Source: a virus
Direction: 5' to 3' (one strand)
IMG/VR virus record: IMGVR_UViG_3300007540_000013
Location: 1-64,000 of that record
Length of the DNA: 64,000 bases
The translations under genes were made by a program, and so were the position numbers. Positions 1-64,000 of this stretch are shown here, piece by piece (position 1 is the first letter of the stretch; every line of letters begins with the position of its first letter). The notes beneath the pieces were generated by a model. It did not search any database and was not told where the DNA came from. It saw only the letters and a list, made by a program, of their open reading frames with translations.

Positions 1-624
1 TGTACTGATACATCATCATTAAATTACAACCCATTAGCTAATACTGATAATGGTAGCTGTATAGCTAAAGTATTTGGTTGTATGAACCCACAATCATTAA
101 ACTTTAACCCATTAGCAAATGTAAACGATGGTTCGTGTATCGCTAGAATTTATGGATGTACTGACTCAACCTCATTTAATTATAATCCATTAGCTAACAC
201 TGATGATAGTTCATGTGTACCAATTGTTTATGGGTGTACAAATCCAACTTCTAAAAACTATAACCCATTAGCTAATACAGATGATGGTAGTTGTATTCCT
301 TACATTTACGGTTGTACAGATTCAACATCATTCAACTATAATCCTTTAGCAAATACTGATAACGGTACGTGTATCCCTAAGATTTATGGTTGTACTGATC
401 CTACAGCATTCAATTACAATCCAAATGCTAATACTGAAGACTTCAGTTGTGTACCAATTGTATACGGATGTACAGATTCAACCTCTGTAAACTATGACCC
501 ATTAGCTAATACTGATAATGGAACGTGTATTACAGCAGTTTATGGTTGTACTGATCCAAATGCTTACAATTACAATCCTAATGCTAATGTTTCAGATACT
601 ACAGCTTGTGTATACGATGCTGGT
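1..624 (+). repeat. Eight 78-bp coding tandem repeats
   Basis: Units begin at the codon for the first Cys at 1, 79, 157, 235, 313, 391, 469 and 547, exactly 78 bp apart; the last unit diverges at its end. The protein repeat is better conserved than the DNA, which suggests selection on protein sequence rather than very recent DNA duplication. Confidence 0.9.
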
Positions 625-1011
625 TGTATAGATGGTCCTGGTAACCCATATTGGTTAAACGATCCATGTTATGCTTGGGTAATTGATGTAGACGAATATT
701 GCTGTACTAACTCATGGGACCCAGATTGTCAAGCACTATATAACTATTGTGCTACTCAAAGTGGAACATTAGATTTTGAAGAGTTTACTTTCGATCACAT
801 TGTAGTATTCCCGAACCCTACTACAGGTAAGCTAAACATCAAAACCAATTTAGATGTTACTTACACACTATATGACTTTACAGGCAGAGAAGTAATCAAA
901 GACTCTACTGATGACGTAATAGATATTACAACATTACCTAACGGAGTGTATTTCTTATCTATTAGACACCACGATAAAGTATTCAATAAGAGAATTGTAA
1001 AAGAAGACTAA
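1..1011 (+). CDS. Secreted Cys-rich repeat protein with T9SS type A sorting domain (5' partial)
   Basis: The reading frame is open from base 1, so the gene begins upstream; the ATG at 82 lies inside a repeat and is not the real start. The visible part has eight copies of a 26-residue repeat (pattern CTDxxxxNYNPLANTDDGSC), each with two cysteines and an Asp/Asn-rich turn. A Cys-rich linker follows. The C-terminal ~67 residues (FPNPTTGKLNI, YTLYDFTGREV, LPNGVYFLSI, KRIVKED) match the type A Por/T9SS sorting domain. In Bacteroidota that domain sends proteins through the outer membrane by type IX secretion. I infer export from the infected cell or display on the surface; a tail-fibre-like role is also possible. 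The repeat family is common in marine Bacteroidota. The next gene starts one base after the stop and encodes an outer-membrane-like protein. Confidence 0.85.
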   Translation, partial: CTDTSSLNYNPLANTDNGSCIAKVFGCMNPQSLNFNPLANVNDGSCIARIYGCTDSTSFNYNPLANTDDSSCVPIVYGCTNPTSKNYNPLANTDDGSCIPYIYGCTDSTSFNYNPLANTDNGTCIPKIYGCTDPTAFNYNPNANTEDFSCVPIVYGCTDSTSVNYDPLANTDNGTCITAVYGCTDPNAYNYNPNANVSDTTACVYDAGCIDGPGNPYWLNDPCYAWVIDVDEYCCTNSWDPDCQALYNYCATQSGTLDFEEFTFDHIVVFPNPTTGKLNIKTNLDVTYTLYDFTGREVIKDSTDDVIDITTLPNGVYFLSIRHHDKVFNKRIVKED

Positions 1012-1012
1012 G

Positions 1013-2068
1013 ATGAAAAAGTTACTGTTATTACTATTAATTCCGTTTTCGGTAAGTGGACAAATAAATGTAAAGGATCAAATCAAGAAGACTCTTAAGT
1101 TCTCTACATTCTATGCTGCTTACAACGGTAACAACTCTCTATCGGATGTTATCAATTATTCAGTTACAGATGGGTTGACAACCTCAACCACTGAAACACC
1201 TTACGATTACTCAGCAGTATTTGGTATTAGAAAGATTCAGAGATTTGGATATGAGCCAAATATTCAGAATAGATTTAAGAATGGTACTGAGAATTCATTC
1301 TCTGATGCAGCTACTATCGGGAGTAAATCTAAAGGGTTTGAGTACTTGTTTGAGTTTGATTACAGGAGACAGCAAGGTAGTGAGTTCTTAAATCAAGATC
1401 ACTTTGTAAGATACATTGCAGATAATTACGTACTGAAGGTAGAGTACTTAGAAGACGGCTTTGCTGATATCGGTTACTTTGAATCATCAGAAAGATTAAG
1501 ACATAAGTTCAATAGAAAGTTCTCTATTAATATGGGAACAATGCAGCGTATATCTGAACCCTACGGCTTTGATCCTTTTGAAGATAGGTTAAGAGAAGAC
1601 GGAAGTATTCCTTGGATGAAGATTGCTACTGAGATGGGATACAATTGGAACACATTAGGTCTAGGAAGTGTATATTCTAACTCCGATGGTGAGATAGTGG
1701 CTAACAGTACTGACGTATTCAAAGAAGTTATAGTACCTCAAATCTTATCCGACTACGCTAACATTCAGAGGAACGCTCTTCCTAACAAATGGGAGCATTC
1801 TTTAGTAATGGGATTTGATTATTACCATTACTCAAAAGACTTCTGGTTACACTCTTGGGCTAACTTACTACCTTACCATATTGACATCGATAACGAGTAC
1901 AGTTACCACAAGTTCCACGGTGGACAGTGGTTAGATTATTCGGGTGGTTTAATATTTGGATATCGTTTTAATCGTTCGTTAGGTGTGTTTACTGAGGGCA
2001 GGTACCATAAGTACTGGAATAGAACTTGGTATGAATTTTCAACTGGTATTAATTATATTATATTGTAA
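1013..2068 (+). CDS. Outer-membrane/secreted protein, unknown function
   Basis: 351 aa. The N-terminus has a clear signal peptide: MKK, then a run of Leu, then PFSVSGQ with a likely cleavage before Q. The remainder is rich in alternating aromatic strands (for example YEFSTGINYIIL at the C-terminus, which ends in a hydrophobic residue) as in outer-membrane beta-barrels. I see no PorP/SprF signature and no enzyme motif. It starts one base after the T9SS-tagged gene, so the two are probably co-expressed. It could act with that protein at the host outer membrane (inference). A periplasmic structural protein is the alternative. Confidence 0.7.
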   Translation: MKKLLLLLLIPFSVSGQINVKDQIKKTLKFSTFYAAYNGNNSLSDVINYSVTDGLTTSTTETPYDYSAVFGIRKIQRFGYEPNIQNRFKNGTENSFSDAATIGSKSKGFEYLFEFDYRRQQGSEFLNQDHFVRYIADNYVLKVEYLEDGFADIGYFESSERLRHKFNRKFSINMGTMQRISEPYGFDPFEDRLREDGSIPWMKIATEMGYNWNTLGLGSVYSNSDGEIVANSTDVFKEVIVPQILSDYANIQRNALPNKWEHSLVMGFDYYHYSKDFWLHSWANLLPYHIDIDNEYSYHKFHGGQWLDYSGGLIFGYRFNRSLGVFTEGRYHKYWNRTWYEFSTGINYIIL

Positions 2069-2072
2069 GGTT

Positions 2073-2306
2073 ATGAAGTACATAAAAGACAACATAGGAA
2101 CAGTGTTACTGGCTATTATATTAGTACTTCATATAGTATTTATACATGTGAAGATATCAAATGTAGAGTCTAAAATTCCATCCGACTATGTACCTCGAAT
2201 TGAATACGATTTGAAAGACCAGATGATTAGACAGACATTACACAACATACAAGTGGAAGTAGAATCACTTGAAAGAAAACTTAACAAAATAGAAGAGATA
2301 AGATAA
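2073..2306 (+). CDS. Small membrane-anchored coiled-coil protein (paralogue A)
   Basis: 77 aa. The start at 2073 is chosen because it has the GGTTATG context used throughout the window; a longer frame would overlap the previous gene by 86 bases. One N-terminal membrane segment (residues ~9-27) is followed by a charged helix. The block EYDLKDQMIRxT and the following heptads match the next protein, so the two are tandem paralogues. Function unknown; small anchored coiled coils beside lysis genes can be spanin-like, but there is no lipobox. Confidence 0.75.
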   Translation: MKYIKDNIGTVLLAIILVLHIVFIHVKISNVESKIPSDYVPRIEYDLKDQMIRQTLHNIQVEVESLERKLNKIEEIR

Positions 2307-2309
2307 GTT

Positions 2310-2594
2310 ATGGCTCAGAAGATAGATGAAGGTACTCAGATTACCTTAGATTTAAAAACAATAGGAATTATTTTATTCTTTGTAGCTACAGTTGTTGGTA
2401 TGTGGTTTTCACTCCAAGCTTCGATTGATGAAGCAAAAGAATTACCAATTCCACCTGACCCAGAAGTTACACGGATGGAGTTTGATATGAAAGACCAGAT
2501 GATTCGTAATACTATTCTTAATACCCAAGGTGATGTTACTGAGATAAAGGAAGACATGAAACGTATTGAAGAAAAAATAGATGGGTTAAGGTAA
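2310..2594 (+). CDS. Small membrane-anchored coiled-coil protein (paralogue B)
   Basis: 94 aa. A membrane segment at about residues 18-36 is followed by a Pro-rich linker (PIPPDPE), then the block EFDMKDQMIRNT and a coiled coil ending in a short charged tail. The central block is nearly identical to that of the preceding gene, three bases upstream. Role unknown; the position just before the lysis genes suggests an envelope function. Confidence 0.75.
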   Translation: MAQKIDEGTQITLDLKTIGIILFFVATVVGMWFSLQASIDEAKELPIPPDPEVTRMEFDMKDQMIRNTILNTQGDVTEIKEDMKRIEEKIDGLR

Positions 2595-2595
2595 T

Positions 2596-2925
2596 ATGAA
2601 AAAATTTTTAATTTTAATATCGCTATTACTACTCAGTACTCTATCTAGAGCTCAGGTAAGAATCGTACATTTCAACGCAGGTTGGAACGCCACCCACGAT
2701 GTTGAGTGGGTAGAAGATCTCTCAGACTGTGAAGTAGAATTTGTTGATATCGCAAAGAAACCTAAGTTACAATCCAAATACTCTATTGTTGTAGTACCTA
2801 CAATTATAATACTACAGTACGATGAAGAAAAGAAAAGGTATCAGGCTGACTTAAGCTTTAAGTTAACAGCTACTAAAGAAGAGGTCCAAGAGTATATTGA
2901 TGAATTAATCCTTAGCGGATTCTAG
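2596..2925 (+). CDS. Secreted thioredoxin-fold protein lacking the CxxC motif
   Basis: 109 aa. There is a signal peptide (MKKFLILISLLLLSTLSRAQ). The mature part has a thioredoxin-like pattern: strand IVHFNAGW, a helix, strand VEFVDI, then a cis-Pro-like VVVPTIII and a C-terminal helix. Where thioredoxins have WCxxC this protein has WNATHD, so disulfide chemistry is not expected. It starts one base after the preceding stop. It may be a binding or chaperone version of the fold in the periplasm (inference). Confidence 0.65.
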   Translation: MKKFLILISLLLLSTLSRAQVRIVHFNAGWNATHDVEWVEDLSDCEVEFVDIAKKPKLQSKYSIVVVPTIIILQYDEEKKRYQADLSFKLTATKEEVQEYIDELILSGF

Positions 2926-2935
2926 AAGACTCTTC

Positions 2936-2944
2936 CTATTTATA
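2936..2944 (+). promoter_or_regulatory. CTATTTATA, candidate late promoter
   Basis: CTATTTATA at 2936-2944, ahead of the lysis gene cluster (ATGs at 2975 and 3002). Low certainty in AT-rich DNA. Confidence 0.3.
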
Positions 2945-3001
2945 CGTAAAGAAGTTTCACTAAATTGTTTTAATATGTTTAAGTATCTTAATAAACAAAT
3001 T

Positions 3002-3229
3002 ATGGCGTTCAAGGATATGTTCAGAGACAATAATAATGTCAACGAAAAAAACGTAATAGGCTTCTTATCATTTGCAGTAATGGTTGTTTTCGCAGCAGCT
3101 GATCTTATCACAGGTTACTTAGGAAAAGATTTAGTAGTACAGGAATTTATTTATAACTCTTTTGTGTTTATCACATTAGGTTGTTTCGGTATTGCTGGGT
3201 TAGAAAAGTTTGCAGGAAAAAAAGAATAA
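3002..3229 (+). CDS. Small two-TM membrane protein (holin-like)
   Basis: 75 aa from the ATG at 3002; an in-frame ATG at 2975 would add nine residues and cannot be excluded. There are two hydrophobic segments (NVIGFLSFAVMVVFAAADLI and FIYNSFVFITLGCFGIAG) and charged ends. It lies directly before the endolysin candidate and near the holin_4-type gene, so it may be an accessory lysis membrane protein. No family-specific motif is visible. Confidence 0.65.
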   Translation: MAFKDMFRDNNNVNEKNVIGFLSFAVMVVFAAADLITGYLGKDLVVQEFIYNSFVFITLGCFGIAGLEKFAGKKE

Positions 3230-3235
3230 TAAATT

Positions 3236-3847
3236 ATGTGTTATACTAGAGAACAAATTGAAGAAGCAGTAAAAGCAAAAAGGTACAAATGGTTTACCTC
3301 AGACAACTACGATGTTAATATTGTAGGAGTTAGAAATGCTGATACAAACGGAGAGGTAACAAATAAGTTTGATGACTGTGTTACTCTTTCATACAAAGAC
3401 GAAGCGGGTAAATGGCACTTCCATTGCTTTGATGCTACTACTGACCCAGGTTCACATTGGACTGAGAAGCAGCTCTTGAATAAAAACGGAGTAGCGATAC
3501 TAAAAGAAGGTCAGTATAGAGGTTCTCATATGATTGGCTTACATCAAGGTAAGTACGAAGCTTTAAGACAAAAGAAACCTTTAAAGGTATACAGAGACGG
3601 AAATCAAGACGATACTTACGACCTCATCGAAGAGAACGTACACGAAGGTATCTACGGTATTAATATTCACAGAGCGACAGCCAGACCAGGAGGTAAATCA
3701 GTACAGGTAGACAAATGGTCAGCAGGATGTCAGGTTATTGCTGCAAGCGACGATTTTAAGTTATTCATGGAAGTTGTGAACAAAGCCGCCAAAGTATGGG
3801 GCAATTCATTTACGTATACGTTGATTAACTCAAATGATGTTGCGTAA
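3236..3847 (+). CDS. Endolysin candidate with L,D-transpeptidase-like active-site motif
   Basis: 203 aa. Near residues 145-166 the protein has IHRA followed about 15 residues later by SAGCQV. This resembles the His...SxGCxx catalytic layout of YkuD/L,D-transpeptidase-type enzymes, with Cys164 as nucleophile. Upstream are GSHMIGLHQGKYEAL and a GNQDDTYD segment. It overlaps the holin by one base (TAATG). Together these suggest a peptidoglycan-acting lysis enzyme. No signal peptide is visible, consistent with holin-dependent release. The exact bond cleaved cannot be told from sequence. Confidence 0.7.
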   Translation: MCYTREQIEEAVKAKRYKWFTSDNYDVNIVGVRNADTNGEVTNKFDDCVTLSYKDEAGKWHFHCFDATTDPGSHWTEKQLLNKNGVAILKEGQYRGSHMIGLHQGKYEALRQKKPLKVYRDGNQDDTYDLIEENVHEGIYGINIHRATARPGGKSVQVDKWSAGCQVIAASDDFKLFMEVVNKAAKVWGNSFTYTLINSNDVA

Positions 3848-4266
3848 TGAAATCTAACACCTTCTTTTTAGCAGCAGCAGTCTCAACCACTATGTCTTTT
3901 ATTTGCTCTTACTTTTTAGAGCTCTACATGGGTAATGCAGAGCAGTACTTAGCGTTGATCGCTATAGTCTTTGTAGACGGCTTCTTCGGCATTAGTGCTG
4001 GAATAAAAAGAGAAGGATTTCAGACTAGAAAAGCTTTAAAAGTTCTCCAGAGAGCCTTAACCTGGATAATCTTTTTGACAGTTATACTAATGGTTGAGAA
4101 AGGTTTTGCAGGAACTAGTTGGCTATCTGAAACAATTATCGTACCTTTCATAGTATTGCAATTAATAAGCGCCCTTAAAAATGCATCTATGGCAGGTTTT
4201 ATCAAAGCAGAAGAACTTAATAGACTCTTAGATCGAATAGACAATCACAAGGGCAACAGAAAGTAA
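3847..4266 (+). CDS. Phage holin (holin_4 / TcdE-like)
   Basis: 139 aa with three to four hydrophobic segments. The centre has the family pattern: an Asp-Gly in a membrane segment (VFVDGFFGISAGIKREG), then basic residues, then a long hydrophobic helix (RALTWIIFLTVILMVEKG). The C-terminus is charged and basic. Holins of this kind form membrane lesions that release the endolysin, here encoded immediately upstream with a one-base overlap. Confidence 0.8.
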   Translation: MKSNTFFLAAAVSTTMSFICSYFLELYMGNAEQYLALIAIVFVDGFFGISAGIKREGFQTRKALKVLQRALTWIIFLTVILMVEKGFAGTSWLSETIIVPFIVLQLISALKNASMAGFIKAEELNRLLDRIDNHKGNRK

Positions 4267-4273
4267 ACGCCTT

Positions 4274-5377
4274 ATGTGGAAGAAGATTCAAGAGAGGATT
4301 CTCCCTTTCTTTATAGCACTATCAGCACTATCGGTATCAGCCTCAGCAGCTTTCTATTCAGTGAGCGGTTTATCTAAATTATTTGCCGGAGCATCTTTAG
4401 AAGTAATTATTATGGCTAGCTCATTAGAGGTAGCTAAATTAGTTATTGCTTCTCTTCTATATCAATACAGAAAGACTTTACCTAAATTGCTTAGGTACTA
4501 TCTAACCATAGCAGCAGTAGTGCTTATATTAATTACCTCAATGGGTATCTACGGCTTCCTATCAGCTGCTTATCAAGAGACAGCTAGTAAGGCTGGTAGC
4601 ATAGAAGCTCAAATAACTTTATTAGAAACTAAAAGAGATAATTACACAGAGCAGTTAGTAGGGTATAGTCAAGAGAAAGAATCTCTCAATCAATCTATAT
4701 CGGATCTAAGAATGGGACTAGCAGGTAATAAGATTCAGTATAAAGACAGAGAGACAGGTCAGATTATAACTACTACCTCGTCGTCTAATAGGAGATCATT
4801 TGAGAGACAATTAGATCAAGCTTTAGAAAGACAAGACGTACTAAACGAAAGGATCGACGAGGTAAACCAGTCTATCTTTGATTTAGAAACAGAGATAGTA
4901 GAAGTGCAAACTAACGACGAATTAGCTGGAGAGCTAGGTCCGTTAAAGTATTTATCAGGACTAACTGGCATCCCAATGGATAGAATCATAAATTACTTAT
5001 TGTTAGTAATCATATTTGTATTTGATCCCTTAGCAATCGCTCTAGTAGTAGCAGCTAATTATGCTTTTGAAAGATTAAAACCTAAAGAAAACATCTACGG
5101 AGAAAAGTTTATAGATGGAGAGCTATACGAAGAAAAGCCTAATGATGCGCTAATCAAAGCAGCTGAGAGATATAAAAAAACTTTAAAAAAAGATGACTGG
5201 ACAGTTGTCGATGAAGAAGAATTTCGCGATCTTAATAGAGATGGAATCATCGATGAAGATGAATCGACCATCCTCAAAGTACTAGAGGAGACTGGTAGAC
5301 AGTACAAGGTGCTGTACAGAGACGGTAATATTCGTTGGGTAGATAAACCTGATGAATCTAATAGAAAAGTTTACTAA
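4274..5377 (+). CDS. Membrane coiled-coil protein with EF-hand-like loop
   Basis: 367 aa. Three membrane segments lie in the first ~100 residues, then a long coiled coil (~110-215), then a fourth membrane segment (NYLLLVIIFVFDPLAIALVV). The C-terminal cytoplasmic tail carries DLNRDGIIDEDE at about residues 319-330, a canonical EF-hand/dockerin-type calcium loop. Similar multi-TM coiled-coil proteins occur in marine phages without known function. It follows the holin by seven bases. A role in envelope remodelling or superinfection control is only inference. Confidence 0.75.
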   Translation: MWKKIQERILPFFIALSALSVSASAAFYSVSGLSKLFAGASLEVIIMASSLEVAKLVIASLLYQYRKTLPKLLRYYLTIAAVVLILITSMGIYGFLSAAYQETASKAGSIEAQITLLETKRDNYTEQLVGYSQEKESLNQSISDLRMGLAGNKIQYKDRETGQIITTTSSSNRRSFERQLDQALERQDVLNERIDEVNQSIFDLETEIVEVQTNDELAGELGPLKYLSGLTGIPMDRIINYLLLVIIFVFDPLAIALVVAANYAFERLKPKENIYGEKFIDGELYEEKPNDALIKAAERYKKTLKKDDWTVVDEEEFRDLNRDGIIDEDESTILKVLEETGRQYKVLYRDGNIRWVDKPDESNRKVY

Positions 5378-5380
5378 AGG

Positions 5381-5410
5381 TTGTATACTATTAATTTTTT
5401 TCGTATATTG
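5381..5410 (+). promoter_or_regulatory. Promoter, near-leaderless
   Basis: TTG at 5381-5383, exactly 20 bases, then TATATTG at 5404-5410. The ATG begins only five bases after the -7 box, so the transcript would start at or next to the start codon. Confidence 0.7.
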
Positions 5411-5415
5411 TAGTT

Positions 5416-5709
5416 ATGTTTAATATTTTAGAAGTAGTTACAGGTTTATTTATTTTCGCTTTGATACTAGCACCAATAGTATTGAATGCTATTATTATAT
5501 TTAAACTACCAACTAGAAGTAGAGAGCCTAGAGTATCTCCTGAGCATATTGCTCAATTAGAGCAAAACGATAATATCATTGTAGAGGATATTAATAATGC
5601 CCTTACTGAGATTGTTACTCGCTTAGAAGCTATTGAAGAGAGATTAGACAGAGAAGATCAGACTGTAAAAGGTTTTGCAAAGAAAGGTAAACAACAATTA
5701 AACGATTAA
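5416..5709 (+). CDS. Membrane-anchored protein with helical tail
   Basis: 97 aa. One N-terminal membrane segment (VVTGLFIFALILAPIVLNAIII) is followed by a charged helical region with a short coiled coil (ITRLEAIEERL type). It has its own promoter directly upstream. Unknown function. Confidence 0.75.
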   Translation: MFNILEVVTGLFIFALILAPIVLNAIIIFKLPTRSREPRVSPEHIAQLEQNDNIIVEDINNALTEIVTRLEAIEERLDREDQTVKGFAKKGKQQLND

Positions 5710-5715
5710 TAAGTT

Positions 5716-6075
5716 ATGTCAGAAGATACTGTGAAGTATGGACTACCTGCTACCGAAATACTTAAGGAAGAGTATCCTACTATTTACGCTGGTTATATGG
5801 ATATCATGGAAGAGCAGCTGGAGTTATTTAGTAAAAAGCATCTTGACTATGGTATGCATAACATCACTGCTGGTACTAGCCTTGCTAATGAAGAGGAAAG
5901 GTCTTTTGCTCTCACAGGATTATGGTATAGGATGAGCGATAAGATCAATCGCTGGAAGAACTTGATCATTAATAACAGAGGTGTTAATAACGAACCTCTA
6001 TCAGATACCTTTCAAGACATCTGCAACTATGCTATCATTTGTCAGCTAGTTGAGAAAGATCAATGGAAGAAATAA
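5716..6075 (+). CDS. Nucleotide-modification-associated domain (Nmad1/DUF1599) protein
   Basis: 119 aa. The pattern YG...FALTGLWYRMSDKINRWKNLI...LSDTFQDICNYAIICQ fits the Nmad1 (DUF1599) family: small helical proteins found in phages and near nucleotide-modifying genes. It may bind or hydrolyse nucleotides, but the biochemical activity is not settled. Six bases separate it from the preceding gene and three from the following nuclease. Confidence 0.65.
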   Translation: MSEDTVKYGLPATEILKEEYPTIYAGYMDIMEEQLELFSKKHLDYGMHNITAGTSLANEEERSFALTGLWYRMSDKINRWKNLIINNRGVNNEPLSDTFQDICNYAIICQLVEKDQWKK

Positions 6076-6078
6076 GTT

Positions 6079-7017
6079 ATGGCTAAAAAGAAGCTACCTA
6101 AGCAGGTAAAGCTTGTACTAGAACATACACCACATCAGATTGATTATAGAAGAGAAAAGAATGTCTCCGCTAGTCAAATACTAATGTACGATGAATGTCC
6201 TCACAAGTGGAAGCTATCTAAGATAGATAAGCTACAAATATACACTCCTTCAGTACACACCGTCTTCGGTACTGCAATGCATGAAGTTATTCAGGACTGG
6301 TTACATATTATGTATAGTCAATCTGCTAAAGCTGCTAATGAAGTAAATCTTCGAGAGCAACTTAAGCTAAAGATGAGAGAGGTTTACGAGAAGGAGAGAA
6401 AGAAGACTAAGGAAATCTTCACTACTGCTGATGAACTTAACTCCTTCTTTCTAGATGGATTAGAAATATTAAGTTACTTACAGAAGAAAAGGTCATCTTA
6501 CTTCTCGTTAAAGAATACTTACTTAGCTGGAATAGAGACAGATATTGTTCAAGAGATAAGACCTAACGTTTACTTTAAAGGATATATTGATCTAGTCTTC
6601 TATAACAAGCTAGCTGATACGTATACTATTATCGATATCAAAACTTCTACTAGAGGTTGGAGTGATTACGAAAAGAAGAATGATGCAAAGATAGCTCAGA
6701 TACTTTTATATAAAGAGTTCTTTGCTAAACAATTCAATGTTAGTGTAGATCAGATTAATGTCGAATACTTTATACTTAGAAGGAAGATTAACGAAGACGC
6801 TGATTTTGTAGCACGTCGAGTGCAAGAATGGAGACCAGCTTCCGGAAAGGTAAAGAGAGGAAAGGCAGTTAAGTTACTTAACGATTTTGTTAATAATGCT
6901 TTCAAGAATGGAGATTATAATTTAGAAGGAGACTTTGCTCCTACTCCATCTAAGAGTGCATGTATGTTTTGTCCGTATAAAGAAGAAAAAAGTCTATGTT
7001 CTCATGCAATAACTTAG
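6079..7017 (+). CDS. PD-(D/E)XK nuclease, RecB/Cas4-like
   Basis: 312 aa. In order: SASQILMYDECPHKWKL near the N-terminus (family entry motif), VFGTAMHEV (His), GYIDLVFYN (catalytic Asp, ~171), IIDIKTS (catalytic D-x-K, ~187), QILLYKEFF (QxxxY-like), and a C-terminal Cys cluster (CMFCPYKEEKSLC, ~293-307) that pairs with the N-terminal Cys as an iron-sulfur cluster in AddB/Cas4 relatives. This is consistent with a 5'-3' DNA exonuclease acting in phage recombination or DNA processing. A second family member is at 59048. Confidence 0.85.
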   Translation: MAKKKLPKQVKLVLEHTPHQIDYRREKNVSASQILMYDECPHKWKLSKIDKLQIYTPSVHTVFGTAMHEVIQDWLHIMYSQSAKAANEVNLREQLKLKMREVYEKERKKTKEIFTTADELNSFFLDGLEILSYLQKKRSSYFSLKNTYLAGIETDIVQEIRPNVYFKGYIDLVFYNKLADTYTIIDIKTSTRGWSDYEKKNDAKIAQILLYKEFFAKQFNVSVDQINVEYFILRRKINEDADFVARRVQEWRPASGKVKRGKAVKLLNDFVNNAFKNGDYNLEGDFAPTPSKSACMFCPYKEEKSLCSHAIT

Positions 7018-7056
7018 ATCCGTATATATTTATATGTATATATAATCTAATAGGCT

Positions 7057-7236
7057 ATGAGTAAAAAACTGACCAGCGTAAGAGTTGAGCAAGAGTTATT
7101 TGAAGATTTCAAGATCGAATGTGTTCGTTACAAATTTTCCTTTCAAAAGCTTGCCGATCGAGCAATTTTTTTCTATCTTACAGATGATAAGTTTAGAGAA
7201 AGAGTTCACAACTTGAATGACTTAAAGAGAAAGTAA
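7057..7236 (+). CDS. Small ribbon-helix-helix-like DNA-binding protein
   Basis: 59 aa. The N-terminus TSVRVEQELFEDFKIEC is a typical RHH strand-helix start, followed by a second helix (SFQKLADRAIFFYLTD), as in Arc/MetJ-fold regulators. It lies after a gap holding TATATTTA (7025-7032) and ends directly against the first glycosyltransferase, so it could regulate the glycan cassette (inference). No -33 TTG is present at the usual distance. Confidence 0.7.
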   Translation: MSKKLTSVRVEQELFEDFKIECVRYKFSFQKLADRAIFFYLTDDKFRERVHNLNDLKRK

Positions 7237-8679
7237 ATGAAGGAAAAATTTCGTTATGTTAAAAAAGAAGATCGAAAAAAGATTCTTCTGTTGTGTGATG
7301 ATATCCGAATGCATAGTGGTGTTGCTACTATGGCTAGAGAGATAGTTACAGGTACTGCACATCACTTTAATTGGGTAAACGTAGGAGGAGCTATTAAGCA
7401 CCCAGATCAAGGTAAGTTCTTCGACTTATCTACCGATGTTAATAAGCAGACAGGTATCGATGATGCTGATGTTAAACTATTTGCAGTTTCAGGATACGGA
7501 GACCAGAACCTAATCCGAGATATTATTAAGAGAGAAAAGCCTGACGCTATACTACTCTTCACCGACCCGAGGTATTGGACTTGGATGTTTGATATGGAGA
7601 GAGAAATTAGAAAGACTACTCCTATCTTTTACTTAAACATCTGGGATGACTACCCAACACCTTTATACAATAGAGCGTTCTATGAGAGCTGTGATCTTTT
7701 AATGTCAATTAGCAAGCAGACTAAGAATATTAACGAACTTGTATTAGGTAAAGCTGCTGAAGGAAAGACATTGACGTATGTACCTCACGGTATAAATGAA
7801 TTTCAATTCTATCCTATTCAAGATGATGAGCAATATAAGCAGTTAGAAGTTACTCGAGAGAGTATGTTTGAAGGAAAAGATATTGACTTTGTAGTCTTCT
7901 GGAACTCTAGAAACATTAGACGTAAATCACCAGGCGATGTTATTCTATCTTATAGACACTTTTGTGATTTAATCGGCAAAGAAGCAGCTAAGAAGTGTGC
8001 ATTAGTTATGCATACCCAGCCTGTAGATCAAAACGGTACTGACTTATACGCAGTAAGAGAAGCTATATGCGACCCGGAGTATGTAAATGTATTCTTTTCA
8101 TCTAACAAGCTTAATACTCAACAGATGAACTCTCTTTACAACATCGCAGATATAACGATGTTAATCTCTTCTAATGAAGGATGGGGATTATCTCTAACAG
8201 AAAGTATGATGGCAGGTACTCCTATTATTGCAAACGTAACAGGTGGTATGCAAGACCAGATGAGGTTTGTAGATGGTAACGGAGAGTGGTACACACCTTC
8301 TAAAGAGGTACCTTCCAACCACATGGGCACATATAAGGAGCATGGTAACTGGGCTAAGCCTGTCTTCCCTTCTAACATTTCTCTGGTAGGTTCAGTACCT
8401 ACTCCTTATATACATGACGACAGGTGCGACTTCAGAGAGGTAGCCGAAGCTATTAAATACTGGTATGACCAAGGAGAAGAAGGAAGAGCTAAAGCAGGTC
8501 AGTCAGCAAGAGATTGGGTCACATCAGACGAGTCAGGTATGTCTGCTAGAAGAATGTGTGAGAATGTTATTGAAAGTATGGATACAGCTTTTGATACTTT
8601 CATACCTCGCCCCAGCTATGATCTACAAAAAGTAGAAGATCTAGCACCTAAGTATGTTGAACACCCAATGGTATATTAG
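7237..8679 (+). CDS. Glycosyltransferase family 4-like
   Basis: 480 aa, GT-B type. The N-terminal domain opens with KKILLLCDDIRMHSGVATMAREI, the acceptor-side glycine turn. The C-terminal domain has VFWNSRNIRRKSP and the donor-binding E-x7-E region NEGWGLSLTESMMAGTPIIA near residues 310-330. It probably transfers a nucleotide-activated sugar in the cytoplasm. It is the first glycosyltransferase of the 20-kb cassette and starts right after the RHH-like gene. The sugar cannot be read from sequence. Confidence 0.85.
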   Translation: MKEKFRYVKKEDRKKILLLCDDIRMHSGVATMAREIVTGTAHHFNWVNVGGAIKHPDQGKFFDLSTDVNKQTGIDDADVKLFAVSGYGDQNLIRDIIKREKPDAILLFTDPRYWTWMFDMEREIRKTTPIFYLNIWDDYPTPLYNRAFYESCDLLMSISKQTKNINELVLGKAAEGKTLTYVPHGINEFQFYPIQDDEQYKQLEVTRESMFEGKDIDFVVFWNSRNIRRKSPGDVILSYRHFCDLIGKEAAKKCALVMHTQPVDQNGTDLYAVREAICDPEYVNVFFSSNKLNTQQMNSLYNIADITMLISSNEGWGLSLTESMMAGTPIIANVTGGMQDQMRFVDGNGEWYTPSKEVPSNHMGTYKEHGNWAKPVFPSNISLVGSVPTPYIHDDRCDFREVAEAIKYWYDQGEEGRAKAGQSARDWVTSDESGMSARRMCENVIESMDTAFDTFIPRPSYDLQKVEDLAPKYVEHPMVY

Positions 8680-8681
8680 TA

Positions 8682-10007
8682 ATGAGTAAGATAACAGTTG
8701 CAATTAGCTGTCCGATTGATACGTACAGCGGCTATGGAGCAAGAGCAAGAGACTTTGTAAAAGCTTTAGATAAAAACAAATACAATATAAAGATCCTAGC
8801 GCAGCGCTGGGGCAGTACAAGGTTTGGTTATTTAGAAGATCATCAAGAGCATGAACTTCAATCTATGATCGTACCTCAACTCACAGCACAGCCTGATGTA
8901 TGGATTCAAGTCACAGTACCTAATGAGTTTCAAAAGGTAGGTAAGTTTAATATTGGACTTACAGCTGGTATGGAGACTGATATATGTCCTCCTGAGTGGC
9001 TTGAGGGGTGTAACAGAATGGATTTAATTTTGGTATCTTCTGAGCATGGAAAGAGTTCATTAGCTAACAGTACTTTCAACATGACAGATCAAAAGACTGG
9101 TCAACCGAAAGGTACATTAAAGTTAACAACTCCGATTGAGGTTCTTTTTGAAGGTGTTGATGTAGAGAAGTACTATAAGATTGAAGAGCATAAAGACATA
9201 GCGTTAACTTCCGATTTGGATAGTATAAAAGAATCTTTCTGTTTTCTATTTGTAGGGCACTGGCTACAAGGTAATTTCGGCCACGATAGGAAAAACATAG
9301 GATGGACTATAAAAGCATTCTTAGAAACATTTAAGAATAAAAAGAATCAACCTGCTCTGATATTAAAAACACAATCAGCAAACGCTTCAATCACTGACCG
9401 AGATAATATCTTAGAGAAGATTGAAGCTATAAGAAAGACTGTTAAAGGTAAGTTACCTAGTATATATCTTCTTCATGGAGAACTAAATGACGAAGAGATT
9501 AATGAATTGTATAATCATCCAAAAGTAAAAGCTATGGTAAGCTTAACTAAAGGAGAGGGGTTCGGCAGACCTTTATTAGAATTCTCTACAACGGGTAAAC
9601 CTATAATAGCTTCAGGATGGTCTGGTCACATTGACTTCTTAAGTAAGGAGTTTAATATTCTAGTTAACGGACAACTACACAACGTAGACAGCTCAGCAGC
9701 TCAGAAAGGACTAATATTAAAAGAAGGTAAATGGTTTCAAGCTAACGACGCAGATACTGCACAGGCATTTAAAAGCGTACATAGTAATTATAATAAGTAC
9801 TTAGAACTCGGAAAAAGACAGCGCTATAGAACAAGTACTCAATTCTCGTTAGAGAAGATGGCAGAGAAGTTAAACAATGTACTTAACTCAAACCTACCAA
9901 ACTTCCCTAAGCAAGTTGAGTTAAACATGCCTACCTTAAACTTACCTAAGTTAAATAAAGTAGAGAGCGCACCAGAATTAAAGTTACCAAAATTAAAGAA
10001 GTTATAA
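8682..10007 (+). CDS. Glycosyltransferase family 4-like
   Basis: 441 aa. The GT-B C-terminal domain contains FLFVGHWLQGNFGHDRKN, HPKVKAMVSLTKGEGFGRPLLE (EGFGxPxxE nucleotide-sugar site) and GKPIIASGWSGHIDFL. The last ~50 residues are a low-complexity repeat rich in LNLPKL and may be a protein-binding tail. Two bases separate it from the previous glycosyltransferase. Part of the glycan cassette. Confidence 0.85.
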   Translation: MSKITVAISCPIDTYSGYGARARDFVKALDKNKYNIKILAQRWGSTRFGYLEDHQEHELQSMIVPQLTAQPDVWIQVTVPNEFQKVGKFNIGLTAGMETDICPPEWLEGCNRMDLILVSSEHGKSSLANSTFNMTDQKTGQPKGTLKLTTPIEVLFEGVDVEKYYKIEEHKDIALTSDLDSIKESFCFLFVGHWLQGNFGHDRKNIGWTIKAFLETFKNKKNQPALILKTQSANASITDRDNILEKIEAIRKTVKGKLPSIYLLHGELNDEEINELYNHPKVKAMVSLTKGEGFGRPLLEFSTTGKPIIASGWSGHIDFLSKEFNILVNGQLHNVDSSAAQKGLILKEGKWFQANDADTAQAFKSVHSNYNKYLELGKRQRYRTSTQFSLEKMAEKLNNVLNSNLPNFPKQVELNMPTLNLPKLNKVESAPELKLPKLKKL

Positions 10008-10441
10008 TGGAGCAATTAGTAACATGTAAAAGATGTGGCAGTAATGCTTGCTTAGAGCAACAAGTTAACGAAGAAGTAACCACTCAGTTATGTATGGGCT
10101 GTGGTTTCACAACATCAACTCTTATGACTGAAGGTAGCGAAGTAGTTACGACTGCTTTAGAAACCTCCCCAGAGCTATACAAAGACTTGATGCACAGAGA
10201 TCAAGACGGTAATATTTGGATGCCTTCTACACTTACTCTGCCGAATAAAGGTATGGTATTTGTTGACGGGACTAATACAAAAGACTGGTCATGGGCAGCA
10301 GTAAAAGCTATTCCTTTAGAAGAAGAAGATAAGAAATTATCAGATGATCAAACTCATAAGATGGACATGAAAAACCTTAAGCATTATGCTGAGAAAGATT
10401 TTATGGATGCTTTAGAGCATATTGGATTTTTTGCTATATAA
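10007..10441 (+). CDS. Zinc-ribbon protein, conserved phage hypothetical
   Basis: 144 aa. It begins CKRCGSNAC and then CMGCGFTTS, a four-Cys zinc ribbon. The rest has no recognised domain (GNIWMPSTLTLPNKGMVF; KHYAEKDFMDALEHIG). It overlaps both neighbours by one base. It may bind nucleic acid or act as an adaptor; function unknown. Confidence 0.7.
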   Translation: MEQLVTCKRCGSNACLEQQVNEEVTTQLCMGCGFTTSTLMTEGSEVVTTALETSPELYKDLMHRDQDGNIWMPSTLTLPNKGMVFVDGTNTKDWSWAAVKAIPLEEEDKKLSDDQTHKMDMKNLKHYAEKDFMDALEHIGFFAI

Positions 10442-10596
10442 TGGTTGAGATAGATAAGTTATTACATTCGTTAAAGATCTTAGAAGATAATAAGCATTTA
10501 ACTTTTAAACTTATATACGGACGTTATAATATTGATATCAAGAAATTAACAAAAGAGTTACATGACAATAAGTTACGCAGTAACAGTATGGAATGA
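10441..10596 (+). CDS. Small hypothetical protein
   Basis: 51 aa. Starts on the last base of the preceding stop codon (TAATG) and overlaps the next gene by 35 bases. Charged and helical (KLLHSLKILEDNKHL; DIKKLTKELHDNK). The tight linkage supports it being real, but no homology can be seen. Confidence 0.5.
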   Translation: MVEIDKLLHSLKILEDNKHLTFKLIYGRYNIDIKKLTKELHDNKLRSNSME

Positions 10597-11179
10597 AGTA
10601 GAAGAGGTTAAACGCCTTCTTTCATTCTTACTTAAAAATAAAAGAGAAGAAGACGAAGTTATAGTCCGTATGGACGATTCCGGCCCTAATGAGATTTGGA
10701 AGTACTTAGTATCACTATCGGGTACTCCTGGATACATTTACGCCAAAGGACCTTTCAATAAAGATTTTGCTAGATGGAAAAATAATCTCAACGCTATGTG
10801 CACTAAGGATTACATATTCCAGATCGATGCTGATGAGATGATTAACGGTTATATGATGGACTTACTCCCTCAAGTATTAGCTGCTAATGATGCTGAGTTA
10901 GTAGCAGTACCTAGAATTAATACTGTAGAAGGATTAACCGATGCTCATATACAGAAGTGGGGATGGCAAGTTAATAATGAAGGCTGGGTAAACTTCCCAG
11001 ACTATCAAACTAGAATTTATAAAAACGATCCTAGGATAAGATGGCACGGTACTGTCCACGAAAAGATAATCGGACATAGTACATACGCTGTACTTCCGGC
11101 AGAGAAAGATTGGTGTTTATTACATACTAAAGATATTAAGAGACAAGAAAGACAGAATCAGTTTTACGATACTCTATAA
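10562..11179 (+). CDS. Glycosyltransferase family 2 (WaaE/KdtX-like)
   Basis: 205 aa, GT-A fold. It has YAVTVWNEVEEVKRLL at the N-terminus, YIFQIDADE (metal-binding D-x-D) near residue 80, and the subfamily block PDYQTRIYKNDPRIRW followed by HGTVHE. It is shorter than most GT2 enzymes but complete in its motifs. Part of the glycan cassette. Confidence 0.85.
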   Translation: MTISYAVTVWNEVEEVKRLLSFLLKNKREEDEVIVRMDDSGPNEIWKYLVSLSGTPGYIYAKGPFNKDFARWKNNLNAMCTKDYIFQIDADEMINGYMMDLLPQVLAANDAELVAVPRINTVEGLTDAHIQKWGWQVNNEGWVNFPDYQTRIYKNDPRIRWHGTVHEKIIGHSTYAVLPAEKDWCLLHTKDIKRQERQNQFYDTL

Positions 11180-11181
11180 TT

Positions 11182-11772
11182 ATGCAAACACATTTTTCTT
11201 TCAATCAAAGTAACTACACTAGAGACGTAAATTTTTGCGACTATTACTGGTTTAATAATGCTTTTACAAAAGAAGAGCTGAAAAAGGTAGAAGAGTTGAC
11301 CTCAAGACTTCCTTGGAAGATCGGAACAACTCAATCAGGAGATACAGAATCTCATCGCAAGTCTAAGATCAAATGGTGCCCACAGAATAAAGAATGGTAC
11401 TGGGTATACGAAAGGTTACATAATCTGATTGTAGAGGCAAACGATGCAATGTGGAAGTTTGAATTAACTGATATGCCCGAGATGATTCAATACACGGAGT
11501 ACTATGAAGACGGTGGTCAATATGATTGGCATATGGATTGCGGTATAGAGATGCAGAACAGAAGAAAAATCTCAGTAACAGTTCAACTATCATCACCAGA
11601 CGAATACTCAGGAGGTGATTTAGAATTTAATTTAGGAAACGTAATAGAAGGTCCTCGTAAACAAGGAGCAGCAGTTATCTTTCCTTCTTTTTATTTACAC
11701 AGGGTGACTCCTATTACTAAGGGTACTCGTAAATCTTTTGTAATGTGGGTAGGAGGGGAACCTTATAAATAA
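11182..11772 (+). CDS. 2-oxoglutarate/Fe(II) oxygenase, prolyl-hydroxylase-like
   Basis: 196 aa. It has the double-stranded beta-helix metal triad: H-x-D in YDWHMDCG (~116/118) and the distal His in FPSFYLHRVTP (~173), with the 2OG-binding basic residue in GTRKSFVMW. This matches the PKHD/P4H hydroxylase family. The cofactor chemistry is well established for the family. The substrate (protein, sugar or nucleotide) is unknown; within this cassette a glycan or glycoprotein target is plausible. Confidence 0.85.
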   Translation: MQTHFSFNQSNYTRDVNFCDYYWFNNAFTKEELKKVEELTSRLPWKIGTTQSGDTESHRKSKIKWCPQNKEWYWVYERLHNLIVEANDAMWKFELTDMPEMIQYTEYYEDGGQYDWHMDCGIEMQNRRKISVTVQLSSPDEYSGGDLEFNLGNVIEGPRKQGAAVIFPSFYLHRVTPITKGTRKSFVMWVGGEPYK

Positions 11773-11779
11773 ATTAAAA

Positions 11780-12604
11780 ATGAAAAAATACAAAGTAGGA
11801 ATTATAGGAAATGGGTTTGTAGGAGAGAGTCAAGCTTTTGCTTTTAGTCCAACAGCAGATATTCGAATTTACGATATTGATCCATTAAAAGCTACTCACA
11901 CATTAGAAGAAACTCAAGATAGCGACTTTACATTCATCTGCGTTCCTACTCCGATGAGAAAGGACGGTAGTCAAGATATAACTTATATTGAAGCAGTATT
12001 CGATAAAGCAGTTGAAGGTACGGTTTATATAATTAAATCAACCATACTCCCAGGTACAACACAACAATTACAGGAGAAATATCCTAATCTATCTATAGTA
12101 TTTAGCCCAGAGTTTTTAACAGAAAGGACTGCTAAATTAGATATGCTTACTCAAGCACGTATTATCTTTGGAGGTGATTTAGAGCTCACTAAAGAAGTAG
12201 AGAAGTTATTTGCTCAACGATTTATGAACAGGCATTTCATACACACTGACACAACGACTGCAGAGCTAATAAAGTATATGAATAATACATTCTTTGCTAC
12301 GAAAGTATCTATCATGAATGAATTTAAGAGATTAGCTGATGCATTAGATGCTGATTGGGATAAAGCTTTATATGGATTTGCTGCTGATCATAGAATAGGA
12401 GACAGTCACCTACACGTCCCAGGTCCAGATGGAAGAATGGGATACGGAGGTACTTGCTTTCCAAAAGACGTAAATGCAATAGTAACTCTAGGAAGAGAGC
12501 TAGGAGTACCTTTGAATGCAATTGAAGGTGGATGGCAGACCAACTTAGAGGTACGTCCGGAAAGAGATTGGGAACAAGATAAAGGCCGAGCAGTAAGTAA
12601 GTGA
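11780..12604 (+). CDS. ugd: UDP-glucose/GDP-mannose 6-dehydrogenase family
   Basis: 274 aa. The NAD-binding site GIIGNGFVGE (residues ~8-17), the block STILPGTT, the helix ELIKYMNNTFFATKVSIMNE, and the catalytic Cys in GGTCFPKD (~226) are all present. These enzymes oxidise UDP-glucose (or a relative) twice to the uronic acid. At 274 aa it lacks most of the C-terminal UDP-binding domain of ~390-430-aa homologues, so activity or partner needs are uncertain. It would supply an acidic sugar donor to the cassette. Confidence 0.85.
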   Translation: MKKYKVGIIGNGFVGESQAFAFSPTADIRIYDIDPLKATHTLEETQDSDFTFICVPTPMRKDGSQDITYIEAVFDKAVEGTVYIIKSTILPGTTQQLQEKYPNLSIVFSPEFLTERTAKLDMLTQARIIFGGDLELTKEVEKLFAQRFMNRHFIHTDTTTAELIKYMNNTFFATKVSIMNEFKRLADALDADWDKALYGFAADHRIGDSHLHVPGPDGRMGYGGTCFPKDVNAIVTLGRELGVPLNAIEGGWQTNLEVRPERDWEQDKGRAVSK

Positions 12605-13614
12605 TCACTATAAAGTTACATAATTGGAATAAAGGAAGAAACGAACCGACGTTTCGTCCATTTTTATTCGCTCAAAAGCTATTCAATGAAGTAGGCATAC
12701 AGTTTACCGAAGGAGCTAATTACGATTATATCTTTGTAGGGATGCATGATTTCATAGATAGAAAGGTACCTTTAGATGAAAGTATTGCCAAAGGAGTTAA
12801 GGCAATTAAACCTTTTGGTGATAAATGTTTTCTGTTTGACGGTTCTGATTCAACATCTTTATTAGGAGCCTATGAAGTATTATCTAATAGCTCAGCACGA
12901 TACTTATTTAAAAATCAATTATTAAAATCGAGAGAGCTTTACAGAGAGCCTTCTCCATTCAATAAAGTATTCTTTACAGGTGATAGTGATTTTGAAGTAG
13001 GATATGATATTTCTGATAAGGATTGGAACCGAATAAAGTTATCCGGGTACAACCTAGGGTATTTACTTCCAGACTATAGAGTACATTATAAAGAAGCTGA
13101 AGATAAACCTTTTGATGTATGTGCAATATATCAAGGATACCATGACGAGAACTACGACCACGGCTTTAGAAACGATACCTATTACACAGAGCATAGAGCA
13201 GGAGCTTGGAATATTTTAAACGAACTAGAGCATTGGGATGTACTCACAGAAAAATTACCTAAGCAAGAGTACATAGATAAGATGAGAAAATCTAAAGTAG
13301 CTCTATCACCTTTCGGTATGGGCGAAGTATGTTTTAGAGATTTCGAATTAATGCAGTTTGGAACTGCAATGGTTAAACCAAGTATGTCACACCTTAAGAC
13401 TATTCCTAATCCATATATAGAAGGAAAGACTTATTTCCCGACAGCACATACATGGGATGATCTAACCGAAGTACTTTCTGAAGTAATAGACGATCCGGTT
13501 GCACAGAATGAAGTTGTACATAATTTTCGAAAAGTATTCTTAGAAGAGTATACTTTAGAGAAATTTGTACTATATTGGTATAACATAATTAAAGAACAAC
13601 CAGAAGTAGTATGA
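12601..13614 (+). CDS. Exostosin-like glycosyltransferase
   Basis: 337 aa. It starts with GTG in a GTGA overlap with the preceding stop; no nearby in-frame ATG exists. The C-terminal part FDVCAIYQGY..., KMRKSKVALSPFGMGEVCFRDFELMQFGTAMVKP resembles exostosin/GT47-type transferases. Probably uses a nucleotide sugar made by neighbouring enzymes. The acceptor is unknown. Confidence 0.7.
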   Translation: MITIKLHNWNKGRNEPTFRPFLFAQKLFNEVGIQFTEGANYDYIFVGMHDFIDRKVPLDESIAKGVKAIKPFGDKCFLFDGSDSTSLLGAYEVLSNSSARYLFKNQLLKSRELYREPSPFNKVFFTGDSDFEVGYDISDKDWNRIKLSGYNLGYLLPDYRVHYKEAEDKPFDVCAIYQGYHDENYDHGFRNDTYYTEHRAGAWNILNELEHWDVLTEKLPKQEYIDKMRKSKVALSPFGMGEVCFRDFELMQFGTAMVKPSMSHLKTIPNPYIEGKTYFPTAHTWDDLTEVLSEVIDDPVAQNEVVHNFRKVFLEEYTLEKFVLYWYNIIKEQPEVV

Positions 13615-14339
13615 AAGTAGCATTATGCTTACACGGGTTAGTAGGAAGTACTAAAGGTAAGAATGGCGACCTTTTAGGAGGATCGGATGAAGTATTGGAA
13701 CACTCTTTCAGACATAACCAAGAGAATATATTAGGATTAAATGTAGATGTATTCATTCATTCGTGGAGTACTGAATTAAAGGAAGATATCTTAGAAAAGT
13801 ATAATCCTAAGAGATACATTATAGAACCTCAGATTCAATTTAAAGTACCAGATTACATTAAATCTGATCAACACCGCGCCTTCGCGCATCTAAGCAGGTG
13901 GTATAGTTATAGGGAATCAGTAAAATTAAAAGCTGAATATGAACTACAGACCGGAGAAGTGTACGATTATATTCTTGTACAACGATTCGATCTCTGCTGG
14001 AATATTAAACCAGACTTTGCTAATTTTGATTCTAATTTGTTCTATGTAGGACATGCTGGATTAGATAATAAACGAGAATGGTCTGATCGATGGTTTATTT
14101 CAAATTCAACTTCTGCTGATAAGTTCGCAACAATGTATGATAAATTAGCAGAGTATATGGGACCTGGAGGAGAGTTCCCAAGCAGCAAACAGTACGCAGG
14201 TATTTCAAGTCACTTCTTGACTAAGTTTCATGCTAAAAAACTAGGACTTAAAGAAGAGTTTATATATAATTTTGGAGGGTATGGAAGCAAACCGGATGAT
14301 TATAATGAAGTAAGAAGAATGTATTATGGGGACAAGTAA
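13611..14339 (+). CDS. Putative glycosyltransferase, uncharacterised
   Basis: 242 aa. Begins KVALCLHGLVG and contains NVDVFIHSWSTE, VYDYILVQRFDLCW and FSSKQYAGISSHF-like segments. This pattern occurs in polysaccharide-associated transferases of phages and large viruses. Overlaps the previous gene by four bases (ATGA) and the next by fourteen. The family assignment rests on pattern and context only. Confidence 0.6.
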   Translation: MKVALCLHGLVGSTKGKNGDLLGGSDEVLEHSFRHNQENILGLNVDVFIHSWSTELKEDILEKYNPKRYIIEPQIQFKVPDYIKSDQHRAFAHLSRWYSYRESVKLKAEYELQTGEVYDYILVQRFDLCWNIKPDFANFDSNLFYVGHAGLDNKREWSDRWFISNSTSADKFATMYDKLAEYMGPGGEFPSSKQYAGISSHFLTKFHAKKLGLKEEFIYNFGGYGSKPDDYNEVRRMYYGDK

Positions 14340-14679
14340 CTATAACGAAGAAAGACCTTGGGGAACTTTCGAAAATTTATTGGATACAGATTACTGTAAA
14401 GTAAAAGAGATTGTAATTAAACCAGGACAAGCACCTAGTTATCAATATCATTTCAAACGTTCTGAAGTATGGGTAGTAACAAAAGGGACTGGAGAGTTGA
14501 GATTGAACGATGTAACTACTCAAGTTAGTACTGGAAGCATCTTACACATACCAGTTCAGGCAAAACATCAGATTAAGAACACAGGTACAGAAGATCTATA
14601 TTTTATCGAAGTACAACTTGGTGAGTACTTTGGTGAAGATGATATTGTACGATTAGAAGATAACTATGGCAGAGTATAA
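14326..14679 (+). CDS. Cupin, mannose-6-phosphate isomerase type II-like
   Basis: 117 aa. A single cupin barrel: RPWGTFENL at the N-terminus, YQYHFKRSEVWVVTKGTGEL (metal His/Glu), IHIP-type LHIPVQAKHQIKNTG and EVQLGEYFGEDDIVRLEDNYGR. It matches the stand-alone C-terminal domain of the PMI/GMP enzymes that interconvert fructose-6-P and mannose-6-P. It sits directly before a nucleotidyltransferase, the usual partner activity. Confidence 0.85.
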   Translation: MGTSNYNEERPWGTFENLLDTDYCKVKEIVIKPGQAPSYQYHFKRSEVWVVTKGTGELRLNDVTTQVSTGSILHIPVQAKHQIKNTGTEDLYFIEVQLGEYFGEDDIVRLEDNYGRV

Positions 14680-16225
14680 GGTACTACTCACTGCAAGCGG
14701 TTTAGGGAGCCGCCTCGGAAATATTACAGACTACACAAACAAGTCTTTAGTAAGAGTCGGAGCTAAGCCTGCTATTTCTTATATTGTAGAGAGTTACGAT
14801 AAGAGTATTCCTTTTGTAGTTACATTAGGACATTATGGAGAGCATGTGAAGGACTTCTTAGAACTAGCATACCCAGATCGTATCTTTCAATTTGTCAAGG
14901 TAAGTAATTACGTTGGTAAAGGATCTAGCTTAGGACTGTCGATGCTCAAAGCTAAAGAGTTGTTACAGTGTCCATTTATTTTCCACGCTTGCGATACAAT
15001 CACACTAGATGATATCCCAGCACCTACTGTAAACTGGATGGCAGGTAAGTATATACCTCAAAGCTCTCAATATAGAACTCTACAGGTTAGTGGTGAAAAA
15101 GTAGTAAGAGTAAACGAGAAAGGTGAAATACGTTACGACTTAGTTTACGCAGGACTAGCCGGGATATACAGTTATAAAAGTTTCTGGTCCGCTTTAGAAA
15201 ATATCTATGACAGTTCTCCCCTAGACAGCTCTTTATCAGATTGTCACGCTTTGTCAGCTCTTACAGAAGATATAGATGCTGTAAGATTAAGTACCTGGTA
15301 CGATATCGGTAATACAACTTCATTAAAAGAAGTAAGAAGAGAACTAGGATCTAATTTTAAGATACTAGATAAAGTAGATGAAAATATTTTTATTTTTGAT
15401 AACTTTGTTATTAAATTTTTCCATAATAAAAAGATTAATTTAAGTAGAGTTAAAAGAGTTAATTATTTAAATAAAACTACTCCAAACATATTAAGTTATA
15501 GAGATAATTTTTACAAGTATGAATTAGCTAAAGGCGAGCTTCTCTCACACACTTTAACTCCTGCTCGCACAAAAGACTTTCTCGAATATGTTCAATCAAA
15601 ACTATGGAGTACAACTAGTAGAGATAGTGAGTTTCCTTCTGTATGTTATGATTTCTACATTAAAAAATCTCTACAACGTATTGAGAAATATGTAAAAGAT
15701 TTTGGTAGAAAAGAAGATATAACAACTACTATTAACGGCGAAGAAATACCTTCAGCCGAAACTCTTATTCAAAAGTTAGCTAAGAAAGATATTTACTCAA
15801 ATATTAAGACGCACTATCACGGTGATTTTATTTTAGATAATATTATAGATACTCCTGAAGGGTACTCCCTTATAGACTGGAGACAGGATTTTGGTGGTGA
15901 ATTAGAATTTGGGGATGTATATTATGATCTAGCGAAACTTAATCACAACCTTATATTTAATCACGATATAGTAAACAGGGAGCTATACACTGTAGAAGAC
16001 ACCCCACAGGGAGTTAATGTAGATATATTAGTAAGTAAAAGACTGTTGGAATGTCGAGAAGTATTTCGTATCTTTGTAGAAGATAATGGATACGACTATA
16101 ATAAAATTCAAATGCTCACAGGTATGATTTGGATTAATATGGCACCTTTACATGAGTACCCGTTAAACAAGTTTTTGTTTAATTTTGGGAAGTATAATCT
16201 AAAAAGAGCATTGAATGATGAATAA
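14666..16225 (+). CDS. Nucleotidyltransferase-sugar/choline kinase fusion
   Basis: 519 aa with two domains. Residues ~1-230 are an NTP-transferase (LLTASGLGSRLGN near the N-terminus, Lys in TNKSLVRVGAKPAI, HACD-x-I metal site, LSTWYDIGN). Residues ~250-510 are an aminoglycoside/choline-kinase-like fold with HYHGDFILDNII (HxDxxxxN) and LIDWRQDFGGE (metal site). The pairing recalls LicC/LicA-type cytidylyltransferase and kinase activities joined in one chain. It likely activates a sugar or polyol phosphate for the cassette. The substrate is not readable from sequence. Confidence 0.8.
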   Translation: MAEYKVLLTASGLGSRLGNITDYTNKSLVRVGAKPAISYIVESYDKSIPFVVTLGHYGEHVKDFLELAYPDRIFQFVKVSNYVGKGSSLGLSMLKAKELLQCPFIFHACDTITLDDIPAPTVNWMAGKYIPQSSQYRTLQVSGEKVVRVNEKGEIRYDLVYAGLAGIYSYKSFWSALENIYDSSPLDSSLSDCHALSALTEDIDAVRLSTWYDIGNTTSLKEVRRELGSNFKILDKVDENIFIFDNFVIKFFHNKKINLSRVKRVNYLNKTTPNILSYRDNFYKYELAKGELLSHTLTPARTKDFLEYVQSKLWSTTSRDSEFPSVCYDFYIKKSLQRIEKYVKDFGRKEDITTTINGEEIPSAETLIQKLAKKDIYSNIKTHYHGDFILDNIIDTPEGYSLIDWRQDFGGELEFGDVYYDLAKLNHNLIFNHDIVNRELYTVEDTPQGVNVDILVSKRLLECREVFRIFVEDNGYDYNKIQMLTGMIWINMAPLHEYPLNKFLFNFGKYNLKRALNDE

Positions 16226-16757
16226 TACTTTAGCACATGCAATTACAATCCTCTCTGAAGAATTAACTCACGTACTTGAATTCGGTGTATATAGGGGAGC
16301 TACCATCAGGCAACTTCGTAACAGTCTACCTAACGAGTATAAGTTATACGGCTTCGATTCTTTCGAAGGATTACCCGAGCACTGGACAGGAACCGAAACC
16401 ACCCCAGAACAATTTAGCACTGGTGGAGTAATTCCAGATGTACCCGGCGTAACTTTTTACAAAGGCTGGTTTGAGGATACCATACCTGAACACTTAAAAG
16501 TAGTAGAGCCTATTGCCCTTCTGCATGTAGATAGCGATCTATACTCTTCAGCTGTAACTATATTAGAATCTCTAAGAGAGTATATCGTACCCGGAACTGT
16601 AGTTGTTTTTGACGAGTGGTATTACAACCATAGAGATATCGAAGAAAACAGACAGCACGAGCAGAAAGCTTTTTACGAATGGGTAGAGAAGTATAACATT
16701 GAATATGAAATACTACCTCAAATAGAAGATGAAAGACGAATAGTAGTAGTAAAATGA
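16215..16757 (+). CDS. TylF/macrocin O-methyltransferase family
   Basis: 180 aa. SAM-binding VLEFGVYRGATIRQL, then LYGFDSFEGLPEHW, LLHVDSDLYSSA (metal-binding Asp) and VVFDEWYYNHRD. These match the TylF/MycF sugar O-methyltransferase family; the usual length is ~220 aa and this one is slightly short. It could cap or decorate the glycan. Overlaps both neighbours. Confidence 0.85.
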   Translation: MMNNTLAHAITILSEELTHVLEFGVYRGATIRQLRNSLPNEYKLYGFDSFEGLPEHWTGTETTPEQFSTGGVIPDVPGVTFYKGWFEDTIPEHLKVVEPIALLHVDSDLYSSAVTILESLREYIVPGTVVVFDEWYYNHRDIEENRQHEQKAFYEWVEKYNIEYEILPQIEDERRIVVVK

Positions 16758-17725
16758 CACCAAGAGTATTTTTAGGACCGATGACAGTAAACACTGTCGA
16801 AGCTATCAAGCAGTTAAGCTTACCTATAGGGCTTATACCTTCTCGTCGTCAAGTAGAATATGACGGAGGGTATACTGGTTATACTACAAAAGAGCTTTAT
16901 GAATCTATCAACGATTCAGAAGTACTTCTTTGTCGTGATCATGCTGGACCGGGACAAGGTGCTAAAGAAGATGACGGTTATATCTCGTTAGTAGAGGATG
17001 TAAAGTACATGGATGTTATTCATATTGATCCTTGGAAGAAAGTATCAAGTATTGAAGACGGGATAGCTCAAACACTAGAACTAATACACTACTGCTTAAC
17101 TATTAATCCTTTCCAAAGATTCGAAGTAGGTACAGAGCAAGCTATTTACGAATACTCTGCTGAAGATCTAGATCATATTTTAAATAGACTTAAAGTAAAT
17201 TTAGGAGATAATTTCGATAACATCGAATACGCATGTGTTCAATCAGGTACAGGATTGGATCTTCCTGGTAGGAAAAATACTCGTAACTTCGATAGCACAA
17301 AACTCTCCGACTTCATATCAGTATGTAAACGTTACAACGTAAAGAGTAAAGAACATAACGGAGACTATTTAGTTGATAATTTTGGAATAGCTACTAGATT
17401 TAATTTAGGTTTAGATGCGATCAACATAGCTCCTGAATTAGGTCAGTTAGAGACAGAGTACTATCTTTACAAGATTGGATCTAATTTAGATCTATTCAAT
17501 AAGTTCTACGATATATGTTACAATAGTAAGAAGTGGGAGAAATGGATTACTCGCGAGATTAGCAAGCATGAGTTGATACTAACCTGCGGACATTATATTG
17601 TAAACACTCCTGAGTTTAAGCAAGAGATAAAAATAAACTTTCCAGAAGCAGATAAAGATATTCAAAATAATCTCAAACAACTTATAACTAAAATGTATAC
17701 TCAAGCTCATGGATCCAAGACCTAA
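16754..17725 (+). CDS. TIM-barrel aldolase-like protein (GatZ/KbaZ-like)
   Basis: 323 aa. The succession IGLIPSRRQVEYDGG, LCRDHAGPGQG, VIHIDPWKK and FEVGTEQAIYEY parallels the (phospho)aldolase helper family GatZ/KbaZ, where HLD and IGTE motifs line the barrel. I did not find the class II zinc triad clearly, so catalysis is uncertain. In this cassette it could make or break a sugar-phosphate (inference). Confidence 0.55.
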   Translation: MTPRVFLGPMTVNTVEAIKQLSLPIGLIPSRRQVEYDGGYTGYTTKELYESINDSEVLLCRDHAGPGQGAKEDDGYISLVEDVKYMDVIHIDPWKKVSSIEDGIAQTLELIHYCLTINPFQRFEVGTEQAIYEYSAEDLDHILNRLKVNLGDNFDNIEYACVQSGTGLDLPGRKNTRNFDSTKLSDFISVCKRYNVKSKEHNGDYLVDNFGIATRFNLGLDAINIAPELGQLETEYYLYKIGSNLDLFNKFYDICYNSKKWEKWITREISKHELILTCGHYIVNTPEFKQEIKINFPEADKDIQNNLKQLITKMYTQAHGSKT

Positions 17726-18068
17726 GACTTTAATAATAGATATCGACGGAACATTAGTCGAACATAGCAGACCGGACGATGCTGCTAATCCTAATATCAA
17801 GATGGTATTATTAGAGGGGACTATTAAAAAACTACTTGAATGGGAACGTCAAGGACATAGAATACTTCTCTTGACTGGTAGAAAAGAATCGATGAGAAAG
17901 GTAACTGAAGAACAGTTAAGTGAGTTAGGTATCTTCTACGATATGTTGATCATGGGTGTTGGTGGCGGAGGACGTTACCTTATCAACGATAATAAACCAG
18001 ACGGCCGCTTAGCAGCATTCGCAATTAATGTAAAGCGTAACGGCGGTATAAGTAACATTACTTTATGA
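17709..18068 (+). CDS. Small HAD-family phosphatase
   Basis: 119 aa. Motif I IIDIDGTLVE (D-x-D), motif II ILLLTGRKE, and a C-terminal NDNKPDGR segment. It lacks a cap domain, like KdsC/small sugar-phosphate phosphatases. Likely removes phosphate from a sugar precursor of the cassette. Overlaps the preceding gene by 17 bases. Confidence 0.8.
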   Translation: MDPRPKTLIIDIDGTLVEHSRPDDAANPNIKMVLLEGTIKKLLEWERQGHRILLLTGRKESMRKVTEEQLSELGIFYDMLIMGVGGGGRYLINDNKPDGRLAAFAINVKRNGGISNITL

Positions 18069-18856
18069 CAGATGTAGTATTTTGGATCGGAGTAAAGAGT
18101 AAAGATCCTTTATTAAGAGAGAAGCACGGCGATTTTAAGTACTTGGAGTATTCTAAAAAGACTTGGCAGTGGTGGTGTAAGAAGCATGGCGTACATTTTT
18201 TTGAGTATAGTACTCCTTCTTTACCTGATACCGGTACACATAAAGTTACTTGGCAACGCTGGTTTGATGTATTTGATCAACTAGAAGCTGCAAAGATAGA
18301 TTACCGGAAAGTACTTCTGACTGATGGAAGTATCATGGTAAGGTGGGATACTCCAAACTTCTTTGAAATGGTAACAGATGATCTACATGCATTCAGATCT
18401 TTAGAGAACATAAAATGGATTGATCAAGGAATAAAAGGGTACTCAGATTTATTCGATAATTATCCTTTTGATTTAAAAAAGTATATGACATGCGGCTTTC
18501 AGATCTTTACTGCAAAGCATAAACATTTCTTAAAAAGATTAAAGGACTTTTACTTTGATAACTTAGATGAAATTCTTAAATTACAGAAGAGTGTAAGTAG
18601 AGGTACTGACCAACCAGTCTATAATCATTTACTACAGATAGATGGAATAGAAGTTCAACAGACCTTACCTGAGTCTTTCTGGCTTATGCATATGAATAGA
18701 TTTGGATGGTTTGGACATAACTGGCAGTTAAAAGAAGACAATACTCCTTATTTTATAAAATACGGATACATATGGGTCTTCAGTGGATTTGATAGAAAGC
18801 AGCGAGAAAACTTGATGAAGCAGACTTGGGATTTAGTACAGAGTAAATATGAGTAA
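18065..18856 (+). CDS. Glycosyltransferase-like protein, degenerate metal motif
   Basis: 263 aa. It aligns by eye with its downstream neighbour: KVLLTDGSIMVRWDTPNFF here against QVLYVDADTIIHPNAPDIF there; then CGFQIFTAKHKHFL against SGVMVFNKKHKELF; then GTDQPVYNHL against GNDQPVLNYF. The D-x-D of the neighbour is replaced by TDGS, so it may be inactive or use another metal arrangement. Possibly a partner subunit. Confidence 0.65.
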   Translation: MTDVVFWIGVKSKDPLLREKHGDFKYLEYSKKTWQWWCKKHGVHFFEYSTPSLPDTGTHKVTWQRWFDVFDQLEAAKIDYRKVLLTDGSIMVRWDTPNFFEMVTDDLHAFRSLENIKWIDQGIKGYSDLFDNYPFDLKKYMTCGFQIFTAKHKHFLKRLKDFYFDNLDEILKLQKSVSRGTDQPVYNHLLQIDGIEVQQTLPESFWLMHMNRFGWFGHNWQLKEDNTPYFIKYGYIWVFSGFDRKQRENLMKQTWDLVQSKYE

Positions 18857-19589
18857 GAATATTATATTTTTAATTAACATCGTACACGACGATAGGAGTA
18901 AGAATCAAGGGTACGAATGGTCTATAAAGAGCTGGCGTAAGTATGCTGAGAAGTATGGGCATGAGGTCTTTGTACTAGACAAAACTTTATTCGAAGTATC
19001 TTATATGAAACCACAATGGTATAAGATGTACATATTAGACCTCTTAGAAGCGAATGAAGTTGAGTATGATCAGGTATTGTATGTAGATGCAGACACTATA
19101 ATACATCCTAACGCTCCAGATATATTTGACTATACTGAACATAAATTCTGTGCTGTACGAAATTACGGAGATATGGATTGGGTATTAAGGAGTATGGAAA
19201 ATTATTCTAAGTACATCTTCAACAATTTTAACTTTCCTTTTTATAAGTACTTTAACTCTGGAGTGATGGTATTCAATAAAAAACATAAAGAGTTATTTAA
19301 AAGTATTCAAAATTTCTATCATGCTAATAAAGACTCTATTATAAAAATGCAAAGCACATTTGGAGTAGGTAACGACCAGCCAGTCCTAAACTACTTTGTC
19401 AATAGAGATATTCCGGATGACTATAAAGTACTTCCTTATGAATGGAACATGCAAGACATGACAAGACTAGAAGTATTAACCGAAGACTATCTACATACTA
19501 GATACGGATACATTAGTCATTATAACGCTGGCGTTAAGCCAACTCCTGGGTACTGGATAGAGAAGACATACAGACATTTATACTCATGA
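18849..19589 (+). CDS. Glycosyltransferase with DAD motif (GT8-like)
   Basis: 246 aa. GT-A type: YDQVLYVDADTIIHPNAPDIF supplies the D-x-D metal site, followed by KYFNSGVMVFNKKH and GNDQPVLNYF, typical of GT8-like transferases. It overlaps its paralogue by eight bases. Probably cytoplasmic; donor and acceptor unknown. Confidence 0.75.
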   Translation: MSKNIIFLINIVHDDRSKNQGYEWSIKSWRKYAEKYGHEVFVLDKTLFEVSYMKPQWYKMYILDLLEANEVEYDQVLYVDADTIIHPNAPDIFDYTEHKFCAVRNYGDMDWVLRSMENYSKYIFNNFNFPFYKYFNSGVMVFNKKHKELFKSIQNFYHANKDSIIKMQSTFGVGNDQPVLNYFVNRDIPDDYKVLPYEWNMQDMTRLEVLTEDYLHTRYGYISHYNAGVKPTPGYWIEKTYRHLYS

Positions 19590-21073
19590 TAGTATCTCAC
19601 AAGCATAAGTTTATCTTTATTAAGACAAGGAAGACTGCCGGCTCAAGCCTTCAGGTTGCTCTAGCAGAACATTGCGGACCTGATGATATTATCACAGGCC
19701 AGTACAGATTAGGTGTTGACGATAACTCTCATTCAGCAGGACTAAATATGGATAAATTCTGCAGTACTCATCCGCATCCTGAATTAGCACAAGTAAAGTC
19801 ATTTTTAGGAGAAGAAGTTTGGAATAGTTACTTTAAGTTTGCTTTTGTTAGAAATCCTTTTGATATTGCAGTATCAAGGTATCATTGGGACTTAAAAGGA
19901 AAGATGGGCGTACAGGAGACATCTGTAGAAGGTTTCCAAGATTGGGTAAAGAGTGGTAAGTTATTCGATAAAGATAGAGCACATTTATATACTTCTACTA
20001 ACGGGTATGTTGATTTAGATTTTATAGGTTACTACGAAAACTTAGAAGAAGATTTAGATTACATATGTAACGCTATAGGGCTAGATACTCTAAGTCTACC
20101 AAAGCTTAAAAGCGGATACCGCGATAACTCCTCGTATAGTAATTTCTATAACGAAGATACTAAGCAACGCGTAATGCAATTCTATGCAGAAGATTTTAGA
20201 CTGTTTAGGTATAACTTCGAGAATAAAAATATATGTAAGCGTAGAAATATTCTAAGTGTAGGAGATAATTTTATTGAGAATGATAACATAAGTACTCCTT
20301 GTATAATTTATAGAGATAACGAATACAAGATGTACTTTAGTAACCATGAAGGTAGTGTAATAAAACTCGCCACTAGCTCAGCTTTAGAAGGACCTTGGCA
20401 GCAAAAAGGCGCTGTACTTTCCTTACAAGATACTCCTTGTGATACTCATATTGCAAGTCCTGAGGTAGTTGTAAAAGGAGGTAAGTACGTAATGTATTAC
20501 CACGGTGATCAAGATGACACTCAAGGAACTTTTATAGCTGAAAGCTCTAACGGTGTGGACTTTGTTAATACTACATCTAGACCGGTATGTAAATTTTACT
20601 TAAGAGTCTTTGAGTATAAGGGCGTGGAGTACGGTATTGCAAAAGATGGTAATAACGGAGCTATACTTTACAACATAACAGATAATTTTACTCCAATAGC
20701 AAATATACTTCCTAACGCTAGACATTGTCACGCATTAGTTAAAAAGGATAAGCTATATTTAACATATTCAACGATTGGTGATAGTCCGGAACATATTAGA
20801 CTCTGTACATTAGATCTAGGAGATACTTTTGAAGATTGGGAAGTAATCTCAGATGAAGCTTTAATCCTTCCGACTTATAAGCACGAAGGAGGTAACTTAC
20901 CTATCGTAAAAACACAACCAGGTTCATCGACTCGAAGATACGGACGACCAGTAGCTGAGTTAAGAGATCCTTTTATGTTTGAAGTTAACGGAAAAGTTCA
21001 TATATTATATGTTACAAGAGGTGAGAGTAGTATTGCTTACGCTCGCTGTATAAATTATTTTAATGAAGACTAA
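19586..21073 (+). CDS. Sulfotransferase / five-bladed beta-propeller fusion
   Basis: 495 aa. The N-terminal ~215 residues begin KFIFIKTRKTAGSSL, the PAPS 5'-phosphosulfate loop, and have FKFAFVRNPFDIAVSRYHW (3'-phosphate motif). After residue ~230 there are repeated blade elements (TPCIIYRDNEYKMYFS; SPEVVVKGGKYVMYYHG; HCHALVKKDKLYLTYS; LRDPFMFEVNGKVHILYV) like GH43/GH32-type propellers. A sulfotransferase attached to a sugar-binding or hydrolytic propeller is unusual. It suggests sulfation of a glycan recognised by the propeller (inference). Confidence 0.75.
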   Translation: MIVSHKHKFIFIKTRKTAGSSLQVALAEHCGPDDIITGQYRLGVDDNSHSAGLNMDKFCSTHPHPELAQVKSFLGEEVWNSYFKFAFVRNPFDIAVSRYHWDLKGKMGVQETSVEGFQDWVKSGKLFDKDRAHLYTSTNGYVDLDFIGYYENLEEDLDYICNAIGLDTLSLPKLKSGYRDNSSYSNFYNEDTKQRVMQFYAEDFRLFRYNFENKNICKRRNILSVGDNFIENDNISTPCIIYRDNEYKMYFSNHEGSVIKLATSSALEGPWQQKGAVLSLQDTPCDTHIASPEVVVKGGKYVMYYHGDQDDTQGTFIAESSNGVDFVNTTSRPVCKFYLRVFEYKGVEYGIAKDGNNGAILYNITDNFTPIANILPNARHCHALVKKDKLYLTYSTIGDSPEHIRLCTLDLGDTFEDWEVISDEALILPTYKHEGGNLPIVKTQPGSSTRRYGRPVAELRDPFMFEVNGKVHILYVTRGESSIAYARCINYFNED

Positions 21074-22010
21074 ATTTGCAATAGGTTGCTTAGCGCAATG
21101 GTATGAGATTGAGATATTATCTGAGTACATTGATACGTTAATCGCAGCAATAGATAGATACGGAAAAGAGAATGTACATATTGATTTAACTTTATGTACC
21201 AATCAAGAGTTAGAGCGCATTGAAGAAGAGAGTAAGATGTTAGACATCTTACATGACTTCTACATTCAGACAAATAAACTAAAAGGATATAACATACATA
21301 CAGTCATAACAGATAAGTTAATCACGATAGCAGATTACAGACGGACTTTTAACGAAACTTATTGCGATGATGTAGATGTACTGATGTGGGGTGAGACTGA
21401 TCTATTAGTCCCTCAACAAGCTTTTGAAGTACTAGACGGTCTTCATAAAGTAACTCCGACTCCTAAGTATGTCGCTACTTTTGGTATATGTAAGATGTGG
21501 GACGATACCTGGAAACCTTTAGAGCATCCAGACTTTACAGATAAACCTTTTATTGAGAATGATTATGATAATTGGTGGTCTTTAAAGTATACCATGACCG
21601 AAAAAGAGATGAACGCTATCAACTCTAAAACTACACAACCAGAAGTATTAACTTTACCTCGACATAAGTTTAACGGATGTGGTTTAGTAATATCTTCAGA
21701 GGTGATTAGGGCAGGAGTGAACATACCTAAGTCAGTATTCTTCGTACATGAAGATACTGCTTTTATGATAATGACTCAAAAGGTGTTAGGTAATATTCCA
21801 CAGTATGTTATACGTAATATATTAAACGTACACAATAGAAATCATCCTAGTAAGAGGATGTATATAAAAGGTGAAAGCGGCGACACTCTAAATCAAAAAA
21901 GACGAAGTAACGACTGGTATGTAAAAGCGAACAAGTACTCAGAAGAAAATTGTTACAATCTTTTTAATCCTAATTACAAATCAAAGACATGGAAGGACGT
22001 ATGGAGATAG
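21063..22010 (+). CDS. Putative glycosyltransferase (GT-A-like)
   Basis: 315 aa. Begins TKFAIGCLAQWYEIEILSEY; DVDVLMWGETDLLVPQQAFEVL may be the metal-binding segment, followed by NGCGLVISSEV and FVHEDTAFMIM. This order resembles other GT-A enzymes but no family signature is complete. Assigned largely from context in the cassette. Confidence 0.55.
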   Translation: MKTKFAIGCLAQWYEIEILSEYIDTLIAAIDRYGKENVHIDLTLCTNQELERIEEESKMLDILHDFYIQTNKLKGYNIHTVITDKLITIADYRRTFNETYCDDVDVLMWGETDLLVPQQAFEVLDGLHKVTPTPKYVATFGICKMWDDTWKPLEHPDFTDKPFIENDYDNWWSLKYTMTEKEMNAINSKTTQPEVLTLPRHKFNGCGLVISSEVIRAGVNIPKSVFFVHEDTAFMIMTQKVLGNIPQYVIRNILNVHNRNHPSKRMYIKGESGDTLNQKRRSNDWYVKANKYSEENCYNLFNPNYKSKTWKDVWR

Positions 22011-22900
22011 CATTCTTTACAGAGATGGGCTTTAATGGAAAAATTCCTCGTACTCATTCTAATATGAGAACAGAATTTGCTTGGATGGTAGCTTTAGATG
22101 CAGATCATTATAATCTTAATCAGACTCCTACTAAACAGTATGACTTAGGTATAGCTATAAACTCCAAGAATAATCCTGATCATGTTAACGTAGCTCAATA
22201 TAAGACTAAATGTAAGCAAGTAGCAGTAATGCAAGAAGGTCCGTTTTGGTACTTCCAGGACTACCCGCTAGCTAACCAGGTACACTATTTTAATAATCTT
22301 ACCTCAGCAGATATAGTATTAGTTCATAACGAACTTGATGCAAAATATTTTAAAGGATTAACAAATCATCCTGATGTACGGGTGCTTAGGTCCCTAATGA
22401 TTGAAGATCCGATTAAGGAAATAACTTCTATAGAGCAAAGAACCGGAGTGATGATAGGAGGTAATTTCAAGAGCTGGTACGGAGGTTTTGATTCTTTTAT
22501 GCTAGCAAAAAGCGTTACTGATGAAATATATTCTCCACAGATGGGTCGTCGTCAAGAAGGAGAAGAGCAATTAGGTATTCAACAACTACCTTATTTAGAA
22601 TGGAATCAATGGATATCAGAATTAAGTAAGAGGAAGATTGGTATTCATATGATGAGAACTCATGCAGCAGGCACCTTTGCTATGAACTGTGCGTACTTAG
22701 GTATACCTTGTATAGGTTACGAAGGACTAGACACTCAGAGAATATTACATCCCAACCTGACAGTGAAAGACGGAGACTTAGATACAGCAAGAAAATTAAT
22801 TAAGAAGTTGTATAACGACGAAGAATTTCTTATATTATGTAGTCAACAAGCAAGAGAGATGTATTCAAAGTATTATCACGAAAGTAAATTCACCTTATGA
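22001..22900 (+). CDS. Putative glycosyltransferase (GT-B-like)
   Basis: 299 aa from the ATG at 22001; an in-frame ATG at 21989 is four codons upstream. Starts MEIAFFTEMGFNGKIPR, has VAVMQEGPFWYFQDY, then a C-terminal half with KIGIHMMRTHAAGTFAMNCAYLGIPCIGYEG like the donor half of GT-B enzymes. Overlaps the previous gene by ten bases and the next by four. Confidence 0.6.
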   Translation: MEIAFFTEMGFNGKIPRTHSNMRTEFAWMVALDADHYNLNQTPTKQYDLGIAINSKNNPDHVNVAQYKTKCKQVAVMQEGPFWYFQDYPLANQVHYFNNLTSADIVLVHNELDAKYFKGLTNHPDVRVLRSLMIEDPIKEITSIEQRTGVMIGGNFKSWYGGFDSFMLAKSVTDEIYSPQMGRRQEGEEQLGIQQLPYLEWNQWISELSKRKIGIHMMRTHAAGTFAMNCAYLGIPCIGYEGLDTQRILHPNLTVKDGDLDTARKLIKKLYNDEEFLILCSQQAREMYSKYYHESKFTL

Positions 22901-23661
22901 AAATACAGTTTATCGTAGTAGGATGGCATATGAATCAGCCGTCCCTAATAGAAGGATTAGCTACTCTTCAAAAAAACAACCCCAAAACAGTAGATGTGTT
23001 TTGGTCTTGTCATCGTGAACCTACTCAAGAAATTCAAGAAAAATTTAAATGTAAACTTTTTCACAATGGCGGAGAAGAGTGCGGAGCTTACGATCAAGCA
23101 ATCGATTATTTAAATTTATCGGAAGATACTGTATGTTTTTTCTTGCATGATGATATTATAATAAAAGATTGGAATTTTATTAATGTCTGCATTGATTTAC
23201 TAAGCAAAGGAGCGAAAGTAGTAGGGAACTGTTTAGATTACCCTGATAATTTTGATCCGTTTAAGTCCTACGATACAGGTATTACAGAAGAGTTTGATGG
23301 AAAACAGTTTATAGATTACGTTAAACCGGAAAATCGCCACCTGTTCACTGAGCAGCTTTTTATTAAGAAAGTACGTCCATCTTTTATTTGTATGACATAT
23401 CAAAGTGTTGCACAAATAGGCGGATTTGAACCTAGAAAAGAGGCATTAATTCCCCCAACAGTTACTGATGGCAGAGTTCATTACCGTGGTTCAAAAGGAC
23501 TAGGAAAGTACGGTAATCTTTTCCCTGCTCTAGTATGCTATAAAATGAACAAGGTACTAGGCTCAAATAATATAGCCTATTTAAGTAATAGATATCTAGA
23601 TTCTCCCTTTGTATACGAACTAGGAAGAGGTGAATTCGATCCTAATAATCCTATGACATGA
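22897..23661 (+). CDS. Glycosyltransferase family 2-like
   Basis: 254 aa. It starts KIQFIVVGWHM, has EECGAYDQAIDYL and then CFFLHDDIIIKDW, where HDD takes the D-x-D position. QIGGFEPR follows, as in many GT2 enzymes. ATGA start overlap. Part of the cassette. Confidence 0.7.
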   Translation: MKIQFIVVGWHMNQPSLIEGLATLQKNNPKTVDVFWSCHREPTQEIQEKFKCKLFHNGGEECGAYDQAIDYLNLSEDTVCFFLHDDIIIKDWNFINVCIDLLSKGAKVVGNCLDYPDNFDPFKSYDTGITEEFDGKQFIDYVKPENRHLFTEQLFIKKVRPSFICMTYQSVAQIGGFEPRKEALIPPTVTDGRVHYRGSKGLGKYGNLFPALVCYKMNKVLGSNNIAYLSNRYLDSPFVYELGRGEFDPNNPMT

Positions 23662-23867
23662 AAAATTTAAAATCGACAGTAAACGATCAAGGTAAAAAAG
23701 TTACTCAAATTATACACTTTGTAGGTGGTTCAAAGCGTACCTATCATGGGATATTGCCGGAAAGTATAAAGCAAGGTCAATTCACTAAGATGAAATGTGC
23801 TGATGGTACTATGCTTATGATAAATGATGAGAATGTTTTATGTATTGAAATTTTTAAAGAAGATTAA
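23658..23867 (+). CDS. Small hypothetical protein
   Basis: 69 aa, likely a small beta-rich fold (VTQIIHFVGGSKRTYHGIL; MKCADGTMLMINDENVLCIEIF). It sits inside the glycan cassette with a four-base overlap upstream. No family recognised. Confidence 0.6.
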   Translation: MKNLKSTVNDQGKKVTQIIHFVGGSKRTYHGILPESIKQGQFTKMKCADGTMLMINDENVLCIEIFKED

Positions 23868-23868
23868 A

Positions 23869-25026
23869 ATGGAACTAAGAAAAGAAATGCTACCTGTATT
23901 AAGACCTGTAGGGGGTAAGGAAGAAATTGCAGCACTAACCGAAGTTATTGAAAGTGGTTGGTGGGGAAAAGGTCCAAAAGTAGCAGAATTTGAAAAAAAG
24001 TTTGCGGAACTAGTCGGAGCTAAGTACGCAATAGCAGTCACCAGTAACTCTCACGGTCAAGACCTGGTAATGAAAGCCTTAGATATCCGTGACGGAGACG
24101 TCATCAACCCATCTATTTCCTTTATGGCAACTGCAATGATCCCGTTGTGGCAGCCTAACATAACAACCAATGTAGTGGATGTAGACCCGTATACAATGTG
24201 TATTGATCCAGAGGATGTAAAGAGAGCTTTAACTCCGAATACTAAAGCTGTTATTGCTGTTAACCAAGCAGGGGTACCTGCTCCGATCGATAAAATTAGA
24301 GAGTTTTATGATGGGCTAATTATTGAAGATTGCGCCCACAGCTGTTACACCCCCGGTGCTGGAATGCAAGGAGATATTGCAATATGGTCTTTTCAAGCAG
24401 TTAAGACTATGCCTTGTGGAGACGGCGGTATGATCACACTAAACGACAAGGCACTCTACAACAAATTAAAAGAAATGACATGGTTTGGAGTATCCTCAAC
24501 ATATTCTCGTGTAGCAAAGAACGACAAGGACTCTGTTTCTGGAAAACCTGGTTACACCTGGGACTATGAAGTTGATAAGATAGGTTACAAATGTTACATG
24601 ATTGATATCAATGCTGCAATCTGTCTTGAACAAATGAAGAAGCTAGATACAATCTTGGATCATCGCCGTCTTATCCAGAAAGAATATAACTTGAAACTGC
24701 ATTCAATAGTAGAACGTCCTCCCCATACTGAGACAGTACAGTATTACTGCGCAAAAGTACCTATTGGAGATAGAGATGATCTAATCGACTACTTGGCAGA
24801 TAAGAATATACATACTTCTGTACATTTTAAACCTCTACACACATACGAAATTATTAAAAAACACTTAACACATCCGGATAGAGAACTTCCAGTAGCGGAT
24901 CTGGAATGGCAAAAATTAATATCCTTACCGGTACATCCCGGAATGAGTCAAGAAGATATCGATTACGTTGTGTACTGGGTGAATATGTACTTCGATACAA
25001 AGTACGGAATTGCAAAATATATTTGA
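23869..25026 (+). CDS. DegT/DnrJ/EryC1 sugar aminotransferase
   Basis: 385 aa from the ATG at 23869, which lies just after the previous stop; an upstream in-frame ATG would overlap that gene. PLP enzyme: VTSNSHGQDLVMKAL binds cofactor, LIIEDCAHSC holds the Asp/His pair, and WSFQAVKTMPCGDGGMI has the Schiff-base Lys (~177). These enzymes transfer an amino group to 3- or 4-keto nucleotide sugars or related compounds. The epimerase next door could supply the substrate. Confidence 0.9.
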   Translation: MELRKEMLPVLRPVGGKEEIAALTEVIESGWWGKGPKVAEFEKKFAELVGAKYAIAVTSNSHGQDLVMKALDIRDGDVINPSISFMATAMIPLWQPNITTNVVDVDPYTMCIDPEDVKRALTPNTKAVIAVNQAGVPAPIDKIREFYDGLIIEDCAHSCYTPGAGMQGDIAIWSFQAVKTMPCGDGGMITLNDKALYNKLKEMTWFGVSSTYSRVAKNDKDSVSGKPGYTWDYEVDKIGYKCYMIDINAAICLEQMKKLDTILDHRRLIQKEYNLKLHSIVERPPHTETVQYYCAKVPIGDRDDLIDYLADKNIHTSVHFKPLHTYEIIKKHLTHPDRELPVADLEWQKLISLPVHPGMSQEDIDYVVYWVNMYFDTKYGIAKYI

Positions 25027-25031
25027 TATAC

Positions 25032-25943
25032 ATGAAAGCATTAGTTACAGGCGGAGCAGGATTCATAGGCTCTAATATTGTAGATAAGTTATTAGAGAGG
25101 GGATATGAAGTTTCGATTATAGATGATCTATCTACAGGGAAGAGATCGAATTTAAATCCTAAAGCAAATCATTACGAAAAATCTTTACATAACACCTCAG
25201 TAGAAGAACTGACAGAGATATTAAAAGATCACGAAGTTGTATATCATACAGCAGCACTAGCACGAGTTCAGCCAAGTATTAAAGATCCGGTAAGGTATAA
25301 TGAAGCAAACGTAACTGCTATTGTACATCTTTTAACTGCTTGTGTCGAAGCAAAAGTTAAAAGAGTAGTGTATAGTGCTTCAAGCTCTGCTTACGGGAAT
25401 GCAAAAGTATTTCCTACCCCGGAGGATGCTCCAACAGATTCGTTATCACCGTACGGTCTACAAAAGTATATTGGAGAGTTATATTGTCGAATGTATAGTA
25501 AGGTTTACGATATTGATACTGTCTGTCTTCGCTACTTCAACATATACGGACCACGAATGAACTTCGAAGGAGCTTATAAGACAGTTATCGGAGTATTTGC
25601 AGAGCAAAAGAAACAAAGTCTCCCTTTAACTATAACGAATGACGGAACACAGAGGAGAGATTTTACTTACGTGAAAGATGTTGTGCGGGCTAATATATTA
25701 GCAGGAGAAAGTAAAGAGAAGTTTGTAGGTGAAGTTTTTAATATAGGAAATGGCGGCAACGTTAGCATCAACGAAGTAGCAGATATGATAGGAGGTACTA
25801 AGTCGTATGGCGAACAACGCTTAGAGCCTTTCGAAACCTTAGCAGACAATAGCAAAGCAAGAAGAGTACTTGGATGGACACCAGAGGGGGACTTAAGTGA
25901 CTTTATCGAGAATGATCTATGGAACTTAGACGAACTGAAATGA
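25032..25943 (+). CDS. NAD-dependent nucleotide-sugar epimerase (extended SDR)
   Basis: 303 aa from the ATG at 25032. Longer in-frame starts lack support, since the Rossmann motif TGGAGFIGSNI begins five residues after this Met. SASSSAYG and YGLQK (catalytic Tyr ~141, Lys ~145) complete the active site; RYFNIYGPR is family-typical. Probably 4-epimerises or dehydrates a UDP-sugar. It follows the aminotransferase by five bases. Confidence 0.9.
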   Translation: MKALVTGGAGFIGSNIVDKLLERGYEVSIIDDLSTGKRSNLNPKANHYEKSLHNTSVEELTEILKDHEVVYHTAALARVQPSIKDPVRYNEANVTAIVHLLTACVEAKVKRVVYSASSSAYGNAKVFPTPEDAPTDSLSPYGLQKYIGELYCRMYSKVYDIDTVCLRYFNIYGPRMNFEGAYKTVIGVFAEQKKQSLPLTITNDGTQRRDFTYVKDVVRANILAGESKEKFVGEVFNIGNGGNVSINEVADMIGGTKSYGEQRLEPFETLADNSKARRVLGWTPEGDLSDFIENDLWNLDELK

Positions 25944-27097
25944 AAATAACATTCGTTATTCCTTCAAGGAACAATTTAGAATTCTTACAACTAGCTTACC
26001 GCTCAATTCGCAGGTTAGGTACTACACATGAGGTATTAGTATTGAATGATGCAAGTACAGATGGTACCGCCGAATGGATAGAGGCTCAAGAGGATGAGGA
26101 TCTAATTGTATATCACAATCCAGGACCAGAGCGTATTGGTATTGTAGGAATGTTCGATAAAGGTATTGAGATGGCTCGTACTGATATCATTATGGCATTC
26201 CATGCTGATATGGTAGTGTGTAAGGATTTTGATACAAATATACTCAAACATCTTCAAAGAGGTAAGGTAGTATCAGCTACAAGAGTTGAGCCACCACTAC
26301 ATCCAGATGGTCCAGAGAAGCTATTGAGAAACTTTGGTATTGAAGTTGATGAGTTTAAGATGGATGTTTGGTTAGACCAAGCAGAAGGATTAAAAGAAGA
26401 TAAAGTTACTGAAGGTACCTTTGCACCATGGTGTATGTATAGAGAAGACTTCCTAGCCATTGGAGGTCATGATGAATTGTTTGCCCCTCAGTCTAAAGAA
26501 GATTCTGATTTGTTTAATAGGTTTGTGTTAAATGGTTACCAACTTATACAAAGCTGGGATGCGTTGGTATATCACTTTACGTCTAGAGGTTCACGATTCA
26601 ATAAGCATGCAGGTGGAGCAGCAGGACAGAACTCTCAAGAGTGGTTGTATACTACAACTAAGAATATGAGAAATTTTATTCGTAAGTGGGGTACAGTTGT
26701 ACTTCATGATGCATTAATGAAACCGATAGTACCTCCTAAGTATGATATAGCTTTTAGAGTAACTAATCCAAGTCTAGATTTGTTACATGCTTTAGAGCCT
26801 TGGTGTAGTTATATTCATGTAGGCGCTGATAATGAAGAGCTGGTTGAGAAGTACATTCAACAAGAGCAACCTAACACTATAATTGATCTACAGAATAGAA
26901 TAAATGTTTACGATGGTGACAGCGAGATTACTATTTATATAAACGGAAACACGTTTACACAAGAAGATTATCAAGTTATTCAACAGTTGAGCGAGATTAT
27001 TCAACATAGTGGTTCAGTCGGAAAGTTTGCTTTAGGTAACTTGGAAATCTCTATTCAAGAGATGAATGAATATCAAAATGATTTAATCCACATTTAA
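25940..27097 (+). CDS. Glycosyltransferase family 2
   Basis: 385 aa from the ATG at 25940 (ATGA overlap with the epimerase); an upstream in-frame ATG would add seven residues. KITFVIPSRNNLEFLQ at the start, VLVLNDASTDGTAEW, MAFHADMVVCKDF as metal site, and FAPQSKEDSDLFNRF downstream. The last ~100 residues form a separate unknown domain (VNDG-like INVYDGDSEITIYING). It is the last glycosyltransferase of the cassette. Confidence 0.85.
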   Translation: MKITFVIPSRNNLEFLQLAYRSIRRLGTTHEVLVLNDASTDGTAEWIEAQEDEDLIVYHNPGPERIGIVGMFDKGIEMARTDIIMAFHADMVVCKDFDTNILKHLQRGKVVSATRVEPPLHPDGPEKLLRNFGIEVDEFKMDVWLDQAEGLKEDKVTEGTFAPWCMYREDFLAIGGHDELFAPQSKEDSDLFNRFVLNGYQLIQSWDALVYHFTSRGSRFNKHAGGAAGQNSQEWLYTTTKNMRNFIRKWGTVVLHDALMKPIVPPKYDIAFRVTNPSLDLLHALEPWCSYIHVGADNEELVEKYIQQEQPNTIIDLQNRINVYDGDSEITIYINGNTFTQEDYQVIQQLSEIIQHSGSVGKFALGNLEISIQEMNEYQNDLIHI

Positions 27098-27099
27098 TT

Positions 27100-27231
27100 A
27101 TGGGAAAGATTAACCTTAATGATTTAGAAGACTACGAAGAGGACTATGTACCTTATGAACCTATTAAGAAAAAGAAGAAGAAAGTAACTCCTATTTATAA
27201 TAAAGATTTTCCGGACGAGTTGGATAACTAA
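27100..27231 (+). CDS. Small charged hypothetical protein
   Basis: 43 aa: an acidic N-terminal half (DLEDYEEDYVPYEP), a run of six lysines, then an acidic tail. It starts two bases after the glycosyltransferase stop. Its 3' end contains the -33 element of the next promoter. No family recognised. Confidence 0.5.
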   Translation: MGKINLNDLEDYEEDYVPYEPIKKKKKKVTPIYNKDFPDELDN

Positions 27232-27250
27232 CCTTTTGTTCGTATATTTA
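27220..27250 (+). promoter_or_regulatory. Promoter, near-leaderless
   Basis: TTG at 27220-27222, 20 bases, TATATTTA at 27243-27250; the ATG of the next gene follows after only seven bases. The TTG lies inside the preceding small gene. Confidence 0.7.
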
Positions 27251-27257
27251 GATCAAT

Positions 27258-27608
27258 ATGAAAGAGCAATTATTAGAAACAGTTAAAGAGGTTCTCAACG
27301 AAGCTACTAAAGTAAACTTTAAAGGACATAAGTTTATACTCAGAGTAGATGTAAATGAGGACCCTAACAAGAAAGGTATTAAGGTTCAATTCCTACCAAC
27401 TACCTTCGGAGCTATGTCCCCTCAAGAGCAGAACGATATCGCTATCGCTTTAGGAGACAAACTAGACTCAGGTCTAAACCGATTTGGTATGCGAGTAGAG
27501 AGAGACCGTAATTTAAAAGATAAGAGCGTTGTAGGCTTCTTTATCTACATTGAATACATCGATAAGATTATTCGCCAAGCGTTAGGTCAATCTCAAGAAG
27601 AACTTTAA
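27258..27608 (+). CDS. Conserved phage hypothetical protein
   Basis: 116 aa; mixed alpha/beta (HKFILRVDVNEDPNKKGIKV; IAIALGDKLDSGLNRFGMRV; FFIYIEYIDKIIRQAL). Own promoter upstream. No domain recognised. Confidence 0.7.
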   Translation: MKEQLLETVKEVLNEATKVNFKGHKFILRVDVNEDPNKKGIKVQFLPTTFGAMSPQEQNDIAIALGDKLDSGLNRFGMRVERDRNLKDKSVVGFFIYIEYIDKIIRQALGQSQEEL

Positions 27609-27614
27609 AAGGTT

Positions 27615-27788
27615 ATGGAAAAATACAAATGTTATAATACTTCTGATACTAATCAGGAGACTGTGTCTATAGTAGAAGCTGAAAATATACACGCTGCAAT
27701 TAATTATTTTGCAGCACAGAAAAAGTTGTCTGTTGAGAATTTTCTTCGTATATTTAGTGTCAGCGAATGGAAACAAAAGAATACATAA
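27615..27788 (+). CDS. Small hypothetical protein
   Basis: 57 aa with the GGTTATG start context. Contains EAENIHAAINYFAAQ, as in short phage proteins that read out codon-indexed helices. The promoter of the next gene lies within its last third, and it overlaps that gene by 22 bases. Confidence 0.55.
   Translation: MEKYKCYNTSDTNQETVSIVEAENIHAAINYFAAQKKLSVENFLRIFSVSEWKQKNT
27726..27756 (+). promoter_or_regulatory. Promoter embedded in a coding sequence
   Basis: TTG at 27726-27728, 20 bases, TATATTTA at 27749-27756, all inside the preceding small gene; ATG ten bases downstream. Confidence 0.65.
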
Positions 27789-28168
27789 GAGACGTTTTAA
27801 CAGATGATCTACCTCTATCTTTTAGAGTTAAGACATTATCTAAGCCAATCGAAGAAGTGAAGAAGAAGACTTTTGTGGAAGTTATCAATCTCTTGAGAGA
27901 GATAAATGACCGAACAGATTTCATGGCTACAGAGTTAGGAATGGATGTAGTCGGGTATGATGATAAGTTCTTTCAAGCTATCGAAGGCTTATTAAAGATA
28001 GCTTTTAATAAGAAGCAAGTACTACTTATTGAAATGTACCTAAACGATATTCCGATGATGAAAGAAAACTGGGATGGTACTATTACAGTTCAGATAAAAG
28101 AAGAAGAAATACAGATAGCTTTCGAGACACCATTAGATGTCTGGAATGCTATTCAAAGATTTAATTAA
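27767..28168 (+). CDS. Hypothetical protein
   Basis: 133 aa, helical and acidic (EVKKKTFVEVINLLREINDRTDF; KAQVLLIEMYLNDIPMMKENW-type segment). Own promoter. No function recognised. Confidence 0.7.
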   Translation: METKEYIRDVLTDDLPLSFRVKTLSKPIEEVKKKTFVEVINLLREINDRTDFMATELGMDVVGYDDKFFQAIEGLLKIAFNKKQVLLIEMYLNDIPMMKENWDGTITVQIKEEEIQIAFETPLDVWNAIQRFN

Positions 28169-28173
28169 GTTAT

Positions 28174-28542
28174 ATGATAAAGAGGTTTTGTAAGGTGTGT
28201 GGTGAACAGATTCACCCCATGCGATTAAAAGTACTGCCGACCGCAGTCACTTGTGTAGAGCATTCCACTACAGGTCAGAAGAGAGCTCGAACTCTCTCAT
28301 TAGGTCAAGGAGATCATAATTATAATGAGATCGAGATCTTAGACGAAAAAGTATACCGTCAGGTAGTAGCAGTTGAATATGGAGAGCGATCTCCACTAGA
28401 TGATCTAATTGAAGCTCAAGACTACGAAGCTGAAGCAGTATCGGATAAATCCGGAAGCTTACAGAAGAGAGCACGTCTAATCGAAAACGATGAAGATGAA
28501 GGTTACGTACTCCCAGATGATTACGATCATAACGAACTATAA
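28174..28542 (+). CDS. DksA/TraR-like zinc-finger protein
   Basis: 122 aa. Begins FCKVCGEQIHPMRLKVLPT followed by VTCVEH, the CxxC...CxxH(C) zinc-finger layout of DksA/TraR proteins that bind RNA polymerase. The C-terminal region is acidic and lacks the coiled-coil part of DksA, so the polymerase-modulating role is speculative. Confidence 0.55.
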   Translation: MIKRFCKVCGEQIHPMRLKVLPTAVTCVEHSTTGQKRARTLSLGQGDHNYNEIEILDEKVYRQVVAVEYGERSPLDDLIEAQDYEAEAVSDKSGSLQKRARLIENDEDEGYVLPDDYDHNEL

Positions 28543-29195
28543 TGTTAGAGAAGAAGAAAGGACGGCCTAGAAAGATTCTCACTAGAGAAGATATTGAACG
28601 TGCTATTAAGATGACTAAATCTAATAAAGCAGCTGCTCGATACCTTCACGTATCCTTTCCTCATTATAAGACTTACGCTAAGATGTATGAGAATGAAGAG
28701 GGACAGACTCTTTACGACTCACATCTAAATCAAGCCGGAAAGGGTATACCTAAGTTCTTAACTAGTAAAGGTAAGGAACCAGCTATTGAAAAGATAATTG
28801 ACGGAACCCTTCCGGTAGAGCACTATAAGCCTGAGAAGATTAAAAGGAAGTTAATTGCGGAAGGATATCTTAAAGAGGAATGTAAGCGCTGCAGGTACAC
28901 TGAAGCAAGAGTCTTTGATAATAAAGTACCTTTAGTTCTCAATTTCAAAGATAAGAATAGACATAACTATAACCTTGATAACATAGAGATGCTATGTTAT
29001 AATTGTTCATTCCTATATGCAGCTTCTCCTATATCTGAAGAGCAGGTAGCACAGATGGAGAGTTATATTGAAAGAGCAGGTATACAGGAGCATGATTGGG
29101 AGTTAGATGAATCTCATATTGAGCATTTAAAAGAGTTAGGGTTGTGGGAAGAAGATAATAGTAAGCCAGGTGATGAATTTATTTCTAGAATATGA
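28542..29195 (+). CDS. HTH plus HNH-like zinc-binding protein
   Basis: 217 aa. The N-terminal region (LTREDIERAIKMTKSNKAAARYLHVS) is an HTH. Then CKRC (~113) and, ~38 residues on, LDNIEMLCYNC (CxxC) frame an HNH-type zinc core; the first catalytic His of HNH appears to be replaced in VLNFKDKN. It may be a homing-endonuclease relative, a modified one, or a regulator with that scaffold. It follows the zinc-finger gene with a one-base overlap. Confidence 0.65.
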   Translation: MLEKKKGRPRKILTREDIERAIKMTKSNKAAARYLHVSFPHYKTYAKMYENEEGQTLYDSHLNQAGKGIPKFLTSKGKEPAIEKIIDGTLPVEHYKPEKIKRKLIAEGYLKEECKRCRYTEARVFDNKVPLVLNFKDKNRHNYNLDNIEMLCYNCSFLYAASPISEEQVAQMESYIERAGIQEHDWELDESHIEHLKELGLWEEDNSKPGDEFISRI

Positions 29196-29368
29196 AAAAG
29201 GTACCCCGAAGACGCCAACACGCCCAGTTAGATCAGGAAAAGAATAAGAGAAAGCTTCTAGAGAAGCATGCCGATAAGCTGCTTGAGCAAGATAAGAAGA
29301 ATAAGAAGTTAAGTGAGAAGTTGCTTGATAAAGATATTTTTACTATATTTGGTGATGAAGATGAATAA
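29192..29368 (+). CDS. Small basic coiled-coil protein
   Basis: 58 aa with an ATGA overlap. Highly charged, Lys/Glu-rich helix (KRKLLEKHADKLLEQDKKNKK). Could bind nucleic acid; unknown. Confidence 0.55.
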   Translation: MKKVPRRRQHAQLDQEKNKRKLLEKHADKLLEQDKKNKKLSEKLLDKDIFTIFGDEDE

Positions 29369-29382
29369 AGGTTATAGTTGCT

Positions 29383-29553
29383 ATGAGAAAAAGAAAGCAT
29401 GGAAAGGTAAGTAACTTCAAATACCATGGAGTTATTATCGAGAAAGATGAGATAAGTTATCAAGTTATCCACCAGACCAAAGAATTAACCTACGCTATTC
29501 CTATCGGAAGAAAAGGTCTAGTAGGAGGAGGAGTAGAAAGATTTAAAAGATAA
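29383..29553 (+). CDS. Small basic hypothetical protein
   Basis: 56 aa, beta-rich with a basic N-terminus (MRKRKHGKV) and IIEKDEISYQVIHQ, YAIPIGRKGLVGGG. Unknown function. Its stop is followed directly by the next promoter. Confidence 0.5.
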   Translation: MRKRKHGKVSNFKYHGVIIEKDEISYQVIHQTKELTYAIPIGRKGLVGGGVERFKR

Positions 29554-29554
29554 G

Positions 29555-29585
29555 TTGGTTACTTAGAAAATATTTCGTATATTTA
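29555..29585 (+). promoter_or_regulatory. Promoter
   Basis: TTG at 29555-29557, 20 bases, TATATTTA at 29578-29585, then a leader ending GGTTATG at the next gene. Confidence 0.75.
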
Positions 29586-29607
29586 ACATGTTAAAGTAAT
29601 AAAGGTT

Positions 29608-29955
29608 ATGGGAGAGAAAAGAGGTAATTTAGTTAAGTTAGTCTATGATTTCGATACTGTGAAGGTATGTGAGATAGGAGTAACTAAGGAAGAAGGGATT
29701 ACGTGGTACCGAGTAACAGCTAAGAGATTTAGATCATGGGATGGACCTAGAAGGTTAACTGGTCCTATCGAACAACCAGGTCACGGAATAGAAGCTTTCC
29801 AGAATATCGAAATGGAGACTATTGACTACGAAGGACCTCTTTACTTATATGAAACTAATATAAGGAAAGAAAAGGAAGGAACTGAAACTTACTGTGAACC
29901 AATTAAATCAGAGATAGATGAAACGCTTTACGTTCGACCAGGTAACAGACTTTAG
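29608..29955 (+). CDS. Hypothetical protein
   Basis: 115 aa, beta-rich (LVYDFDTVKVCEIGVTKE; TWYRVTAKRFRSW; DYEGPLYLYETNIRK). Own promoter and GGTTATG start. Overlaps the next gene by 38 bases. Confidence 0.7.
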   Translation: MGEKRGNLVKLVYDFDTVKVCEIGVTKEEGITWYRVTAKRFRSWDGPRRLTGPIEQPGHGIEAFQNIEMETIDYEGPLYLYETNIRKEKEGTETYCEPIKSEIDETLYVRPGNRL

Positions 29956-30217
29956 TGATTTTTTTTCTGGAAGCAATCACGAGATAACAGATGCAATTGT
30001 AGAAGGAATTAAAGCAGCTATTGAAGCAAAGAAAGAAGAAGCAGAATTATTTGAGCTAGGCTTCCATGAAGAGGATGACTTCTTCGAAGTATCTCTACAG
30101 AAGGATGAATGGCCTCAAGCTCTTAGCGCCTGTATGACTAAGTACGAAGACGCTGAGATGTATGATCAGGTTATCGATACCTTCGAATTACTAAGAGAAG
30201 CAACAGATTTACTATAA
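29918..30217 (+). CDS. Acidic helical hypothetical protein
   Basis: 99 aa; acidic helices (EITDAIVEGIKAAIEAKKEE; DQVIDTFELLREATDLL). Frame overlaps upstream and downstream genes, supporting an operon. Confidence 0.65.
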   Translation: MKRFTFDQVTDFSDFFSGSNHEITDAIVEGIKAAIEAKKEEAELFELGFHEEDDFFEVSLQKDEWPQALSACMTKYEDAEMYDQVIDTFELLREATDLL

Positions 30218-30477
30218 TGGCTTACATTCCAAAAGATACAGTAAAAGAGAATAGGGTACAAGAAGTCTACTTTGAAGATGACGATGTAACTATCAGGTAT
30301 ACTTTTAAGTTTAATCGAATGGTAAAGTCTGAGATCTTTTACGGAAGAGGTTATAAGTCTCCTCAACAGGAGTTAGATGAGATGAATAAAGGACTGCCGA
30401 AGACTAAGCGTAAGTACCTCGACGACGAAGGAAAGATAGTAGGTTACTTAACTGCTAAGAAAAAAGGGTTAATCTAG
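30217..30477 (+). CDS. Small hypothetical protein
   Basis: 86 aa; VTIRYTFKFNRMVKSEIFYGRGYKSPQQELDEM suggests a small beta sheet and helix. Unknown. One-base overlap with the preceding gene. Confidence 0.65.
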   Translation: MAYIPKDTVKENRVQEVYFEDDDVTIRYTFKFNRMVKSEIFYGRGYKSPQQELDEMNKGLPKTKRKYLDDEGKIVGYLTAKKKGLI

Positions 30478-30508
30478 TTGGAATTAAGTAACTTAGTTCG
30501 TATATTTA
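30478..30508 (+). promoter_or_regulatory. Promoter
   Basis: TTG at 30478-30480, 20 bases, TATATTTA at 30501-30508, leader into GGTTATG at 30534. Confidence 0.75.
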
Positions 30509-30533
30509 AGTATAATAAAAAAGATAAATGGTT

Positions 30534-31343
30534 ATGAATTACTTGACTAAAGAAGAGCTTAAAGCCCAATGCCCTGTAGCGTTCGCTACTCAACCGACTA
30601 ACGATGCGGTAACTGATAAGTATGTTCACATCTCTACTGAGAAGGTGATCGATGATTTAGAAAAACTAGGATGGAAACCTGTAGAAGCTACTCAGCGTAA
30701 AGGCAGAGGTAAGAAAACTATCTTTAGTAAACATATGGTACAATTCCAGAACCCAGACATTATCGTTAAAGGTGATGATGGTGATGATGCTTTCCCTCGC
30801 ATACTACTTACAAACTCTCATGACGGTATGACCTCATTCCAGTTCCGTATGGGTATCTTCCGTTTAGTATGTTCAAATGGATTGGTGATCGCTACTGAGG
30901 AGTTTGAGTCATTTAAGATTCGCCACAAAGGATATACCTTTGAAGAATTACGTGAGGTAGTTCTGAAGGCTGTAACTGATCTACCTAATAAGGTTGAGGT
31001 TATGAATAAGATGTCTCAACGAGAATTATCAAAAGAAGAACAACGTAAGTTAGCTTTAGATGCTTTCTTAATCCGCTCCGGAATTACTCCTGGTAGTGAG
31101 GAAGCTAAGAAGAAAGACTATGATGAAGAGACTCTAGATGAGATCTTGGAAGTACGTCGTCAAGCTGATGAAGGAGATACTCTCTGGAAAGTATTCAATC
31201 GAGTACAAGAGGCTGTCACTCAAGGAGGCTTCTCAGCAGCTTTAAAAGGTGCTAAGGTGCGTAAGGTTCGTAAGATTAAATCTTTCGAGAAAGATACTAA
31301 GATCAATCAAGAGCTATTCAAACTAGCTACAGCATTGATTTAA
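30534..31343 (+). CDS. DUF932 family protein
   Basis: 269 aa from the ATG at 30534, in GGTTATG context; an ATG at 30528 is two codons upstream. Matches DUF932/DUF945 phage-plasmid proteins: RILLTNSHDGMTSFQFRMGIFRLVCSNGLVI near the middle. Family function is not known, though members often sit near replication or defence genes. It has its own promoter, and a terminator hairpin directly follows. Confidence 0.8.
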   Translation: MNYLTKEELKAQCPVAFATQPTNDAVTDKYVHISTEKVIDDLEKLGWKPVEATQRKGRGKKTIFSKHMVQFQNPDIIVKGDDGDDAFPRILLTNSHDGMTSFQFRMGIFRLVCSNGLVIATEEFESFKIRHKGYTFEELREVVLKAVTDLPNKVEVMNKMSQRELSKEEQRKLALDAFLIRSGITPGSEEAKKKDYDEETLDEILEVRRQADEGDTLWKVFNRVQEAVTQGGFSAALKGAKVRKVRKIKSFEKDTKINQELFKLATALI

Positions 31344-31351
31344 AAAAGATA

Positions 31352-31380
31352 GGGAGGTTAGTTGCCTCCCTTACTTATTT
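31352..31380 (+). terminator. Terminator hairpin fused to the next promoter
   Basis: GGGAGG at 31352-31357 pairs with CCTCCC at 31365-31370 around a short loop and is followed by a T-rich tail. The loop and 3' arm carry the TTG of the next promoter. Confidence 0.7.
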
Positions 31381-31391
31381 TTCGTATATTA
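31362..31391 (+). promoter_or_regulatory. Promoter overlapping a terminator hairpin
   Basis: TTG at 31362-31364, 20 bases, TATATTA at 31385-31391. The start of the promoter is inside the hairpin of the upstream terminator. Confidence 0.7.
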
Positions 31392-31415
31392 AGGTATAAG
31401 AAAAAGATAAAGGTT

Positions 31416-31583
31416 ATGAAAATTAGATTCCAAAATCCCTTCCTACACATCACTGCTATAGGTACTCTAATCCTCACTCTAATTACTGGGGGTTTAGCAG
31501 GATTGCTTTACGCATTTATTTTCGGAATATGCTTAAGTCAGTTGCGACTTAATGCTAAAGAACGTCAACAAGAACAGGAGTAA
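31416..31583 (+). CDS. Small membrane protein
   Basis: 55 aa from the GGTTATG start at 31416. Contains two hydrophobic segments (ITAIGTLILTLITGGLAGLLYAFIF) and a polar, Gln/Glu-rich tail. Unknown. Confidence 0.65.
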   Translation: MKIRFQNPFLHITAIGTLILTLITGGLAGLLYAFIFGICLSQLRLNAKERQQEQE

Positions 31584-32011
31584 TGCTATTCGAAGTATTT
31601 AATAACAACAGTGAAGGTAAGTTAGTTTCTTTTATTGATTATAGAGAGAGCTCTGCATACGACTTGACCAAAGAGCAGATAGCAGATAGTATTACTATAG
31701 TGAGAAAACACCGCTATGAAAGTAAGAATAAGTTCTATGGAGTAGTCAGACAAGGAGAGAAAGCTTTTATGATTCCAGAATGGAAAGAGGTTCACCCTAA
31801 GACTAACTACGAAGATATCTATTACAAGGAACCTAAGAAGAAGGTTGATAGAAAGAAGCTAGGTAAATGGGAGTTTAAATCCAGTTCAAGCGATAGTACG
31901 TACATTGTGAAAGAGATGCCGGATGGTAGATTGAATTGTGATTGTTGGGGCTTTAGGGCTCATAGGAAATGTAAACACGTGAAAGAGGTTTCAATAGAAT
32001 TGGAGTTATGA
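31583..32011 (+). CDS. SWIM zinc-finger protein
   Basis: 142 aa. Ends in CDCWGFRAHRKCKHVKEV, the CxCx(n)CxH SWIM zinc finger (cysteines ~119-130). SWIM domains mediate DNA or protein binding. The N-terminal ~110 residues are unassigned. One-base overlap upstream. Confidence 0.75.
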   Translation: MLFEVFNNNSEGKLVSFIDYRESSAYDLTKEQIADSITIVRKHRYESKNKFYGVVRQGEKAFMIPEWKEVHPKTNYEDIYYKEPKKKVDRKKLGKWEFKSSSSDSTYIVKEMPDGRLNCDCWGFRAHRKCKHVKEVSIELEL

Positions 32012-32121
32012 TTTTACTAGCAATAGGAGTAAGCTTCTGGTATATTATATTCATGATATACTGCTTGATCGGAAGAGCAAGAGAGATTATAAAAGAAACA
32101 GCCGAGGGGCGGGGGGCGTGA
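32008..32121 (+). CDS. Tiny membrane protein
   Basis: 37 aa, ATGA overlap with the preceding gene; one membrane helix (ILLAIGVSFWYIIFMIYCLI) and a charged tail. Real status uncertain; the frame crosses into a GC-rich stretch before its stop. Confidence 0.4.
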   Translation: MILLAIGVSFWYIIFMIYCLIGRAREIIKETAEGRGA

Positions 32122-32130
32122 TCTCTCCTC

Positions 32131-32177
32131 GCACCGAAGGTGCCACGCGCATATTTCAAAAAAGCCCGCAGGGCTTT
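32131..32177 (+). terminator. GC-rich hairpins, probable terminator
   Basis: GCACC-GAA-GGTGC at 32131-32143 and AAAGCCC-GCA-GGGCTTT at 32161-32177. The second is a perfect stem that reads as a terminator on both strands. Confidence 0.65.
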
Positions 32178-32197
32178 AAACAGTAACTTAGAGTAAA

Positions 32198-32578
32198 ATG
32201 AAACAGAAAGTAATTAATGCAGAGTACAGAAAGGATAGTAATACCTTTCCGGATTGGATGAAGTATGAAGTAACTATCTTGAATGAAGATGGTACTACTC
32301 AGAAGATACCAGCTTACGGCAAGGACCTACAGGATGCATTGTCCAGGGTAGTTCATGATAAGAAGGTTAAGCAGATAGAGAGTAAGGCTAAGAGAATTCC
32401 GGACCTAGTGTGGGCGGTATTATGGTTTGGATATATCTTTGGATGGACGATGATGACCTTGCAGGTATCATCTAATGAATATAAGGGGTTGTTATTCCTT
32501 GCAGGCATAGCCTTGATCACAAGTCTTACCTTGAGATTGAAGATATGGTTTAGATTAAGGAATAGAGATAGAGGGTGA
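32198..32578 (+). CDS. Two-TM membrane protein
   Basis: 126 aa: a polar N-terminal half, then two membrane segments (LVWAVLWFGYIFGWTMMTL and GLLFLAGIALITSLTLRL) and a basic end. Unknown function; start ATG 20 bases after the hairpins. Confidence 0.65.
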   Translation: MKQKVINAEYRKDSNTFPDWMKYEVTILNEDGTTQKIPAYGKDLQDALSRVVHDKKVKQIESKAKRIPDLVWAVLWFGYIFGWTMMTLQVSSNEYKGLLFLAGIALITSLTLRLKIWFRLRNRDRG

Positions 32579-32593
32579 TAGATAGCGGGAGTC

Positions 32594-32908
32594 ATGATTG
32601 GAGTTCAGATGATTATAAAGAAGAAGATAAAGGGTATTACTCAGATGATTACGAAGACTACACAGACGACGATTGAAGGGTTTGATAAGCCGGATATACA
32701 TGAGGCATATAATAAGTGTATAAATGTGATAATGAAATGTAGGACGGAGGAACAGCTGATGAATGCCGAAAGGTATCTGAGACATTATGAGAGACTAATG
32801 CAAAACTCCTACCTATACCCTACATTAACTAAATCATTTAAACGTAGGACAGTACGTAGACTCCTTTCTATTCTAAAGCTAAAGAGTAAGGACTTCAAAG
32901 ACTTATAA
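32594..32908 (+). CDS. Hypothetical basic protein
   Basis: 104 aa, basic and helical (EAYNKCINVIMKCRTEEQLM; RHYERLMQNSYLYPTLTKSF; RRTVRRLLSILKLKSK). Possible nucleic acid binder. It is followed by the noncoding iteron region. Confidence 0.55.
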   Translation: MIGVQMIIKKKIKGITQMITKTTQTTIEGFDKPDIHEAYNKCINVIMKCRTEEQLMNAERYLRHYERLMQNSYLYPTLTKSFKRRTVRRLLSILKLKSKDFKDL

Positions 32909-33072
32909 AGAATAGAAGAAAACCGTAGCGTATATAATCATATAATGATAGATCTATATTTTCATATAGAGATATAAAGAGTGTAGGCAGTTAAAGTAAA
33001 GAGTGAAGTTAAAGTGACAGGTTAACATCAGGCGCATGCATACCCCTTCCAGGATTTTTTCTATATAGAGCA

Positions 33073-33165
33073 AACCGTCAGGTAACCGTCGGAAAACCGT
33101 CAAGATAGCCAACCGTCAGGTAACCGTTAGGAAATCGTTGGCAAACCGTCTAAGAGCAAACCGTT
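33073..33165 (+). repeat. Iteron array, AACCGTC, 11-bp periodic
   Basis: Copies begin at 33073, 33084, 33095, 33111, 33122, 33133, 33144 and 33159. Five of the seven steps are exactly 11 bp, about one helical turn, so most copies face the same side of the DNA. Cores read AACCGTC five times, AACCGTT twice and AATCGTT once. Confidence 0.8.
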
Positions 33166-33193
33166 CATATAATGGTTATAGAGAAGGATCCAG

Positions 33194-33210
33194 TTAAAGT
33201 AAAGCTTTAA
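33194..33210. repeat. Inverted repeat TTAAAG-N5-CTTTAA
   Basis: Copy 1 of 3 (33194-33210; others at 33547-33563 and 33575-33591). Perfect six-base arms with a five-base spacer. Could be an operator. Confidence 0.6.
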
Positions 33211-33243
33211 GTGGGATAAAGTTTAACAAAGTTTGTTGGTTAG

Positions 33244-33274
33244 TTGGATGTCTGGGTAATAGTTCTTATATTTA
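33244..33274 (+). promoter_or_regulatory. Promoter
   Basis: TTG at 33244-33246, 20 bases, TATATTTA at 33267-33274; leader into GGTTATG at 33304. Confidence 0.75.
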
Positions 33275-33303
33275 ACATGTTAAAGAAAGAGATAATAAAG
33301 GTT

Positions 33304-33540
33304 ATGAGAAACAATCGCACAAACAACAATTTCTACCCTCAGGGTTACTTAGGTAAGATTGCTTACCACATGTTCAAAGGAAACTTTGATAAGGTTCAGT
33401 ACTTTGCAAAGAGACAGGTTCAGACTTACGGAGACATCTCGGAGGATGATGATCGTATTATCAATCGCCTAGTGCTTGACTTCAAACGCCAGCAGGAGGC
33501 AGAGGAACGTGAGTTCCAGTCGCATTTGGGACGGATCTGA
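33304..33540 (+). CDS. Small hypothetical protein
   Basis: 78 aa. The ATG at 33304 is preferred over an upstream TTG in frame. Asn-rich start (RNNRTNNNFYPQGYLG), then a charged helix (EDDDRIINRLVLDFKRQQEAEERE). Own promoter. Unknown. Confidence 0.65.
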   Translation: MRNNRTNNNFYPQGYLGKIAYHMFKGNFDKVQYFAKRQVQTYGDISEDDDRIINRLVLDFKRQQEAEEREFQSHLGRI

Positions 33541-33546
33541 TTCGAG

Positions 33547-33591
33547 TTAAAGTAAAGCTTTAAGTAAATTACAGTTAAAGTGATGCTTTAA
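33547..33591. repeat. Two inverted repeats TTAAAG-N5-CTTTAA
   Basis: Copies at 33547-33563 and 33575-33591, 28 bp apart. The first is identical to 33194-33210; the second has a different spacer. Confidence 0.6.
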
Positions 33592-33626
33592 GTGAAAAGG
33601 TATTGGAAAACTTTTCCAGAAAGTAG

Positions 33627-33656
33627 TTGGATATATGAGAGATAGTTCATATATTC
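33627..33656 (+). promoter_or_regulatory. Orphan promoter
   Basis: TTG at 33627-33629, 20 bases, TATATTC at 33650-33656. It has the exact spacing of the other promoters, but no reading frame with support follows for ~200 bases. Confidence 0.5.
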
Positions 33657-33660
33657 AGCT

Positions 33661-33815
33661 CTTCTTATAACCTTTCCCAGACACTCGCGTACCCGCCCGT
33701 CTACTCTTCCGATCTTATCTCAGGATCAGGCCCGTCTTCCCATCTAACTTACCTTAATATAAGAAGAATAAACCAGACTACCAACTAACTCACAAAGTTT
33801 TTTTATTTTAAATTA
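33661..33815 (+). ncRNA. Possible small noncoding RNA
   Basis: It follows the orphan promoter. CTTCTTATA at 33661-33669 and TATAAGAAG at 33758-33766 could form a closing stem around ~88 bases, and a T-run follows at ~33798. Not verified; sequence in the middle looks atypical (see findings). Confidence 0.3.
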
Positions 33816-33818
33816 AAG

Positions 33819-33849
33819 TTGGATCGTAAGGATATAGTTCTTATATTTA
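33819..33849 (+). promoter_or_regulatory. Promoter
   Basis: TTG at 33819-33821, 20 bases, TATATTTA at 33842-33849, for the 25-aa gene at 33876. Confidence 0.75.
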
Positions 33850-33875
33850 GAATGTAATAATAAAAAGAGATAGTT

Positions 33876-33953
33876 ATGTTAGTATTTACATTAGTGTTGT
33901 CAATGTTGTTTATCGGAGCTGGAGCTTTGTATTTCTCAGATGATTTAAAGTAG
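33876..33953 (+). CDS. 25-aa single-TM miniprotein
   Basis: 25 aa, almost entirely a membrane helix (MLVFTLVLSMLFIGAGALYF) with a short acidic end. It is behind its own promoter, in a GTTATG context, and five bases from the next start, which supports it being translated. Confidence 0.55.
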   Translation: MLVFTLVLSMLFIGAGALYFSDDLK

Positions 33954-33958
33954 AGGTT

Positions 33959-34222
33959 ATGAGTAAGTTAGAGTTTAATACAGAGTGTACGGTATCGATC
34001 TATCCATCAGTAGAGATGATGAATAAGATGGGGTATAAGTCGATGTATGATATGTCAGATGATCTTAAGGATGTAGTAAAGATCAACTACCCAGGTCTTC
34101 TGGAAGAGGGTTATGCACAGTTTGATCCGGAATCAGAAGGGTTTATGGTCTACTGTACTGATAGGGATGTACAAGAGACGATTTACGATGAGTGGAAAGA
34201 ATTTGTAAATAGTTGTATTTAA
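33959..34222 (+). CDS. Small hypothetical protein
   Basis: 87 aa, acidic, mixed fold (FNTECTVSIYPSVEMMNKMG; EGYAQFDPESEGFMVYC). GGTTATG start. Unknown. Confidence 0.65.
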   Translation: MSKLEFNTECTVSIYPSVEMMNKMGYKSMYDMSDDLKDVVKINYPGLLEEGYAQFDPESEGFMVYCTDRDVQETIYDEWKEFVNSCI

Positions 34223-34224
34223 AG

Positions 34225-34255
34225 TTGCCTCCTAAGAGATTAGTTCTTATATTTA
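34225..34255 (+). promoter_or_regulatory. Promoter
   Basis: TTG at 34225-34227, 20 bases, TATATTTA at 34248-34255; starts two bases after the previous stop. Confidence 0.8.
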
Positions 34256-34279
34256 CATTGTAATAAAAAGATAAGGGTT

Positions 34280-34603
34280 ATGAATAAGACACAAGTACGT
34301 CGTTTGAAAGTTAACAGAGCATTGAAGGCTCTAATCATTAATCACAATGCATTCAACATCGAGGATGCTGATGGTGGCAGAATGGATTTCTGTGTAGAGG
34401 GTCCTTACGGACATACTTACCAGTGTCAGTTTACTAGAAATGGATTTGATGTTGCAGTCTATGATGCAATTGGTTTAGCTGGAGATGGATGGTCAGAAGA
34501 TGATCACAGAATCCAGCAGACTGCTAGTGAGTTAGAATTCTTGATCAATGCTACAGTAAAGAAAGAATTGGAAAAAGTGGAGGCATTAGTTGCCTCCGCT
34601 TAA
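34280..34603 (+). CDS. Small hypothetical protein
   Basis: 107 aa; basic N-terminus (KTQVRRLKVNRALKALIINH), beta centre (YGHTYQCQFTRNGFDVAVYD), helical C-terminus. Its 3' end encodes the hairpin of the next terminator-promoter. Unknown. Confidence 0.7.
   Translation: MNKTQVRRLKVNRALKALIINHNAFNIEDADGGRMDFCVEGPYGHTYQCQFTRNGFDVAVYDAIGLAGDGWSEDDHRIQQTASELEFLINATVKKELEKVEALVASA
34579..34597 (+). terminator. Hairpin fused to the next promoter
   Basis: GGAGGCA at 34579-34585 pairs with TGCCTCC at 34591-34597, a perfect seven-bp stem with loop TTAGT, in the last codons of the upstream gene. Confidence 0.65.
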
Positions 34604-34620
34604 TTTAGTTCGTATATTTA
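34590..34620 (+). promoter_or_regulatory. Promoter overlapping hairpin and coding end
   Basis: TTG at 34590-34592, 20 bases, TATATTTA at 34613-34620. Confidence 0.75.
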
Positions 34621-34643
34621 CATTGTAATAAGAAATAAAGGTT

Positions 34644-34805
34644 ATGGTTAACGTAAAGGCACTATTGAAGAGAATGAAGTACGAATTGGCTGAAGAGCAG
34701 TCAAGCTGTACTACACATTGGTCAGATGAGCAGTTTGAGGACTTCGCTAACATCATCGAAGATCTAGAAGAAGCTATTAAGAAAGATGAGAAAGTAGTTG
34801 TTTAA
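34644..34805 (+). CDS. Small acidic helical protein
   Basis: 53 aa behind its own promoter. Mostly helix (VKALLKRMKYELAEEQ; FANIIEDLEEAIKKDEK). Unknown. Confidence 0.6.
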   Translation: MVNVKALLKRMKYELAEEQSSCTTHWSDEQFEDFANIIEDLEEAIKKDEKVVV

Positions 34806-34828
34806 TTGCAATTTCTTTCTTATATTTA
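34798..34828 (+). promoter_or_regulatory. Promoter overlapping a coding end
   Basis: TTG at 34798-34800 lies in the last Val codons of the upstream gene; 20 bases later TATATTTA at 34821-34828. Confidence 0.7.
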
Positions 34829-34851
34829 CATTGTAATAGAAAATAAAGGTT

Positions 34852-34998
34852 ATGTTGACAGCAGTTCAAAGAAGCGGAGAAGATGATATGGGGTTCACTT
34901 GGTTTGAGGTTTTCCGGAATGGTAAGACTACAGGCAATTCATTTAATGCTCTAGATGAGGATCACGCTATCAGAATGTTTAAACAATTTCGGGAATAA
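34852..34998 (+). CDS. Small hypothetical protein
   Basis: 48 aa: FTWFEVFRNGKTTGNSFNAL then DEDHAIRMFKQF, a strand-strand-helix arrangement seen in short phage proteins. Own promoter. Unknown. Confidence 0.6.
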   Translation: MLTAVQRSGEDDMGFTWFEVFRNGKTTGNSFNALDEDHAIRMFKQFRE

Positions 34999-34999
34999 G

Positions 35000-35030
35000 T
35001 TGGATCGTATTGATTTAGTTCTTATATTTA
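35000..35030 (+). promoter_or_regulatory. Promoter
   Basis: TTG at 35000-35002, 20 bases, TATATTTA at 35023-35030. Confidence 0.8.
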
Positions 35031-35053
35031 CATTGTAATAAAAAATAAAGGTT

Positions 35054-35335
35054 ATGTTAGTAGATCACACATCATTCAGTCGTAAAGACGCACAAGCAGT
35101 ACAAATGTTATTAAGCGTATACGCAGAACACTTCGCTGGAGAGTATTTTCATATTGCAAAGAACGAACGTTCCGGAAATGTATATATGAGTTTCGATCAT
35201 ACAGCGGTATGTCCATTTGTAACTTCGGATGGGGAGCTGTTTTTTGAAGTGTTCAATTTCGAAACAAATGAAACGTTTGAAACAGATTCGATTAAAGAAG
35301 CAGAATATGCTAATGAAAATATTTTTACAGCATAA
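35054..35335 (+). CDS. Small hypothetical protein
   Basis: 93 aa, mixed fold (AVQMLLSVYAEHFAGEYFHI; SGNVYMSFDHTAVCPFV). Own promoter. Unknown. Confidence 0.65.
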   Translation: MLVDHTSFSRKDAQAVQMLLSVYAEHFAGEYFHIAKNERSGNVYMSFDHTAVCPFVTSDGELFFEVFNFETNETFETDSIKEAEYANENIFTA

Positions 35336-35336
35336 G

Positions 35337-35367
35337 TTGGTTACTAAGTATTTAGTTCTTATATTTA
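35337..35367 (+). promoter_or_regulatory. Promoter
   Basis: TTG at 35337-35339, 20 bases, TATATTTA at 35360-35367. Confidence 0.8.
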
Positions 35368-35390
35368 CATTGTAATAAAAAATAAAGGTT

Positions 35391-35594
35391 ATGTTAGTTA
35401 GATGTGTTAAGGGTTTTAAGTTAGATGGCGGTTCATTAGGTATTCTCAGAGGAGAGGTATTTAAGCAAATGGATTTTGGAGATGATATTGATGGTTGTGA
35501 TTTTGAAGCAACAGATTTATCTCGCTTTCCTGGATCAGTTATTTTCTTTCCGGAAGATGTATTGGTAGAATATTTTGAAATAGTCAGCGAATAA
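35391..35594 (+). CDS. Small hypothetical protein
   Basis: 67 aa; beta-rich (VRCVKGFKLDGGSLGILRGE; VIFFPEDVLVEYFEIV). Own promoter. Unknown. Confidence 0.65.
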   Translation: MLVRCVKGFKLDGGSLGILRGEVFKQMDFGDDIDGCDFEATDLSRFPGSVIFFPEDVLVEYFEIVSE

Positions 35595-35595
35595 G

Positions 35596-35626
35596 TTGGC
35601 TATTCAAGATTTTATTCTTATATTTA
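35596..35626 (+). promoter_or_regulatory. Promoter
   Basis: TTG at 35596-35598, 20 bases, TATATTTA at 35619-35626. Confidence 0.8.
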
Positions 35627-35650
35627 CATTGTAATAAAAAGATAAGGGTT

Positions 35651-35815
35651 ATGAATAATTTGTACAGCTTAGATTGTGTTTTCTACAGAGAGAGTTTTGG
35701 ATCGATTAATGAATTGATCGATGATGTTGTGTCTTCCGGAATGGATCCTAATTATGAAATTACCAAGAATGGTGTAAAGACAGGTGAATGTATTATTGAT
35801 TTAATTCAATTTTAA
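35651..35815 (+). CDS. Small hypothetical protein
   Basis: 54 aa: YRESFGSINELIDDVVSSGMD then YEITKNGVKTGECIIDLIQF. Own promoter and conserved leader. Unknown. Confidence 0.6.
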   Translation: MNNLYSLDCVFYRESFGSINELIDDVVSSGMDPNYEITKNGVKTGECIIDLIQF

Positions 35816-35816
35816 G

Positions 35817-35847
35817 TTGGATCGTATTGATCTAGTTCGTATATTTA
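35817..35847 (+). promoter_or_regulatory. Promoter
   Basis: TTG at 35817-35819, 20 bases, TATATTTA at 35840-35847. Confidence 0.8.
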
Positions 35848-35870
35848 CATTGTAATAAAAAATAAAGGTT

Positions 35871-36212
35871 ATGGTAAAGGTTTTGAAAGCTGAAGAAGCG
35901 AGAATTAACGGAACGTATTTGGTGGGATATCTAGAAGATGTCAATTTCATGGACCTGGTAACGGGTTTAGGTGAACCTACTTTTGATGATCCTTCCGGAG
36001 ATGATAAGGTTCAAGTTGAATGGGTTTGTAAATTCAATGGTAAAATATTTACGATTTACGATTGGAAAACTTATGATCGTGAATTTACTGAGCATAGTTT
36101 GACGAAATTCAATGTCGGAGGTAAGGATGTTTCCGGTTTGGAAGTTCAGGAATTTATCGAATTTGTCAAAGGGCAGATTGAGTACGCATACGATAATTTT
36201 GATTTAGCATGA
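35871..36212 (+). CDS. Hypothetical protein
   Basis: 113 aa; mixed fold with KVQVEWVCKFNGKIFTIYDW. Overlaps the next gene by four bases (ATGA). Resembles other short early phage proteins with an Asp/Glu bias. Unknown. Confidence 0.7.
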   Translation: MVKVLKAEEARINGTYLVGYLEDVNFMDLVTGLGEPTFDDPSGDDKVQVEWVCKFNGKIFTIYDWKTYDREFTEHSLTKFNVGGKDVSGLEVQEFIEFVKGQIEYAYDNFDLA

Positions 36213-36361
36213 TATATAAAGTAAAATTACTAGGCAAAGTTCTAGCTCAGTTCAAGGATGACTTTGAACGGGCTAGGGATTATGCCGATAGGTTTCCGGC
36301 AAAGGATAATGTCGAGGTCTATGAGAATCAGAATTTAGTTTTCATAAAGTTTAACAAATAG
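36209..36361 (+). CDS. Small hypothetical protein
   Basis: 50 aa: YKVKLLGKVLAQFKDDFERARDYADRF then VEVYENQNLVFIKF, a strand-helix-strand. The helix AQFKDDFERARDYA recalls the preceding small-gene fold. Unknown. Confidence 0.55.
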   Translation: MIYKVKLLGKVLAQFKDDFERARDYADRFPAKDNVEVYENQNLVFIKFNK

Positions 36362-36392
36362 TTGCTTAACCGAATATTAGTTCGTATATTTA
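36362..36392 (+). promoter_or_regulatory. Promoter
   Basis: TTG at 36362-36364, 20 bases, TATATTTA at 36385-36392. Confidence 0.8.
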
Positions 36393-36420
36393 CGAAGTAA
36401 TAAACAAACAAATAAAGGTT

Positions 36421-37245
36421 ATGAAAAAAGAAATGGAATTAGAATTGCAGCTTCAAGAAGCTCAGACCGCTTACGGAATGTTATTCGATCAGAAAGTAAG
36501 TGCTCGTACGACTGTTATCGCTAATGCATTTAGTGAATTTATTGCTCCGGAAAATACTCGTTTGAGTGCTCGTGAGAAGAGTGTTGAATTTGATCTTATG
36601 GAAGATCGCTACGCTAATACTTTGGCTCGTCTAGAGATTAGAGATGCTTACGATGATGATTACCGCAAGACGGGGTACGAAGGTGCTTACCGATTCAATA
36701 GCGGAGGTGATAAGGAGATCAAGTTCCTTCCGGCAATGGCTGAGTTCATCAAGATTGCTTCTGATAAGGTTGATAAGATATGTAAATTGTTTGTTGATAT
36801 CGATCAGTCTTTTGGTCCTAAGATGCTAGAAGCTAGAAAGGTACGTGATGGTATTCAGAGTGAATTGAATGAGATCGATTACGCTCGTCAGCAAGCTAAG
36901 AAGGATGCTATCTTAGATCTTATGAAGTCGGAAGAAGGATTTGTACCTCTATCTGCTAAACCTAATAAGGAGTACGGATGGAATCAGACTACGAGTCTTC
37001 AGATGAAGTTCAACTGGGAAGTTAGAAGCCCAGCTCTTATCAAAGTTATAGGTCAGTCTGCTTCCGGAAAGAGTGTTAAGGTTCTAGTTAGTATCAATCG
37101 TTACGATAATAGTATGTTTACTTACGAGCCAGAGACTATTCGAATGGAGAATCTTCAGAGCTTTATCAACCGAGAGGTTAACTTCAGAGATCGAGTTGAA
37201 TCAGAGTTAGAGGGATTCGAGATCGTACAAGGGTTGTTACTCTAA
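36421..37245 (+). CDS. Hypothetical protein, 274 aa
   Basis: 274 aa; long N-terminal helix (KKEMELELQLQEAQTAYGML), charged middle helices, and a beta-rich C-terminus (KVIGQSASGKSVKVLVSINRYDNSMFTY). GKS in that segment is not in a P-loop context. It has its own promoter and is followed by a tandem hairpin region. Unknown function. Confidence 0.75.
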   Translation: MKKEMELELQLQEAQTAYGMLFDQKVSARTTVIANAFSEFIAPENTRLSAREKSVEFDLMEDRYANTLARLEIRDAYDDDYRKTGYEGAYRFNSGGDKEIKFLPAMAEFIKIASDKVDKICKLFVDIDQSFGPKMLEARKVRDGIQSELNEIDYARQQAKKDAILDLMKSEEGFVPLSAKPNKEYGWNQTTSLQMKFNWEVRSPALIKVIGQSASGKSVKVLVSINRYDNSMFTYEPETIRMENLQSFINREVNFRDRVESELEGFEIVQGLLL

Positions 37246-37270
37246 GAGATAGAATATAGAAATGCCTTAG

Positions 37271-37390
37271 GCCGCCTTAGTGCGGCTTTTGGTGGTGCCG
37301 GAGGTCGCAGTCGACCTGATTCTTGGTCCTCCCTCTGGCGCCTTTATTTTTATTACCGAAGGAAGAGCTGGCTTATGCCGGCTTTTCTGG
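37271..37390 (+). terminator. Three tandem hairpins, two or three terminators
   Basis: Hairpin 1: GCCGC 37271-37275 with GCGGC 37282-37286, then TTTT. Structure 2: GGTGCC 37294-37299 with GGCGCC 37337-37342, enclosing GGAGG/CCTCC, then TTTATTTTTATT. Hairpin 3: AGCTGGC 37366-37372 with GCCGGCT 37377-37383, then TTT. A multi-branched regulatory RNA is an alternative. Confidence 0.65.
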
Positions 37391-37398
37391 GTTAAGAG

Positions 37399-37429
37399 TT
37401 GCTAGTCTGAATTATATTTCGTATATTTA
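37399..37429 (+). promoter_or_regulatory. Promoter
   Basis: TTG at 37399-37401, 20 bases, TATATTTA at 37422-37429. Confidence 0.8.
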
Positions 37430-37452
37430 CGTAGTAATAAAAAGAAAGAGAT

Positions 37453-37590
37453 ATGTTTAAGTTAACGCAGTACAGAAGATTAGAGATGGATAGTTTGTTT
37501 AAAGGCTATGCAAATGGATTTATCACTGATGATGAATTAGATTTCATGCTCGATATTACACTTGGTGAGGTAAGTAATGTTCAATTTTAA
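37453..37590 (+). CDS. Small hypothetical protein
   Basis: 45 aa, helical (YRRLEMDSLFKGYANGF; DDELDFMLDITLGEV). Own promoter. Unknown. Confidence 0.55.
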   Translation: MFKLTQYRRLEMDSLFKGYANGFITDDELDFMLDITLGEVSNVQF

Positions 37591-37602
37591 GGAATAAGAG
37601 TT

Positions 37603-37764
37603 ATGAAGTTAGTTAGAGAATTTACTTGTACACTTACTGGGGATGAATGTGTAGTTGTCCTGAATGCTTTTAATCAGGAGGTCTGTCTTCTTAAGTCAGA
37701 GTACTTAGAGATAAAGTCTAATGTTGCTCATGATAAGCGAGAGCTTGAAATGGAAATAGGTTAA
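37603..37764 (+). CDS. Small hypothetical protein
   Basis: 53 aa; VREFTCTLTGDECVVVLNAFNQEV then a charged helix. Twelve bases after the preceding gene, GTTATG start. Unknown. Confidence 0.55.
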   Translation: MKLVREFTCTLTGDECVVVLNAFNQEVCLLKSEYLEIKSNVAHDKRELEMEIG

Positions 37765-37782
37765 AATCTTTTTCCGGAATAG

Positions 37783-37813
37783 TTGCCTCCCTGAGGCATA
37801 GTTCGTATATTTA
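37783..37813 (+). promoter_or_regulatory. Promoter with hairpin in the spacer
   Basis: TTG at 37783-37785, 20 bases, TATATTTA at 37806-37813. TGCCTC (37784-37789) and GAGGCA (37793-37798) form a small hairpin in the spacer. Confidence 0.75.
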
Positions 37814-37836
37814 CAGAGTAATAAAAAGAAAAGGTT

Positions 37837-38067
37837 ATGACTTACGAGCAAATTGAAAAGATGAGCAAAGACGATCTAGTCTATGCATTCAAAAGACTAA
37901 CTGAGATCGCAGAAGATGCTTCTAGCCAGTTCAAAGAGATGGAAGCTAAGTACGATACCATAGACGAGGACTACTGCGCTCATAGCCACATCGGTTACTG
38001 TGAAGCAAGCTTTAGCATCCTGCTAGGACGTCTAGAGAGTGTTGTGGATGTGCTAACAAAGAAGTAA
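37837..38067 (+). CDS. Small acidic hypothetical protein
   Basis: 76 aa, acidic helices (IEKMSKDDLVYAFKRLTEIAE; ILLGRLESVVDVLTKK). Own promoter. Unknown. Confidence 0.65.
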   Translation: MTYEQIEKMSKDDLVYAFKRLTEIAEDASSQFKEMEAKYDTIDEDYCAHSHIGYCEASFSILLGRLESVVDVLTKK

Positions 38068-38086
38068 CATTCCGGAAAAAAAGTTA

Positions 38087-38104
38087 GGGAGGTAGTTGCC
38101 TCCC
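38087..38104 (+). terminator. Hairpin fused to the next promoter
   Basis: GGGAGG at 38087-38092 pairs with CCTCCC at 38099-38104; the TTG of the next promoter is in its loop and arm. Confidence 0.65.
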
Positions 38105-38126
38105 CGGCTTTACTTTCGTATATTTA
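38096..38126 (+). promoter_or_regulatory. Promoter overlapping a terminator hairpin
   Basis: TTG at 38096-38098, 20 bases, TATATTTA at 38119-38126. Confidence 0.8.
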
Positions 38127-38149
38127 CTATGTAATAAAAAATAAAGGTT

Positions 38150-38665
38150 ATGTCAAAGGTTTTAGATTATGTTTACGCTTCAGAAGTAATTAACAACTAC
38201 AAAGAGTCTATCAAAGCTCGCAATGAGAAGAACGATTGCTTTGTAAGAGCGGTAGCTAGTGCTTCTGGAAGTTCATACGATGCTGCTCACAGCTATGTTA
38301 AGGATACTTTCGGCCGTCAAGAGCGCCAAGGTACAATGTTCGTTGACTCTACTATGCTACAGATAGAAGGTAAGCTCCAAGAGTTCGGTCAAGTAAAGGT
38401 TAAGTTCGAGAAGCTAGAGAAGAAGCTAGTAAGAAATACTTATAAGCTTCATGGTGAACTGATCGATAGAAAGAAGACAGTTAAGTCTTTTATCAAAACG
38501 AACCCTAAAGGTACTTTCATCGTACTAGTAGCTGGTCATGCTTTCACAATCAAAGATGGAGTGCTGGTAGATAATCAAGGTGAGGAGTTCAGACCTACTA
38601 GAAAGGTTCAGAGTGCCTATAAGGTCATAGAGGAGACAATAGATCCTCAGCTTAAACTCTTCTAA
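38150..38665 (+). CDS. Papain-fold-like cysteine peptidase candidate
   Basis: 171 aa. NDCFVRAVASASGSSYDAA places a Cys at the start of a helix, GTFIVLVAGHAFTI gives a His in a strand, and VLVDNQGEE supplies a following Asp/Asn, the Cys-His-Asn order of papain-like peptidases. Substrate unknown. Its own promoter is upstream and a terminator follows. Confidence 0.6.
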   Translation: MSKVLDYVYASEVINNYKESIKARNEKNDCFVRAVASASGSSYDAAHSYVKDTFGRQERQGTMFVDSTMLQIEGKLQEFGQVKVKFEKLEKKLVRNTYKLHGELIDRKKTVKSFIKTNPKGTFIVLVAGHAFTIKDGVLVDNQGEEFRPTRKVQSAYKVIEETIDPQLKLF

Positions 38666-38682
38666 GATAGAGATATAGAGAT

Positions 38683-38703
38683 AGGGCCTTAGGGCCCTTT
38701 TCT
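38683..38703 (+). terminator. Terminator hairpin
   Basis: AGGGCC and GGCCCT form a six-bp GC stem with loop TTAG (38683-38698), then TTTTCTT. Closes the small-gene island. Confidence 0.75.
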
Positions 38704-38800
38704 TATGTATATAGATTGATGGTCTCTGGAGTGCATCTAGATAGCAAGGTGACGTCAAGGTGATAGCACTGTGACAGAAAACTGCCAGTAAATTTCACTA

Positions 38801-38819
38801 GACGGTTTTCTCAACGGTT
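38801..38819 (-). repeat. Two inverted-orientation iterons
   Basis: GACGGTT at 38801-38807 and AACGGTT at 38813-38819 are reverse complements of the AACCGTC/AACCGTT cores in the 33.07-33.16 kb array. The surrounding 38704-38923 has no supported gene. Confidence 0.5.
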
Positions 38820-38923
38820 ATCTGAGCCATACTAGGTTGCATATTTCTGATGAGATTTTGAATATAGGGGATATATATTGATATATTTAAAGAGAAATTG
38901 GTACCTACTAACTCTTTAGTTAA

Positions 38924-39301
38924 TTAATAGTTGATCTTTTCTTTATATCCTGTTTCTACTCTGTTAATCTCTCGACTAAGAGCTTGAGTCTCTAACAGAA
39001 GTAATCTCTGCTCATCCATAAACTTATTATCCAGTTTATCAATCCTACTATCGATGGTACGGTGTATACCTTCGTAGTGTTTAAGAAAGTCTTCATCGAG
39101 TTTGTTAGTCTCTCTAATGATTCTACTTTCTAAATTGCTTGTCTTATTCAGAACATCCATATAGATATTCTCTTGTTCTCTTTGGAGGTTATCAAGATCC
39201 TTTCTTAGAATTTTGATTGCCATATAATTCACAGACGTACCCGCAACCATCAATAGAATGATGACAGCACATACACCTAAAATAAATGATGTAATTTCCA
39301 T
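38924..39301 (-). CDS. Membrane-anchored coiled-coil protein, only minus-strand gene
   Basis: 125 aa. One N-terminal membrane segment (SFILGVCAVIILLMVAGTSV) and a long charged coiled coil (DLDNLQREQENIYMDVLNKT onward). The minus strand has a promoter with the exact TTG-N20-TATATTAA form upstream, which strongly supports the call. Possible infection-time membrane protein or part of a divergent switch. Unknown function. Confidence 0.8.
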   Translation of the reverse strand: MEITSFILGVCAVIILLMVAGTSVNYMAIKILRKDLDNLQREQENIYMDVLNKTSNLESRIIRETNKLDEDFLKHYEGIHRTIDSRIDKLDNKFMDEQRLLLLETQALSREINRVETGYKEKINY

Positions 39302-39354
39302 AGTTTTAATTTTTTAATGTCAAAGAACGTTCGGTACCAAATCCCGTTATTAGT

Positions 39355-39385
39355 TTAATATACGAACTTTTTGAGTAAGAAACAA
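39355..39385 (-). promoter_or_regulatory. Minus-strand promoter
   Basis: On the minus strand: TTG (CAA at 39383-39385), 20 bases, TATATTAA (TTAATATA at 39355-39362). Drives the gene at 38924-39301. Confidence 0.75.
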
Positions 39386-39472
39386 GAAAACCTAAGAAAA
39401 AAATTTTGATAGATTTTTCTATATAGGAAAGTATATAGGTATATATTTATATATAGATAATAGAGTTATTCT

Positions 39473-39481
39473 CTATTTATA
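39473..39481 (+). promoter_or_regulatory. CTATTTATA, candidate late promoter
   Basis: CTATTTATA at 39473-39481 lies directly before the next ATG. The same nonamer is before other genes (see findings). Low certainty in AT-rich DNA. Confidence 0.35.
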
Positions 39482-39484
39482 GTT

Positions 39485-39925
39485 ATGAAGCCATTAGATC
39501 CTTCCTTCTTTGATATGTTTGATTACTCCGATGGAGAGGATCTTGAGAGAGCAGGCATGATTGATTCTCTAAGCGATTACTTAGAGCATCCTTATTTGCT
39601 ATTCGGCTCAGTGATACGAGGTGTAGAGAATTTCTATATAGTAAGAGAGATGTATACCCGTACCTATAAGGAGGAATTTGAGAGAGTAGAGGAGAACGTT
39701 AAGAGTAAGTACTTTAATAGATTGTATACGTTCTTAGAAAGATTCGATGAGAGCGATGATGATTTCATAGCCGAAGCCAAGAGATTTGAAGTACCCGAAT
39801 CATCCTACGCTCTTATATCTCTACGCTCTTACTTTGAAACTAAAGAGGAGTATGAGAAGTGTGCTAAGATCCAGTCTATATTCACAAAACTTTCTCTAGA
39901 TGAGAGTTGCGTATATGATTTTTAA
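39485..39925 (+). CDS. Hypothetical acidic protein
   Basis: 146 aa, acidic helices (DMFDYSDGEDLERAGMIDSL; RVEENVKSKYFNRLYTFLER). Unknown. The last codons contain the TTG of the next promoter. Confidence 0.7.
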   Translation: MKPLDPSFFDMFDYSDGEDLERAGMIDSLSDYLEHPYLLFGSVIRGVENFYIVREMYTRTYKEEFERVEENVKSKYFNRLYTFLERFDESDDDFIAEAKRFEVPESSYALISLRSYFETKEEYEKCAKIQSIFTKLSLDESCVYDF

Positions 39926-39937
39926 TTCGTATATTTA
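39907..39937 (+). promoter_or_regulatory. Promoter overlapping a coding end
   Basis: TTG at 39907-39909, 20 bases, TATATTTA at 39930-39937. Confidence 0.7.
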
Positions 39938-39957
39938 AGTAATTAAATAAAACGGTT

Positions 39958-40149
39958 ATGATTAATGGAATCCTTACTTACATCTTCATTGGTGTTATTT
40001 GTAATTTTGTATTTGACTTACTAGTCAATCAATTAGAGATAGAAGAGCAGCGCTTTACTATCACCGAGCGCATCGTTACTACGGCTTTATGGCCTATAGC
40101 GTTAGCAGTATTTATATATAATTTTCTTAAAGGATTATTTAAATCATGA
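39958..40149 (+). CDS. Small two-TM membrane protein
   Basis: 63 aa with two hydrophobic segments (ILTYIFIGVICNFVFDLLV; VTTALWPIALAVFIYNFL) separated by a polar loop. GGTTATG start and own promoter. Unknown. Confidence 0.7.
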   Translation: MINGILTYIFIGVICNFVFDLLVNQLEIEEQRFTITERIVTTALWPIALAVFIYNFLKGLFKS

Positions 40150-40772
40150 TAAGAGATATAATTACCTTAGAGAAGGCTATTAAGTTAGAATCTGAGTCTC
40201 TCTTGACTCTATACTACCCCAGTACCTCCTATGATAACCTCCCAGATGTTCTTTCTATAGAGAAATATACTGATAACTTCATCTCTTACGCTAAAGAGCA
40301 CTCTAGAAAGCCAATAGACTCTCTCATACACCTTTTATCACCAGAGTACGAGGTAGAGGTTCAAATGCCATTCGATGAGAAGACCGGAACCTTTCATTGG
40401 GTACGGCTCTTTGGTAAGATACAGCAAGTATCCTCTATTGTATCCGAGGAGAAGCACCGTGGGTGGGTCTACCTCTTAACTAACCCTGCTCATCCCGAAC
40501 TTATCAAGATCGGTAAAGCTGTTACGCCTTCATCCCGCATCAAAGGCATTAACGGGGCAGGTACCGTAGATGAATGGTCTTTAAGAGCAGCTATGCCTGT
40601 CTCGGAAGACTATACCGTTGAGAATCTCGTACATACACAATTGGCACAATATAGAAGAGACTCTAACCAAGGATCTTCAAGAGAATTTTTTGAAGTTCCG
40701 CTATCGTTAGCAATGAGCACTTTATTAGAAGTATCCGAACCATTTAAAGCAGGAGATCTTGTATTATATTAA
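40146..40772 (+). CDS. T5orf172/MUG113 (GIY-YIG-like) protein
   Basis: 208 aa. The C-terminal ~100 residues match T5orf172: GWVYLLTNPAHPELIKIGKA, SRIKGIN, LVHTQLAQYRRD and REFFEV. This family is a GIY-YIG nuclease variant found in phages and toxin-like genes. N-terminal ~100 residues unassigned. Starts four bases before the upstream stop (ATGA). Confidence 0.8.
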   Translation: MIRDIITLEKAIKLESESLLTLYYPSTSYDNLPDVLSIEKYTDNFISYAKEHSRKPIDSLIHLLSPEYEVEVQMPFDEKTGTFHWVRLFGKIQQVSSIVSEEKHRGWVYLLTNPAHPELIKIGKAVTPSSRIKGINGAGTVDEWSLRAAMPVSEDYTVENLVHTQLAQYRRDSNQGSSREFFEVPLSLAMSTLLEVSEPFKAGDLVLY

Positions 40773-40793
40773 AATTTGCGTGTCAACTTTTTT

Positions 40794-40808
40794 CGCGCTC
40801 GCGGCGCG
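40794..40808. terminator. GC-rich hairpin, probable bidirectional terminator
   Basis: CGCGC (40794-40798) and GCGCG (40804-40808), with A/T-rich runs on both sides (including T-runs before and after). Confidence 0.6.
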
Positions 40809-40941
40809 TGGTAAAACTTTTTTATAAAACGCTTGCTTCCCCGAGATATTTTTATTAACTTAAAGGTATATAAGATATTATATAGTATAATATAAATTAT
40901 ATATTAATATTAATATAAAGAATAATACTTAGTAAAGAAAT

Positions 40942-41121
40942 ATGAGAAACAAAGAATTATTTCAACAAAAAGTTACTCGTCTTGAATCTATGATGAATAA
41001 TATAGGTAGAGCAGTATCTTTAAATGAGCAACAACAAGCTTTCGATGGTATCGAAAGAGCTAAAGTTATGCTCAATGACCTACAAACTATGTTAAACCGA
41101 GAATCAACTACATTTGAGTAA
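40942..41121 (+). CDS. Small coiled-coil protein
   Basis: 59 aa, helical (VTRLESMMNNIGRAVSLNEQQ; IERAKVMLNDLQTML). Starts after an A/T-rich gap with no clear promoter. Unknown. Confidence 0.6.
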   Translation: MRNKELFQQKVTRLESMMNNIGRAVSLNEQQQAFDGIERAKVMLNDLQTMLNRESTTFE

Positions 41122-41122
41122 T

Positions 41123-41857
41123 ATGCTTACTGCTGAACAGATTTTAGAGAATTATAATAAGCATCTTGCTATTATTAACTCATCTATCACCGGTGATCGA
41201 CGTGATTTAGTGCTTTCTATGATAGAAACCGTTGGAGAAACCTATGTTATGTCACCTGCTAGTGGGAAATCGTGGTATCATAATGCTTTTGCCGGTGGTT
41301 ACGTTGATCATGTCAATAGAGTCGTTGAAACTGCGGTGAAAATGATGAAATTCTGGGAATCGATGGGTGGAACTATCGATTTTACCCAAGAGGAACTCGT
41401 TTTTGCTGCTCTTTTCCATGATTTAGGTAAAATAGGTGATGGAAACAGTGCTGGATACATTGAACAGACTGATAACTGGCGTAGAGATAAGCTAAATGAG
41501 ATGTACAAACCTAATCCTGAGTTAGATTTCATGATGATCCCTGATAGATCTCTATACATACTCCAGAAGTTCGGTATTCAAGTATCTCACAAAGAGTATT
41601 TAGGTATCAAACTACACGATGGTGTCTTTGATGACGGGAATAAGCCATACTTCTTTAGTTACAACCCAGACTCTCGTATGAGAACTAACATAGTCAACGT
41701 TCTACACATGGCAGACTACATGGCTTCTAAGGTAGAATACGATATGTGGAAGAGAGATGGTGGAAAAACCACTCCATCTACTCAGAAAACTAAATCTTCC
41801 ACAGGTAAGACTATTAAATCATCAGAAGGACTTAGTAATTTTATAAAAAATATTTAG
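41123..41857 (+). CDS. HD-domain phosphohydrolase
   Basis: 244 aa from the ATG at 41123 (an upstream TTG start is three codons earlier). YVDHVNRVVE, then FAALFHDLGKIG (HD, ~residues 97-103), and VLHMADYMAS near the C-terminus give the metal-binding H...HD...D set. Likely acts on a nucleotide or signalling phosphate. The ~30-residue Lys/Ser-rich C-terminal tail is unstructured. Confidence 0.85.
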   Translation: MLTAEQILENYNKHLAIINSSITGDRRDLVLSMIETVGETYVMSPASGKSWYHNAFAGGYVDHVNRVVETAVKMMKFWESMGGTIDFTQEELVFAALFHDLGKIGDGNSAGYIEQTDNWRRDKLNEMYKPNPELDFMMIPDRSLYILQKFGIQVSHKEYLGIKLHDGVFDDGNKPYFFSYNPDSRMRTNIVNVLHMADYMASKVEYDMWKRDGGKTTPSTQKTKSSTGKTIKSSEGLSNFIKNI

Positions 41858-41859
41858 AA

Positions 41860-42159
41860 ATGTTGGTTTTATCAATTATTTTAGCTATATTACTGATTAT
41901 ACTTGGATACTTTACTTGGAATTTACTAAGAAAAGTAGAAAAGTACGAAGATATAGCACAGTATCAACAAAATTATATCGAGAATGTATCCACCGTTATT
42001 GGTGAATCCTCAAAAAGGTTACGTGAAGTTGATGAAAAAGGAACTTTTGAGTCGGATGACGAAATTGGATTTTTCTTCAAAGGGGTAAAAGAGATACAAA
42101 GTATACTTGATGAGTTTAACCTTAACGTAACCGATGGGCAGAAAAAAGAGCAAAGCTAA
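41860..42159 (+). CDS. Membrane-anchored hypothetical protein
   Basis: 99 aa, one N-terminal membrane segment (VLSIILAILLIILGYFTWNLL) and a charged helical remainder. Two bases after the HD gene, overlaps the sigma gene by 26 bases. Unknown. Confidence 0.7.
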   Translation: MLVLSIILAILLIILGYFTWNLLRKVEKYEDIAQYQQNYIENVSTVIGESSKRLREVDEKGTFESDDEIGFFFKGVKEIQSILDEFNLNVTDGQKKEQS

Positions 42160-42838
42160 TTACTTTACCCAAGAAACCGAAGATGCAATCGTAGCTTATA
42201 ATAATTCAAAAGATTTTGAGTTTAGGAATAAGATTTTTAGTGATAGGATTTATTACCCTCTATACAAGCTAGCAGAAAACATAATTCATACTTTTAAATT
42301 TTACTATACCGATGTAGACGATCTCGAGGATTTAAAACTTGAGGTCGTTTCCCTGTTAGTAGAAGAGAAGTTACATATGTTCGATCCTACTAGAGGAGCA
42401 AAAGCATACTCGTACTTTGGAACTATTGTTAAGCGTCACTTAATTAATTATAATAATAAGAATTATAAGAGAGTTAAGCAGCAGACAACTATGGATGTAT
42501 GGGAAGGAAGTTACGATTTCAACACTCCTGAGATTCACCCCTACGCATTATCTTTAAAACAGGTATTTGATATGTACATCGATGAAATGTATGATAAGTT
42601 AGATGACCTGTTCACTAAAGATGCTGATAGACAGATAGCAGACGCCGTCTTAACGTTATTTAAAAAACGTTACGACTTAGATATTTTCAAAAAGAAAGCT
42701 CTCTATATTTACATTCGAGAAATAACCGGTACCGAAACACCGTACCTCACCAGAGTCATAAACGTACTAAAAGAAGAGTTCTATATAATCTACAACGAAC
42801 TTAACGAAAAAGGGTTAATTGACTTAAATAAGTACTGA
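42134..42838 (+). CDS. Late-transcription sigma factor, gp55-like
   Basis: 234 aa. Contains a sigma region-2-like block: DLEDLKLEVVSLLVEEKLHMFDPTRGAKAYSYFGTIVKRHLINYNNK, with the D-x-x-R-G-x-K-A-Y-S-Y-F element of T4-type gp55. T4 gp55 is ~185 aa; this one has an extra C-terminal helical domain. It probably directs the host RNA polymerase to late promoters, and sits directly before the structural genes. Confidence 0.75.
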   Translation: MGRKKSKANYFTQETEDAIVAYNNSKDFEFRNKIFSDRIYYPLYKLAENIIHTFKFYYTDVDDLEDLKLEVVSLLVEEKLHMFDPTRGAKAYSYFGTIVKRHLINYNNKNYKRVKQQTTMDVWEGSYDFNTPEIHPYALSLKQVFDMYIDEMYDKLDDLFTKDADRQIADAVLTLFKKRYDLDIFKKKALYIYIREITGTETPYLTRVINVLKEEFYIIYNELNEKGLIDLNKY

Positions 42839-42840
42839 TT

Positions 42841-42849
42841 CTATTTATA
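42841..42849 (+). promoter_or_regulatory. CTATTTATA, candidate late promoter
   Basis: Three bases after the sigma gene and 11 before the next ATG. Confidence 0.35.
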
Positions 42850-42860
42850 AAAGAAAAGGT

Positions 42861-43211
42861 ATGGGGTTAGATAAAACACTCTTTAAAGAAAAATCTTTTT
42901 CCGACGTACTAGAAGAGATCTACACTAATTCTAAGAAGAAAGAAAAGCAGATCAATACTCTCATCGGAGAACTTAAACCTCTTATTGAAAACATAGGAGA
43001 CGCTACTCTTGTTGTTCCTATGATTGCTAACTACTTAGAGATAGGTGTTAAGAATGATAAACACTTAATTGATATGCTTGCTGTTGTACAACGTATGGAG
43101 AATGCATCTAAAAACGGTGATGCAGCAGGATTTGAACTAGGCGCTGATGAGCTTGCTCAAATCTTAGAGCAGATGGAAGAGGAAGCAGAAGAGCCTAAGC
43201 AAGGAGAATAA
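42861..43211 (+). CDS. Conserved phage helical protein
   Basis: 116 aa, helical and acidic (FSDVLEEIYTNSKKKEKQIN; MIANYLEIGVKNDKHLIDML; acidic C-terminus). It sits between the late sigma factor and the hub gene with a one-base overlap. A T4 gp33-like co-factor role is possible but unproven. Confidence 0.65.
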   Translation: MGLDKTLFKEKSFSDVLEEIYTNSKKKEKQINTLIGELKPLIENIGDATLVVPMIANYLEIGVKNDKHLIDMLAVVQRMENASKNGDAAGFELGADELAQILEQMEEEAEEPKQGE

Positions 43212-44323
43212 TGTCAACAGAAACTAGATACGGATCAACAGGTACAGGTAATATATTTGAAGTACCGGCAACTTCAACATCCCAAGGTAGCTTAACTAAC
43301 AACTGGGCGCAGGTTACAGGTACCTCTTTTACCGATTCCACATTAGATACTAATGGCGTTCGGTATCGATCTATTGGATCAAGTGTAGGTCGAGAAGATG
43401 GTACTGCTTACCCATTCTACCAGAGTCTAAAAAATGTACCTGTAATTGGAGAAGTTATATTAGTAATTCCCGGACCTAAAGCTGGAGGTGATTCAAGAAG
43501 CGCTTCTGGTGATTATTATTTACCTGCATTAAATATATGGAATAACCCTCAAGCAGGTCGTTCCAGCGCAGGTAACTACCTCCCCGAAATTAAAGATGGC
43601 TGGCAAGAAACAATAGACAACAACCCTCTGTATCCATTCCCAGGAGATGTAATATTAGAAGGCCGAAAAGGACAGAGTATAAGATTATCTGAAAGTTTAT
43701 CAAAGACTCCCTGGCAAGGTGCAAGAGCTGATCTTTCTACTATTGCTATAGTAAGCGGGATCAACACAACAGGTCGTCCTGAAGAATTTGTAGTCGAAGA
43801 TATAAATAGAGATGCGTCTTCTATATACCTTTTACAAGGTCAGAGAATCCCCTTAGAGACTACACATCAATGGAAGCGTGGAGAAATTACAAGTTATGGA
43901 ACTCAGACCTTACCTCTAGATGCTAAAAGTTACACAGGTAACCAAGTAGTGCTTAACAGCGGCAGGGTATACCTTAATGCCTCTTCCGAACACGTATTGA
44001 TATCCGCTCAACAACATGTAGGGTTATTAGGAGATCAAGTTCATATTGACGGAGTGAATAGTATAAATCTTGCTGCGCCCATCGTATCACTAACAACAGC
44101 AGCTAGAAACCCAGCTGTTAAAGGTAATGAGCTATTATTAGAAATTGAAAATTTATACAGTAGGTTACTAAGCTTAACCGAAACATTATCTGATACTTTA
44201 AGCGAGATTAATAAAAACACTGATACCGCAGAAGAATTAAAAGACTTCCTAATAGGTCGATTAGATAATGATAACCAAAAGCTAGTAGAATCACTACTAT
44301 CTAAAACCGTACTTTTAAGTTAA
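43211..44323 (+). CDS. Baseplate hub/spike protein, gp5-like without lysozyme
   Basis: 370 aa. VIGEVILVIPGP and FPGDVILEGRKGQSIRL are OB-fold and spike-base segments typical of gp5 hub proteins in T4-like marine phages. It has a beta-rich middle (HVLISAQQHVGLLGDQVHID) and a C-terminal coiled coil. There is no lysozyme domain. Next come tail genes, including gp25 and gp6. Confidence 0.7.
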   Translation: MSTETRYGSTGTGNIFEVPATSTSQGSLTNNWAQVTGTSFTDSTLDTNGVRYRSIGSSVGREDGTAYPFYQSLKNVPVIGEVILVIPGPKAGGDSRSASGDYYLPALNIWNNPQAGRSSAGNYLPEIKDGWQETIDNNPLYPFPGDVILEGRKGQSIRLSESLSKTPWQGARADLSTIAIVSGINTTGRPEEFVVEDINRDASSIYLLQGQRIPLETTHQWKRGEITSYGTQTLPLDAKSYTGNQVVLNSGRVYLNASSEHVLISAQQHVGLLGDQVHIDGVNSINLAAPIVSLTTAARNPAVKGNELLLEIENLYSRLLSLTETLSDTLSEINKNTDTAEELKDFLIGRLDNDNQKLVESLLSKTVLLS

Positions 44324-44325
44324 CC

Positions 44326-46074
44326 ATGGCAACACTATTAGAAGAATTACAGAAAGTACAGCCCTGTGATGGTAGAAGTTTAATTCAATTAATAACTCAA
44401 CGCGTCATCCAAGAGATTACTCGTCTAAAAAGACAGGCGTGTGAAGAGGTAGCAAATACATTCTCAACTTACGGATTAGAGAATATTTACCCCTGTGATT
44501 ACTTAACAGAGGAGTTCTTAGAGAAACTACTAACTACAGAACCTACAGAAGCTATCTCATCTGTATTACTAAGAGCAGGTTACCCTCCTCATCTCCTAAA
44601 AGCATTTGTACAGGGGTTTGATGAGTTATCTGATGAAGAACTTCAAGAGATGTTAGAGTGGACTCAACCTCGTACCGGTATTCGTATTCATCCTAAAACA
44701 AGTAAATATTTTAGAACAGAAACAACCACTACTCTTTCTACCAGTATAACAGAACTAGTCGTAACTAGAACTCAACAAGTCACTAGAGATTTAACTCCTA
44801 CTGAACTTGCAAATCTACGAGAAGAACGTAAAACCGAGCAAGCAAAGAAACAGGAATTAGAACTTGAAAAACAAAAGCAGGAATTTTTCGAAACTGTACG
44901 TAAAGAGAGTCCTAGAGCATTAGAGTTAATTTTAGGAGAAGGACCTAGAATAACCCGAGAAGAATACCAAGGTACAGGATTTAGCTCCCTCGCATTAACC
45001 CTAGTACAGGAAGCTCAGAACAACAAGTACATGTCTGAAGAAGTATTTAATAGTTATGCTAGTTTAAAGAAACCGGTTAATGAAGGAGGGTTTAATCAAT
45101 CAAGTAGTTACTGGGGATACGGTACGTATGGTTTTGGAATCGGAGGTGAAATTGAAGAAGTAACCGTAACTGCTTCAGCACTTCCACAAGAAACTCTTAC
45201 CGTCACTGAGACAGAAACATTTACCGAAACTGAAGAAATAGTTACCACAGAAGAGATCACAACAACAACCGTGGTATTATCTGAAAACGAAGTTAAAGAA
45301 GTTCGTGAATTTTATTTAAATCAAGGAATAGGTAACATAGTAAACTTTTTAGCTGAAAGTCTAGGAACTGAAGTAAACAGCCAACTACAATGTCCAACTC
45401 CGGATACGACTTCAAGACTAATAACCCGTGTCACTAACCTAGCAAGAGTAGTAAATGACGTTAAACAGACAATCACTACATTACAGCAAATAGTAAATGC
45501 TACATCTGCAATATTTAACTTATTAAGTAGGATTGTAGATATCTTAAAAAAAGTGATTATCGCTGCTCAACCAGCTATTATCGCTGCAGCTTCAGCGCTA
45601 TTTACAGCTGGTATTGCTGCTATACTCAATAAAATTACAGGAGCTGCTCGAAGTATCATCACTAAGTACGAACCGCAGATTGAGAAATTAGATAAGCAGA
45701 TTTGTGCTGCTGCTGGTTCATTAACTTTTGTAGTAGCTAATATAAACGTAGTTGATGCTTTTATTAGAGTTATTGATGAACTATTAAGAAACTGTATACA
45801 GGAACTATCTAATTCTAATGATGCACTATCAACCGCAGTAGCATCCGCATTAACCCCTATCACAGGGAATCCTCGCGGATCTGGAGATATTGAGTATAGA
45901 GGATATAAAATTGAAGTAAGAACTAAAGCAAGCGATAATACATTAAAACAACGTTACGCTGTAGGATTAGATTCGAATAATGTAGCAGCTATCGAAGGTC
46001 CGTTATCATATAGTGCTGACGCAGAAATACTTATCGAAGAATTAAAATATAGAATTGACACATATTTAGGCTAA
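44326..46074 (+). CDS. Large virion structural protein, unknown
   Basis: 582 aa. Charged helical N-terminus, a Thr/Glu-rich low-complexity middle (LTVTETETFTETEEIVTTEE), then a helical Ala-rich hydrophobic region (AQPAIIAAASALFTAGIAAI) and C-terminal mixed fold. It lies between hub and gp25 genes, so it is probably a baseplate or tail protein. No family recognised; the hydrophobic helices could insert in a membrane. Confidence 0.6.
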   Translation: MATLLEELQKVQPCDGRSLIQLITQRVIQEITRLKRQACEEVANTFSTYGLENIYPCDYLTEEFLEKLLTTEPTEAISSVLLRAGYPPHLLKAFVQGFDELSDEELQEMLEWTQPRTGIRIHPKTSKYFRTETTTTLSTSITELVVTRTQQVTRDLTPTELANLREERKTEQAKKQELELEKQKQEFFETVRKESPRALELILGEGPRITREEYQGTGFSSLALTLVQEAQNNKYMSEEVFNSYASLKKPVNEGGFNQSSSYWGYGTYGFGIGGEIEEVTVTASALPQETLTVTETETFTETEEIVTTEEITTTTVVLSENEVKEVREFYLNQGIGNIVNFLAESLGTEVNSQLQCPTPDTTSRLITRVTNLARVVNDVKQTITTLQQIVNATSAIFNLLSRIVDILKKVIIAAQPAIIAAASALFTAGIAAILNKITGAARSIITKYEPQIEKLDKQICAAAGSLTFVVANINVVDAFIRVIDELLRNCIQELSNSNDALSTAVASALTPITGNPRGSGDIEYRGYKIEVRTKASDNTLKQRYAVGLDSNNVAAIEGPLSYSADAEILIEELKYRIDTYLG

Positions 46075-46076
46075 AT

Positions 46077-46085
46077 CTATTTATA
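46077..46085 (+). promoter_or_regulatory. CTATTTATA, candidate late promoter
   Basis: Two bases after the previous stop and three bases before the next ATG. Confidence 0.3.
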
Positions 46086-46088
46086 ATT

Positions 46089-46505
46089 ATGAAAGCATCC
46101 GATTTTAAAAAAATTATTAAAGAAGCAGTAAGAGAAGCTATTAGAGAAGAACTCTCTGAAATGCAGCAACCGGTACAAGAGCAAGTTCAAAAACAGCCGC
46201 TCAAATCTACCGGGAACTCTATCTTAGACGCCCTCAACGAGACTAAAAGTAGTATGACCTCAGAAGACTACAGAAACATTGGAGGAGATTTTAGAGCTGA
46301 TATGGCTCAAAGTTTTAATAAAGCAGCATTCACTCCTAAAGGTAGAGCTGTAAAACCAGCCTCTGATGACCCTAGAGCAGTTAAAGCAGCAGTAGCTTCT
46401 GCACCTAAAATAGGTTTAGACTTATCTCAGTTAGGATTTGTGAATAAAGCAGCCGCTATTGTTAACGAGGTAGATAGAAAACAAAAAGAAAAGTTTAACG
46501 TATAA
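46089..46505 (+). CDS. Hypothetical structural-region protein
   Basis: 138 aa; basic/acidic helix at the start (KASDFKKIIKEAVREAIREEL), a Gln-rich linker, and a helical C-terminus. Similar helix starts are common in marine phages. Upstream of gp25 with a one-base overlap. Unknown. Confidence 0.65.
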   Translation: MKASDFKKIIKEAVREAIREELSEMQQPVQEQVQKQPLKSTGNSILDALNETKSSMTSEDYRNIGGDFRADMAQSFNKAAFTPKGRAVKPASDDPRAVKAAVASAPKIGLDLSQLGFVNKAAAIVNEVDRKQKEKFNV

Positions 46506-46915
46506 TGGCATATAAGGTTCAAAGAATTAATCCTCTAGACTTACAGCCCAGGAAAGCTGTAGGAGTAGCTTTACCTTTTTCAGGTAGAGCTGTTTTTAAT
46601 TCTACATATACCTCTAAAGAAGCTGTTAGATCTAATTTAATTAACTTTTTCTTAACAGGAAAGAACGAAAGAGTTTTTAATCTTGATTTTGGCGCTGGAC
46701 TACGTAATATGTTATTTGAAGGGATAACTCAAGAAAAAATTGAAGAACTAAAATTAAATATAATAAAGTCTCTAGAACTATATTTCCCACGAGTACAGGT
46801 TTCTAGCTTAAATCTCAAAGCATATCCCGATCAAAACTTAATAAACTTTGAACTTAAGTACTCTGTAGTACAGACAAATATACAAGACGAGATATCAATT
46901 AATTTTGAACAATAA
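46505..46915 (+). CDS. 25: Baseplate wedge subunit gp25 (GPW/gp25 family)
   Basis: 136 aa. FLTGKNERVFNLDFGAGLRNMLFEG is the conserved gp25-family core; length matches the family. The protein initiates sheath assembly at the baseplate. One-base overlaps on both sides, with the wedge gene 6 next. Confidence 0.85.
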   Translation: MAYKVQRINPLDLQPRKAVGVALPFSGRAVFNSTYTSKEAVRSNLINFFLTGKNERVFNLDFGAGLRNMLFEGITQEKIEELKLNIIKSLELYFPRVQVSSLNLKAYPDQNLINFELKYSVVQTNIQDEISINFEQ

Positions 46916-48741
46916 TGGCGCAACAGAGAGAAATACAGTATTCAAATAAGACTTTTAGTGATTTCCGTAAACAGTTAATTGATTACGCTAAAAACTATTT
47001 CCCTGACTCTTATAACGACTTCTCACCAACATCACCCGGTATGATGTTTATGGAGATGGCAGCTTATGTAGGAGATGTACTTTCTTTCTATCAAGATATA
47101 CAGCTACAAGAGACCTTCTTGCAATACGCTCAAGAACCAGGTAACCTTTATAACTTAGCGTATATGATGGGTTACCGTCCAAAAGTTACATCTGCAGCAA
47201 CTGTAATGCTAGACTTATACCAGCAAGTACCATCCAAAAACGCAGGTACAAACGCAGTACCGGATTACGACTACGCTATTACTCTTGATAATAATGCTGT
47301 AGTTCAAAGCACCACTAATCCTGCAGTACAGTTCTTAATTCAAGATAAAGTTAGTTTTAACTACTCCTCATCTTACGATCCTACAACTGTATCAATTTAC
47401 GAAACAGCAGGAGGTAATATTACTAAATTCTTATTAAAAAAGCAAGTAAAAGCAATATCTGGAGAAATAAAAACAGCCACAGAAAATATATCCTCAGTAG
47501 AGAGATTCAAAACTATAACTATAAACGATACGGATATTATCGGTATATTAGATGTTACTGATGGAGATGGTAATGTTTGGACAGAAGTACCCTACTTAGC
47601 TCAAGACACTGTTTTTGAAGAAAATACTAATACTGCAACCGACAGCAACTTAGTACCATATTCAGTAACACTCCAAAAAACACCTCGTAGATTTGTAACC
47701 AGGTATACCTCAACAGGTGCTATTCAATTACAATTTGGTGCAGGTCAAACCGGAGAAGATGACACTGTAATCACACCAGACCCAACTAACGTAGGACTAC
47801 CATCTCAAACTATCGGAGTAACTAAGATTGATGTAGCTTACGATCCATCAAACTTTATGTTTACAGGAGCTTACGGTTTAGCACCTAGCTCTGATTTAAC
47901 TATTAGGTACATTGTTGGTGGCGGCGTTGCCGCTAACGTACCCTTAGATACTATTACAACAGTAGTATCTTCTACTAAAACTGCAATACAGACCGGATAT
48001 GAAGATACCTTTACAGTTAATAACCCAGAACCTGCTACAGGAGGTAAAGATGGCGACACTGTAGATGAATTAAGACAGAATTCATTAAAATCCTACAACG
48101 AACAGTTAAGAGCAGTTACTGCTCAAGACTATACAGTTAGAGCACAATCACTACCTCCAAGATTTGGATCTGTAGCTAAAGTATTCGTTACTCAAGATCA
48201 ACTAACAAGCACTAAGAGTGTTACTGATAATATTATAGATAGTAACCCATTAGCTATCTCATTGTATATCTTAGCTTATAATCAAGATAAACAATTAAGA
48301 ACTGCAACATCAACACTCAAGACAAATCTTAAAAACTACTTATCGCAATATAAACTTTTAACAGATGCTATTAATATTAAAGATGCATTTGTAGTTAATA
48401 TAGGAGTGAAGTACGAGATTGTGTTAAGACCCTCAGCTACTGCAAAAGACGTACTTACTAAATGTACTGAAACATTACAAGATTATTTTAATATAACAAA
48501 ATGGAGTATTAACGAACCCATTAATATCTCGAAACTCTACACACTACTAGACAGAATTAAAGGCGTACAAACAGTTCAGCATGTTGAATTAGTTAATAAA
48601 GCGGGTGGGAATTATTCTCAATACGGATATGATATCGCAGGAGCAACAAGGAACAACATAGTATATCCTTCTTATGATCCTTGTATATTTGAAATAAAAT
48701 ATCCAAATACAGATATTGAAGGAAGGATTATAACTTTATAA
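46915..48741 (+). CDS. 6: Baseplate wedge protein, gp6/J-like
   Basis: 608 aa. The N-terminal block FRKQLIDYAKNYFPDSYNDF, MMFMEMAAYVGDVLSFYQD and LYNLAYMMGYRP are typical of gp6/baseplate J proteins; the large insert and beta-rich C-terminus fit as well (NVGLPSQTIGVTKIDVAYD). It pairs with gp25 in the wedge of contractile tails. Confidence 0.8.
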   Translation: MAQQREIQYSNKTFSDFRKQLIDYAKNYFPDSYNDFSPTSPGMMFMEMAAYVGDVLSFYQDIQLQETFLQYAQEPGNLYNLAYMMGYRPKVTSAATVMLDLYQQVPSKNAGTNAVPDYDYAITLDNNAVVQSTTNPAVQFLIQDKVSFNYSSSYDPTTVSIYETAGGNITKFLLKKQVKAISGEIKTATENISSVERFKTITINDTDIIGILDVTDGDGNVWTEVPYLAQDTVFEENTNTATDSNLVPYSVTLQKTPRRFVTRYTSTGAIQLQFGAGQTGEDDTVITPDPTNVGLPSQTIGVTKIDVAYDPSNFMFTGAYGLAPSSDLTIRYIVGGGVAANVPLDTITTVVSSTKTAIQTGYEDTFTVNNPEPATGGKDGDTVDELRQNSLKSYNEQLRAVTAQDYTVRAQSLPPRFGSVAKVFVTQDQLTSTKSVTDNIIDSNPLAISLYILAYNQDKQLRTATSTLKTNLKNYLSQYKLLTDAINIKDAFVVNIGVKYEIVLRPSATAKDVLTKCTETLQDYFNITKWSINEPINISKLYTLLDRIKGVQTVQHVELVNKAGGNYSQYGYDIAGATRNNIVYPSYDPCIFEIKYPNTDIEGRIITL

Positions 48742-48753
48742 TAAGAATAAACG

Positions 48754-49875
48754 ATGGCTGTATTTAAAGTATTTGCTGAAAAAGACGCAACAATATATTC
48801 ACAACTACCAATTACTAATACTGGATTAGATGAAATTTTAGAAGTAGCTACGTACTATAAAGGTACTAACGAGTATGTTGCTCGTAGCCTAATTCAATTT
48901 GACTCTACAGAAATCAATAACGTATTAAATAACTACGTATCCTCATCTACTAGAGCTGCAACAGATATGAGCGCATCAATTAGACTCTATCTAGCATCTG
49001 CCGATGAACTGCCAACCGATTACGTAGTTGAAGGTTACCCGGTATATGTAGGTAGTGGTAATACCTGGAATCAAGGGACAGGACAGTATAACGATGCACC
49101 TGTAACTACAGATGGAGTAGCATGGTCCCACACTCAATCCTCCGGATCTGGTGTATGGGGAGTAACTACATACGTAACTCAATCATACTCTGGGAGTAAC
49201 ACAGGCGGTGGTTCTTGGTATACAGGTTCTACAGGGTATACATTTGATTTCACGCAACGTCACACGGTAGCTTCTACGCATGATCTTAATTTAGATATAA
49301 GCGATGGTGTAAAAGCACAATACGACGGAACAATATCTAACGCAGGATTCTTACTTAAATTAACTAGTAGCTTAGAATTTAAAGAAGATACTCAAGTATT
49401 CTTAAGATATTTCTCTACAGATACTCATACAATATATCCTCCTTGTTTAGAGATTAAATGGGATGATTTTGAAAACAATTCAACGTTAGCCGAGGTATCT
49501 GAAATTAATCCTGTTATAAAAATAAAAAATAACAGAGGCAGGTTTACTGACGAAGGATTTCAGAAATTTAATTTACATGTTAGACCTAAATACCCTACTA
49601 GGACGTTCTCAACATCATCAGCGTACTTAACAAATCACTACTTACCTACAGCTTCATACTGGGGTATTAGAGATGAGAATACTGAAGAGATGGTAATTGA
49701 TTTCGACACTAAGTTTACAAAAATTAGTAGAGACGCTAACGGAAACCATTTTACAGTACATATGGGAGGATTGCAACCCGAAAGGTATTATAGAGCTCTA
49801 ATTAAAACTTCTATTGACGGATCAACAACTGTGTTAGACGAAAATTTAGTTTTTAAAGTAGTGAGAAATGGGTGA
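48754..49875 (+). CDS. Virion protein with DNRLRE-like N-terminal domain
   Basis: 373 aa. FAEKDATIYSQLPITNTGLDEILEVA and SLIQFDSTEI resemble DNRLRE-type carbohydrate-associated modules. A Ser/Gly-rich stretch follows, and the C-terminal half has a fibronectin-like strand pattern (FQKFNLHVRPKYPTRTFSTS). Likely a baseplate or fibre component. Overlaps the next gene by eight bases. Confidence 0.6.
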   Translation: MAVFKVFAEKDATIYSQLPITNTGLDEILEVATYYKGTNEYVARSLIQFDSTEINNVLNNYVSSSTRAATDMSASIRLYLASADELPTDYVVEGYPVYVGSGNTWNQGTGQYNDAPVTTDGVAWSHTQSSGSGVWGVTTYVTQSYSGSNTGGGSWYTGSTGYTFDFTQRHTVASTHDLNLDISDGVKAQYDGTISNAGFLLKLTSSLEFKEDTQVFLRYFSTDTHTIYPPCLEIKWDDFENNSTLAEVSEINPVIKIKNNRGRFTDEGFQKFNLHVRPKYPTRTFSTSSAYLTNHYLPTASYWGIRDENTEEMVIDFDTKFTKISRDANGNHFTVHMGGLQPERYYRALIKTSIDGSTTVLDENLVFKVVRNG

Positions 49876-50227
49876 TAAAGTTGATTTAAAAAACAGTACA
49901 GTTAGGTTATCCGAATTTAATCGAAGGATTGATAACTCATTTAAGTACTTTGCAGAACAGGAAACTTCTGTAGATACTGATACAGTACAGGAATTATTTA
50001 GACTATACGATAAGTTATTTTTAGAAATACCTTCAACTGGTAATAGTTCCCATGAGACTTTAGTAAGAAGAAGTTCTCAAATTTACAAGATACCAGATGA
50101 TCCAAATATAAGTTTACTTCAAAACGAGATCACTGATTTAAGGAGACAGCTATTAGAAGCAAATGAAACTATAGCTGATCTATCTGATATTAATACGAAT
50201 ATTGCAGGATTAACAACAAATGGCTAG
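49868..50227 (+). CDS. Small structural-region coiled-coil protein
   Basis: 119 aa; N-terminal mixed region with FKYFAEQETSVD, then LLQNEITDLRRQLLEANETI as a coiled coil. Overlaps both neighbours by eight bases. May connect the wedge to the large tail protein. Confidence 0.6.
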   Translation: MGDKVDLKNSTVRLSEFNRRIDNSFKYFAEQETSVDTDTVQELFRLYDKLFLEIPSTGNSSHETLVRRSSQIYKIPDDPNISLLQNEITDLRRQLLEANETIADLSDINTNIAGLTTNG

Positions 50228-53200
50228 CACTACATATTACATTTCAGGTACAGGTGACCAACTGCAGCTAACCGCTGCAGATCAACAAAAAGTGAATACC
50301 GTAAAGTTATCCGCTCAGTTCGACCCATCTCAAGATATTGCTGAAGCTTCTATCTACAATAATCGAGGACAGTTTGTTAACACTACTTTAGTTAATGTCG
50401 GATTAAATACACCTTCTACCTCACAAGACCCGGCTCAATCTAATGAAGATAGAGATTTAACTTCAAGCACTATTTTCATAGATGCAGAACCTCTAATCTT
50501 AAGTCTATCTGATTTTGAAAAAAATGGTGCAACTGCTAAATATTGTTTTTACCGCCCTACCCTTTCTAATTTAGAAGTAGATGAAATCTCTTACGATAGA
50601 ACAGAGGTAAAAGTAAAATACATAAGCTTCAGCAGACCTCAAGCACAGATTGATAGATTAATTGAATTAATCAATAACGCTGCATACTACGGTAAAATAG
50701 GAATCAGTCATCCAGAAGGAGCGTATACTCCTATTATTAACGTTATAGATGATGGGGAGTACGTATATTTAAAGCTCTATAGATCCTTACCAGATTTAGT
50801 TAATCTAGGCGATCCTATTAATATAAATCAAGAAGTAGCAGATCCTATTACAGTTACGTTTAACTATACCCCCGATGCGCCTGTAGTTGAACCGTTACCA
50901 TCGTTAAGAAGTCCTAATTTTAATATAGATCTTGATGATAGAGCAACAGTAACTACTGAATACCTAGATTATAACACATTATATAGTCTACCTGTAACTA
51001 ATTCATATAATCGAGTATTCTCTGAATTAGAAGGATTAGGAGTAGGTATTAGTGTTGATTATACTAATTACGAAAACTTCGTACACTTCTCTTCTGCAAA
51101 AGAGAGGTTAGCAAATTTCAAATATAAGGTAGATTTATATGATCGATATAGGAACGAACGAGCAGAAGCAGTAGCATTATCCAACGCAACAAATGCAATT
51201 ACTTCTAGTAATTTATATTACGATAACTTAATTAAAGGTATTCTAACTAAGTTTGATGGCTACGAAAGGTACCTATTCTATGAAAGCTCAAGCAAGGCAT
51301 GGCCTAAAGCTAGTAGTAATTTACCTTATATTAATATCTCGAGCAGCTTACCTGAAGCAGTTACATGGTACGAGAGAGAGTACGCAAGTGCGTCTCTTTA
51401 CGATGAACTTAACGAAAGTAACTTAGAATATACTATACCAGAATTTATCCGTCAAGACAGCAATAACGCTCCATATAGCTTATTCCTTAACATGATCGGT
51501 CAACATTTTGATGAGTTATGGTTATCCGCTAAAGGTATTACAGATCGTTACGATGCTGACAACAGGTTAGATTTCGGTATATCTAAAGACTTAATCGCAA
51601 AAACTTTACAGAGTTTCGGCGTTAAATTGTACTCTTCTAATTTTTCTACTTCTAACCTAACTAATTTATTCTTAGGAGAATGGATGGATACTGGTTCTGA
51701 GCAGATAAATACTTTTGTTACTGCTTCAAACGATCCTACACCGGATAAAGATATCCTATCTGAAACCTATAAAAGAATCTATCACAACCTTCCATACTTA
51801 ATTAAGACTAAAGGTACTGAGAGAGGTTTAAGAGCATTGATTAACTGTTTCGGTATACCTAGCGGATCATTATCAATTGAAGTATTTGGAGGTTTAGAGC
51901 GAAATGATTCAAGTTACTTTGGGTACGAACAGCCATCCACTACTAAGATAAAATTAGATAACACAGGTTCAATCATACCCGGGGATACTCTATCCCAATA
52001 TACTTCTATTATCAAACCATACGAAAAGTATAATCAAGATCTACATGTAGTAGAGGTAGGTTTTACTCCTACTAAGTATATGGACGAGTACATAAAGACT
52101 TTATTCCCAGGTAAATTCATGTTACCTCTAGATTACGCTTTCCCGTACTTGAATCAAGAAGCATACGTAATTGAAGGAGATTTCAATCTAGACGAATACA
52201 TAGGAGATCCTAGATATAGAGGACAAAGTAACTATAAGACTATAAAGAACGCTAGCTTACTTCAAGAAGCAAACTCAGTAGTACCCAACTCAGGATCTTA
52301 CGACGTCAATGACTTTATAAGGTTAGTTAAGTTTTTCGATAATCAATTATTTAAGATGGTTAAAGATTTTGTACCGGCTAGAGATACAGTATCTGCTGGT
52401 ATTATAATAAAGCCAACTATCTTAGATAGAGCAAAAGTTCCCACACCGGTATTTAGTTTTACTCAACCAGAATATTCAGGATCTATTGATACAGCATTTA
52501 TCACAGGATCAGCAGCAGGTATTATCAATCAACATTCTACTGCTTATACCGCAAGTGTATTTACACCATCAGGATCTATAAATAAGATTTATGATGATGA
52601 AGCAGCACAAATAAACGGAGAGTTAGGAGGTACAGTCTTAGATATGTACAGCGGAAGCTTAAACGAAGCTAACGAATTAAAGAAACCTTCTACAATACTG
52701 CCAATTTACGAAGCATCTGGATCAAACGGTACAGCACCAGTACCTGGGCAGTTTACTTGGCAGTCCGGAACTATAAACAGACAGCAAGGAGGACTCACAC
52801 TAGCAGCTGGTTACGGAGTTGCATCTATCTATATTAACGAGGTAGATAGTAATAATGTAGACTTAGAGAATGTTCTAGAAAACCTCACCACTGGAGATGA
52901 ATTAACCTTTACTGTAGATTATAGATATTACGATCTCGATTTTTTTAGCCCTGGTCCAACCGGACCAATCCGCACAAAAACTGTAACTCAGACTGTAGAG
53001 AATATTTCAAGTAACTCAGCAAATACATGGTATATTACATTTAAGAATAGTAGTATAGGTGCATTAGTAGGTGAAGCACAAGCCGCACAGTATAATGTAC
53101 ATCCGCTAACTAGAACATCAACCTCAGTAATATTTAGTCCATTTATTAATGTACAGAATATAGACTACCATCCTTACAACGCTACATTAAATAACGCAAC

Positions 53201-54683
53201 TAAGATAAGTAATGCTGCCCACTTACAAGAAGTAGATTACAGCACCGGTACTATCTCTCCCACCAATCTACCTCAGATACTTAATAATGAAGCAGTAACA
53301 GCTGAAGTTAGTGAGTATATACATAACTCCGCCGGTATGGTGAGAGGCAAGTACACAGGTAAGCAACTAACAGCAGCAGAATTAAGCAAGTATACTGACG
53401 GAGATATCTCATACGGTAAAACTCCTGTAATTAACTATACGGGTAAGTATTTTGCTTACGCACCAGATCTAGAACGCACTGACCCTCTAGTAGTCGGTAA
53501 AACTCAATATTCAGTAAGGTACTTAATTGATGATAATAGAGAGGTACTAGACCTAACAGCTATTGAAGAAACACGTAAGCATCTTTCTCAAAACTATAGA
53601 GAGAAAGAAGGCGTCTCGGTAAGATTGCAAAATCCCCGTATTACTGCTTTAGGAGCAGGATCTAATTATTATTTAGTAGGTGGGGCAAAAGTATATAAAG
53701 CAGGAAAACGTCCTGAATATATATTAGGAACTGAAATTACTCTAGGAGATTTTGCAACAGGAGATCTTACATTCGAAGGTACATCAATATCAGATTATAG
53801 CTTCTTAGCAACGAAGACCTCTGGTCAACTTGTATTCCCTACATACACAACTATAGTATTTAATAATGAAATATATGACGACGGATCCGATTACAATCCT
53901 TCAACCGGTATATACACTTTTGGTGAAGATTCAGAAGCTAGAGTTAGCTTTGTTGCAAGTGGTGTTTTAACAAATATCAAATCTCAAGCAGAAAACGCTA
54001 CTATTAGAATTATTCAAGATAGAGGAGGTACCGATACTGTTATTAAGTCTGAAACTTTTACAATACCTTCTGCCACCATCTCCCTAAATTCTGGAACTAA
54101 AAATTTCAGTATTCAATCCGGATTGCGTTATTTTGAGAATGGTGATAAGGTTCGAGTAGAAGTACAAGGAGCAGCAGGAATAAATGTAAGTTCAGGATCA
54201 GAGTTCTTTAATATACAAGCACCTCAAGCATCTGCAAACGTTACCGCTTCTAATGTATGGACAACCGGATCTTCTACTGGATTTACTTTAACTAGTTCAG
54301 CAGCATTAGCAAATCAATACGGCACTAATATACAAGAGCCATTCTCAGGATCCTCTTTCCCTTCTGCTTCTTTATTATTTACTTTAGAAAGAGGAGATGA
54401 GTTTAGATTTGGAGGAAGTGAAGATAATGTGTATGTTGTACTAGAAGCAGAACGTCAAGGTTTAATATACGTAACATTAAACAAACCATTAAATCCTTCC
54501 TTAAACATTAATCAGTTTACCGTACGTAGGTTTGTAGACGATACCACCTCGTTGATAACTAATCAAAAGAAACTTGCAGGAGATACTTCCCCTGCGTTTA
54601 TTCTACCTGAATACACAGCACCAGATCTCAATGATAACTTAGACGCTATTATAAAAGATCTAGTAGGACGGAATCTTATTTAA
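50220..54683 (+). CDS. Giant baseplate/tail protein
   Basis: 1487 aa. The middle block YLIKTKGTERGLRALINCF and GIPSGSLSIEVFGG resembles the tail protein I/baseplate family of contractile systems. In the same position after gp6, a gp7-like wedge is expected (T4 gp7 is ~1030 aa). The C-terminal ~500 residues are beta-rich, repetitive and Ser/Thr-rich. It may combine a wedge core with receptor-binding or fibre-attachment regions. Confidence 0.65.
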   Translation: MASTTYYISGTGDQLQLTAADQQKVNTVKLSAQFDPSQDIAEASIYNNRGQFVNTTLVNVGLNTPSTSQDPAQSNEDRDLTSSTIFIDAEPLILSLSDFEKNGATAKYCFYRPTLSNLEVDEISYDRTEVKVKYISFSRPQAQIDRLIELINNAAYYGKIGISHPEGAYTPIINVIDDGEYVYLKLYRSLPDLVNLGDPININQEVADPITVTFNYTPDAPVVEPLPSLRSPNFNIDLDDRATVTTEYLDYNTLYSLPVTNSYNRVFSELEGLGVGISVDYTNYENFVHFSSAKERLANFKYKVDLYDRYRNERAEAVALSNATNAITSSNLYYDNLIKGILTKFDGYERYLFYESSSKAWPKASSNLPYINISSSLPEAVTWYEREYASASLYDELNESNLEYTIPEFIRQDSNNAPYSLFLNMIGQHFDELWLSAKGITDRYDADNRLDFGISKDLIAKTLQSFGVKLYSSNFSTSNLTNLFLGEWMDTGSEQINTFVTASNDPTPDKDILSETYKRIYHNLPYLIKTKGTERGLRALINCFGIPSGSLSIEVFGGLERNDSSYFGYEQPSTTKIKLDNTGSIIPGDTLSQYTSIIKPYEKYNQDLHVVEVGFTPTKYMDEYIKTLFPGKFMLPLDYAFPYLNQEAYVIEGDFNLDEYIGDPRYRGQSNYKTIKNASLLQEANSVVPNSGSYDVNDFIRLVKFFDNQLFKMVKDFVPARDTVSAGIIIKPTILDRAKVPTPVFSFTQPEYSGSIDTAFITGSAAGIINQHSTAYTASVFTPSGSINKIYDDEAAQINGELGGTVLDMYSGSLNEANELKKPSTILPIYEASGSNGTAPVPGQFTWQSGTINRQQGGLTLAAGYGVASIYINEVDSNNVDLENVLENLTTGDELTFTVDYRYYDLDFFSPGPTGPIRTKTVTQTVENISSNSANTWYITFKNSSIGALVGEAQAAQYNVHPLTRTSTSVIFSPFINVQNIDYHPYNATLNNATKISNAAHLQEVDYSTGTISPTNLPQILNNEAVTAEVSEYIHNSAGMVRGKYTGKQLTAAELSKYTDGDISYGKTPVINYTGKYFAYAPDLERTDPLVVGKTQYSVRYLIDDNREVLDLTAIEETRKHLSQNYREKEGVSVRLQNPRITALGAGSNYYLVGGAKVYKAGKRPEYILGTEITLGDFATGDLTFEGTSISDYSFLATKTSGQLVFPTYTTIVFNNEIYDDGSDYNPSTGIYTFGEDSEARVSFVASGVLTNIKSQAENATIRIIQDRGGTDTVIKSETFTIPSATISLNSGTKNFSIQSGLRYFENGDKVRVEVQGAAGINVSSGSEFFNIQAPQASANVTASNVWTTGSSTGFTLTSSAALANQYGTNIQEPFSGSSFPSASLLFTLERGDEFRFGGSEDNVYVVLEAERQGLIYVTLNKPLNPSLNINQFTVRRFVDDTTSLITNQKKLAGDTSPAFILPEYTAPDLNDNLDAIIKDLVGRNLI

Positions 54684-54716
54684 CTTCATATTTATACTAT
54701 ATAAACTTTACAAACA

Positions 54717-55373
54717 ATGGGATATTTAGACAATTCAGTAGTAACAGTTGATGCTATCTTAACAAAGAAAGGTAGAGAGCTCATGGCTAGAGGAGATGGC
54801 TCTTTCAGAATCACGCAATTTGCATTGTCTGATGATGAAATCGACTATACACTTTACAACACCACTCACCCATCTGGTTCTAATTATTACGGAGAAGCGA
54901 TTGAAGGCATGCCTTTATTAGAAGCCTTCCCAGATGAGACTCAAATCATGAAATACAAGCTTGTAACTCTTCCAAGAGGTACAGCAAGACTTCCAATCTT
55001 AGATTTAGGTTACGCTGCTATTACATTGAAGCAAGGAGCATCTTTAGCTATCACTCCACAAACTTTAAATTACTTAGGAGCTAATCAAACTTTTGAAACA
55101 AACGGATATACTGCAACAATTGCTGATGCAAGAGTATTAAGTACATTTAACGGTACAGGTATTAACACACCTGAAGCTGCTACATTAAACAGCACAACTA
55201 CATTAGGTACTAATGTATCTAAGACTGTTATTGGATCTTCGATTACACTTACTGCAACTAACGTTAATACGTTATTCGGATCTAACACATCACTTCAGAC
55301 TACAGTAACTGTAGTAGGTAGAGATTCCGGAGCACGTTTAACTATTCCGGTAACTATTAATAAAATAAACTAA
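54717..55373 (+). CDS. Conserved virion structural protein
   Basis: 218 aa. Begins DNSVVTVDAILTKKGRELMARGDGSFRITQFALSD..., a start found in structural proteins of marine T4-like phages. The C-terminal ~80 residues are beta-rich. Preceded by ATATTTATA at 54689-54697. Probably a baseplate-associated or fibre protein. Confidence 0.7.
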   Translation: MGYLDNSVVTVDAILTKKGRELMARGDGSFRITQFALSDDEIDYTLYNTTHPSGSNYYGEAIEGMPLLEAFPDETQIMKYKLVTLPRGTARLPILDLGYAAITLKQGASLAITPQTLNYLGANQTFETNGYTATIADARVLSTFNGTGINTPEAATLNSTTTLGTNVSKTVIGSSITLTATNVNTLFGSNTSLQTTVTVVGRDSGARLTIPVTINKIN

Positions 55374-55379
55374 TAGCAT

Positions 55380-56393
55380 ATGTCTTATAAAAGATTTGAA
55401 GCCGACGATTTAGTAGTAAGTGCTGAACCAGTTACATCTCCAATATGGAGTACTGGAGTACCTATTTTAACAGAATTTTACACTGGATCAGGGCAAGCTA
55501 ATGGAGTAACAGGTAATTACTACCTAAACGTATATCAAACAGGATCTGGTCAATCAACAGCTGCAGTTCAATTTGCCGTTACATACGGCGATATCGAAGG
55601 ATCAGGTTCTACTGCTTACAACTCTGCAGTACCAGAAAAAACATACAGTAGAACAATTTACGGTCAGTTAAGAACTCTTATAACAGGTGATGAAAATACG
55701 AACTTAAGGTTTGGTGAATACGAACCTAAAAATGTGTATGGAATTGCTATAGATAGAGATAGATACAGAGAGAGCTTACTACAAGGATCTTTCAACTTAC
55801 ATCTATCCAGTAGCTCGCCAAGTATTGGGACCCTACACTTAACAGATAATAGCAAGGATGTTAGTACAGTAACCTATAACGATGCTGGTAGAGTTTTCCA
55901 AGTAGTATCCGGTTCTAATGGATCTTCTTACTCAAGTACTGGGTATACAACTAACTCTGGATCCTACGGTATATTTCTACCTGATGTAGGGTTAATATTA
56001 TTAAACGCAGATGCATTAGATGATAATTCTGGCGAAGGTATTAACTTAGGAACTCAGAGATCTTCAAACACGAATAACGATAATGAAGCTAAACTTTATA
56101 ACGCAATCGTAGGAGCAGCAAATTTCCAATTGAACTACCAGGAGACCATATCTTCGCAGTTTGTATTTACAAGAGTACGTAATAGTGAATTCAACTATTC
56201 AACTAACCCTTCGTACATTACAGGATCTGGCGACTTACGTATTAATAATTTCATTAACGCTCCACAAACATATATTACAACTGTAGGGATGTATAATGAT
56301 AATAACGAGTTATTAGCTGTAGCTAAATTATCTAAACCTTTATTAAAAGACTTCACTAAAGAAGCGTTAATTCGCATCAAGTTAGACTTCTAA
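55380..56393 (+). CDS. Tail/fibre structural protein (paralogue 1)
   Basis: 337 aa. Ser/Gly/Thr-rich beta protein. The C-terminal ~65 residues (NYSTNPSYITGSGDLRINNF; YITTVGMYNDNNELLAVAKLSKPLLK) align with those of the next gene. Likely a fibre or baseplate-edge protein. Confidence 0.7.
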   Translation: MSYKRFEADDLVVSAEPVTSPIWSTGVPILTEFYTGSGQANGVTGNYYLNVYQTGSGQSTAAVQFAVTYGDIEGSGSTAYNSAVPEKTYSRTIYGQLRTLITGDENTNLRFGEYEPKNVYGIAIDRDRYRESLLQGSFNLHLSSSSPSIGTLHLTDNSKDVSTVTYNDAGRVFQVVSGSNGSSYSSTGYTTNSGSYGIFLPDVGLILLNADALDDNSGEGINLGTQRSSNTNNDNEAKLYNAIVGAANFQLNYQETISSQFVFTRVRNSEFNYSTNPSYITGSGDLRINNFINAPQTYITTVGMYNDNNELLAVAKLSKPLLKDFTKEALIRIKLDF

Positions 56394-56396
56394 TGA

Positions 56397-57593
56397 ATGA
56401 GTACTTATATAAAACTCAACAAGCAAGATACCTACGTAACTACCTATACTGCGCATAAACCATGGGTGCTTACCAACCATTTGACTAGCTCTTATGGTAT
56501 AAGGAAATATACTGCGTTATCAAGTTCCGGTATTGTCTCTATGGACAATATAACTCTAACAGAAGACAGTCAAAGCGCTGAACTTCTTTATAGGAGTCTT
56601 CACCATTTGTATTATTCTGGATTTTCTACCGGAAGTAGTATTTCAAGCTCTGCAGAAAACTATCATCAGACAACTCTATATGATAGTTCTTCCCGTGAGA
56701 TCTTTTCAACAGCATCCTTGTATTCTATTCCTACGGATATATACGGACATGGGTTAGTACCTGGAACAATTCATATAAAATCTCAACCTACAGGAAGTTT
56801 CTACATAGTCGACGACGGAGAAGGTAAACTAAGATCATCAGGATCTTTCGATTACAGTGCAGTAACCTCTTCACAAACTACTACTCATATATCTTCTAGT
56901 ACTTTTGACTCAGCACCAAGTAGTACTGAATTAGATATAACACCGGGTATTGCTATCGGTCCATCTTCTGAATGGAACTTAACTAGGATTACCTGGTCAG
57001 GGGGTACGGGAGACTCCCCAATCACTGAGAATGGGGTAAAAGTAAGTATAGTAACAGATCAAGCATCTTTAGATGTAATTTCTTTTACCAGCGCAACTAC
57101 TTTAGAAACTAGTGATCTGAGTATAATTAGATTCCTATCGACTCCAGATAATGTAAATACTTTAAATTTCACTTTCGAATCCTCTAGTTTTACTACCACT
57201 AGGCCTTCAAGCAGTATTGTTGATAATCAAGTTCTAGGTGACGTAATTTATACTCACGGTAATTTAATATTAACTGAAGATAGTACAATCTACCACGTTG
57301 AAAACCAACCATCCTACTCCTTAGCATTTAAAGGATCTTACTTAGTATACACTCATAATTTTAGATGTAAAGCAAGTGAGACGCAGTTAAACTATTCTCA
57401 AAATCCTACTATAAAATCTGGTAGTTTAGGTGATATTAAAGAGTTTGCAACAGGAAGTTACTTTAGACCTTATGTTACAACAGTAGGATTGTATAATGAC
57501 TCAGACGAACTCATCGCCATAGGAAAGATGGGACAACCCATCCCAAAGTCTAGATACATGGATATGACGTTTGTCGTAAAATTTGACATATAA
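56397..57593 (+). CDS. Tail/fibre structural protein (paralogue 2)
   Basis: 398 aa. Longer than its neighbour and differing over most of its length, but with the same C-terminal block (NYSQNPTIKSG; YVTTVGLYNDSDELIAIGKMGQPIPK). Three bases after paralogue 1. One or both may be receptor-binding. Confidence 0.7.
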   Translation: MSTYIKLNKQDTYVTTYTAHKPWVLTNHLTSSYGIRKYTALSSSGIVSMDNITLTEDSQSAELLYRSLHHLYYSGFSTGSSISSSAENYHQTTLYDSSSREIFSTASLYSIPTDIYGHGLVPGTIHIKSQPTGSFYIVDDGEGKLRSSGSFDYSAVTSSQTTTHISSSTFDSAPSSTELDITPGIAIGPSSEWNLTRITWSGGTGDSPITENGVKVSIVTDQASLDVISFTSATTLETSDLSIIRFLSTPDNVNTLNFTFESSSFTTTRPSSSIVDNQVLGDVIYTHGNLILTEDSTIYHVENQPSYSLAFKGSYLVYTHNFRCKASETQLNYSQNPTIKSGSLGDIKEFATGSYFRPYVTTVGLYNDSDELIAIGKMGQPIPKSRYMDMTFVVKFDI

Positions 57594-58081
57594 TGACACT
57601 CACTCCAGTATCTTGGAGATTTAGAGATAAACTTATAACTGAAATAGACGATATGCCCGAAGGTACTTTCGGCTTCATTTATAGAGTTACTCATCTCCCG
57701 ACTAAGAAAAAGTACATAGGAAAGAAAGTTTTATTCTTTGAACGTAACGTTAAGTTAGGTAAGAGAGAATTAGAAGCTTTAAAAGAAGAGAGAAAAGCTG
57801 CCGGCATAGGTGGTAGAGTACCTGCTAAAAAGAAAGTAGTTAAGGAATCTGATTGGAAAGAATACTACGGTTCACAAGAAGAAATCAAGAAACTAGCTAG
57901 ATCTTCTAAACCAGAAGATTGGACTAGAGAGATATTAGATTTCGTTCCAACAAAAAAATTGTTGACTTATTACGAAATAAAGCATATCTTTATTAATGAT
58001 GCTTTAGAAGATCCCGACTTTCTAAATGATAACATCTTAGGTAAGTTCTACCAGAAAGACTTTATCAAAGTTGGTTCTTAG
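57593..58081 (+). CDS. GIY-YIG nuclease-like protein
   Basis: 162 aa. GTFGFIYRVTHLPTKKKYIGKK gives the GIY...YIG core, with a distal DWKEYYGSQEEIKKL and a C-terminal helix LTYYEIKHIFINDAL containing the metal-binding Glu. Could be a homing-type endonuclease or DNA-processing enzyme. One-base overlap with the fibre gene. Confidence 0.7.
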   Translation: MTLTPVSWRFRDKLITEIDDMPEGTFGFIYRVTHLPTKKKYIGKKVLFFERNVKLGKRELEALKEERKAAGIGGRVPAKKKVVKESDWKEYYGSQEEIKKLARSSKPEDWTREILDFVPTKKLLTYYEIKHIFINDALEDPDFLNDNILGKFYQKDFIKVGS

Positions 58082-58100
58082 TATATAATTTCTTATATTA
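58071..58100 (+). promoter_or_regulatory. Promoter
   Basis: TTG at 58071-58073 in the last codons of the upstream gene, 20 bases, TATATTA at 58094-58100. Confidence 0.7.
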
Positions 58101-58124
58101 AGGTAATAACTAGTTATACTCTCT

Positions 58125-59051
58125 ATGGAGAACGGATTACTGCTAAACGCAGTTGAAGGAGTTTTAGGCAAAAGTCATAAACGAGCAAGAGACAATTACG
58201 CGTTTCATTGCCCGTTCTGTAATCACCGTAAACCTAAGTTAGAAGTTAAGATGACTTCTGATGAAAAAGGACACAACCCATGGGAATGCTGGGTATGTAA
58301 TACTCGAGGACGTACTATAAAGTCTCTTCTCCGTCAGATGAAGATTGGCAAGGAAGAAGCTATTGAAGTTCTTAAGTACGTTAAGAAAGGTGATAAGATT
58401 ACCTACCACGACTTAGAGGTAGTTGAATTACCGAAAGAATTCCAACCGTTACACTTAGCCTCTACTACTTCCATTATTGCTAATAAGATCAGAAAGTATC
58501 TCTATAGAAGAGGGTTGACTGATAATGATTTTATTAAGTATAATATCGGCTACTGTATGACCGGTGAATACGGAGGTAGAATTATCATTCCATCGTATAA
58601 TGAAAATAATCAATTAAACTTTTTTGTAGGTAGAACGTTTGAAGATGCTTTTATGAAGTATAAGAATCCGTCTGCCTCTAAAGATATAGTCGTATTTGAA
58701 AATATGATTAATTGGAATCAGCCAATCGTACTCGTTGAAGGAGTGTTCGATGCTATGGCTGTTAAGCGTAATGCTGTTCCAATCTTGGGTAAAACTTTAT
58801 CTAAGAGCTTAATGAAGAAATTAGTTTCTAGTAAGGTTCAAGACATTTATATAGCATTAGATAAGGATGCATTAAAGAAAGCGCTAAGCTATTCTGAGCA
58901 GTTCTTATCAATGGGTAAACGTGTCTTCTTAGTAGATATGGTAGACAAAGATCCTAGCGAGATGGGTTTCTCTAATTTTACTCATCACGTCCAATCCGCT
59001 CAAGAGCTAACCTTCAGCGACCTCTTGAAGCACAAACTACAACTAGCATGA
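58125..59051 (+). CDS. DNA primase (Zn finger, TOPRIM)
   Basis: 308 aa. CPFC and CWVC (~28 and ~54) form the zinc-binding N-terminus, then TOPRIM with LVEGVFDAMA (~204, Glu) and YIALDKDALK (~245, DxD-type Asp). This matches phage/T4 gp61-like primases that make RNA primers for replication. Own promoter. Usual length ~340 aa. Confidence 0.85.
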   Translation: MENGLLLNAVEGVLGKSHKRARDNYAFHCPFCNHRKPKLEVKMTSDEKGHNPWECWVCNTRGRTIKSLLRQMKIGKEEAIEVLKYVKKGDKITYHDLEVVELPKEFQPLHLASTTSIIANKIRKYLYRRGLTDNDFIKYNIGYCMTGEYGGRIIIPSYNENNQLNFFVGRTFEDAFMKYKNPSASKDIVVFENMINWNQPIVLVEGVFDAMAVKRNAVPILGKTLSKSLMKKLVSSKVQDIYIALDKDALKKALSYSEQFLSMGKRVFLVDMVDKDPSEMGFSNFTHHVQSAQELTFSDLLKHKLQLA

Positions 59052-59830
59052 TATATAAAGGTGCTAATGTTCTGAATGAGCATAAGAAGAAGAAGTTAAT
59101 GTATGATGGTCAATTAGAACAGATTACGTTCTTAGACCGTCGAGTTTACAAAAAGGAAGAAGGAGTTTACTACCCTTCTGTTACTACCGTTTTACAGTAT
59201 ATGCCTAAGAATAAGTTCTTCGATAACTGGTTAAAAGACGTCGGACATAATGCTGATCTTATTATGAGAAAAGCAGCAAACGAAGGTAATGCAGTCCATG
59301 AAGCAGTAGAAGATTTGATTGCAGGTAAAGAGATTACTTGGATGGATGATTTTGGTAATGCAAAATATAACCTTGTAGTATGGAATATGATCTTGAAAGC
59401 AGCAGAGTTTTTCAAGAAGCATAAACCAACTGTAATTGCAGCAGAAGAATTTACATTCTCAGATAAGTTTAAATATGCAGGGACTGCTGATTTAATTGTA
59501 GAGATGGACGGCGAAAGATGGTTACTAGATGTTAAAACTTCGAACAATCTCCACCGTTCCTATGACTTACAGCTAGCAGCATATGCTAAAGCTTGGGAAG
59601 AGATGTTTGGACAGAAGATTGATAGAACCGGTATTTTATGGTTGAAATCCTCTAAGAGATCTGAATCTAAGAAAGAAGGAGTATACCAAGGAAAAGGTTG
59701 GGAGATTAAGCAGATTGATAAGATTGATGAGAACTTTGAACTCTTTAAGACTATCTACAGTCTATATAAGCTCGATAACCCGACTACGGAACCTATTTAT
59801 AATAGTTATCCAACTAAAGTAAAACTATGA
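59048..59830 (+). CDS. PD-(D/E)XK nuclease, RecB-like
   Basis: 260 aa. GTADLIVEMDG (Asp) and WLLDVKTSNN (D-x-K, ~160), followed by YDLQLAAYAKAW, form the RecB-type active site. ATGA overlap with the primase, so it may process replication or recombination intermediates. Second such enzyme in the window (first at 6079); this one lacks the Cys cluster. Confidence 0.85.
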   Translation: MIYKGANVLNEHKKKKLMYDGQLEQITFLDRRVYKKEEGVYYPSVTTVLQYMPKNKFFDNWLKDVGHNADLIMRKAANEGNAVHEAVEDLIAGKEITWMDDFGNAKYNLVVWNMILKAAEFFKKHKPTVIAAEEFTFSDKFKYAGTADLIVEMDGERWLLDVKTSNNLHRSYDLQLAAYAKAWEEMFGQKIDRTGILWLKSSKRSESKKEGVYQGKGWEIKQIDKIDENFELFKTIYSLYKLDNPTTEPIYNSYPTKVKL

Positions 59831-60663
59831 AACTAGCTGAAGCTCTTCTTTACGAAGCTCCTGAAAGCGCAAAAGCCATTATTATGGCCGGCGCTGCTGG
59901 TGCTGGTAAAACGTATCTTGCTAAGTCTGCTGTTATTCCAAACGCTCCCGGATTTAAGTACATGAATCCAGACACTTACATTGAACGTGAACAAGAGCCG
60001 ATGAACCTAACTCAAGCTTCTGCCCAGGTTGATAATAAAGATGTTCCCGCTGCAGTAGACAGCGCTGAAAACTTTATCTGGGATACTACAGCATCTAGTG
60101 CCGCTAAGATGGTAGGCGGGTTGTTCCGTAAGAAACAAGTACCGGGATTACTTAATAATGAGACTTATGATTTCATGATGATAATGGTGTATGCTGACCC
60201 GATGGTATCTTTCTTAAGAAACTTCCAAAGAGAAAGAAGAGTACCTAAGGTAGCAGTTTTATCTACTTGGAATAAAGTTTACGGTAATATTGGAGCATAC
60301 AGTTCAAAATTAGGTAATAACTTTATGATGTATCAAGCACCTGTTCAAGATGCTGAAATCAAAAAAGAAGTAGAAGCTTTCGAAGCTGCTCATAAAGCAG
60401 GTAAGTTAGAAGAGTACTTCACAAACCTACTAGAAAAAGGTGGAGATAAATTCTCATCAAGTTTTAAGAGTGAAGTTCCTGACGAAGAACTATCACCAGA
60501 AGAACTAGAAAAAAGACAGAAGAGTAGAGCTAAAACCCAAGAGCTATTTGAAGCTCAGATTAGAGAGTTAGCTAAACAATTCGGAGCAGTGAAAGGAGAG
60601 GTTGACAAGTATCTAAAATCTGAAGAAGAGATTGCTTCAAGAGTTAAACAGTTTGCAGGGTAA
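59827..60663 (+). CDS. P-loop kinase, zeta-toxin-like
   Basis: 278 aa. IIMAGAAGAGKTYLAKS (P-loop, G22-T29), FKYMNPDTYIE and FIWDTTAS are typical of zeta-toxin-type kinases. The remaining C-terminal half is acidic and helical. In phages, such genes may phosphorylate a sugar-nucleotide or another small molecule. Role here unknown. Confidence 0.75.
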   Translation: MKLAEALLYEAPESAKAIIMAGAAGAGKTYLAKSAVIPNAPGFKYMNPDTYIEREQEPMNLTQASAQVDNKDVPAAVDSAENFIWDTTASSAAKMVGGLFRKKQVPGLLNNETYDFMMIMVYADPMVSFLRNFQRERRVPKVAVLSTWNKVYGNIGAYSSKLGNNFMMYQAPVQDAEIKKEVEAFEAAHKAGKLEEYFTNLLEKGGDKFSSSFKSEVPDEELSPEELEKRQKSRAKTQELFEAQIRELAKQFGAVKGEVDKYLKSEEEIASRVKQFAG

Positions 60664-62837
60664 TGAAAGTAGGAGTAATAGGAGGAGGATTTAAACCACC
60701 ACACAAAGGTCATTACGAGTTAGCAAAACAAGCTTTAGCTCAAGTACCTGATTTAGATAAGATGATTATTTATGTCGGTAAGAACGTTAGAGACGGTATT
60801 GATCAATCTCAATCTGTAGCTATCTGGAATCTATATAAAGATAGCTTAGGTAGCAATGTAGAGATTGTACCTGCTTCAAAAGCACCAATTGGACATATTT
60901 ACTCCTATGCTTCAAATAACCCAGAAGATGAAGTACACTGGTTCTTAGGAGCCAGAGATGAAGAGGATAGAGCTGATATCGCTGATAGAACTTCTTACTT
61001 AGAGAAGAATAGAGAAAAGTATCCTAACTTAAATGTAGAAGTTGTTGAATCAACAGGTACAGATGTAAGCGGTACTGCAGCAAGAAAAGCATTAAGAGCA
61101 GGAGACAAAGAATCGTTCTTTGATTTTATTCCTGATGTAGTAGATAAAGATAAAGTATACGATATTGTGAAGACACCAGAAACTAAAATGGCAGATGCTA
61201 TCGATGAGTTATTTGCTAACTTCATGTATGAAGAACAAGGAGAGGTAGAAGAAATAACAAAAGGATCTCCTGTAGCACCTATTGCAGTACTGCCTTCAGA
61301 ACAAAGACAGAAGCTTCAAAACTATACAAAGATCTTACAAGACGCTCTACCGGATGAATTCGATGTAGAGTATAGACAAGATCATATTAGAGTATCGGTA
61401 CCTTATTTTGATAAAAATAAAAATCATCAAGACGACTGGACTCCTCATCAAACTCAATTACCAGAAGAGGTAGCAGAAGAGACTATCGGGCAATTTAATT
61501 TTGCCCCTTATATTGCTTCAATCTTAGAATACTGTATGACTAAAGGAATGAAAGTTACTCCTATTCCAGAGGTTAAGATTAGACGCGATGAAGAGAACGC
61601 TGCTAACTTATTCGGTAAAACAGGTTACTACCAACCAGATACTCAAGAGATCGTTTTGTATGTAACCGGACGTCATCCTAAGGATGTATTGAGGAGCTTC
61701 TGTCACGAACTTATTCATCACATGCAAAACCTAGAAGGTAGAGCTTTAACTTTCTACACAACTGATGTTCATGCTGATGAAAACCTAAAAGAGATTGAGC
61801 AAGAAGCTCACGCTAAAGGTAGCTTTTTATTTAGAGATTGGGAGAACTCAAACAAAGAACAGGCACCTATTGATGAATCTAATATTGTAGAATCTTTATC
61901 TAGAACACAGAAAGAAGATTTAATAAGACAGGTAATTCGCTTGCAGAGAGATTACGGTGATAATATTGAAAAGATTGCAGCAAGACTAAAACTACCAGCC
62001 AGCCTCAGTAATAAGTTAAGAGCAACCGGAGTAGAGTTCGGTAAAAGATTTGTAGAAGCAGTTTTAGAAGAACAAAAAAAAAGTCTAGAGGAAGGTACTA
62101 AGTACCGTTCTATCGTTGTAGATGTTAGAAAAGCAGTTAACGATGCTTTAAATACTCTTATTAAAGGAGAAAAGCTAGGAGGTTACAACTTACCGGTTAA
62201 GAGAGAGCCTACTGAAGAACATAGAGAATTAGCTAAGCAATACGGGTTTACTCCTCTAGGTCTTATGTTAAACGCTGAATATCAATCTGCATATTTGGGT
62301 ACATTTAAAAGTAAGAGTGAAAAAGGAACACCAACAGAAGTAGGAGTATCGTTAAAGTTTGCCTTATCAGATGAAGTAGAAAAAGGAAAATACCACATAG
62401 ACGGTGAAGCATCAAGTGATGAAGCTGAATTAGACATTATATTAGCATTTAACCCAGAAGACGGGACTAATATGCTACAGCAAATACAGCCTACGTTAAC
62501 CGATCTCATTCGTCACGAGACTGAACATCTAACTCAATCCGGAGAACAGGTTAAGCCTGATAAATGGATGAGAGGTGATCAAGCTAGAAGACAGAAGATC
62601 AGGCAAAACCCAGAATTGTATTATAAGTATTTCTTACTACCTAAAGAAATAGATGCTAACATTCAAGGTTTATATGCTAAGTCTAAATACGAAAAGAATA
62701 GTTTTCAGGATACTGTAGATGCTTACTTAACAGATTTAGTAGGCGATGGGGTTATTACTCAAGCCAACAGTAAGCAGATTTACAATAAATGGAAAACTAG
62801 AGCAGCAGAAATAGGAGGAATCCCAGAGTTAAAATAA
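60663..62837 (+). CDS. Nucleotidyltransferase fused to two zincin-like domains
   Basis: 724 aa. Residues ~1-165: nucleotidyltransferase (GGGFKPPHKGHYELAKQAL with HxGH; VSGTAARKAL as the ISxTxxR-like motif), like NMN or pantetheine adenylyltransferases. Residues ~280-400: FCHELIHHMQNLEG (HExxH, ~348) with downstream EIEQEAHAKG as third-ligand Glu. Helical linker ~415-480. C-terminal: LIRHETEHLTQSG (HExxH, ~618) and LPKEIDANIQGLYAKSKY. Both zincin segments are protease-like; substrates unknown. Three-domain fusions of this kind are unusual. Confidence 0.7.
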   Translation: MKVGVIGGGFKPPHKGHYELAKQALAQVPDLDKMIIYVGKNVRDGIDQSQSVAIWNLYKDSLGSNVEIVPASKAPIGHIYSYASNNPEDEVHWFLGARDEEDRADIADRTSYLEKNREKYPNLNVEVVESTGTDVSGTAARKALRAGDKESFFDFIPDVVDKDKVYDIVKTPETKMADAIDELFANFMYEEQGEVEEITKGSPVAPIAVLPSEQRQKLQNYTKILQDALPDEFDVEYRQDHIRVSVPYFDKNKNHQDDWTPHQTQLPEEVAEETIGQFNFAPYIASILEYCMTKGMKVTPIPEVKIRRDEENAANLFGKTGYYQPDTQEIVLYVTGRHPKDVLRSFCHELIHHMQNLEGRALTFYTTDVHADENLKEIEQEAHAKGSFLFRDWENSNKEQAPIDESNIVESLSRTQKEDLIRQVIRLQRDYGDNIEKIAARLKLPASLSNKLRATGVEFGKRFVEAVLEEQKKSLEEGTKYRSIVVDVRKAVNDALNTLIKGEKLGGYNLPVKREPTEEHRELAKQYGFTPLGLMLNAEYQSAYLGTFKSKSEKGTPTEVGVSLKFALSDEVEKGKYHIDGEASSDEAELDIILAFNPEDGTNMLQQIQPTLTDLIRHETEHLTQSGEQVKPDKWMRGDQARRQKIRQNPELYYKYFLLPKEIDANIQGLYAKSKYEKNSFQDTVDAYLTDLVGDGVITQANSKQIYNKWKTRAAEIGGIPELK

Positions 62838-62838
62838 A

Positions 62839-64000
62839 ATGCAGAAAAGTTTATTAGATTTATTTGAAGTTACTAAAGAGGATATGAATCCTGAATTAAA
62901 GAAGTACCGTCTATATTGCGACATGGACGGAGTACTTTGTGACTTTAAGTATCGTTTCGAATACCTATTTGGTAAAGGTCCTAGAGAGATTGAAGCTGAG
63001 AAAGGAGCACCATACTTCTGGGGAATGATTAGAAGAGTGGGAGCTAAATTCTGGTCAGGTATGCCTTGGACTCCTTCAGGCCGTCAATTATGGTCTGCTA
63101 TCAAAGGATATGAGACTAAACTACTTACTGCACCTCCTCGAGCTTACAGAGACTTCAGTAACTTTGACGAATCAGCAGTTCAAGGAAAAACAGAATGGGC
63201 ACAACGTAACTTAGGGTTAAGTGCTAGTGACGTTTTATTTAAAAGATCAAAAGATAAGCAAGAAATTGCAACTAAGGATATATCAGAAGGATTTATTCCT
63301 ATCTTGATAGATGATAGAATAGATAATATTAACAACTGGAAAGCAGCAGGAGGTATCGGTATACATCATCCGGAGAACACATCTGATATTTCTCCAGTTT
63401 TAGAAAGATTAAGAAAGTTATACAAAGAAGATCCTGCAGACGATACTGAGAAAGAAGTAATTAAAGAGCAGGTAGAGAAAATAAAATTTAAGCAATCTAC
63501 TTTAAACTACAGTACCGTATCTTTAGAACCTTATATTGATAAGGAGACAATGGAAGAGCATTACGGAAGACACTTTAAAGGATATACTGATAAACTCAAC
63601 GCAGAACTAAAAGAGAAAAATATCATCATTGAAGCTGAAGATCAGATTGAAGCTATTCAAAAGATTTTAAGTAAGTACTCTAGTAACGATAAGATTAGAA
63701 ATAACGGCGGCGGATTTTACAACCACGTACTCTACTTTGATAATATGACTCCTACTTACAAAGCACCTTCAGCAAAGTTTAGGAGGTTATTAGAAGAGCA
63801 TTTCGACTCTTTCTCTGAATTCAAACAGCAATTTAAAGACGCTGGATTGAAGCAGTTTGGCTCCGGATGGGTATTCTTAGTAGAAAAAAGAAATAAGTTA
63901 ATTATTGAATCTTACGCTAATCAAGATAATCCTTATTTGGATAATCGATTTAAAGGTACTATCTTATTAGCAATGGATGTATGGGAACACTCATACTATT
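62839..64000 (+). CDS. HAD-like phosphatase fused to Fe/Mn superoxide dismutase (3' partial)
   Basis: 387 codons to the window end, still open. Residues ~24-200: HAD-like domain (LYCDMDGVLCDFKYRF motif I; LLTAPPRAY; ILIDDRIDN motif IV), akin to 5'-nucleotidases. Residues ~229-387: Fe/Mn SOD with LEPYIDKETMEEHYGRHF (metal His ~241), FYNHVLYFDNM (His ~296) and LLAMDVWEHSYY (Asp ~380, His ~384), all four metal ligands present. It would remove superoxide if active; Fe or Mn cannot be told. The fusion with a HAD domain is unexpected. Confidence 0.8.
   Translation, partial: MQKSLLDLFEVTKEDMNPELKKYRLYCDMDGVLCDFKYRFEYLFGKGPREIEAEKGAPYFWGMIRRVGAKFWSGMPWTPSGRQLWSAIKGYETKLLTAPPRAYRDFSNFDESAVQGKTEWAQRNLGLSASDVLFKRSKDKQEIATKDISEGFIPILIDDRIDNINNWKAAGGIGIHHPENTSDISPVLERLRKLYKEDPADDTEKEVIKEQVEKIKFKQSTLNYSTVSLEPYIDKETMEEHYGRHFKGYTDKLNAELKEKNIIIEAEDQIEAIQKILSKYSSNDKIRNNGGGFYNHVLYFDNMTPTYKAPSAKFRRLLEEHFDSFSEFKQQFKDAGLKQFGSGWVFLVEKRNKLIIESYANQDNPYLDNRFKGTILLAMDVWEHSYY

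Follow-up and report, generated by a model that had tools for sequence, protein, structure and literature searches.

Islands of lipopolysaccharide (LPS)-type genes have been published for cyanophages (PMC2984593, PMC3037559) and pelagimyophages (PMC7029224). Like the locus described here, the islands of P-SSM2 and S-SSM7 and the host recognition cluster of pelagimyophages belong to tailed phages and consist of many consecutive genes for glycosyltransferases and nucleotide-sugar enzymes, with hypervariable content. Among eukaryotic viruses, chloroviruses make a conserved glycan core with variable decoration in the cytoplasm (PMC7826918), and the variable glycogenes of Megavirinae lie in clusters of six to 33, with the same two flanking genes in several members (PMC10117803). 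Virion glycosylation in both groups shares a trait that is also found here, a virus-encoded cluster of nucleotide-sugar enzymes and transferases; the glycans of these eukaryotic viruses have been shown experimentally. Mycobacteriophages with glycosylated capsids and tail tubes (Freeman 2023, cited in PMC12619734) offer a glycan-decorated phage virion. Bacterial O-antigen and capsule loci of the Wzx/Wzy type likewise combine conserved ends with an exchangeable middle, sugar-activating enzymes, and many transferases, but they include a flippase, a polymerase, and an initiating transferase, whereas the cassettes surveyed here have no flippase- or polymerase-like protein, and no initiating family was found in 14 long contigs.

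The cassette and its genes

The window analyzed here is a stretch of 64,000 nucleotides (positions 1 to 64,000 of the 99-kb IMG/VR record IMGVR_UViG_3300007540_000013), and the cassette occupies positions 7237 to 27097. Unlike in the cyanophage and pelagimyophage islands, its variable part is enclosed on both sides by constant genes, a zinc-ribbon gene among them, and the whole lies between genes for a PD-(D/E)XK nuclease and an HNH protein (Table 1). The record also carries genes for TerL, portal, major head, and baseplate proteins and therefore belongs to a tailed phage. The baseplate gene is located at 46.9 to 48.7 kb and the TerL, portal, and head genes past 64 kb, away from the cassette; the pelagimyophage cluster, in contrast, lies within the structural region with the tail fibers, between VrlC and gp14 (PMC7029224).

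A sequence-only reading of this DNA had described about 20 mostly overlapping genes, and the ORF listing bears this out, with 22 main genes on a single strand that mostly overlap or lie a few bases apart, besides short ORFs at 10441 to 10596 and 23658 to 23867. From 6 to 12 kb, 15 promoter-like sites were found versus 19.7 expected, and five terminator-like sites versus 2.5 expected, one of them directly ahead of the cassette (7149 to 7163). A chance insertion or assembly chimera, of which absence from relatives and foreign composition had been named as signs, is rejected: the GC content is 0.34 to 0.39 throughout 6 to 28 kb, and the search for the cassette in related phages, set beforehand and then run, recovered it at the same place.

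Table 1. Cassette genes and neighbors in the window. Counts out of 51 refer to the surveyed cassettes, for which GT4a or GT4b was an entry requirement; bit scores are given versus the family cut-off.
Feature	Position	Strand	Evidence
PD-(D/E)XK nuclease, conserved left neighbor	6079..7017	+	Pfam PDDEXK_1, E 6.6e-21
59-aa ORF between nuclease and cassette	7057..7236	+	Family in 48/57 clustered loci; no Pfam match at E 5
c01 GT4a, glycosyltransferase, frame	7237..8679	+	Glycos_transf_1, 41.5 versus 26.4 bits; 48/51
c02 GT4b, glycosyltransferase, frame	8682..10007	+	Glycos_transf_1, 26.9 versus 26.4 bits; 51/51
c03 zinc-ribbon-like protein, frame	10007..10441	+	AlphaFold pLDDT 94; 49/51
c04 GT2 glycosyltransferase, frame	10562..11179	+	Glycos_transf_2, 38.3 versus 23.3 bits; 46/51
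c05 2OG-Fe(II) oxygenase, variable middle	11182..11772	+	2OG-FeII_Oxy_3, E 7.6e-15
c06 compact UDP-sugar dehydrogenase (Ugd-like), variable middle	11780..12604	+	UDPG_MGDP_dh, E 3.3e-23
c07 probable glycosyltransferase, variable middle	12601..13614	+	Glyco_trans_1_2, 24.6 versus 25 bits, slightly below
c08 protein of unknown function, variable middle	13611..14339	+	phrog_13607, E 5e-14
c09 mannose-6-phosphate-isomerase-type cupin, variable middle	14326..14679	+	MannoseP_isomer, E 1.2e-28
c10 probable nucleotidyltransferase-kinase fusion, variable middle	14666..16225	+	Weak: Arch_glmU, 49.4 versus 292 bits; APH, 15 versus 23.2 bits
c11 TylF-type methyltransferase, variable middle	16215..16757	+	TylF, E 4e-15
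c12 protein linked to c09/c10	16754..17725	+	No Pfam match at E 5
c13 HAD-type phosphatase (marginal), variable middle	17709..18068	+	HAD_PNKP, 27.5 versus 27.6 bits; DUF2608, 24.4 versus 22.6 bits
c14 probable glycosyltransferase, variable middle	18065..18856	+	Clusters with c15 (single linkage, >=35% identity, >=70% cover); itself without a Pfam match
c15 GT8 glycosyltransferase, variable middle	18849..19589	+	Glyco_transf_8, 38.8 versus 24.3 bits
c16 sulfotransferase, variable middle	19586..21073	+	Sulfotransfer_2, 57.2 versus 22 bits
c17 putative GT-A-type transferase, variable middle	21063..22010	+	Motif only; no Pfam match; family 22, 12/51
c18 GT4-type glycosyltransferase, semi-conserved	21989..22900	+	GT-B fold, AlphaFold pLDDT 93; 37/51
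c19 putative GT-A-type transferase, variable middle	22897..23661	+	Motif only; family 23, 10/51
c20 DegT/DnrJ/EryC1/StrS sugar aminotransferase	23824..25026	+	Pfam, E 1.8e-80
c21 SDR nucleotide-sugar epimerase or dehydratase, semi-conserved	25032..25943	+	Epimerase, E 5.2e-59; GDP_Man_Dehyd, E 2.1e-49; 29/51
c22 GT2z, terminal glycosyltransferase, frame	25919..27097	+	Glycos_transf_2, 57.8 versus 23.3 bits; in all 51 by definition
Right neighbors, the last an HNH endonuclease	27258..29195	+	HNH phrog, E 1.6e-07

Pfam matches above the cut-offs back the earlier labels of 2OG oxygenase (c05), Ugd (c06), cupin (c09), methyltransferase (c11), sulfotransferase (c16), and DegT aminotransferase (c20). 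At least nine glycosyltransferases had been claimed, a fair estimate that is not fully proven: tool results identify eight (c01, c02, c04, c07, c14, c15, c18, and c22), and motifs suggest c17 and c19 as two further candidates. The predicted structure of c18 aligns with BshA (Z 22.7, rmsd 3.0, 284 residues), and a profile search of the PDB with c19 gave no useful match. Pfam lists no C-terminal-domain family for c06, which narrowly misses the best NCBIfam cut-off (173.4 versus 189.8) and carries what we take to be NAD and catalytic-Cys motifs. The C-terminal region of c16 is possibly GH43-like (Glyco_hydro_43, 22.6 bits, below the cut-off of 32.2). The SDR epimerase label of c21 agrees with its Epimerase match, but GDP_Man_Dehyd matches as well, and because both families do, the protein is left as an epimerase or 4,6-dehydratase; neither c20 nor c21 reaches any of the NCBIfam cut-offs shown. 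The ORF listing alternatively starts c21 at 24906, which gives a 121-b overlap with c20. As for the nucleotidyltransferase/kinase, c10 shows matches of both kinds, all below their cut-offs, and the HAD phosphatase c13 is marginal, with DUF2608 over its cut-off and PNKP just under. The GatZ-like aldolase label of c12 found no support in Pfam even at E 5 and was dropped; some of its residues may resemble GatZ motifs. Catalytic motifs were found in those window genes that were inspected.

A constant frame and a changing middle

Relatives were retrieved with GT4a (best 80 of 95) and GT2z (all 68, some merely generic transferases). Fifty-seven loci were picked by hand, namely the window, the cultured Flavobacterium phage immuto (MW353175), the cyanobacterial Microcystis phage Mel-JY01, and 54 IMG/VR contigs, leaving out contigs apparently identical to one chosen or ending before the second anchor. 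Both anchors are present in 53 (dropped were L018, whose contig ends within GT2z, the contigs L044 and L054, and Mel-JY01), and removal of the near-duplicates G064 and G034 left 51 cassettes, by a loose rule that retained one pair (G040/L092) with the same middle families. Proteins were called with a simple ORF caller (GT4a and GT4b of G020 are each split in two ORFs and were kept so) and grouped into families by single linkage at 35% identity and 70% cover.

The order GT4a, GT4b, zinc-ribbon protein, GT2 ... GT2z is fixed in the 51 cassettes, and GT2z, which forms the right frame, is often accompanied by c18 and the SDR gene. The presence of GT4a and GT2z is partly by construction, because the loci were retrieved or chosen via both anchors; c03 and c04 are free of such bias. 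GT2z matches in 33 of 37 GT4a contigs at E <= 0.001 (28 at E <= 1e-40, five weak), and the four without a match end within 7.3 kb of GT4a; conversely, GT4a is present in 38 of 42 GT2z contigs by tally, 37 strongly, and the five beyond these 37 break off 0.4 to 9.3 kb upstream of GT2z. When c03 was searched alone, at least 570 relatives were found in viral contigs, and the 80 loci examined, 50 of which have sequence new relative to the earlier loci, carry GT4b (80/80), GT4a (79/80), and GT2 (79/80). The predicted c03 fold has no PDB match with Z >= 5 (best Z 3.7, rmsd 3.7, 62 residues aligned) and resembles one uncharacterized viral protein.

The genomic place is constant as well, behind the nuclease gene both in the IMG/VR relatives and in immuto. 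Among the best 80 of 216 loci retrieved by the nuclease alone, 70 leave at least 600 b for a following gene, and all but one of them (69 of 70) have GT4a 251 to 347 b downstream; 18 of the 80 bring new sequence, of which 14 have GT4a, three end at the nuclease, and one is the sole miss. Right-neighbor families 11, 9, 12, and 10 recur in 28, 33, 25, and 29 of the 57 loci, respectively.

Between the frames lies a hypervariable set of sugar-activating, sugar-modifying, and sugar-transferring genes. The 51 cassettes contain 247 families, a number that overstates functional diversity because the family rule separates distant homologs; five occur in at least 90% of the cassettes and 152 in a single one. 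Beyond the window's own genes, 169 middle families were eligible for the Pfam scan, which covered 145 of them. The middle content is uncoupled from the left frame and from the neighbors: its Spearman correlation with 5' frame identity is -0.11 (51 cassettes), and 94 pairs with flank data and a 5' frame identity of at least 80% have a median Jaccard index of 0.04 for the middle versus 1.0 for both the upstream and downstream flanks (up to four plus-strand ORFs of >=60 aa per side). Middle content does follow GT2z identity in part (Spearman 0.49), so that the two ends are not equally open to exchange. Shared middle genes are kept by purifying selection, with dN/dS below 0.4 in 32 of 32 comparisons from four close pairs.

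Immuto illustrates both aspects. Its GT4a, GT4b, and GT2z are 69%, 62%, and 65% identical to those of the window, and an HNH gene again follows the cassette; its 10.8-kb cassette has middle genes mostly unlike the window's (Jaccard 0.08). No record of a Synechococcus, Prochlorococcus, or Pelagibacter phage turned up in the searches with GT4b, GT2z, and c03. Mel-JY01, the one cyanobacterial phage matched, carries GT4b (46% identity) but lacks c03, and its GT2z match is weak (25%).

Candidate targets of the glycan

The 816 proteins of the 51 cassettes include 798 with no hydrophobic segment, 16 with one, and two with two; a polytopic flippase or polymerase, with more than two, was found in none, versus nine segments in E. 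coli Wzx and six in Wzy by the same rule. The 15-gene cluster of P-SSM2, when tested, was also free of proteins with a hydrophobic segment. The initiating sugar-phosphate transferase families PF02397 and PF00953 were each absent from 14 long contigs, the window's included, records that may be fragments; controls match in 9 and 12 of 14 genomes. The lack of multisegment membrane proteins leads us to favor cytosolic assembly of the glycan on a virion protein, although host factors may provide a membrane route.

Thus, we lean, with slightly better than even confidence, toward a polymorphic glycan locus of a tailed-phage lineage, one that resembles a serotype locus without the membrane machinery and decorates one or more virion proteins. 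In the cytosol, the frame transferases would assemble an invariant core oligosaccharide on these proteins, with the zinc-ribbon protein as a putative acceptor-recognition or scaffold factor, and the middle genes would make and add the outer sugars, which in the window phage probably bear uronate, amino, O-methyl, and sulfate groups, judging from the genes. Recombination between the conserved frames would exchange the outer sugars and so alter the particle surface, which could aid escape from adsorption-blocking or particle-binding defenses or from predation. In favor of a virion target, the closest functional parallels, chloroviruses and Megavirinae, both decorate the virion. Points against it include the distance between the cassette and the structural genes, and a 2OG oxygenase and a sulfotransferase that would fit other chemistry as well.

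The locus might instead remodel the infected cell's O-antigen or capsule via the lipid carrier, flippase, and ligase of the host, thereby excluding superinfecting phages or freeing progeny from receptor-bearing debris. This is how similar islands have been read in P-SSM2 (PMC2984593) and pelagimyophages (PMC7029224). Relatives of c10, c12, and c09 also sit together in cellular genomes (c10 in 18 cellular contigs, with c12 nearby in 10 of the 18 and c09 nearby in seven), and, since a host could provide the flippase, polymerase, and ligase, their lack in the phage is compatible with a host-surface target. Nevertheless, the absence of polytopic proteins from the 51 cassettes and of initiating families from the 14 long contigs speaks against it, and a constant transferase frame would suit a constant, phage-made acceptor more than O-antigens that vary from host to host, so we regard this alternative as unlikely.

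Less probable still is that the glycans are placed on modified bases of phage DNA as protection from restriction enzymes and CRISPR, although virus-encoded transferases that attach diverse glycans to DNA are on record (Pyle 2024, cited in PMC12619734) and the annotation of immuto includes a DpdA-type pathway for DNA modification. The 7-deazaguanine-linked family PF01702 was found in none of the 14 contigs, a search made uninformative by an equally negative result for immuto itself. Thymidylate-synthase-type genes, which would hydroxymethylate bases, occur in six of the 14 and count in favor of this reading, but their carriage is patchy whereas the frame is constant, and none was found in the window's 99-kb record, which is possibly incomplete. 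Moreover, we know of no DNA glycosylation locus with a comparable sulfotransferase, methyltransferase, aminotransferase, and NeuB-type gene battery. Finally, nonfunctional or weakly selected "stuffer DNA" collected at a recombination hotspot, an idea raised for cyanophage LPS clusters (PMC3037559) and in keeping with the very high turnover of the middle, is highly improbable given the uniformly low dN/dS, the catalytic motifs in the inspected genes, and the retention of the locus in 69 of 70 cases.

Serotype-like loci in tailed phages

The cassette had been taken to fit virion glycosylation or alteration of the host surface, a view that the survey supports for a locus kept by selection. It had also been called rare; the abundance of c03 relatives in viral contigs and the published cyanophage and pelagimyophage islands contradict this. 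Phage LPS islands as such are known, and what appears new in the literature searched is the fixed frame, the zinc-ribbon marker, and the serotype-like exchange, of which the search, with most subscription papers outside its reach, returned no account. More broadly, and with somewhat less than even confidence, we suggest that tailed phages may have true serotype loci: a cytosolic system marked by the GT4a-GT4b-zinc-ribbon-GT2 frame, which would give virions an invariant core and outer modules, up to nonulosonic, sialic-acid-like sugars, swapped by recombination at the frame; many "LPS islands" currently interpreted as host-surface genes would then be virion-coat loci.

If it is the particle that bears the glycan, a widespread lineage of phages changes its coat much as bacteria vary their O-antigens, and a phage-made sugar layer would enter into phage-host recognition, grazing, and clearance. 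The zinc-ribbon gene provides a testable hallmark for finding such loci, and immuto is a cultured phage suited to tests. The finding also touches survey practice: a "conservative" ocean AMG catalogue excluded contigs with lipopolysaccharide-island genes, such as those for glycosyltransferases and nucleotide-sugar epimerases (PMC11360552).

A glycan cassette at a constant position

The IMG/VR virus record totals 99,005 bases, of which the window covers 1-64000, and belongs to a tailed phage, since baseplate, terminase, portal and major head genes were found in it. The cassette proposed by the sequence-only reading exists, and family searches upheld most of its enzyme labels. At least nine glycosyltransferases had been claimed; eight stand on tool results, namely c01, c02, c04, c15 and c22, which pass Pfam cut-offs, c07, whose match falls slightly below its cut-off, c18, by fold comparison, and c14, by a cluster shared with c15. 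Judged by motifs only, c17 and c19 are likely transferases as well. The catalytic motifs sought were seen in the sequences of c04, c05, c06, c13, c15, c16, c20 and c21. The Ugd-like dehydrogenase c06 is short and has no match to the C-terminal domain, and the label of c12 as a GatZ-like aldolase was unconfirmed in the family search.

Coordinates of the cassette and of other features
Record	Positions	Strand	Feature	Remarks
Window	82-1011		309-aa phage protein	C-terminal match to Por_Secre_tail (Pfam E 5.2e-12), a sorting domain used with a secretion system, type IX in Bacteroidota; weak similarity to tail fibre
Window	7057-7236		59-aa ORF between nuclease and cassette	Family in 48 of 57 loci
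Window	7237-27097	plus	Cassette	22 main genes, most overlapping
Window	14326-17725		c09/c10/c12	Putative sugar-activation module
Window	34000-38000		ORFs of at least 80 aa scarce	GC skew high, 0.25-0.33
Immuto (L005)	1-5838		Annotated queuosine-pathway genes and DpdA	7-deazaguanine DNA modification likely
P-SSM2 (L195)	3603-15675		15-gene cyanophage "LPS" cluster	The one of P-SSM2's two clusters that was scanned for hydrophobic segments
Rhodothermus phage RM378 (NC_004735)	9150-10433		GT4a relative, 27% identity	Annotations: glycosyltransferase; similarity to DNA polymerase I

The chance insertion raised as an alternative in that reading is contradicted by uniform composition (GC 0.34-0.39 throughout 6-28 kb) and by relatives that hold the cassette at the same place; the cassette is not an insertion. 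The 160-kb genome of the cultured Flavobacterium phage immuto (MW353175), whose host is Flavobacterium sp. LMO8, carries a 10.8-kb cassette of 13 genes at the same place as that of the window, with a PD-(D/E)XK nuclease in front and an HNH gene farther along. The window and immuto transferases are 69% (GT4a, c01), 62% (GT4b, c02) and 65% (GT2z, c22) identical. Among the best 80 of 216 loci fetched with the nuclease as sole query, which lie mostly on already-known contigs (18 of the 80 are new sequences), GT4a is located 251-347 bases downstream in 69 of the 70 with at least 600 bases of room; in the single locus without it, 694 bases of contig remain. Microcystis phage Mel-JY01 has a glycan run of its own, shorter than these, together with the nuclease and with homologues of GT4; the zinc-ribbon gene c03 is absent from this phage. 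In one relative contig, G020 (L154), GT4a and GT4b are each called as two ORFs, reflecting either broken genes or sequencing errors.

Conserved frame and exchanged middle

The 57 loci compared were chosen by hand; both anchors were present in 53, and 51 cassettes were left after two near-duplicates were dropped. These span 7.9 to 22.0 kb (median, 12.9) and contain 8 to 26 ORFs (median, 15). Only five of their 247 families reach at least 90% of the cassettes. The frame genes occur in 48 (GT4a), 51 (GT4b), 49 (c03), 46 (c04) and 51 (GT2z) of the 51, the cassette definition itself having demanded GT2z together with GT4a or GT4b. The GT4-type gene c18 is found in 37 of the 51 and the SDR gene in 29. 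At the other extreme, 152 families were each seen in one cassette, and each further cassette still adds 3.1 new families.

Read from gene content, the middle is swapped between phages and uncoupled from the left frame (Spearman correlation of middle content with 5' frame identity, -0.11). For the 94 pairs with flank data and at least 80% 5' frame identity, the median Jaccard index is 0.04 for the middle versus 1.0 for both the adjacent upstream and the adjacent downstream genes; the downstream value exceeds that of the middle in 98.9% of these pairs and the upstream value in 91.5%. The 3' transferase, GT2z, is partly coupled to middle content (Spearman, 0.49), so exchange is asymmetrical at the two ends. 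The window and G020 share a module comprising c09 to c15, c17 and c18, despite an identity of just 52-72% between their frame transferases.

The cassette is maintained by selection. In four close cassette pairs, dN/dS for middle genes common to both members was below 0.4 in each of the 32 comparisons examined (Nei-Gojobori; maximum, ~0.38), with similar behaviour of the frame genes of those pairs; many comparisons of the window with G020 and G046 were excluded because synonymous sites were saturated.

Across 43 sequences of the 144-residue frame protein c03, one cysteine is invariant and three more are nearly so, a pattern suggestive of a zinc ribbon. The confidently predicted model of c03 (pLDDT 94) has no close solved relative, the best match giving Z 3.7 and rmsd 3.7 over 62 residues. 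As a lone query against viral contigs, c03 retrieved at least 570 relatives; the best 80 of these, 50 of them sequences absent from the earlier loci, are accompanied by GT4b in 80, GT4a in 79 and GT2 in 79 cases, making c03 a frame marker. In the phage collection, it occurs only in the four immuto records. Our guess is that c03 acts in acceptor recognition.

Sugars and site of assembly

Among 145 middle families of other cassettes, Pfam identified epimerase/dehydratases (12), methyltransferases (11 with Methyltransf_24), GT2 (7), DegT (6), NeuB (4), hexapeptide transferases (4) and others. NeuB is present in 7 of 56 contigs, and six of these seven also carry a CTP_transf_3 gene (G044, G050, G058, G069, G073 and G077; the G050 and G077 contigs are almost the same, and the match in G077 contains one stop codon). 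Because the two genes occur together, synthesis of CMP-activated nonulosonic acids is probable in some relatives; neither gene was found in the window's record. Homologues of c10 are known from 18 cellular contigs of bacteria and archaea, Prochlorococcus and Pelagibacteraceae among them, with a relative of c12 nearby in 10, of c09 in 7 and of either in 11. The three genes appear to be a cellular sugar-activation module.

Under a Kyte-Doolittle rule (19 residues, mean >1.6), hydrophobic segments are missing from 798 of the 816 proteins encoded by the 51 cassettes; 16 proteins contain a single segment and 2 contain a pair. A run on 53 cassettes was concordant (18 of 844 with any); the same rule finds nine segments in E. 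coli K-12 Wzx and six in Wzy. The two initiating transferase families, PF02397 and PF00953, were found in 0 of 14 long contigs. Given both results, the cassette enzymes appear soluble, which speaks for an acceptor in the cytosol, with a virion protein as the simplest candidate, although the host may instead provide a lipid-carrier route. On the favoured reading the virion is the acceptor: the frame transferases would build a constant core, the middle genes would supply variable outer sugars, and c03 would be a helper. Parallels are the chloroviruses, which assemble a conserved core glycan in the cytoplasm and vary in their further sugars from virus to virus (PMC7826918), and the Megavirinae, whose clusters each hold six to 33 genes (PMC10117803).

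The rival readings are alteration of the host surface, which is how the islands of cyanophages and pelagimyophages have been interpreted in the literature (PMC2984593, PMC7029224), and modification of DNA. Glycosyltransferase/LPS islands in phages are already known: 24 glycosyltransferase/LPS-type genes are described in P-SSM2 (PMC2984593) and a glycosyltransferase-rich hypervariable island in pelagimyophages (PMC7029224), and clusters of this kind have been considered as possible "stuffer DNA" (PMC3037559). The literature searched yielded no description of a lineage-wide fixed frame with a zinc-ribbon gene, of quantified serotype-like exchange or of missing membrane machinery. None of the 15 genes of the P-SSM2 cluster at 3603-15675 encodes a hydrophobic segment, which may be reason to re-examine the interpretation of this cluster as an LPS locus.

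Follow-up and report, generated by a model that had tools for sequence, protein, structure and literature searches.

Why would a phage place a nucleotidyltransferase and two HExxH-containing domains in one polypeptide, and what becomes of such a chain? This question is raised by a single open reading frame (ORF) of 724 aa with an ATG start (60663-62837, + strand), located in a window of 64,000 nucleotides that comprises positions 1 to 64,000 of the virus record IMGVR_UViG_3300007540_000013 from IMG/VR. An initial sequence-only reading had noted three motif-bearing domains within one chain, as the ORF confirms. The protein is probably a modular head-cargo polyprotein of a T4-like phage, which the prohead protease would split into pieces for injection. 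Since single-sequence searches of the chain against Pfam, PHROGs and NCBIfam gave weak matches only, its assignment had to rely on alignment-based profiles and on structure models.

Table 1. Features of the 724-aa protein and its gene neighbourhood. Coordinates refer to the window unless stated otherwise; a slash marks the candidate cleavage position.
Feature	Position	Residues	Strand	Remarks
P-loop kinase, AAA_33/zeta-toxin-like, likely cargo gene	59827..60663		+	targeting-like N-terminus MKLAEALLYE/A
Module 1, HIGH-superfamily nucleotidyltransferase, NMNAT-like	60663..61157	1-165	+	HKGH 14-17, SGTAAR 136-141
Junction 1	61158..61283	166-207	+	predicted helix 172-187, then flexible stretch with VEE/I
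Module 2 (ZN1), predicted zincin-like metallopeptidase domain	61284..61862		+	HELIH 348-352, E379/E381 downstream
Junction 2, helical linker	61863..62093	401-477	+	[LI]xE ending at 405, 410, 470
Junction 2, conserved site KSLEE/GTKY		ends at E477	+	just before ZN2
Module 3 (ZN2), putative gluzincin-like metal site	62094..62834		+	HETEH 618-622, then E662 within LPKEIDANIQGLY
Fusion of an NT5C-type nucleotidase with an Fe/Mn superoxide dismutase, likely cargo gene	62839..64000		+	N-terminus MQKSLLDLFE/V
Terminase-like ORF	70096 of record			basis: gene order and similarity to immuto
Portal gene	71698 of record			
S77 (gp21-type) prohead protease	75809 of record			Pfam S77, E 6.9e-33
gp23	77967 of record			

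The three modules

Module 1 contains both the HxGH and the S-G-T-x-x-R motifs of NMN adenylyltransferase (NMNAT), a member of the HIGH superfamily. In an alignment of 50 rows, R43, W55 and R141 are invariant, while H14, H17 and T138 are at least 90% conserved. A profile (A7) built from the window protein and 49 of the 65 available relatives gave 15 matches in the PDB, ten of which, ranked first and with a best E value of 3.7e-7, are NMN/NaMN adenylyltransferases. Conserved motifs and profile matches thus bear out the earlier assignment as a HxGH-type nucleotidyltransferase. In single-sequence searches, 13 NCBIfam families scored 12.8-25.7 bits, all below their cut-offs of 27.7-341, and Pfam CTP_transf_like reached 19.4 against a cut-off of 21; because no curated NMNAT, NadR or NadD family cut-off was reached, the module is named only "NMNAT-like". 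It shares the HIGH-superfamily adenylyltransferase motifs and the NMN/NaMN adenylyltransferases as best PDB matches with phage NadM and NadR as presented in PMC9503650. Unlike in these enzymes, neither a Nudix domain nor a kinase, including the ribosylnicotinamide P-loop kinase of NadR-type fusions, was found in the 724-aa chain, and its scores lie below the cut-offs. A complete phage-encoded NAD+ salvage operon, considered as well, is not supported: NadV (PF04095), the NMN-making partner, was detected in only two of 20 records and not in the window's record.

The second module (ZN1) had been read as a HELIH zincin with a downstream Glu, and both conservation and the structure model agree with this. 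H348, E349 and H352 are invariant in an alignment of 48 rows that includes the window protein, with E379/E381 being at least 90% conserved. The model is well defined (pLDDT block means of 86-98 over residues 280-399), and its order of elements, i. e. a helix, three strands, the HELIH helix and the Glu helix, fits a zincin core. The best structural match is Wss1 (Z 8.4 over 103 residues, 9% sequence identity), followed by IrrE (Z 8.1 over 86 residues, 16% sequence identity), scores to be read against the best Z of 7 to 8 that is typical of models without a clear structural match. ZN1 thus resembles Wss1/SPRTN and IrrE-type zincins in structure at low sequence identity. Its alignment retrieved nothing from PDB sequences at E values up to 1, and Foldseek gave no match at E 0.001, with IrrE on top at 0.052. 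Overall, the modelling supports ZN1 as a zincin-like metallopeptidase domain.

Module 3 (ZN2) was originally taken for a second zincin. The part of this claim that holds is the putative metal-binding motif, which is solid: R617, H618, E619, E621, H622 and E662 are all invariant among 55 aligned sequences. For the fold as modelled (mean pLDDT 86), the searches found no counterpart among solved structures: Foldseek against the PDB gave nothing at E 0.001, VIA gave no Z of 5 or more among 602 chains aligned, and the alignment had just two matches to PDB sequences (E 0.38 and 0.5). This does not amount to a demonstration of a new fold. BFVD gave two matches at E 0.001; the better one, at 5.6e-9, is an uncharacterised Caudovirales phage protein, and the other has an E value of 5.2e-4.

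Relatives and module shuffling

The relatives comprise 222 full ORFs, some of them from overlapping loci of one contig, which reduce to 109 by shared 6-mers. The sequence-only reading had suggested a search for relatives with the same domain order; the order proved variable: sequence comparison establishes that the three conserved modules, an NMNAT-like transferase, a predicted zincin and a putative HExEH metal domain, occur fused, separately or reshuffled, and the separate forms carry targeting-like N-termini. RegB-like and ADP-ribosyltransferase-like modules also occur in relatives. In one related phage, L238 is an ORF of 1614 aa that joins NMNAT, HExEH domain, superoxide dismutase, zincin, zeta-type kinase and nucleotidase modules, which correspond to four separate ORFs in the window's record. 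L238 fuses a homologue of the neighbouring P-loop kinase module (59827-60663), and both modules of the neighbouring nucleotidase-superoxide dismutase ORF likewise have relatives in it. Among named isolates, tblastn with four queries (the 724-aa protein, a ZN2, an NMNAT and an NMNAT-ZN1 protein) against 50,697 phage records hit only the four records of immuto.

Sites at the module junctions

In T4, the prohead protease gp21 cleaves after L/I-x-E, and short propeptides direct proteins into the head (PMC9026906). Similar hydrophobic-x-E sites are found at the junctions of the 724-aa chain. At Junction 1, VEE/I aligns with the position of [VIL]xE/GSSGTPI in relatives and falls into a region with pLDDT below 50 (residues 190-207). 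Of the 48 rows of alignment A5, 43 were evaluated; 37 of them have [LIVM]xE ahead of the anchor, which in 18 is [LI]xE, compared with a background of 25%. The window protein itself has V-x-E rather than [LI]xE here, which counts against a gp21-like mode of cleavage.

The site at the ZN2 boundary is conserved. Glutamate occupies the boundary column in 54 of 54 rows, P3 is L, I, M or V in all of them, and hydrophobic-x-E/G is found in 53 (background 5.6%), stand-alone proteins included, with one of the 55 rows of alignment A6 unevaluated; for both junctions, such counts are not independent because the aligned rows share descent. Methionine at P3 in ten of the 54 rows again speaks against gp21. 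On the ZN2 side, residues 473-477 form the only segment of at least three residues with pLDDT below 50. In the near relative L003 the linker of Junction 2 is swapped and the site is kept, and 20 of 22 fused ZN2 proteins retain [LIVM]xEG ahead of the module. In L238, [LI]xE lies at most 45 residues ahead of seven out of seven module starts (p 0.0007 and 0.0016). Immuto gp088 has three junctions with the candidate sites VMAE/GRYD, VVKE/GSSG and TLAE/ALDD, and the prohead protease of this phage is gp070. The linkers of 50 fused ORFs hold 143 sites where 113 are expected, a number matched in one of 300 shuffles; an expected depletion of [LI]xE inside the modules was not seen (270 sites, 255 expected), which counts against the proposed processing.

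Genome context and targeting-like N-termini

The phage is T4-like and related to Flavobacterium phage immuto. The gene for the 724-aa protein belongs to a cluster of late genes that precedes those for terminase, portal, the gp21-type protease and capsid, and lies next to two further likely cargo genes (Table 1), of which the nucleotidase-superoxide dismutase ORF extends past the window end to 64131 of the record. A gp21-like protease is encoded in 19 of 23 relatives' records, which were chosen mostly for length. That its absence from the other four breaks the proposed mechanism was rejected: none of these records has the portal gene either, and gp23, which two of them carry, lies no more than about 4 kb from the end of a contig.

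In the head/cargo region of the window's record, 15 of 22 ORFs have [LI]xE in residues 5-28 (null expectation 5.0, reached in 0/2000), as do 24 of 32 ORFs in the same region of immuto (8.0, 0/2000). As the region bounds were set after the N-termini had been seen, all runs of the same length were scanned as a correction, upon which gene-order shuffles reach the maximum in 139/5000 cases for the window's record and in 0/5000 for immuto. Hence, the enrichment is moderate in the former and strong in the latter. Short stand-alone NMNATs have an N-terminal [LI]xE in four of nine cases and a hydrophobic- or aromatic-x-E in all nine. Among stand-alone ZN2 proteins, 33 of 35 bear [LI]xE[GS] within the first 40 residues and the other two VxEG (three of 38 ZN2-only ORFs shorter than 245 aa did not enter this count). 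The 724-aa ORF has no [LI]xE in residues 5-28 and thus no T4-type N-terminal tag. Fused chains had been expected to bear such a tag, yet [LI]xE precedes the NMNAT in only four of 29 NMNAT-first chains and is missing there in 25. Both findings count against the head-cargo reading.

Processing and comparison with known systems

The coupling of a nucleotide-transfer enzyme with zincins had been considered unfamiliar, a view that does not stand. Polyvalent proteins are a known class in which, according to the main text of Iyer et al. 2017 (PMC5512222), between one and five zincins accompany disparate enzymes, so that such a coupling has precedents; NadR and adenylyltransferase are absent from that main text. 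The 724-aa chain resembles this class as portrayed there: at least two biochemically disparate domains share the chain, among them a predicted zincin, the commonest domain of the class, its gene has late virion genes nearby in a phage with portal and terminase, its domains are shuffled and co-injection is predicted. The difference lies in the likely cutter, a gp21-type protease rather than a zincin, and in sites that resemble targeting tags. With T4 internal proteins and Alt (PMC9026906), the system shares short N-terminal tags with a final L/I-x-E on relatives and neighbours, an S77 protease and varied cargo; unlike these proteins, the 724-aa ORF lacks an N-terminal tag of its own, and where the T4 examples given in that source have one cargo per chain, here tandem modules with internal sites are found. 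Among the literature titles and abstract openings searched, neither this architecture nor a prohead-cut enzyme polyprotein is described.

Could the zincins themselves do the cutting? For zincin-containing polyvalent proteins, it is proposed that embedded zincins cut the chain and release the enzymes (PMC5512222), which here might occur ahead of packaging, inside the head or after entry into the host, and the intact motif and zincin-like model of ZN1 would suit this. Yet stand-alone ZN2, which has nothing to release, bears the same N-terminal hydrophobic-x-E site, 29 of 51 non-redundant fused chains are without ZN2, and the cleavage-like sites match gp21 specificity, which renders self-cutting unlikely. 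Quite unlikely, too, is that the chain stays uncut and works as a multifunctional enzyme in the infected cell, its late location and conserved site reflecting what the beginning of ZN2 needs in order to fold. In favour of this, E-G-x-Y-D shares its conservation with the first ZN2 helix and may thus be kept partly for structural reasons, an N-terminal tag is missing from most fused chains, and packaging is a prediction. Against this stand the position of the conserved hydrophobic-x-E in the sole segment of low pLDDT, its persistence next to a different linker in a near relative and the regional excess of tagged N-termini, strong in immuto.

The original proposal that the protein modifies or processes a capsid or host protein, with both metal domains as proteases mainly serving this purpose, draws on the HExxH motifs and the ZN1 model. 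Its link to the capsid has the support of gene context, but the evidence favours cargo cut by a gp21-like protease. Since these phages already encode a gp21-type head protease, the modules are gained and lost among related phages, unlike an essential head maturation enzyme, and the searches with ZN2 recognised no protease fold, this role is improbable.

For a head-cargo polyprotein, we infer processing, packaging and NAD activity as follows. The protein would enter the prohead core via internal instead of N-terminal signals, and the prohead protease would cleave it at the hydrophobic-x-E sites between the modules during head maturation. Being cut by this protease, the chain would contain zincins that are therefore cargo and not processing enzymes. 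The liberated enzymes may then pass into the host along with the DNA, where the NMNAT-like enzyme could counter NAD-depleting defence by replenishing NAD+ or an analogous dinucleotide, and host targets could be cleaved or bound by the metal domains.

Implications

A broader proposal, advanced tentatively as a realistic possibility, is that head-cargo polyproteins are the means by which many T4-like phages, forming a large group with few cultivated members, deliver their early anti-defence enzymes; in these chains the protease site of the tag persists between fused modules and the prohead protease acts as an in-capsid polyprotein protease releasing the injected mixture. This mixture would comprise an NAD+-forming transferase, a zincin, a metal domain, superoxide dismutase, kinase and nucleotidase, to which relatives would add RegB-like and ADP-ribosyltransferase-like modules. 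If true, capsid targeting sequences and polyvalent proteins become joined ideas, phage head cargo follows a sequence rule by which hydrophobic-x-E sites are module boundaries, and many candidate injected anti-defence enzymes become accessible. Immuto is an isolated phage, so this reading is directly testable there.

Domain architecture and relatives

We infer that the 724-aa ORF encodes a head-cargo polyprotein that is cut by the S77 (T4 gp21-type) prohead protease of the phage. As described in the sequence-only reading, the ORF combines an HxGH nucleotidyltransferase (NMNAT, N-terminal) with two HExxH segments (ZN1, HELIH, in the middle; ZN2, HETEH, C-terminal). Single-sequence family searches gave weak matches (CTP_transf_like, 19.4 bits vs. 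a cut-off of 21; DUF6782, a putative metallopeptidase family, 17.9 vs. 27). The case for its domains comes from relatives. Among 50,697 phage records, tblastn matched only four Flavobacterium phage immuto records, whose 907-aa multidomain homologue is annotated as NMN adenylyltransferase NadR, an annotation silent on both metal domains. With the whole protein as query, scans of viral contigs turned up 11 loci; single-domain queries found 400 relatives of ZN2, at least 579 of ZN1 and 529 of NMNAT, the best 80 of which were retained per domain. One or more of the three domains occurred in 222 full-length ORFs, of which 109 were left once near-duplicates were removed. Among these 109, relatives with the order NMNAT-ZN1-ZN2 were found (21), alongside NMNAT-ZN1 (29) and NMNAT-ZN2-ZN1 (1); one profile and neither of the other two occurred in 38 (ZN2), 15 (NMNAT, 9 of them short) and 5 ORFs (ZN1).

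The modules also keep other company. In contig L008, a zincin stands alone between an exonuclease and a nucleotidase, and the same exonuclease-zincin order recurs in L007, whose end follows directly. Inserts between NMNAT and ZN1 resemble RegB, a T4 endoribonuclease (L004, E 4.1e-4; L010, 2.7e-3; L028, 1.2e-3; all weak and below cut-off). Likewise weak and below cut-off are ADP-ribosyltransferase matches in L181 (E 6.5e-4) and L186 (E 5.8e-3); L181 opens with a region of Pol-beta transferase type (20.3 bits vs. a cut-off of 21, E 7.4e-4). In the L238 contig, a single 1614-aa ORF unites NMNAT, ZN2, superoxide dismutase (Pfam E 9.6e-29), ZN1-type zincin, zeta-type kinase (E 7.1e-10) and nucleotidase modules. 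By BLAST, its parts are spread over four ORFs of the window's record, and the neighbours of the 724-aa ORF thus represent the same module set. The adjacent ORF 62839 fuses an NT5C nucleotidase to an Fe/Mn superoxide dismutase. The Pfam matches are strong, with E 9.6e-20 and 9.8e-18 in the two halves of the dismutase, an enzyme that looks unusual as a candidate for head cargo in a phage.

Coordinates and matches of the features discussed (window's record unless stated)
Feature	Position	Match
Repeat-containing ORF	1–1011	
Kinase counterpart of L238	59827	kinase 30% (BLAST)
724-aa ORF	60663–62837 (+)	L238 NMNAT and ZN2 regions (BLAST)
Nucleotidase-dismutase ORF	62839–64000 (to 64131 in record)	L238 superoxide dismutase 76% identity, nucleotidase 35% (BLAST)
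ORF series	66142–68300 (L014 6143–8301)	ORF 66142: L238, 59% over 46 residues (BLAST)
Terminase-like ORF	70096	
T4-type portal	71698	
Prohead protease, S77	75809–76387	E 6.9e-33
gp23 capsid protein	77967	
Immuto homologue	L013 11119–13842	
1614-aa fusion	L238 5935–10779	
Collagen-like protein	L015 15640–19006	

Predicted identity of the modules

The N-terminal domain keeps HxGH as well as T and R of SGT-x-x-R (50 aligned rows). Its profile matched 15 solved sequences, the top ten being NMN/NaMN adenylyltransferases and the best being MJ0541 (E 3.7e-7), labelled as a hypothetical protein, which we take to be an archaeal NMN adenylyltransferase. Since the domain scores below every curated cut-off listed, it is named NMNAT-like only.

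The ZN1 model was built from 48 sequences (whole-model pTM 0.53); its core (block pLDDT 86–98) has, in this order, one helix, three strands and the helices bearing HELIH and Glu. Foldseek found no match to it at E 0.001. Realignment of 980 of the 1000 top candidates ranked Wss1 (Z 8.4, 4.1 Å, 103 residues) and IrrE (Z 8.1, 3.5 Å, 86 residues) best, with Z values lying only slightly above the range of 7 to 8 that the tool gives as typical where a model has no clear match. The structures ranking next are mostly zincins. Because this fold family agrees with the invariant motif, we accept ZN1 as zincin-like, as first proposed. ZN2 is a putative zincin: R-H-E-x-E-H and E662 are invariant (55 rows) and the helix/strand order of the model (mean pLDDT 86) is compatible with a zincin, but no PDB structure matched the model at Z ≥ 5.

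Candidate cleavage sites

In T4, gp21 cleaves after L/I-x-E, and proteins are targeted into the head by short N-terminal propeptides, according to excerpts of PMC9026906. Stand-alone ZN2 proteins have N-termini such as MKLKELILE/GMYDKL, with [LI]xE[GS] within the first 40 residues in 33 of 35 and VxEG in the other two. Fused chains carry [LIVM]xEG ahead of ZN2 in 20 of 22 cases, and the 724-aa ORF has KSLEE/GTKY at E477. In the alignment of this boundary, E is present in 54/54 rows and P3 is L, I, M or V in 54/54, with P2 variable; [LIVM]xE occurs at the anchor in 53/54 rows ([LI]xE in 39) and at other positions in 5.6%. Residues 473–477 form the only segment of the ZN2 model with pLDDT below 50 over at least three residues. 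At the NMNAT-ZN1 junction, [LIVM]xE directly precedes an SSGTP-like anchor in 37 of 43 evaluated rows ([LI]xE in 18; elsewhere 25%), again in a stretch with pLDDT below 50. In the L238 chain, picked for this statistic because it was striking, [LI]xE lies at most 45 residues upstream of 7/7 module starts (random placement p 0.0007, local shuffle p 0.0016). Other results speak against the proposed cutting. Across 50 fused ORFs, linkers hold only a modest excess of sites (143 vs. 113 in shuffled linkers, 1/300 shuffles), and no depletion was found inside modules (270 vs. 255).

Also against it, the 724-aa ORF itself bears no N-terminal tag of the T4 type. Where a fused chain begins with NMNAT, [LI]xE is missing ahead of this domain in 25 of 29 cases; targeting of fused chains would hence need internal signals. 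Short stand-alone NMNATs (n=9) have [LI]xE in four cases and hydrophobic- or aromatic-x-E in all nine.

Head genes and N-terminal tags

Head genes, including the S77 protease, lie downstream of the 724-aa ORF on the 99-kb record. The protease is present in 19 of 23 records, and the other four also lack a portal gene; among 10 records checked, all six with a portal have it. In the head/cargo region of the window's record, [LI]xE falls at residues 5–28 in 15/22 ORFs (expectation 5.0, based on random protein stretches from this same set; 0/2000 draws), compared with 11/35 (8.9), 11/39 (12.0) and 3/12 (1.5) in other regions. Corresponding values for immuto are 24/32 (8.0; 0/2000) and, for the remainder, 34/141 (42.1), 2/11 (1.2) and 4/30 (5.0). 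As region bounds were chosen once the N-termini had been seen, all equal-length runs were scanned with shuffled gene order. The observed maximum was reached in 139/5000 shuffles for the window's record (runs of 15, 419/5000; of 30, 58/5000) and in 0/5000 for immuto (runs of 20, 10/5000; of 40, 4/5000); immuto thus shows clear clustering of tags, and the window's record on its own a moderate one. The ORF series from 66142 has N-termini with one or more LxE or IxE, e. g. EVLAE, and possibly represents further head cargo.

Proposed function and known systems

At the sequence level, it is established which domains occur and that they are mobile, that the context is one of head genes, that a protease gene is present and that the boundary of ZN2 keeps a protease-like site. 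The chain would be packaged in the phage head, cut there by the S77 protease, and its products injected. The modules may be enzymatically active. For the NMNAT-like one, replenishing NAD+ at an early stage of infection would be the likeliest use; excerpts of PMC9503650 describe how phages counter NAD-depleting defence by synthesizing NAD+. NadV was found in only 2 of 20 records, so the module would need host NMN or NaMN, or a precursor phosphorylated, speculatively, by the adjacent kinase.

The closest known kind is the polyvalent proteins, for which processing by embedded zincins has been proposed (PMC5512222, in part). The 724-aa ORF differs from these in its tie to capsid-targeting-like tags and a gp21-type protease. 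Jumbo phages have S77 proteases and additional zincins; the excerpted text of the source (PMC7824862) holds no mention of prohead-cut cargo chains.

Among other features, ORF 1–1011 starts with repeats of type GCTDxxSxNYNPLANxDDGSC, and in contig L015 a collagen-like repeat protein (GTQGTKGVQGPKG) of more than 1100 aa continues past the record's end.

Follow-up and report, generated by a model that had tools for sequence, protein, structure and literature searches.

A nucleotidase-superoxide dismutase fusion as a candidate capsid-targeted cargo precursor in T4-like phages

Introduction

The 64,000-nucleotide stretch of viral DNA analyzed here, hereafter the window, ends inside an open reading frame (ORF) that joins a HAD-type nucleotidase to a superoxide dismutase (SOD), which raises the question of what a phage does with these two enzymes in a single polypeptide and where in its cycle they would act. 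A reading of the sequence alone had regarded the ORF as a phage gene of no standard form, suggesting that the SOD could protect replication against oxidative bursts and that the fusion might reflect linked nucleotide salvage. On the evidence of sequence comparisons, we propose instead that the HAD-SOD protein is quite probably a capsid-targeted cargo precursor, packaged and cleaved by the head protease.

Two bodies of work frame this proposal. In T4, the prohead protease gp21 cleaves behind L/I-X-E, and packaging of the internal protein IPIII needs no more than its first 10 residues, with positions 4 and 7 acting mainly in targeting and positions 8 and 10 in processing (PMC9026906); the T4 literature further describes Alt as trimmed at both ends and the core proteins as cut to pieces. 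Polyvalent proteins of phages and conjugative elements, for which an analogy with polyproteins has been drawn, bring together many unrelated domains in one polypeptide, for which packaging and injection are predicted (Iyer et al., 2017; PMC5512222).

Results

The fusion gene and its two domains

The HAD-SOD ORF is still open at the window end (position 64000), and its last 131 bases lie in the parent viral record (G000; 99,005 b), where all 430 codons read in a single frame (Table 1). Reading past the window end, as the sequence-only reading had advised, yields a complete SOD C-terminus with neither a frameshift nor a loss of metal ligands. The same fusion recurs on a separate contig, L004, in a protein 87% identical to that of the window by tblastn and 86% by alignment, and comparison of the two genes gives a dN/dS of 0.083 over the full protein and of 0.081 over its SOD part. 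The protein is hence under purifying selection, and the L004 copy and a dN/dS of about 0.08 indicate that the gene is not the product of an assembly join and is not decaying; together with the uninterrupted ORF, they exclude a frameshift, a truncation or an assembly join at this locus. The AlphaFold model (mean pLDDT 83.9) comprises two confident domains with a pLDDT mostly about 90, and only segments 1-19 and 198-213, around E10 and E210, fall below 50.

Table 1. Features of the HAD-SOD locus in window coordinates; a slash marks a predicted cut
Feature	Position	Strand	Size or basis
P-loop kinase (AAA_33/zeta-toxin-like), leader MKLAEALLYE/A	59827..60663	+	Upstream neighbor of HAD-SOD
724-aa multidomain protein: nucleotidyltransferase (GGGFKPP, weak Pfam match) and two peptidase-like modules (HELIHH, RHETEHL); upstream	60663..62837	+	
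HAD-SOD polyprotein gene	62839..64000, stop codon at 64131 in parent record	+	430 aa
Leader MQKSLLDLFE/, T4-like putative capsid-targeting sequence, predicted cut after residue 10 (L-F-E)	62839..62868	+	Sequence, leader statistics, AF2 segment 1-19, T4 rule
HAD domain, 5'(3')-deoxyribonucleotidase (NT5C) type, residues about 20-200	62896..63438	+	phrog_2643, motif scan
Predicted prohead-protease site I208-K209-E210/ between HAD and SOD	63460..63468	+	Boundary statistics, AF2 linker 198-213
Fe/Mn superoxide dismutase domain, residues 211-430	63469..64000, on to 64131	+	PF00081, PF02777, PDB 3tjt, active site, fold

The SOD part matches the two SOD Pfam domains in order and above their cut-offs, with Sod_Fe_N at residues 217-304 (E 1.7e-17, 64.1 bits, cut-off 27) and Sod_Fe_C at residues 311-413 (E 4.7e-29, 100.9 bits, cut-off 20.9). 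Its top PDB match is the SOD of C. difficile (3tjt; E 4.6e-44), and its fold superposes on solved SODs with a target-normalized TM of about 0.87 to 3tjt. The four metal ligands noticed at the outset (H241, H296, D380 and H384; residue numbers are those of the alignment shifted by +204) are invariant in 13 of 13 aligned phage SODs and also align with a bacterial SOD, and the second shell (H245, Y249, W344, Q362, E383 and Y387) is likewise invariant across the 13. The residues GGG..NH and ANQDNP suggest an enzyme of the Mn type. By sequence, the SOD is thus complete and apparently intact, and a predicted enzyme. Phages are known to reuse enzyme folds for structural purposes, and a virion location would be plausible for a SOD domain retained as a structural or core filler after loss of its activity. 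Such a role is nevertheless highly improbable, since all 13 phage SODs, at identities down to 45%, keep the ligands together with the gateway tyrosine and the residues of the dimer bridge, and since dN/dS is as low as reported above.

That the ORF also encodes a HAD/5'-nucleotidase domain is confirmed by the 5'-3' deoxyribonucleotidase profile phrog_2643, which matches the N-terminal half of the protein (E 1.8e-22). The Pfam NT5C match to the same part is marginal and under the cut-off (E 0.024); the HAD motifs DMDGV, LLTAP and LIDD were found by motif scan, and the motif lysine was read from the sequence only. By family profile and HAD motifs, the domain is a nucleotidase of the NT5C type with a predicted activity.

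Phage genome, neighbors and host

The HAD-SOD ORF is flanked by phage genes in a record that encodes an S77 prohead protease (gp21) at 75809-76387 (PF03420, E 6.9e-33) as well as a major head protein of the T4 type (77952-79568; phrog_138, E 4e-76). Judging from these genes, the phage is T4-like, and this context, together with the fusion repeated in L004, bears out the initial view of HAD-SOD as a phage gene. The S77 protease gene is present in 6 of the 6 examined records of at least 60 kb carrying SOD or module genes, and was not found in fragments under 33 kb carrying such genes.

Several records labeled as phage and containing a SOD resemble host DNA, which raises the prospect that HAD-SOD is itself a contaminating host gene or an assembly artefact. 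In one of them (L035; MW462191, "Bacteriophage sp."), an annotated SOD is surrounded by metabolic and regulator genes in DNA that looks bacterial at this place, and host contamination accounts for some of the SOD matches in the phage collection, this record among them and possibly several unannotated isolate records as well. At the HAD-SOD locus, the explanation retains virtually no probability, as the ORF has phage genes on either side and shares its record with T4-like head genes, an independent contig has the same fusion, and the 22 distinct phage SODs form, on a long stem, one clade with a support of 100/100; host contamination is ruled out here by gene context, the L004 copy and the tree.

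The nearest cellular SODs found belong to the Bacteroidota (best 45-46% identical), and among isolates the closest one found is Flavobacterium phage vB_FspM_immuto (Immutovirus), whose major capsid protein is 73% identical. A Bacteroidota host is therefore likely. The genome of immuto presents a comparable order of primase, exonuclease, a nucleotidyltransferase-type polyprotein (907 aa), a HAD protein with a leader, and head genes from terminase to gp23. Its HAD protein has 199 aa and lacks the SOD, and a SOD search of phage records did not find one in the immuto record. Elsewhere in the window, positions 7237-25026 hold a long run of ORFs that include, as judged by eye, glycosyltransferase-like and transaminase-like proteins, and the corresponding part of the immuto genome has an annotated sugar-pathway cluster. 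The contig begins, at 1-1011, inside an ORF with repeats (NYNPLANTDNGSC and NFNPLANVNDGS) resembling Bacteroidota cell-surface repeat proteins.

Two genes immediately upstream of HAD-SOD belong to the same setting (Table 1). The P-loop kinase, which bears a leader of its own, is a probable co-packaged cargo, and the 724-aa multidomain protein has the same module set as polyproteins in relatives. It shows no clear leader, which is also missing from some other long polyproteins of relatives.

Shuffled modules in relatives

A scan of viral contigs returned 30 relatives of the HAD-SOD protein, and a second scan 80 loci of the module or polyprotein kind. Among these, the HAD domain occurs without SOD (contigs L005-L007), and the SOD occurs either as a standalone protein of 207-234 aa (L012-L020 and L021-L033) or inside giant ORFs of 1614, more than 1410, 1014 and 1253 aa (L008-L011). 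The giant ORFs combine, in variable order, nucleotidyltransferase, SOD, plastocyanin, zeta-toxin-like kinase, GNAT, HAD and peptidase-like modules with several small ones, and SOD has plastocyanin, peptidase-like, nucleotidyltransferase or DPKKGTG modules as neighbors as readily as HAD. Plastocyanin (PF00127) lies beside SOD in the polyproteins at L009:1431-5660 and L011:2558-6319, which suggests a cargo set of redox proteins. Small recurrent modules (DPKKGTGKKP...RRLYTDENP; GDTYEKMAAKGK...; YRAIEKRGKKFYYIQDDPLGAGIRQEFGPFKT) are shuffled between enzymes, with L/I-X-E at their flanks, in L008, L010, L011, L080 and L089.

This pattern bears directly on the reading of HAD-SOD as a bifunctional nucleotidase-SOD of the cytoplasm, which would protect replication and recycle nucleotides with no part for packaging. 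Both domains do appear intact and evolve under purifying selection, and the SODs of other phage lineages are simple standalone genes. The pair is, however, unstable, as HAD and SOD are found alone or with other partners (L008-L011); a 10-residue leader is kept by the standalone SODs; and the motif of the capsid protease is present at the leader and at the joint and strongly enriched across the family. A cytoplasmic enzyme is hence unlikely. Since HAD and SOD separate and reshuffle in relatives, the linked nucleotide salvage initially suggested by the fusion is likewise disfavored, all the more so with a protease motif at the joint.

Protease motifs at leaders and module boundaries

The joint between the domains reads EVIKE/QVEKIKF in the window protein and EVLKE/QVKKIKF in L004, and the protein starts with a leader that lacks the exact residue spacing of T4, a spacing present in many relatives. 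As the motif is short and common, any single [LI]xE site is only probable; its distribution was assessed over the family. Of 126 dereplicated relatives whose start is defined, 98 (78%) have a leader, taken as [LI]xE with its E at residues 8-20, as compared with 10-11% of interior windows (maximum 17% in 500 draws). Leaders are commoner in short ORFs (62 of 69) than in long polyproteins, and in 37 of the 69 short ORFs the first [LI]xE site falls exactly at residue 10. The complete T4 leader spacing occurs in 43 of the 126 relatives, against a null mean of 0.09 and a maximum of 2. The standalone SODs have leaders of 9-10 residues, such as MIKLLDLLTE/A and MKIKDILFE/Q.

Under a simple greedy rule for calling ORFs, such leaders are enriched in the head region of the parent record (14 of 21 genes, vs. 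16 of 86 elsewhere; Fisher p 4e-5), where some genes do without one. Repeated leaders of the form IIKEVLAE or LREYIIEVLAE mark small ORFs at 46089-46505, 66142-68300 and 74461-74700 of the parent record, which are probably further core or cargo proteins.

The same motif marks the borders of internal modules. In 51 long polyproteins, with module boundaries set by local alignments and 2000 circular shifts as the null, 142 of 212 module starts lie near an [LI]xE site, where 50 are expected (maximum 75 in 2000 shifts; z=15), as do 145 of 231 module ends (55 expected), although these statistics, like those of the leaders, overstate independence because the sequences in them are related. Control motifs show no excess at boundaries, be it the reversed ExL (68 vs. 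67 expected), other residues followed by xE (163 vs. 161) or [LI]xD (23 vs. 66), and VxE shows a smaller one (46 vs. 21). These controls rule out E-rich linkers as the source of the signal, and the specificity of the motif is hard to explain otherwise, despite the kinship of the sequences. Furthermore, all 5 of the 5 polyprotein-internal SODs have an [LI]xE site both before and after the domain, and C-terminal SODs have none behind it.

These distributions also weigh on the idea of a polyvalent protein that is packaged uncut and injected whole, with its L/I-X-E sites as incidental linkers. Multidomain polyvalent proteins that are injected with the DNA have been described, and the virion RNA polymerase of N4 is packaged without processing (PMC5512222), but incidental linkers do not readily account for an enrichment at module boundaries that is confined to [LI]xE among the tested alternatives ExL, [LI]xD and other xE motifs, nor for a downstream site that appears only where something follows the SOD. 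Uncut delivery is accordingly rated as very unlikely.

Discussion

The anatomy observed at this locus comprises two complete domains, T4-like head genes, a motif at both leader and joint and its enrichment across the family; packaging and cleavage of the protein we infer from T4, and we further infer its ejection, the activity and metal of its SOD, and a benefit of the cargo. In the cargo-precursor model, the leader would dock HAD-SOD in the prohead core, and once the shell has closed the gp21-like S77 protease would cut behind LFE (residue 10) and IKE (residue 210), freeing a HAD nucleotidase and a MnSOD inside the capsid. Because the joint carries the prohead-protease motif IKE/Q, HAD and SOD are probably separated in the virion; both would then stay in the head with the DNA and be ejected into the next cell. 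The SOD could remove superoxide at the start of infection, or guard the packaged genome in the particle beforehand, and the HAD domain might trim deoxyribonucleotides or another phosphate ester. The protective role first proposed for the SOD is therefore retained in part: superoxide defense is its natural chemistry, but replication fits less well as the target than DNA entry or the particle, since the gene looks late and its product packaged.

The closest parallel for this scheme lies in the T4 internal proteins IPI, IPII and IPIII and in Alt, with which the phage shares head genes of the T4 type, an S77 protease and the L/I-X-E cut motif. The leaders of many relatives resemble those of T4 internal proteins in their length of about 10 residues, with hydrophobic positions 4 and 7, L/I at position 8 and E at position 10. 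The difference resides in the cargo, predicted here to be a Mn-type SOD and other enzymes joined in polyproteins with internal sites; the T4 papers searched, PMC9026906 included, contain no account of a cargo of several enzymes that is released as individual domains. Polyvalent proteins offer a second parallel, as they contain kinase, GNAT, nucleotidyltransferase and peptidase domains (PMC5512222); the window protein has two domains and its relatives more. Release, however, is assigned in polyvalent proteins to embedded peptidases (PMC5512222), whereas the sites reported here match the capsid maturation protease. Pfam and PHROG profile searches detected no peptidase domain in the HAD-SOD protein, which is hence no strict member of that class; peptidase-like HExxH modules are present in some of its relatives. 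A term search of the main text of PMC5512222 found no superoxide dismutase and a single "prohead," in a reference title.

As regards the SOD itself, fold, ligands and Mn-type residues are those of the Bacteroidota Mn SODs of the Sod_Fe_N/Sod_Fe_C family, from which the phage SODs differ as a separate, long-branched clade with leaders, many of its members being polyprotein modules. The suggested search of phage records for the domain pair returned SODs of the Pseudomonas PA5oct/MIJ3 group and of Vibrio phage 2.275, and not the HAD-SOD pair. These SODs share the Fe/Mn SOD fold family and the four aligned ligands, but they are about 24% identical, shorter, standalone and set in other genome contexts. 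Databases also hold SODs of uncultured phages, including a 501-aa SOD protein. The absence of a standard phage gene of this form therefore holds for the HAD-SOD pair in the phage records searched, but not for SODs alone. The divergent, PA5oct-type SOD of MIJ3 (L199:1435-1983) also has a short leader with I-A-E at its start (MNDSIKKYISIAEA). In MIJ3, only four virion proteins have been identified, and the SOD is not among them.

T4 internal proteins, polyvalent proteins and the SODs of other phage lineages are already known, and what appears to be new is the use proposed here of a SOD as cargo, freed at repeated sites by the capsid protease. No description of such a phage SOD or of cargo polyproteins cut by a prohead protease was found in the open-access literature searched, an absence that counts as weak evidence, and the search likewise found no virion proteome of these phages or of immuto, the study of Baltic Flavobacterium phages (PMC7077304) having none.

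Beyond the single locus, the family-wide pattern leads to a broader proposal, held with somewhat less assurance yet judged the likelier outcome: that in a large group of T4-like aquatic phages the capsid maturation protease doubles as a polyprotein protease. In these phages, shuffled enzyme cassettes (SOD, plastocyanin, kinases, nucleotidases and nucleotidyltransferases) would be synthesized as a single capsid-targeted polypeptide, loaded into the prohead, cleaved into separate enzymes at L/I-X-E and carried along with the genome, which would bring an antioxidant enzyme into the cell ahead of any phage gene expression. If this is true, ready-made redox enzymes enter the cell with the phage DNA, and the virus controls the early oxidative state of the cell. 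The arrangement would also constitute a bacteriophage counterpart of the polyproteins of animal viruses, with the capsid protease freeing a multi-enzyme cargo. The L/I-X-E rule would allow head cargo to be predicted from sequence in unannotated marine phages, and it would offer a natural, modular means of loading T4-like capsids with enzymes.
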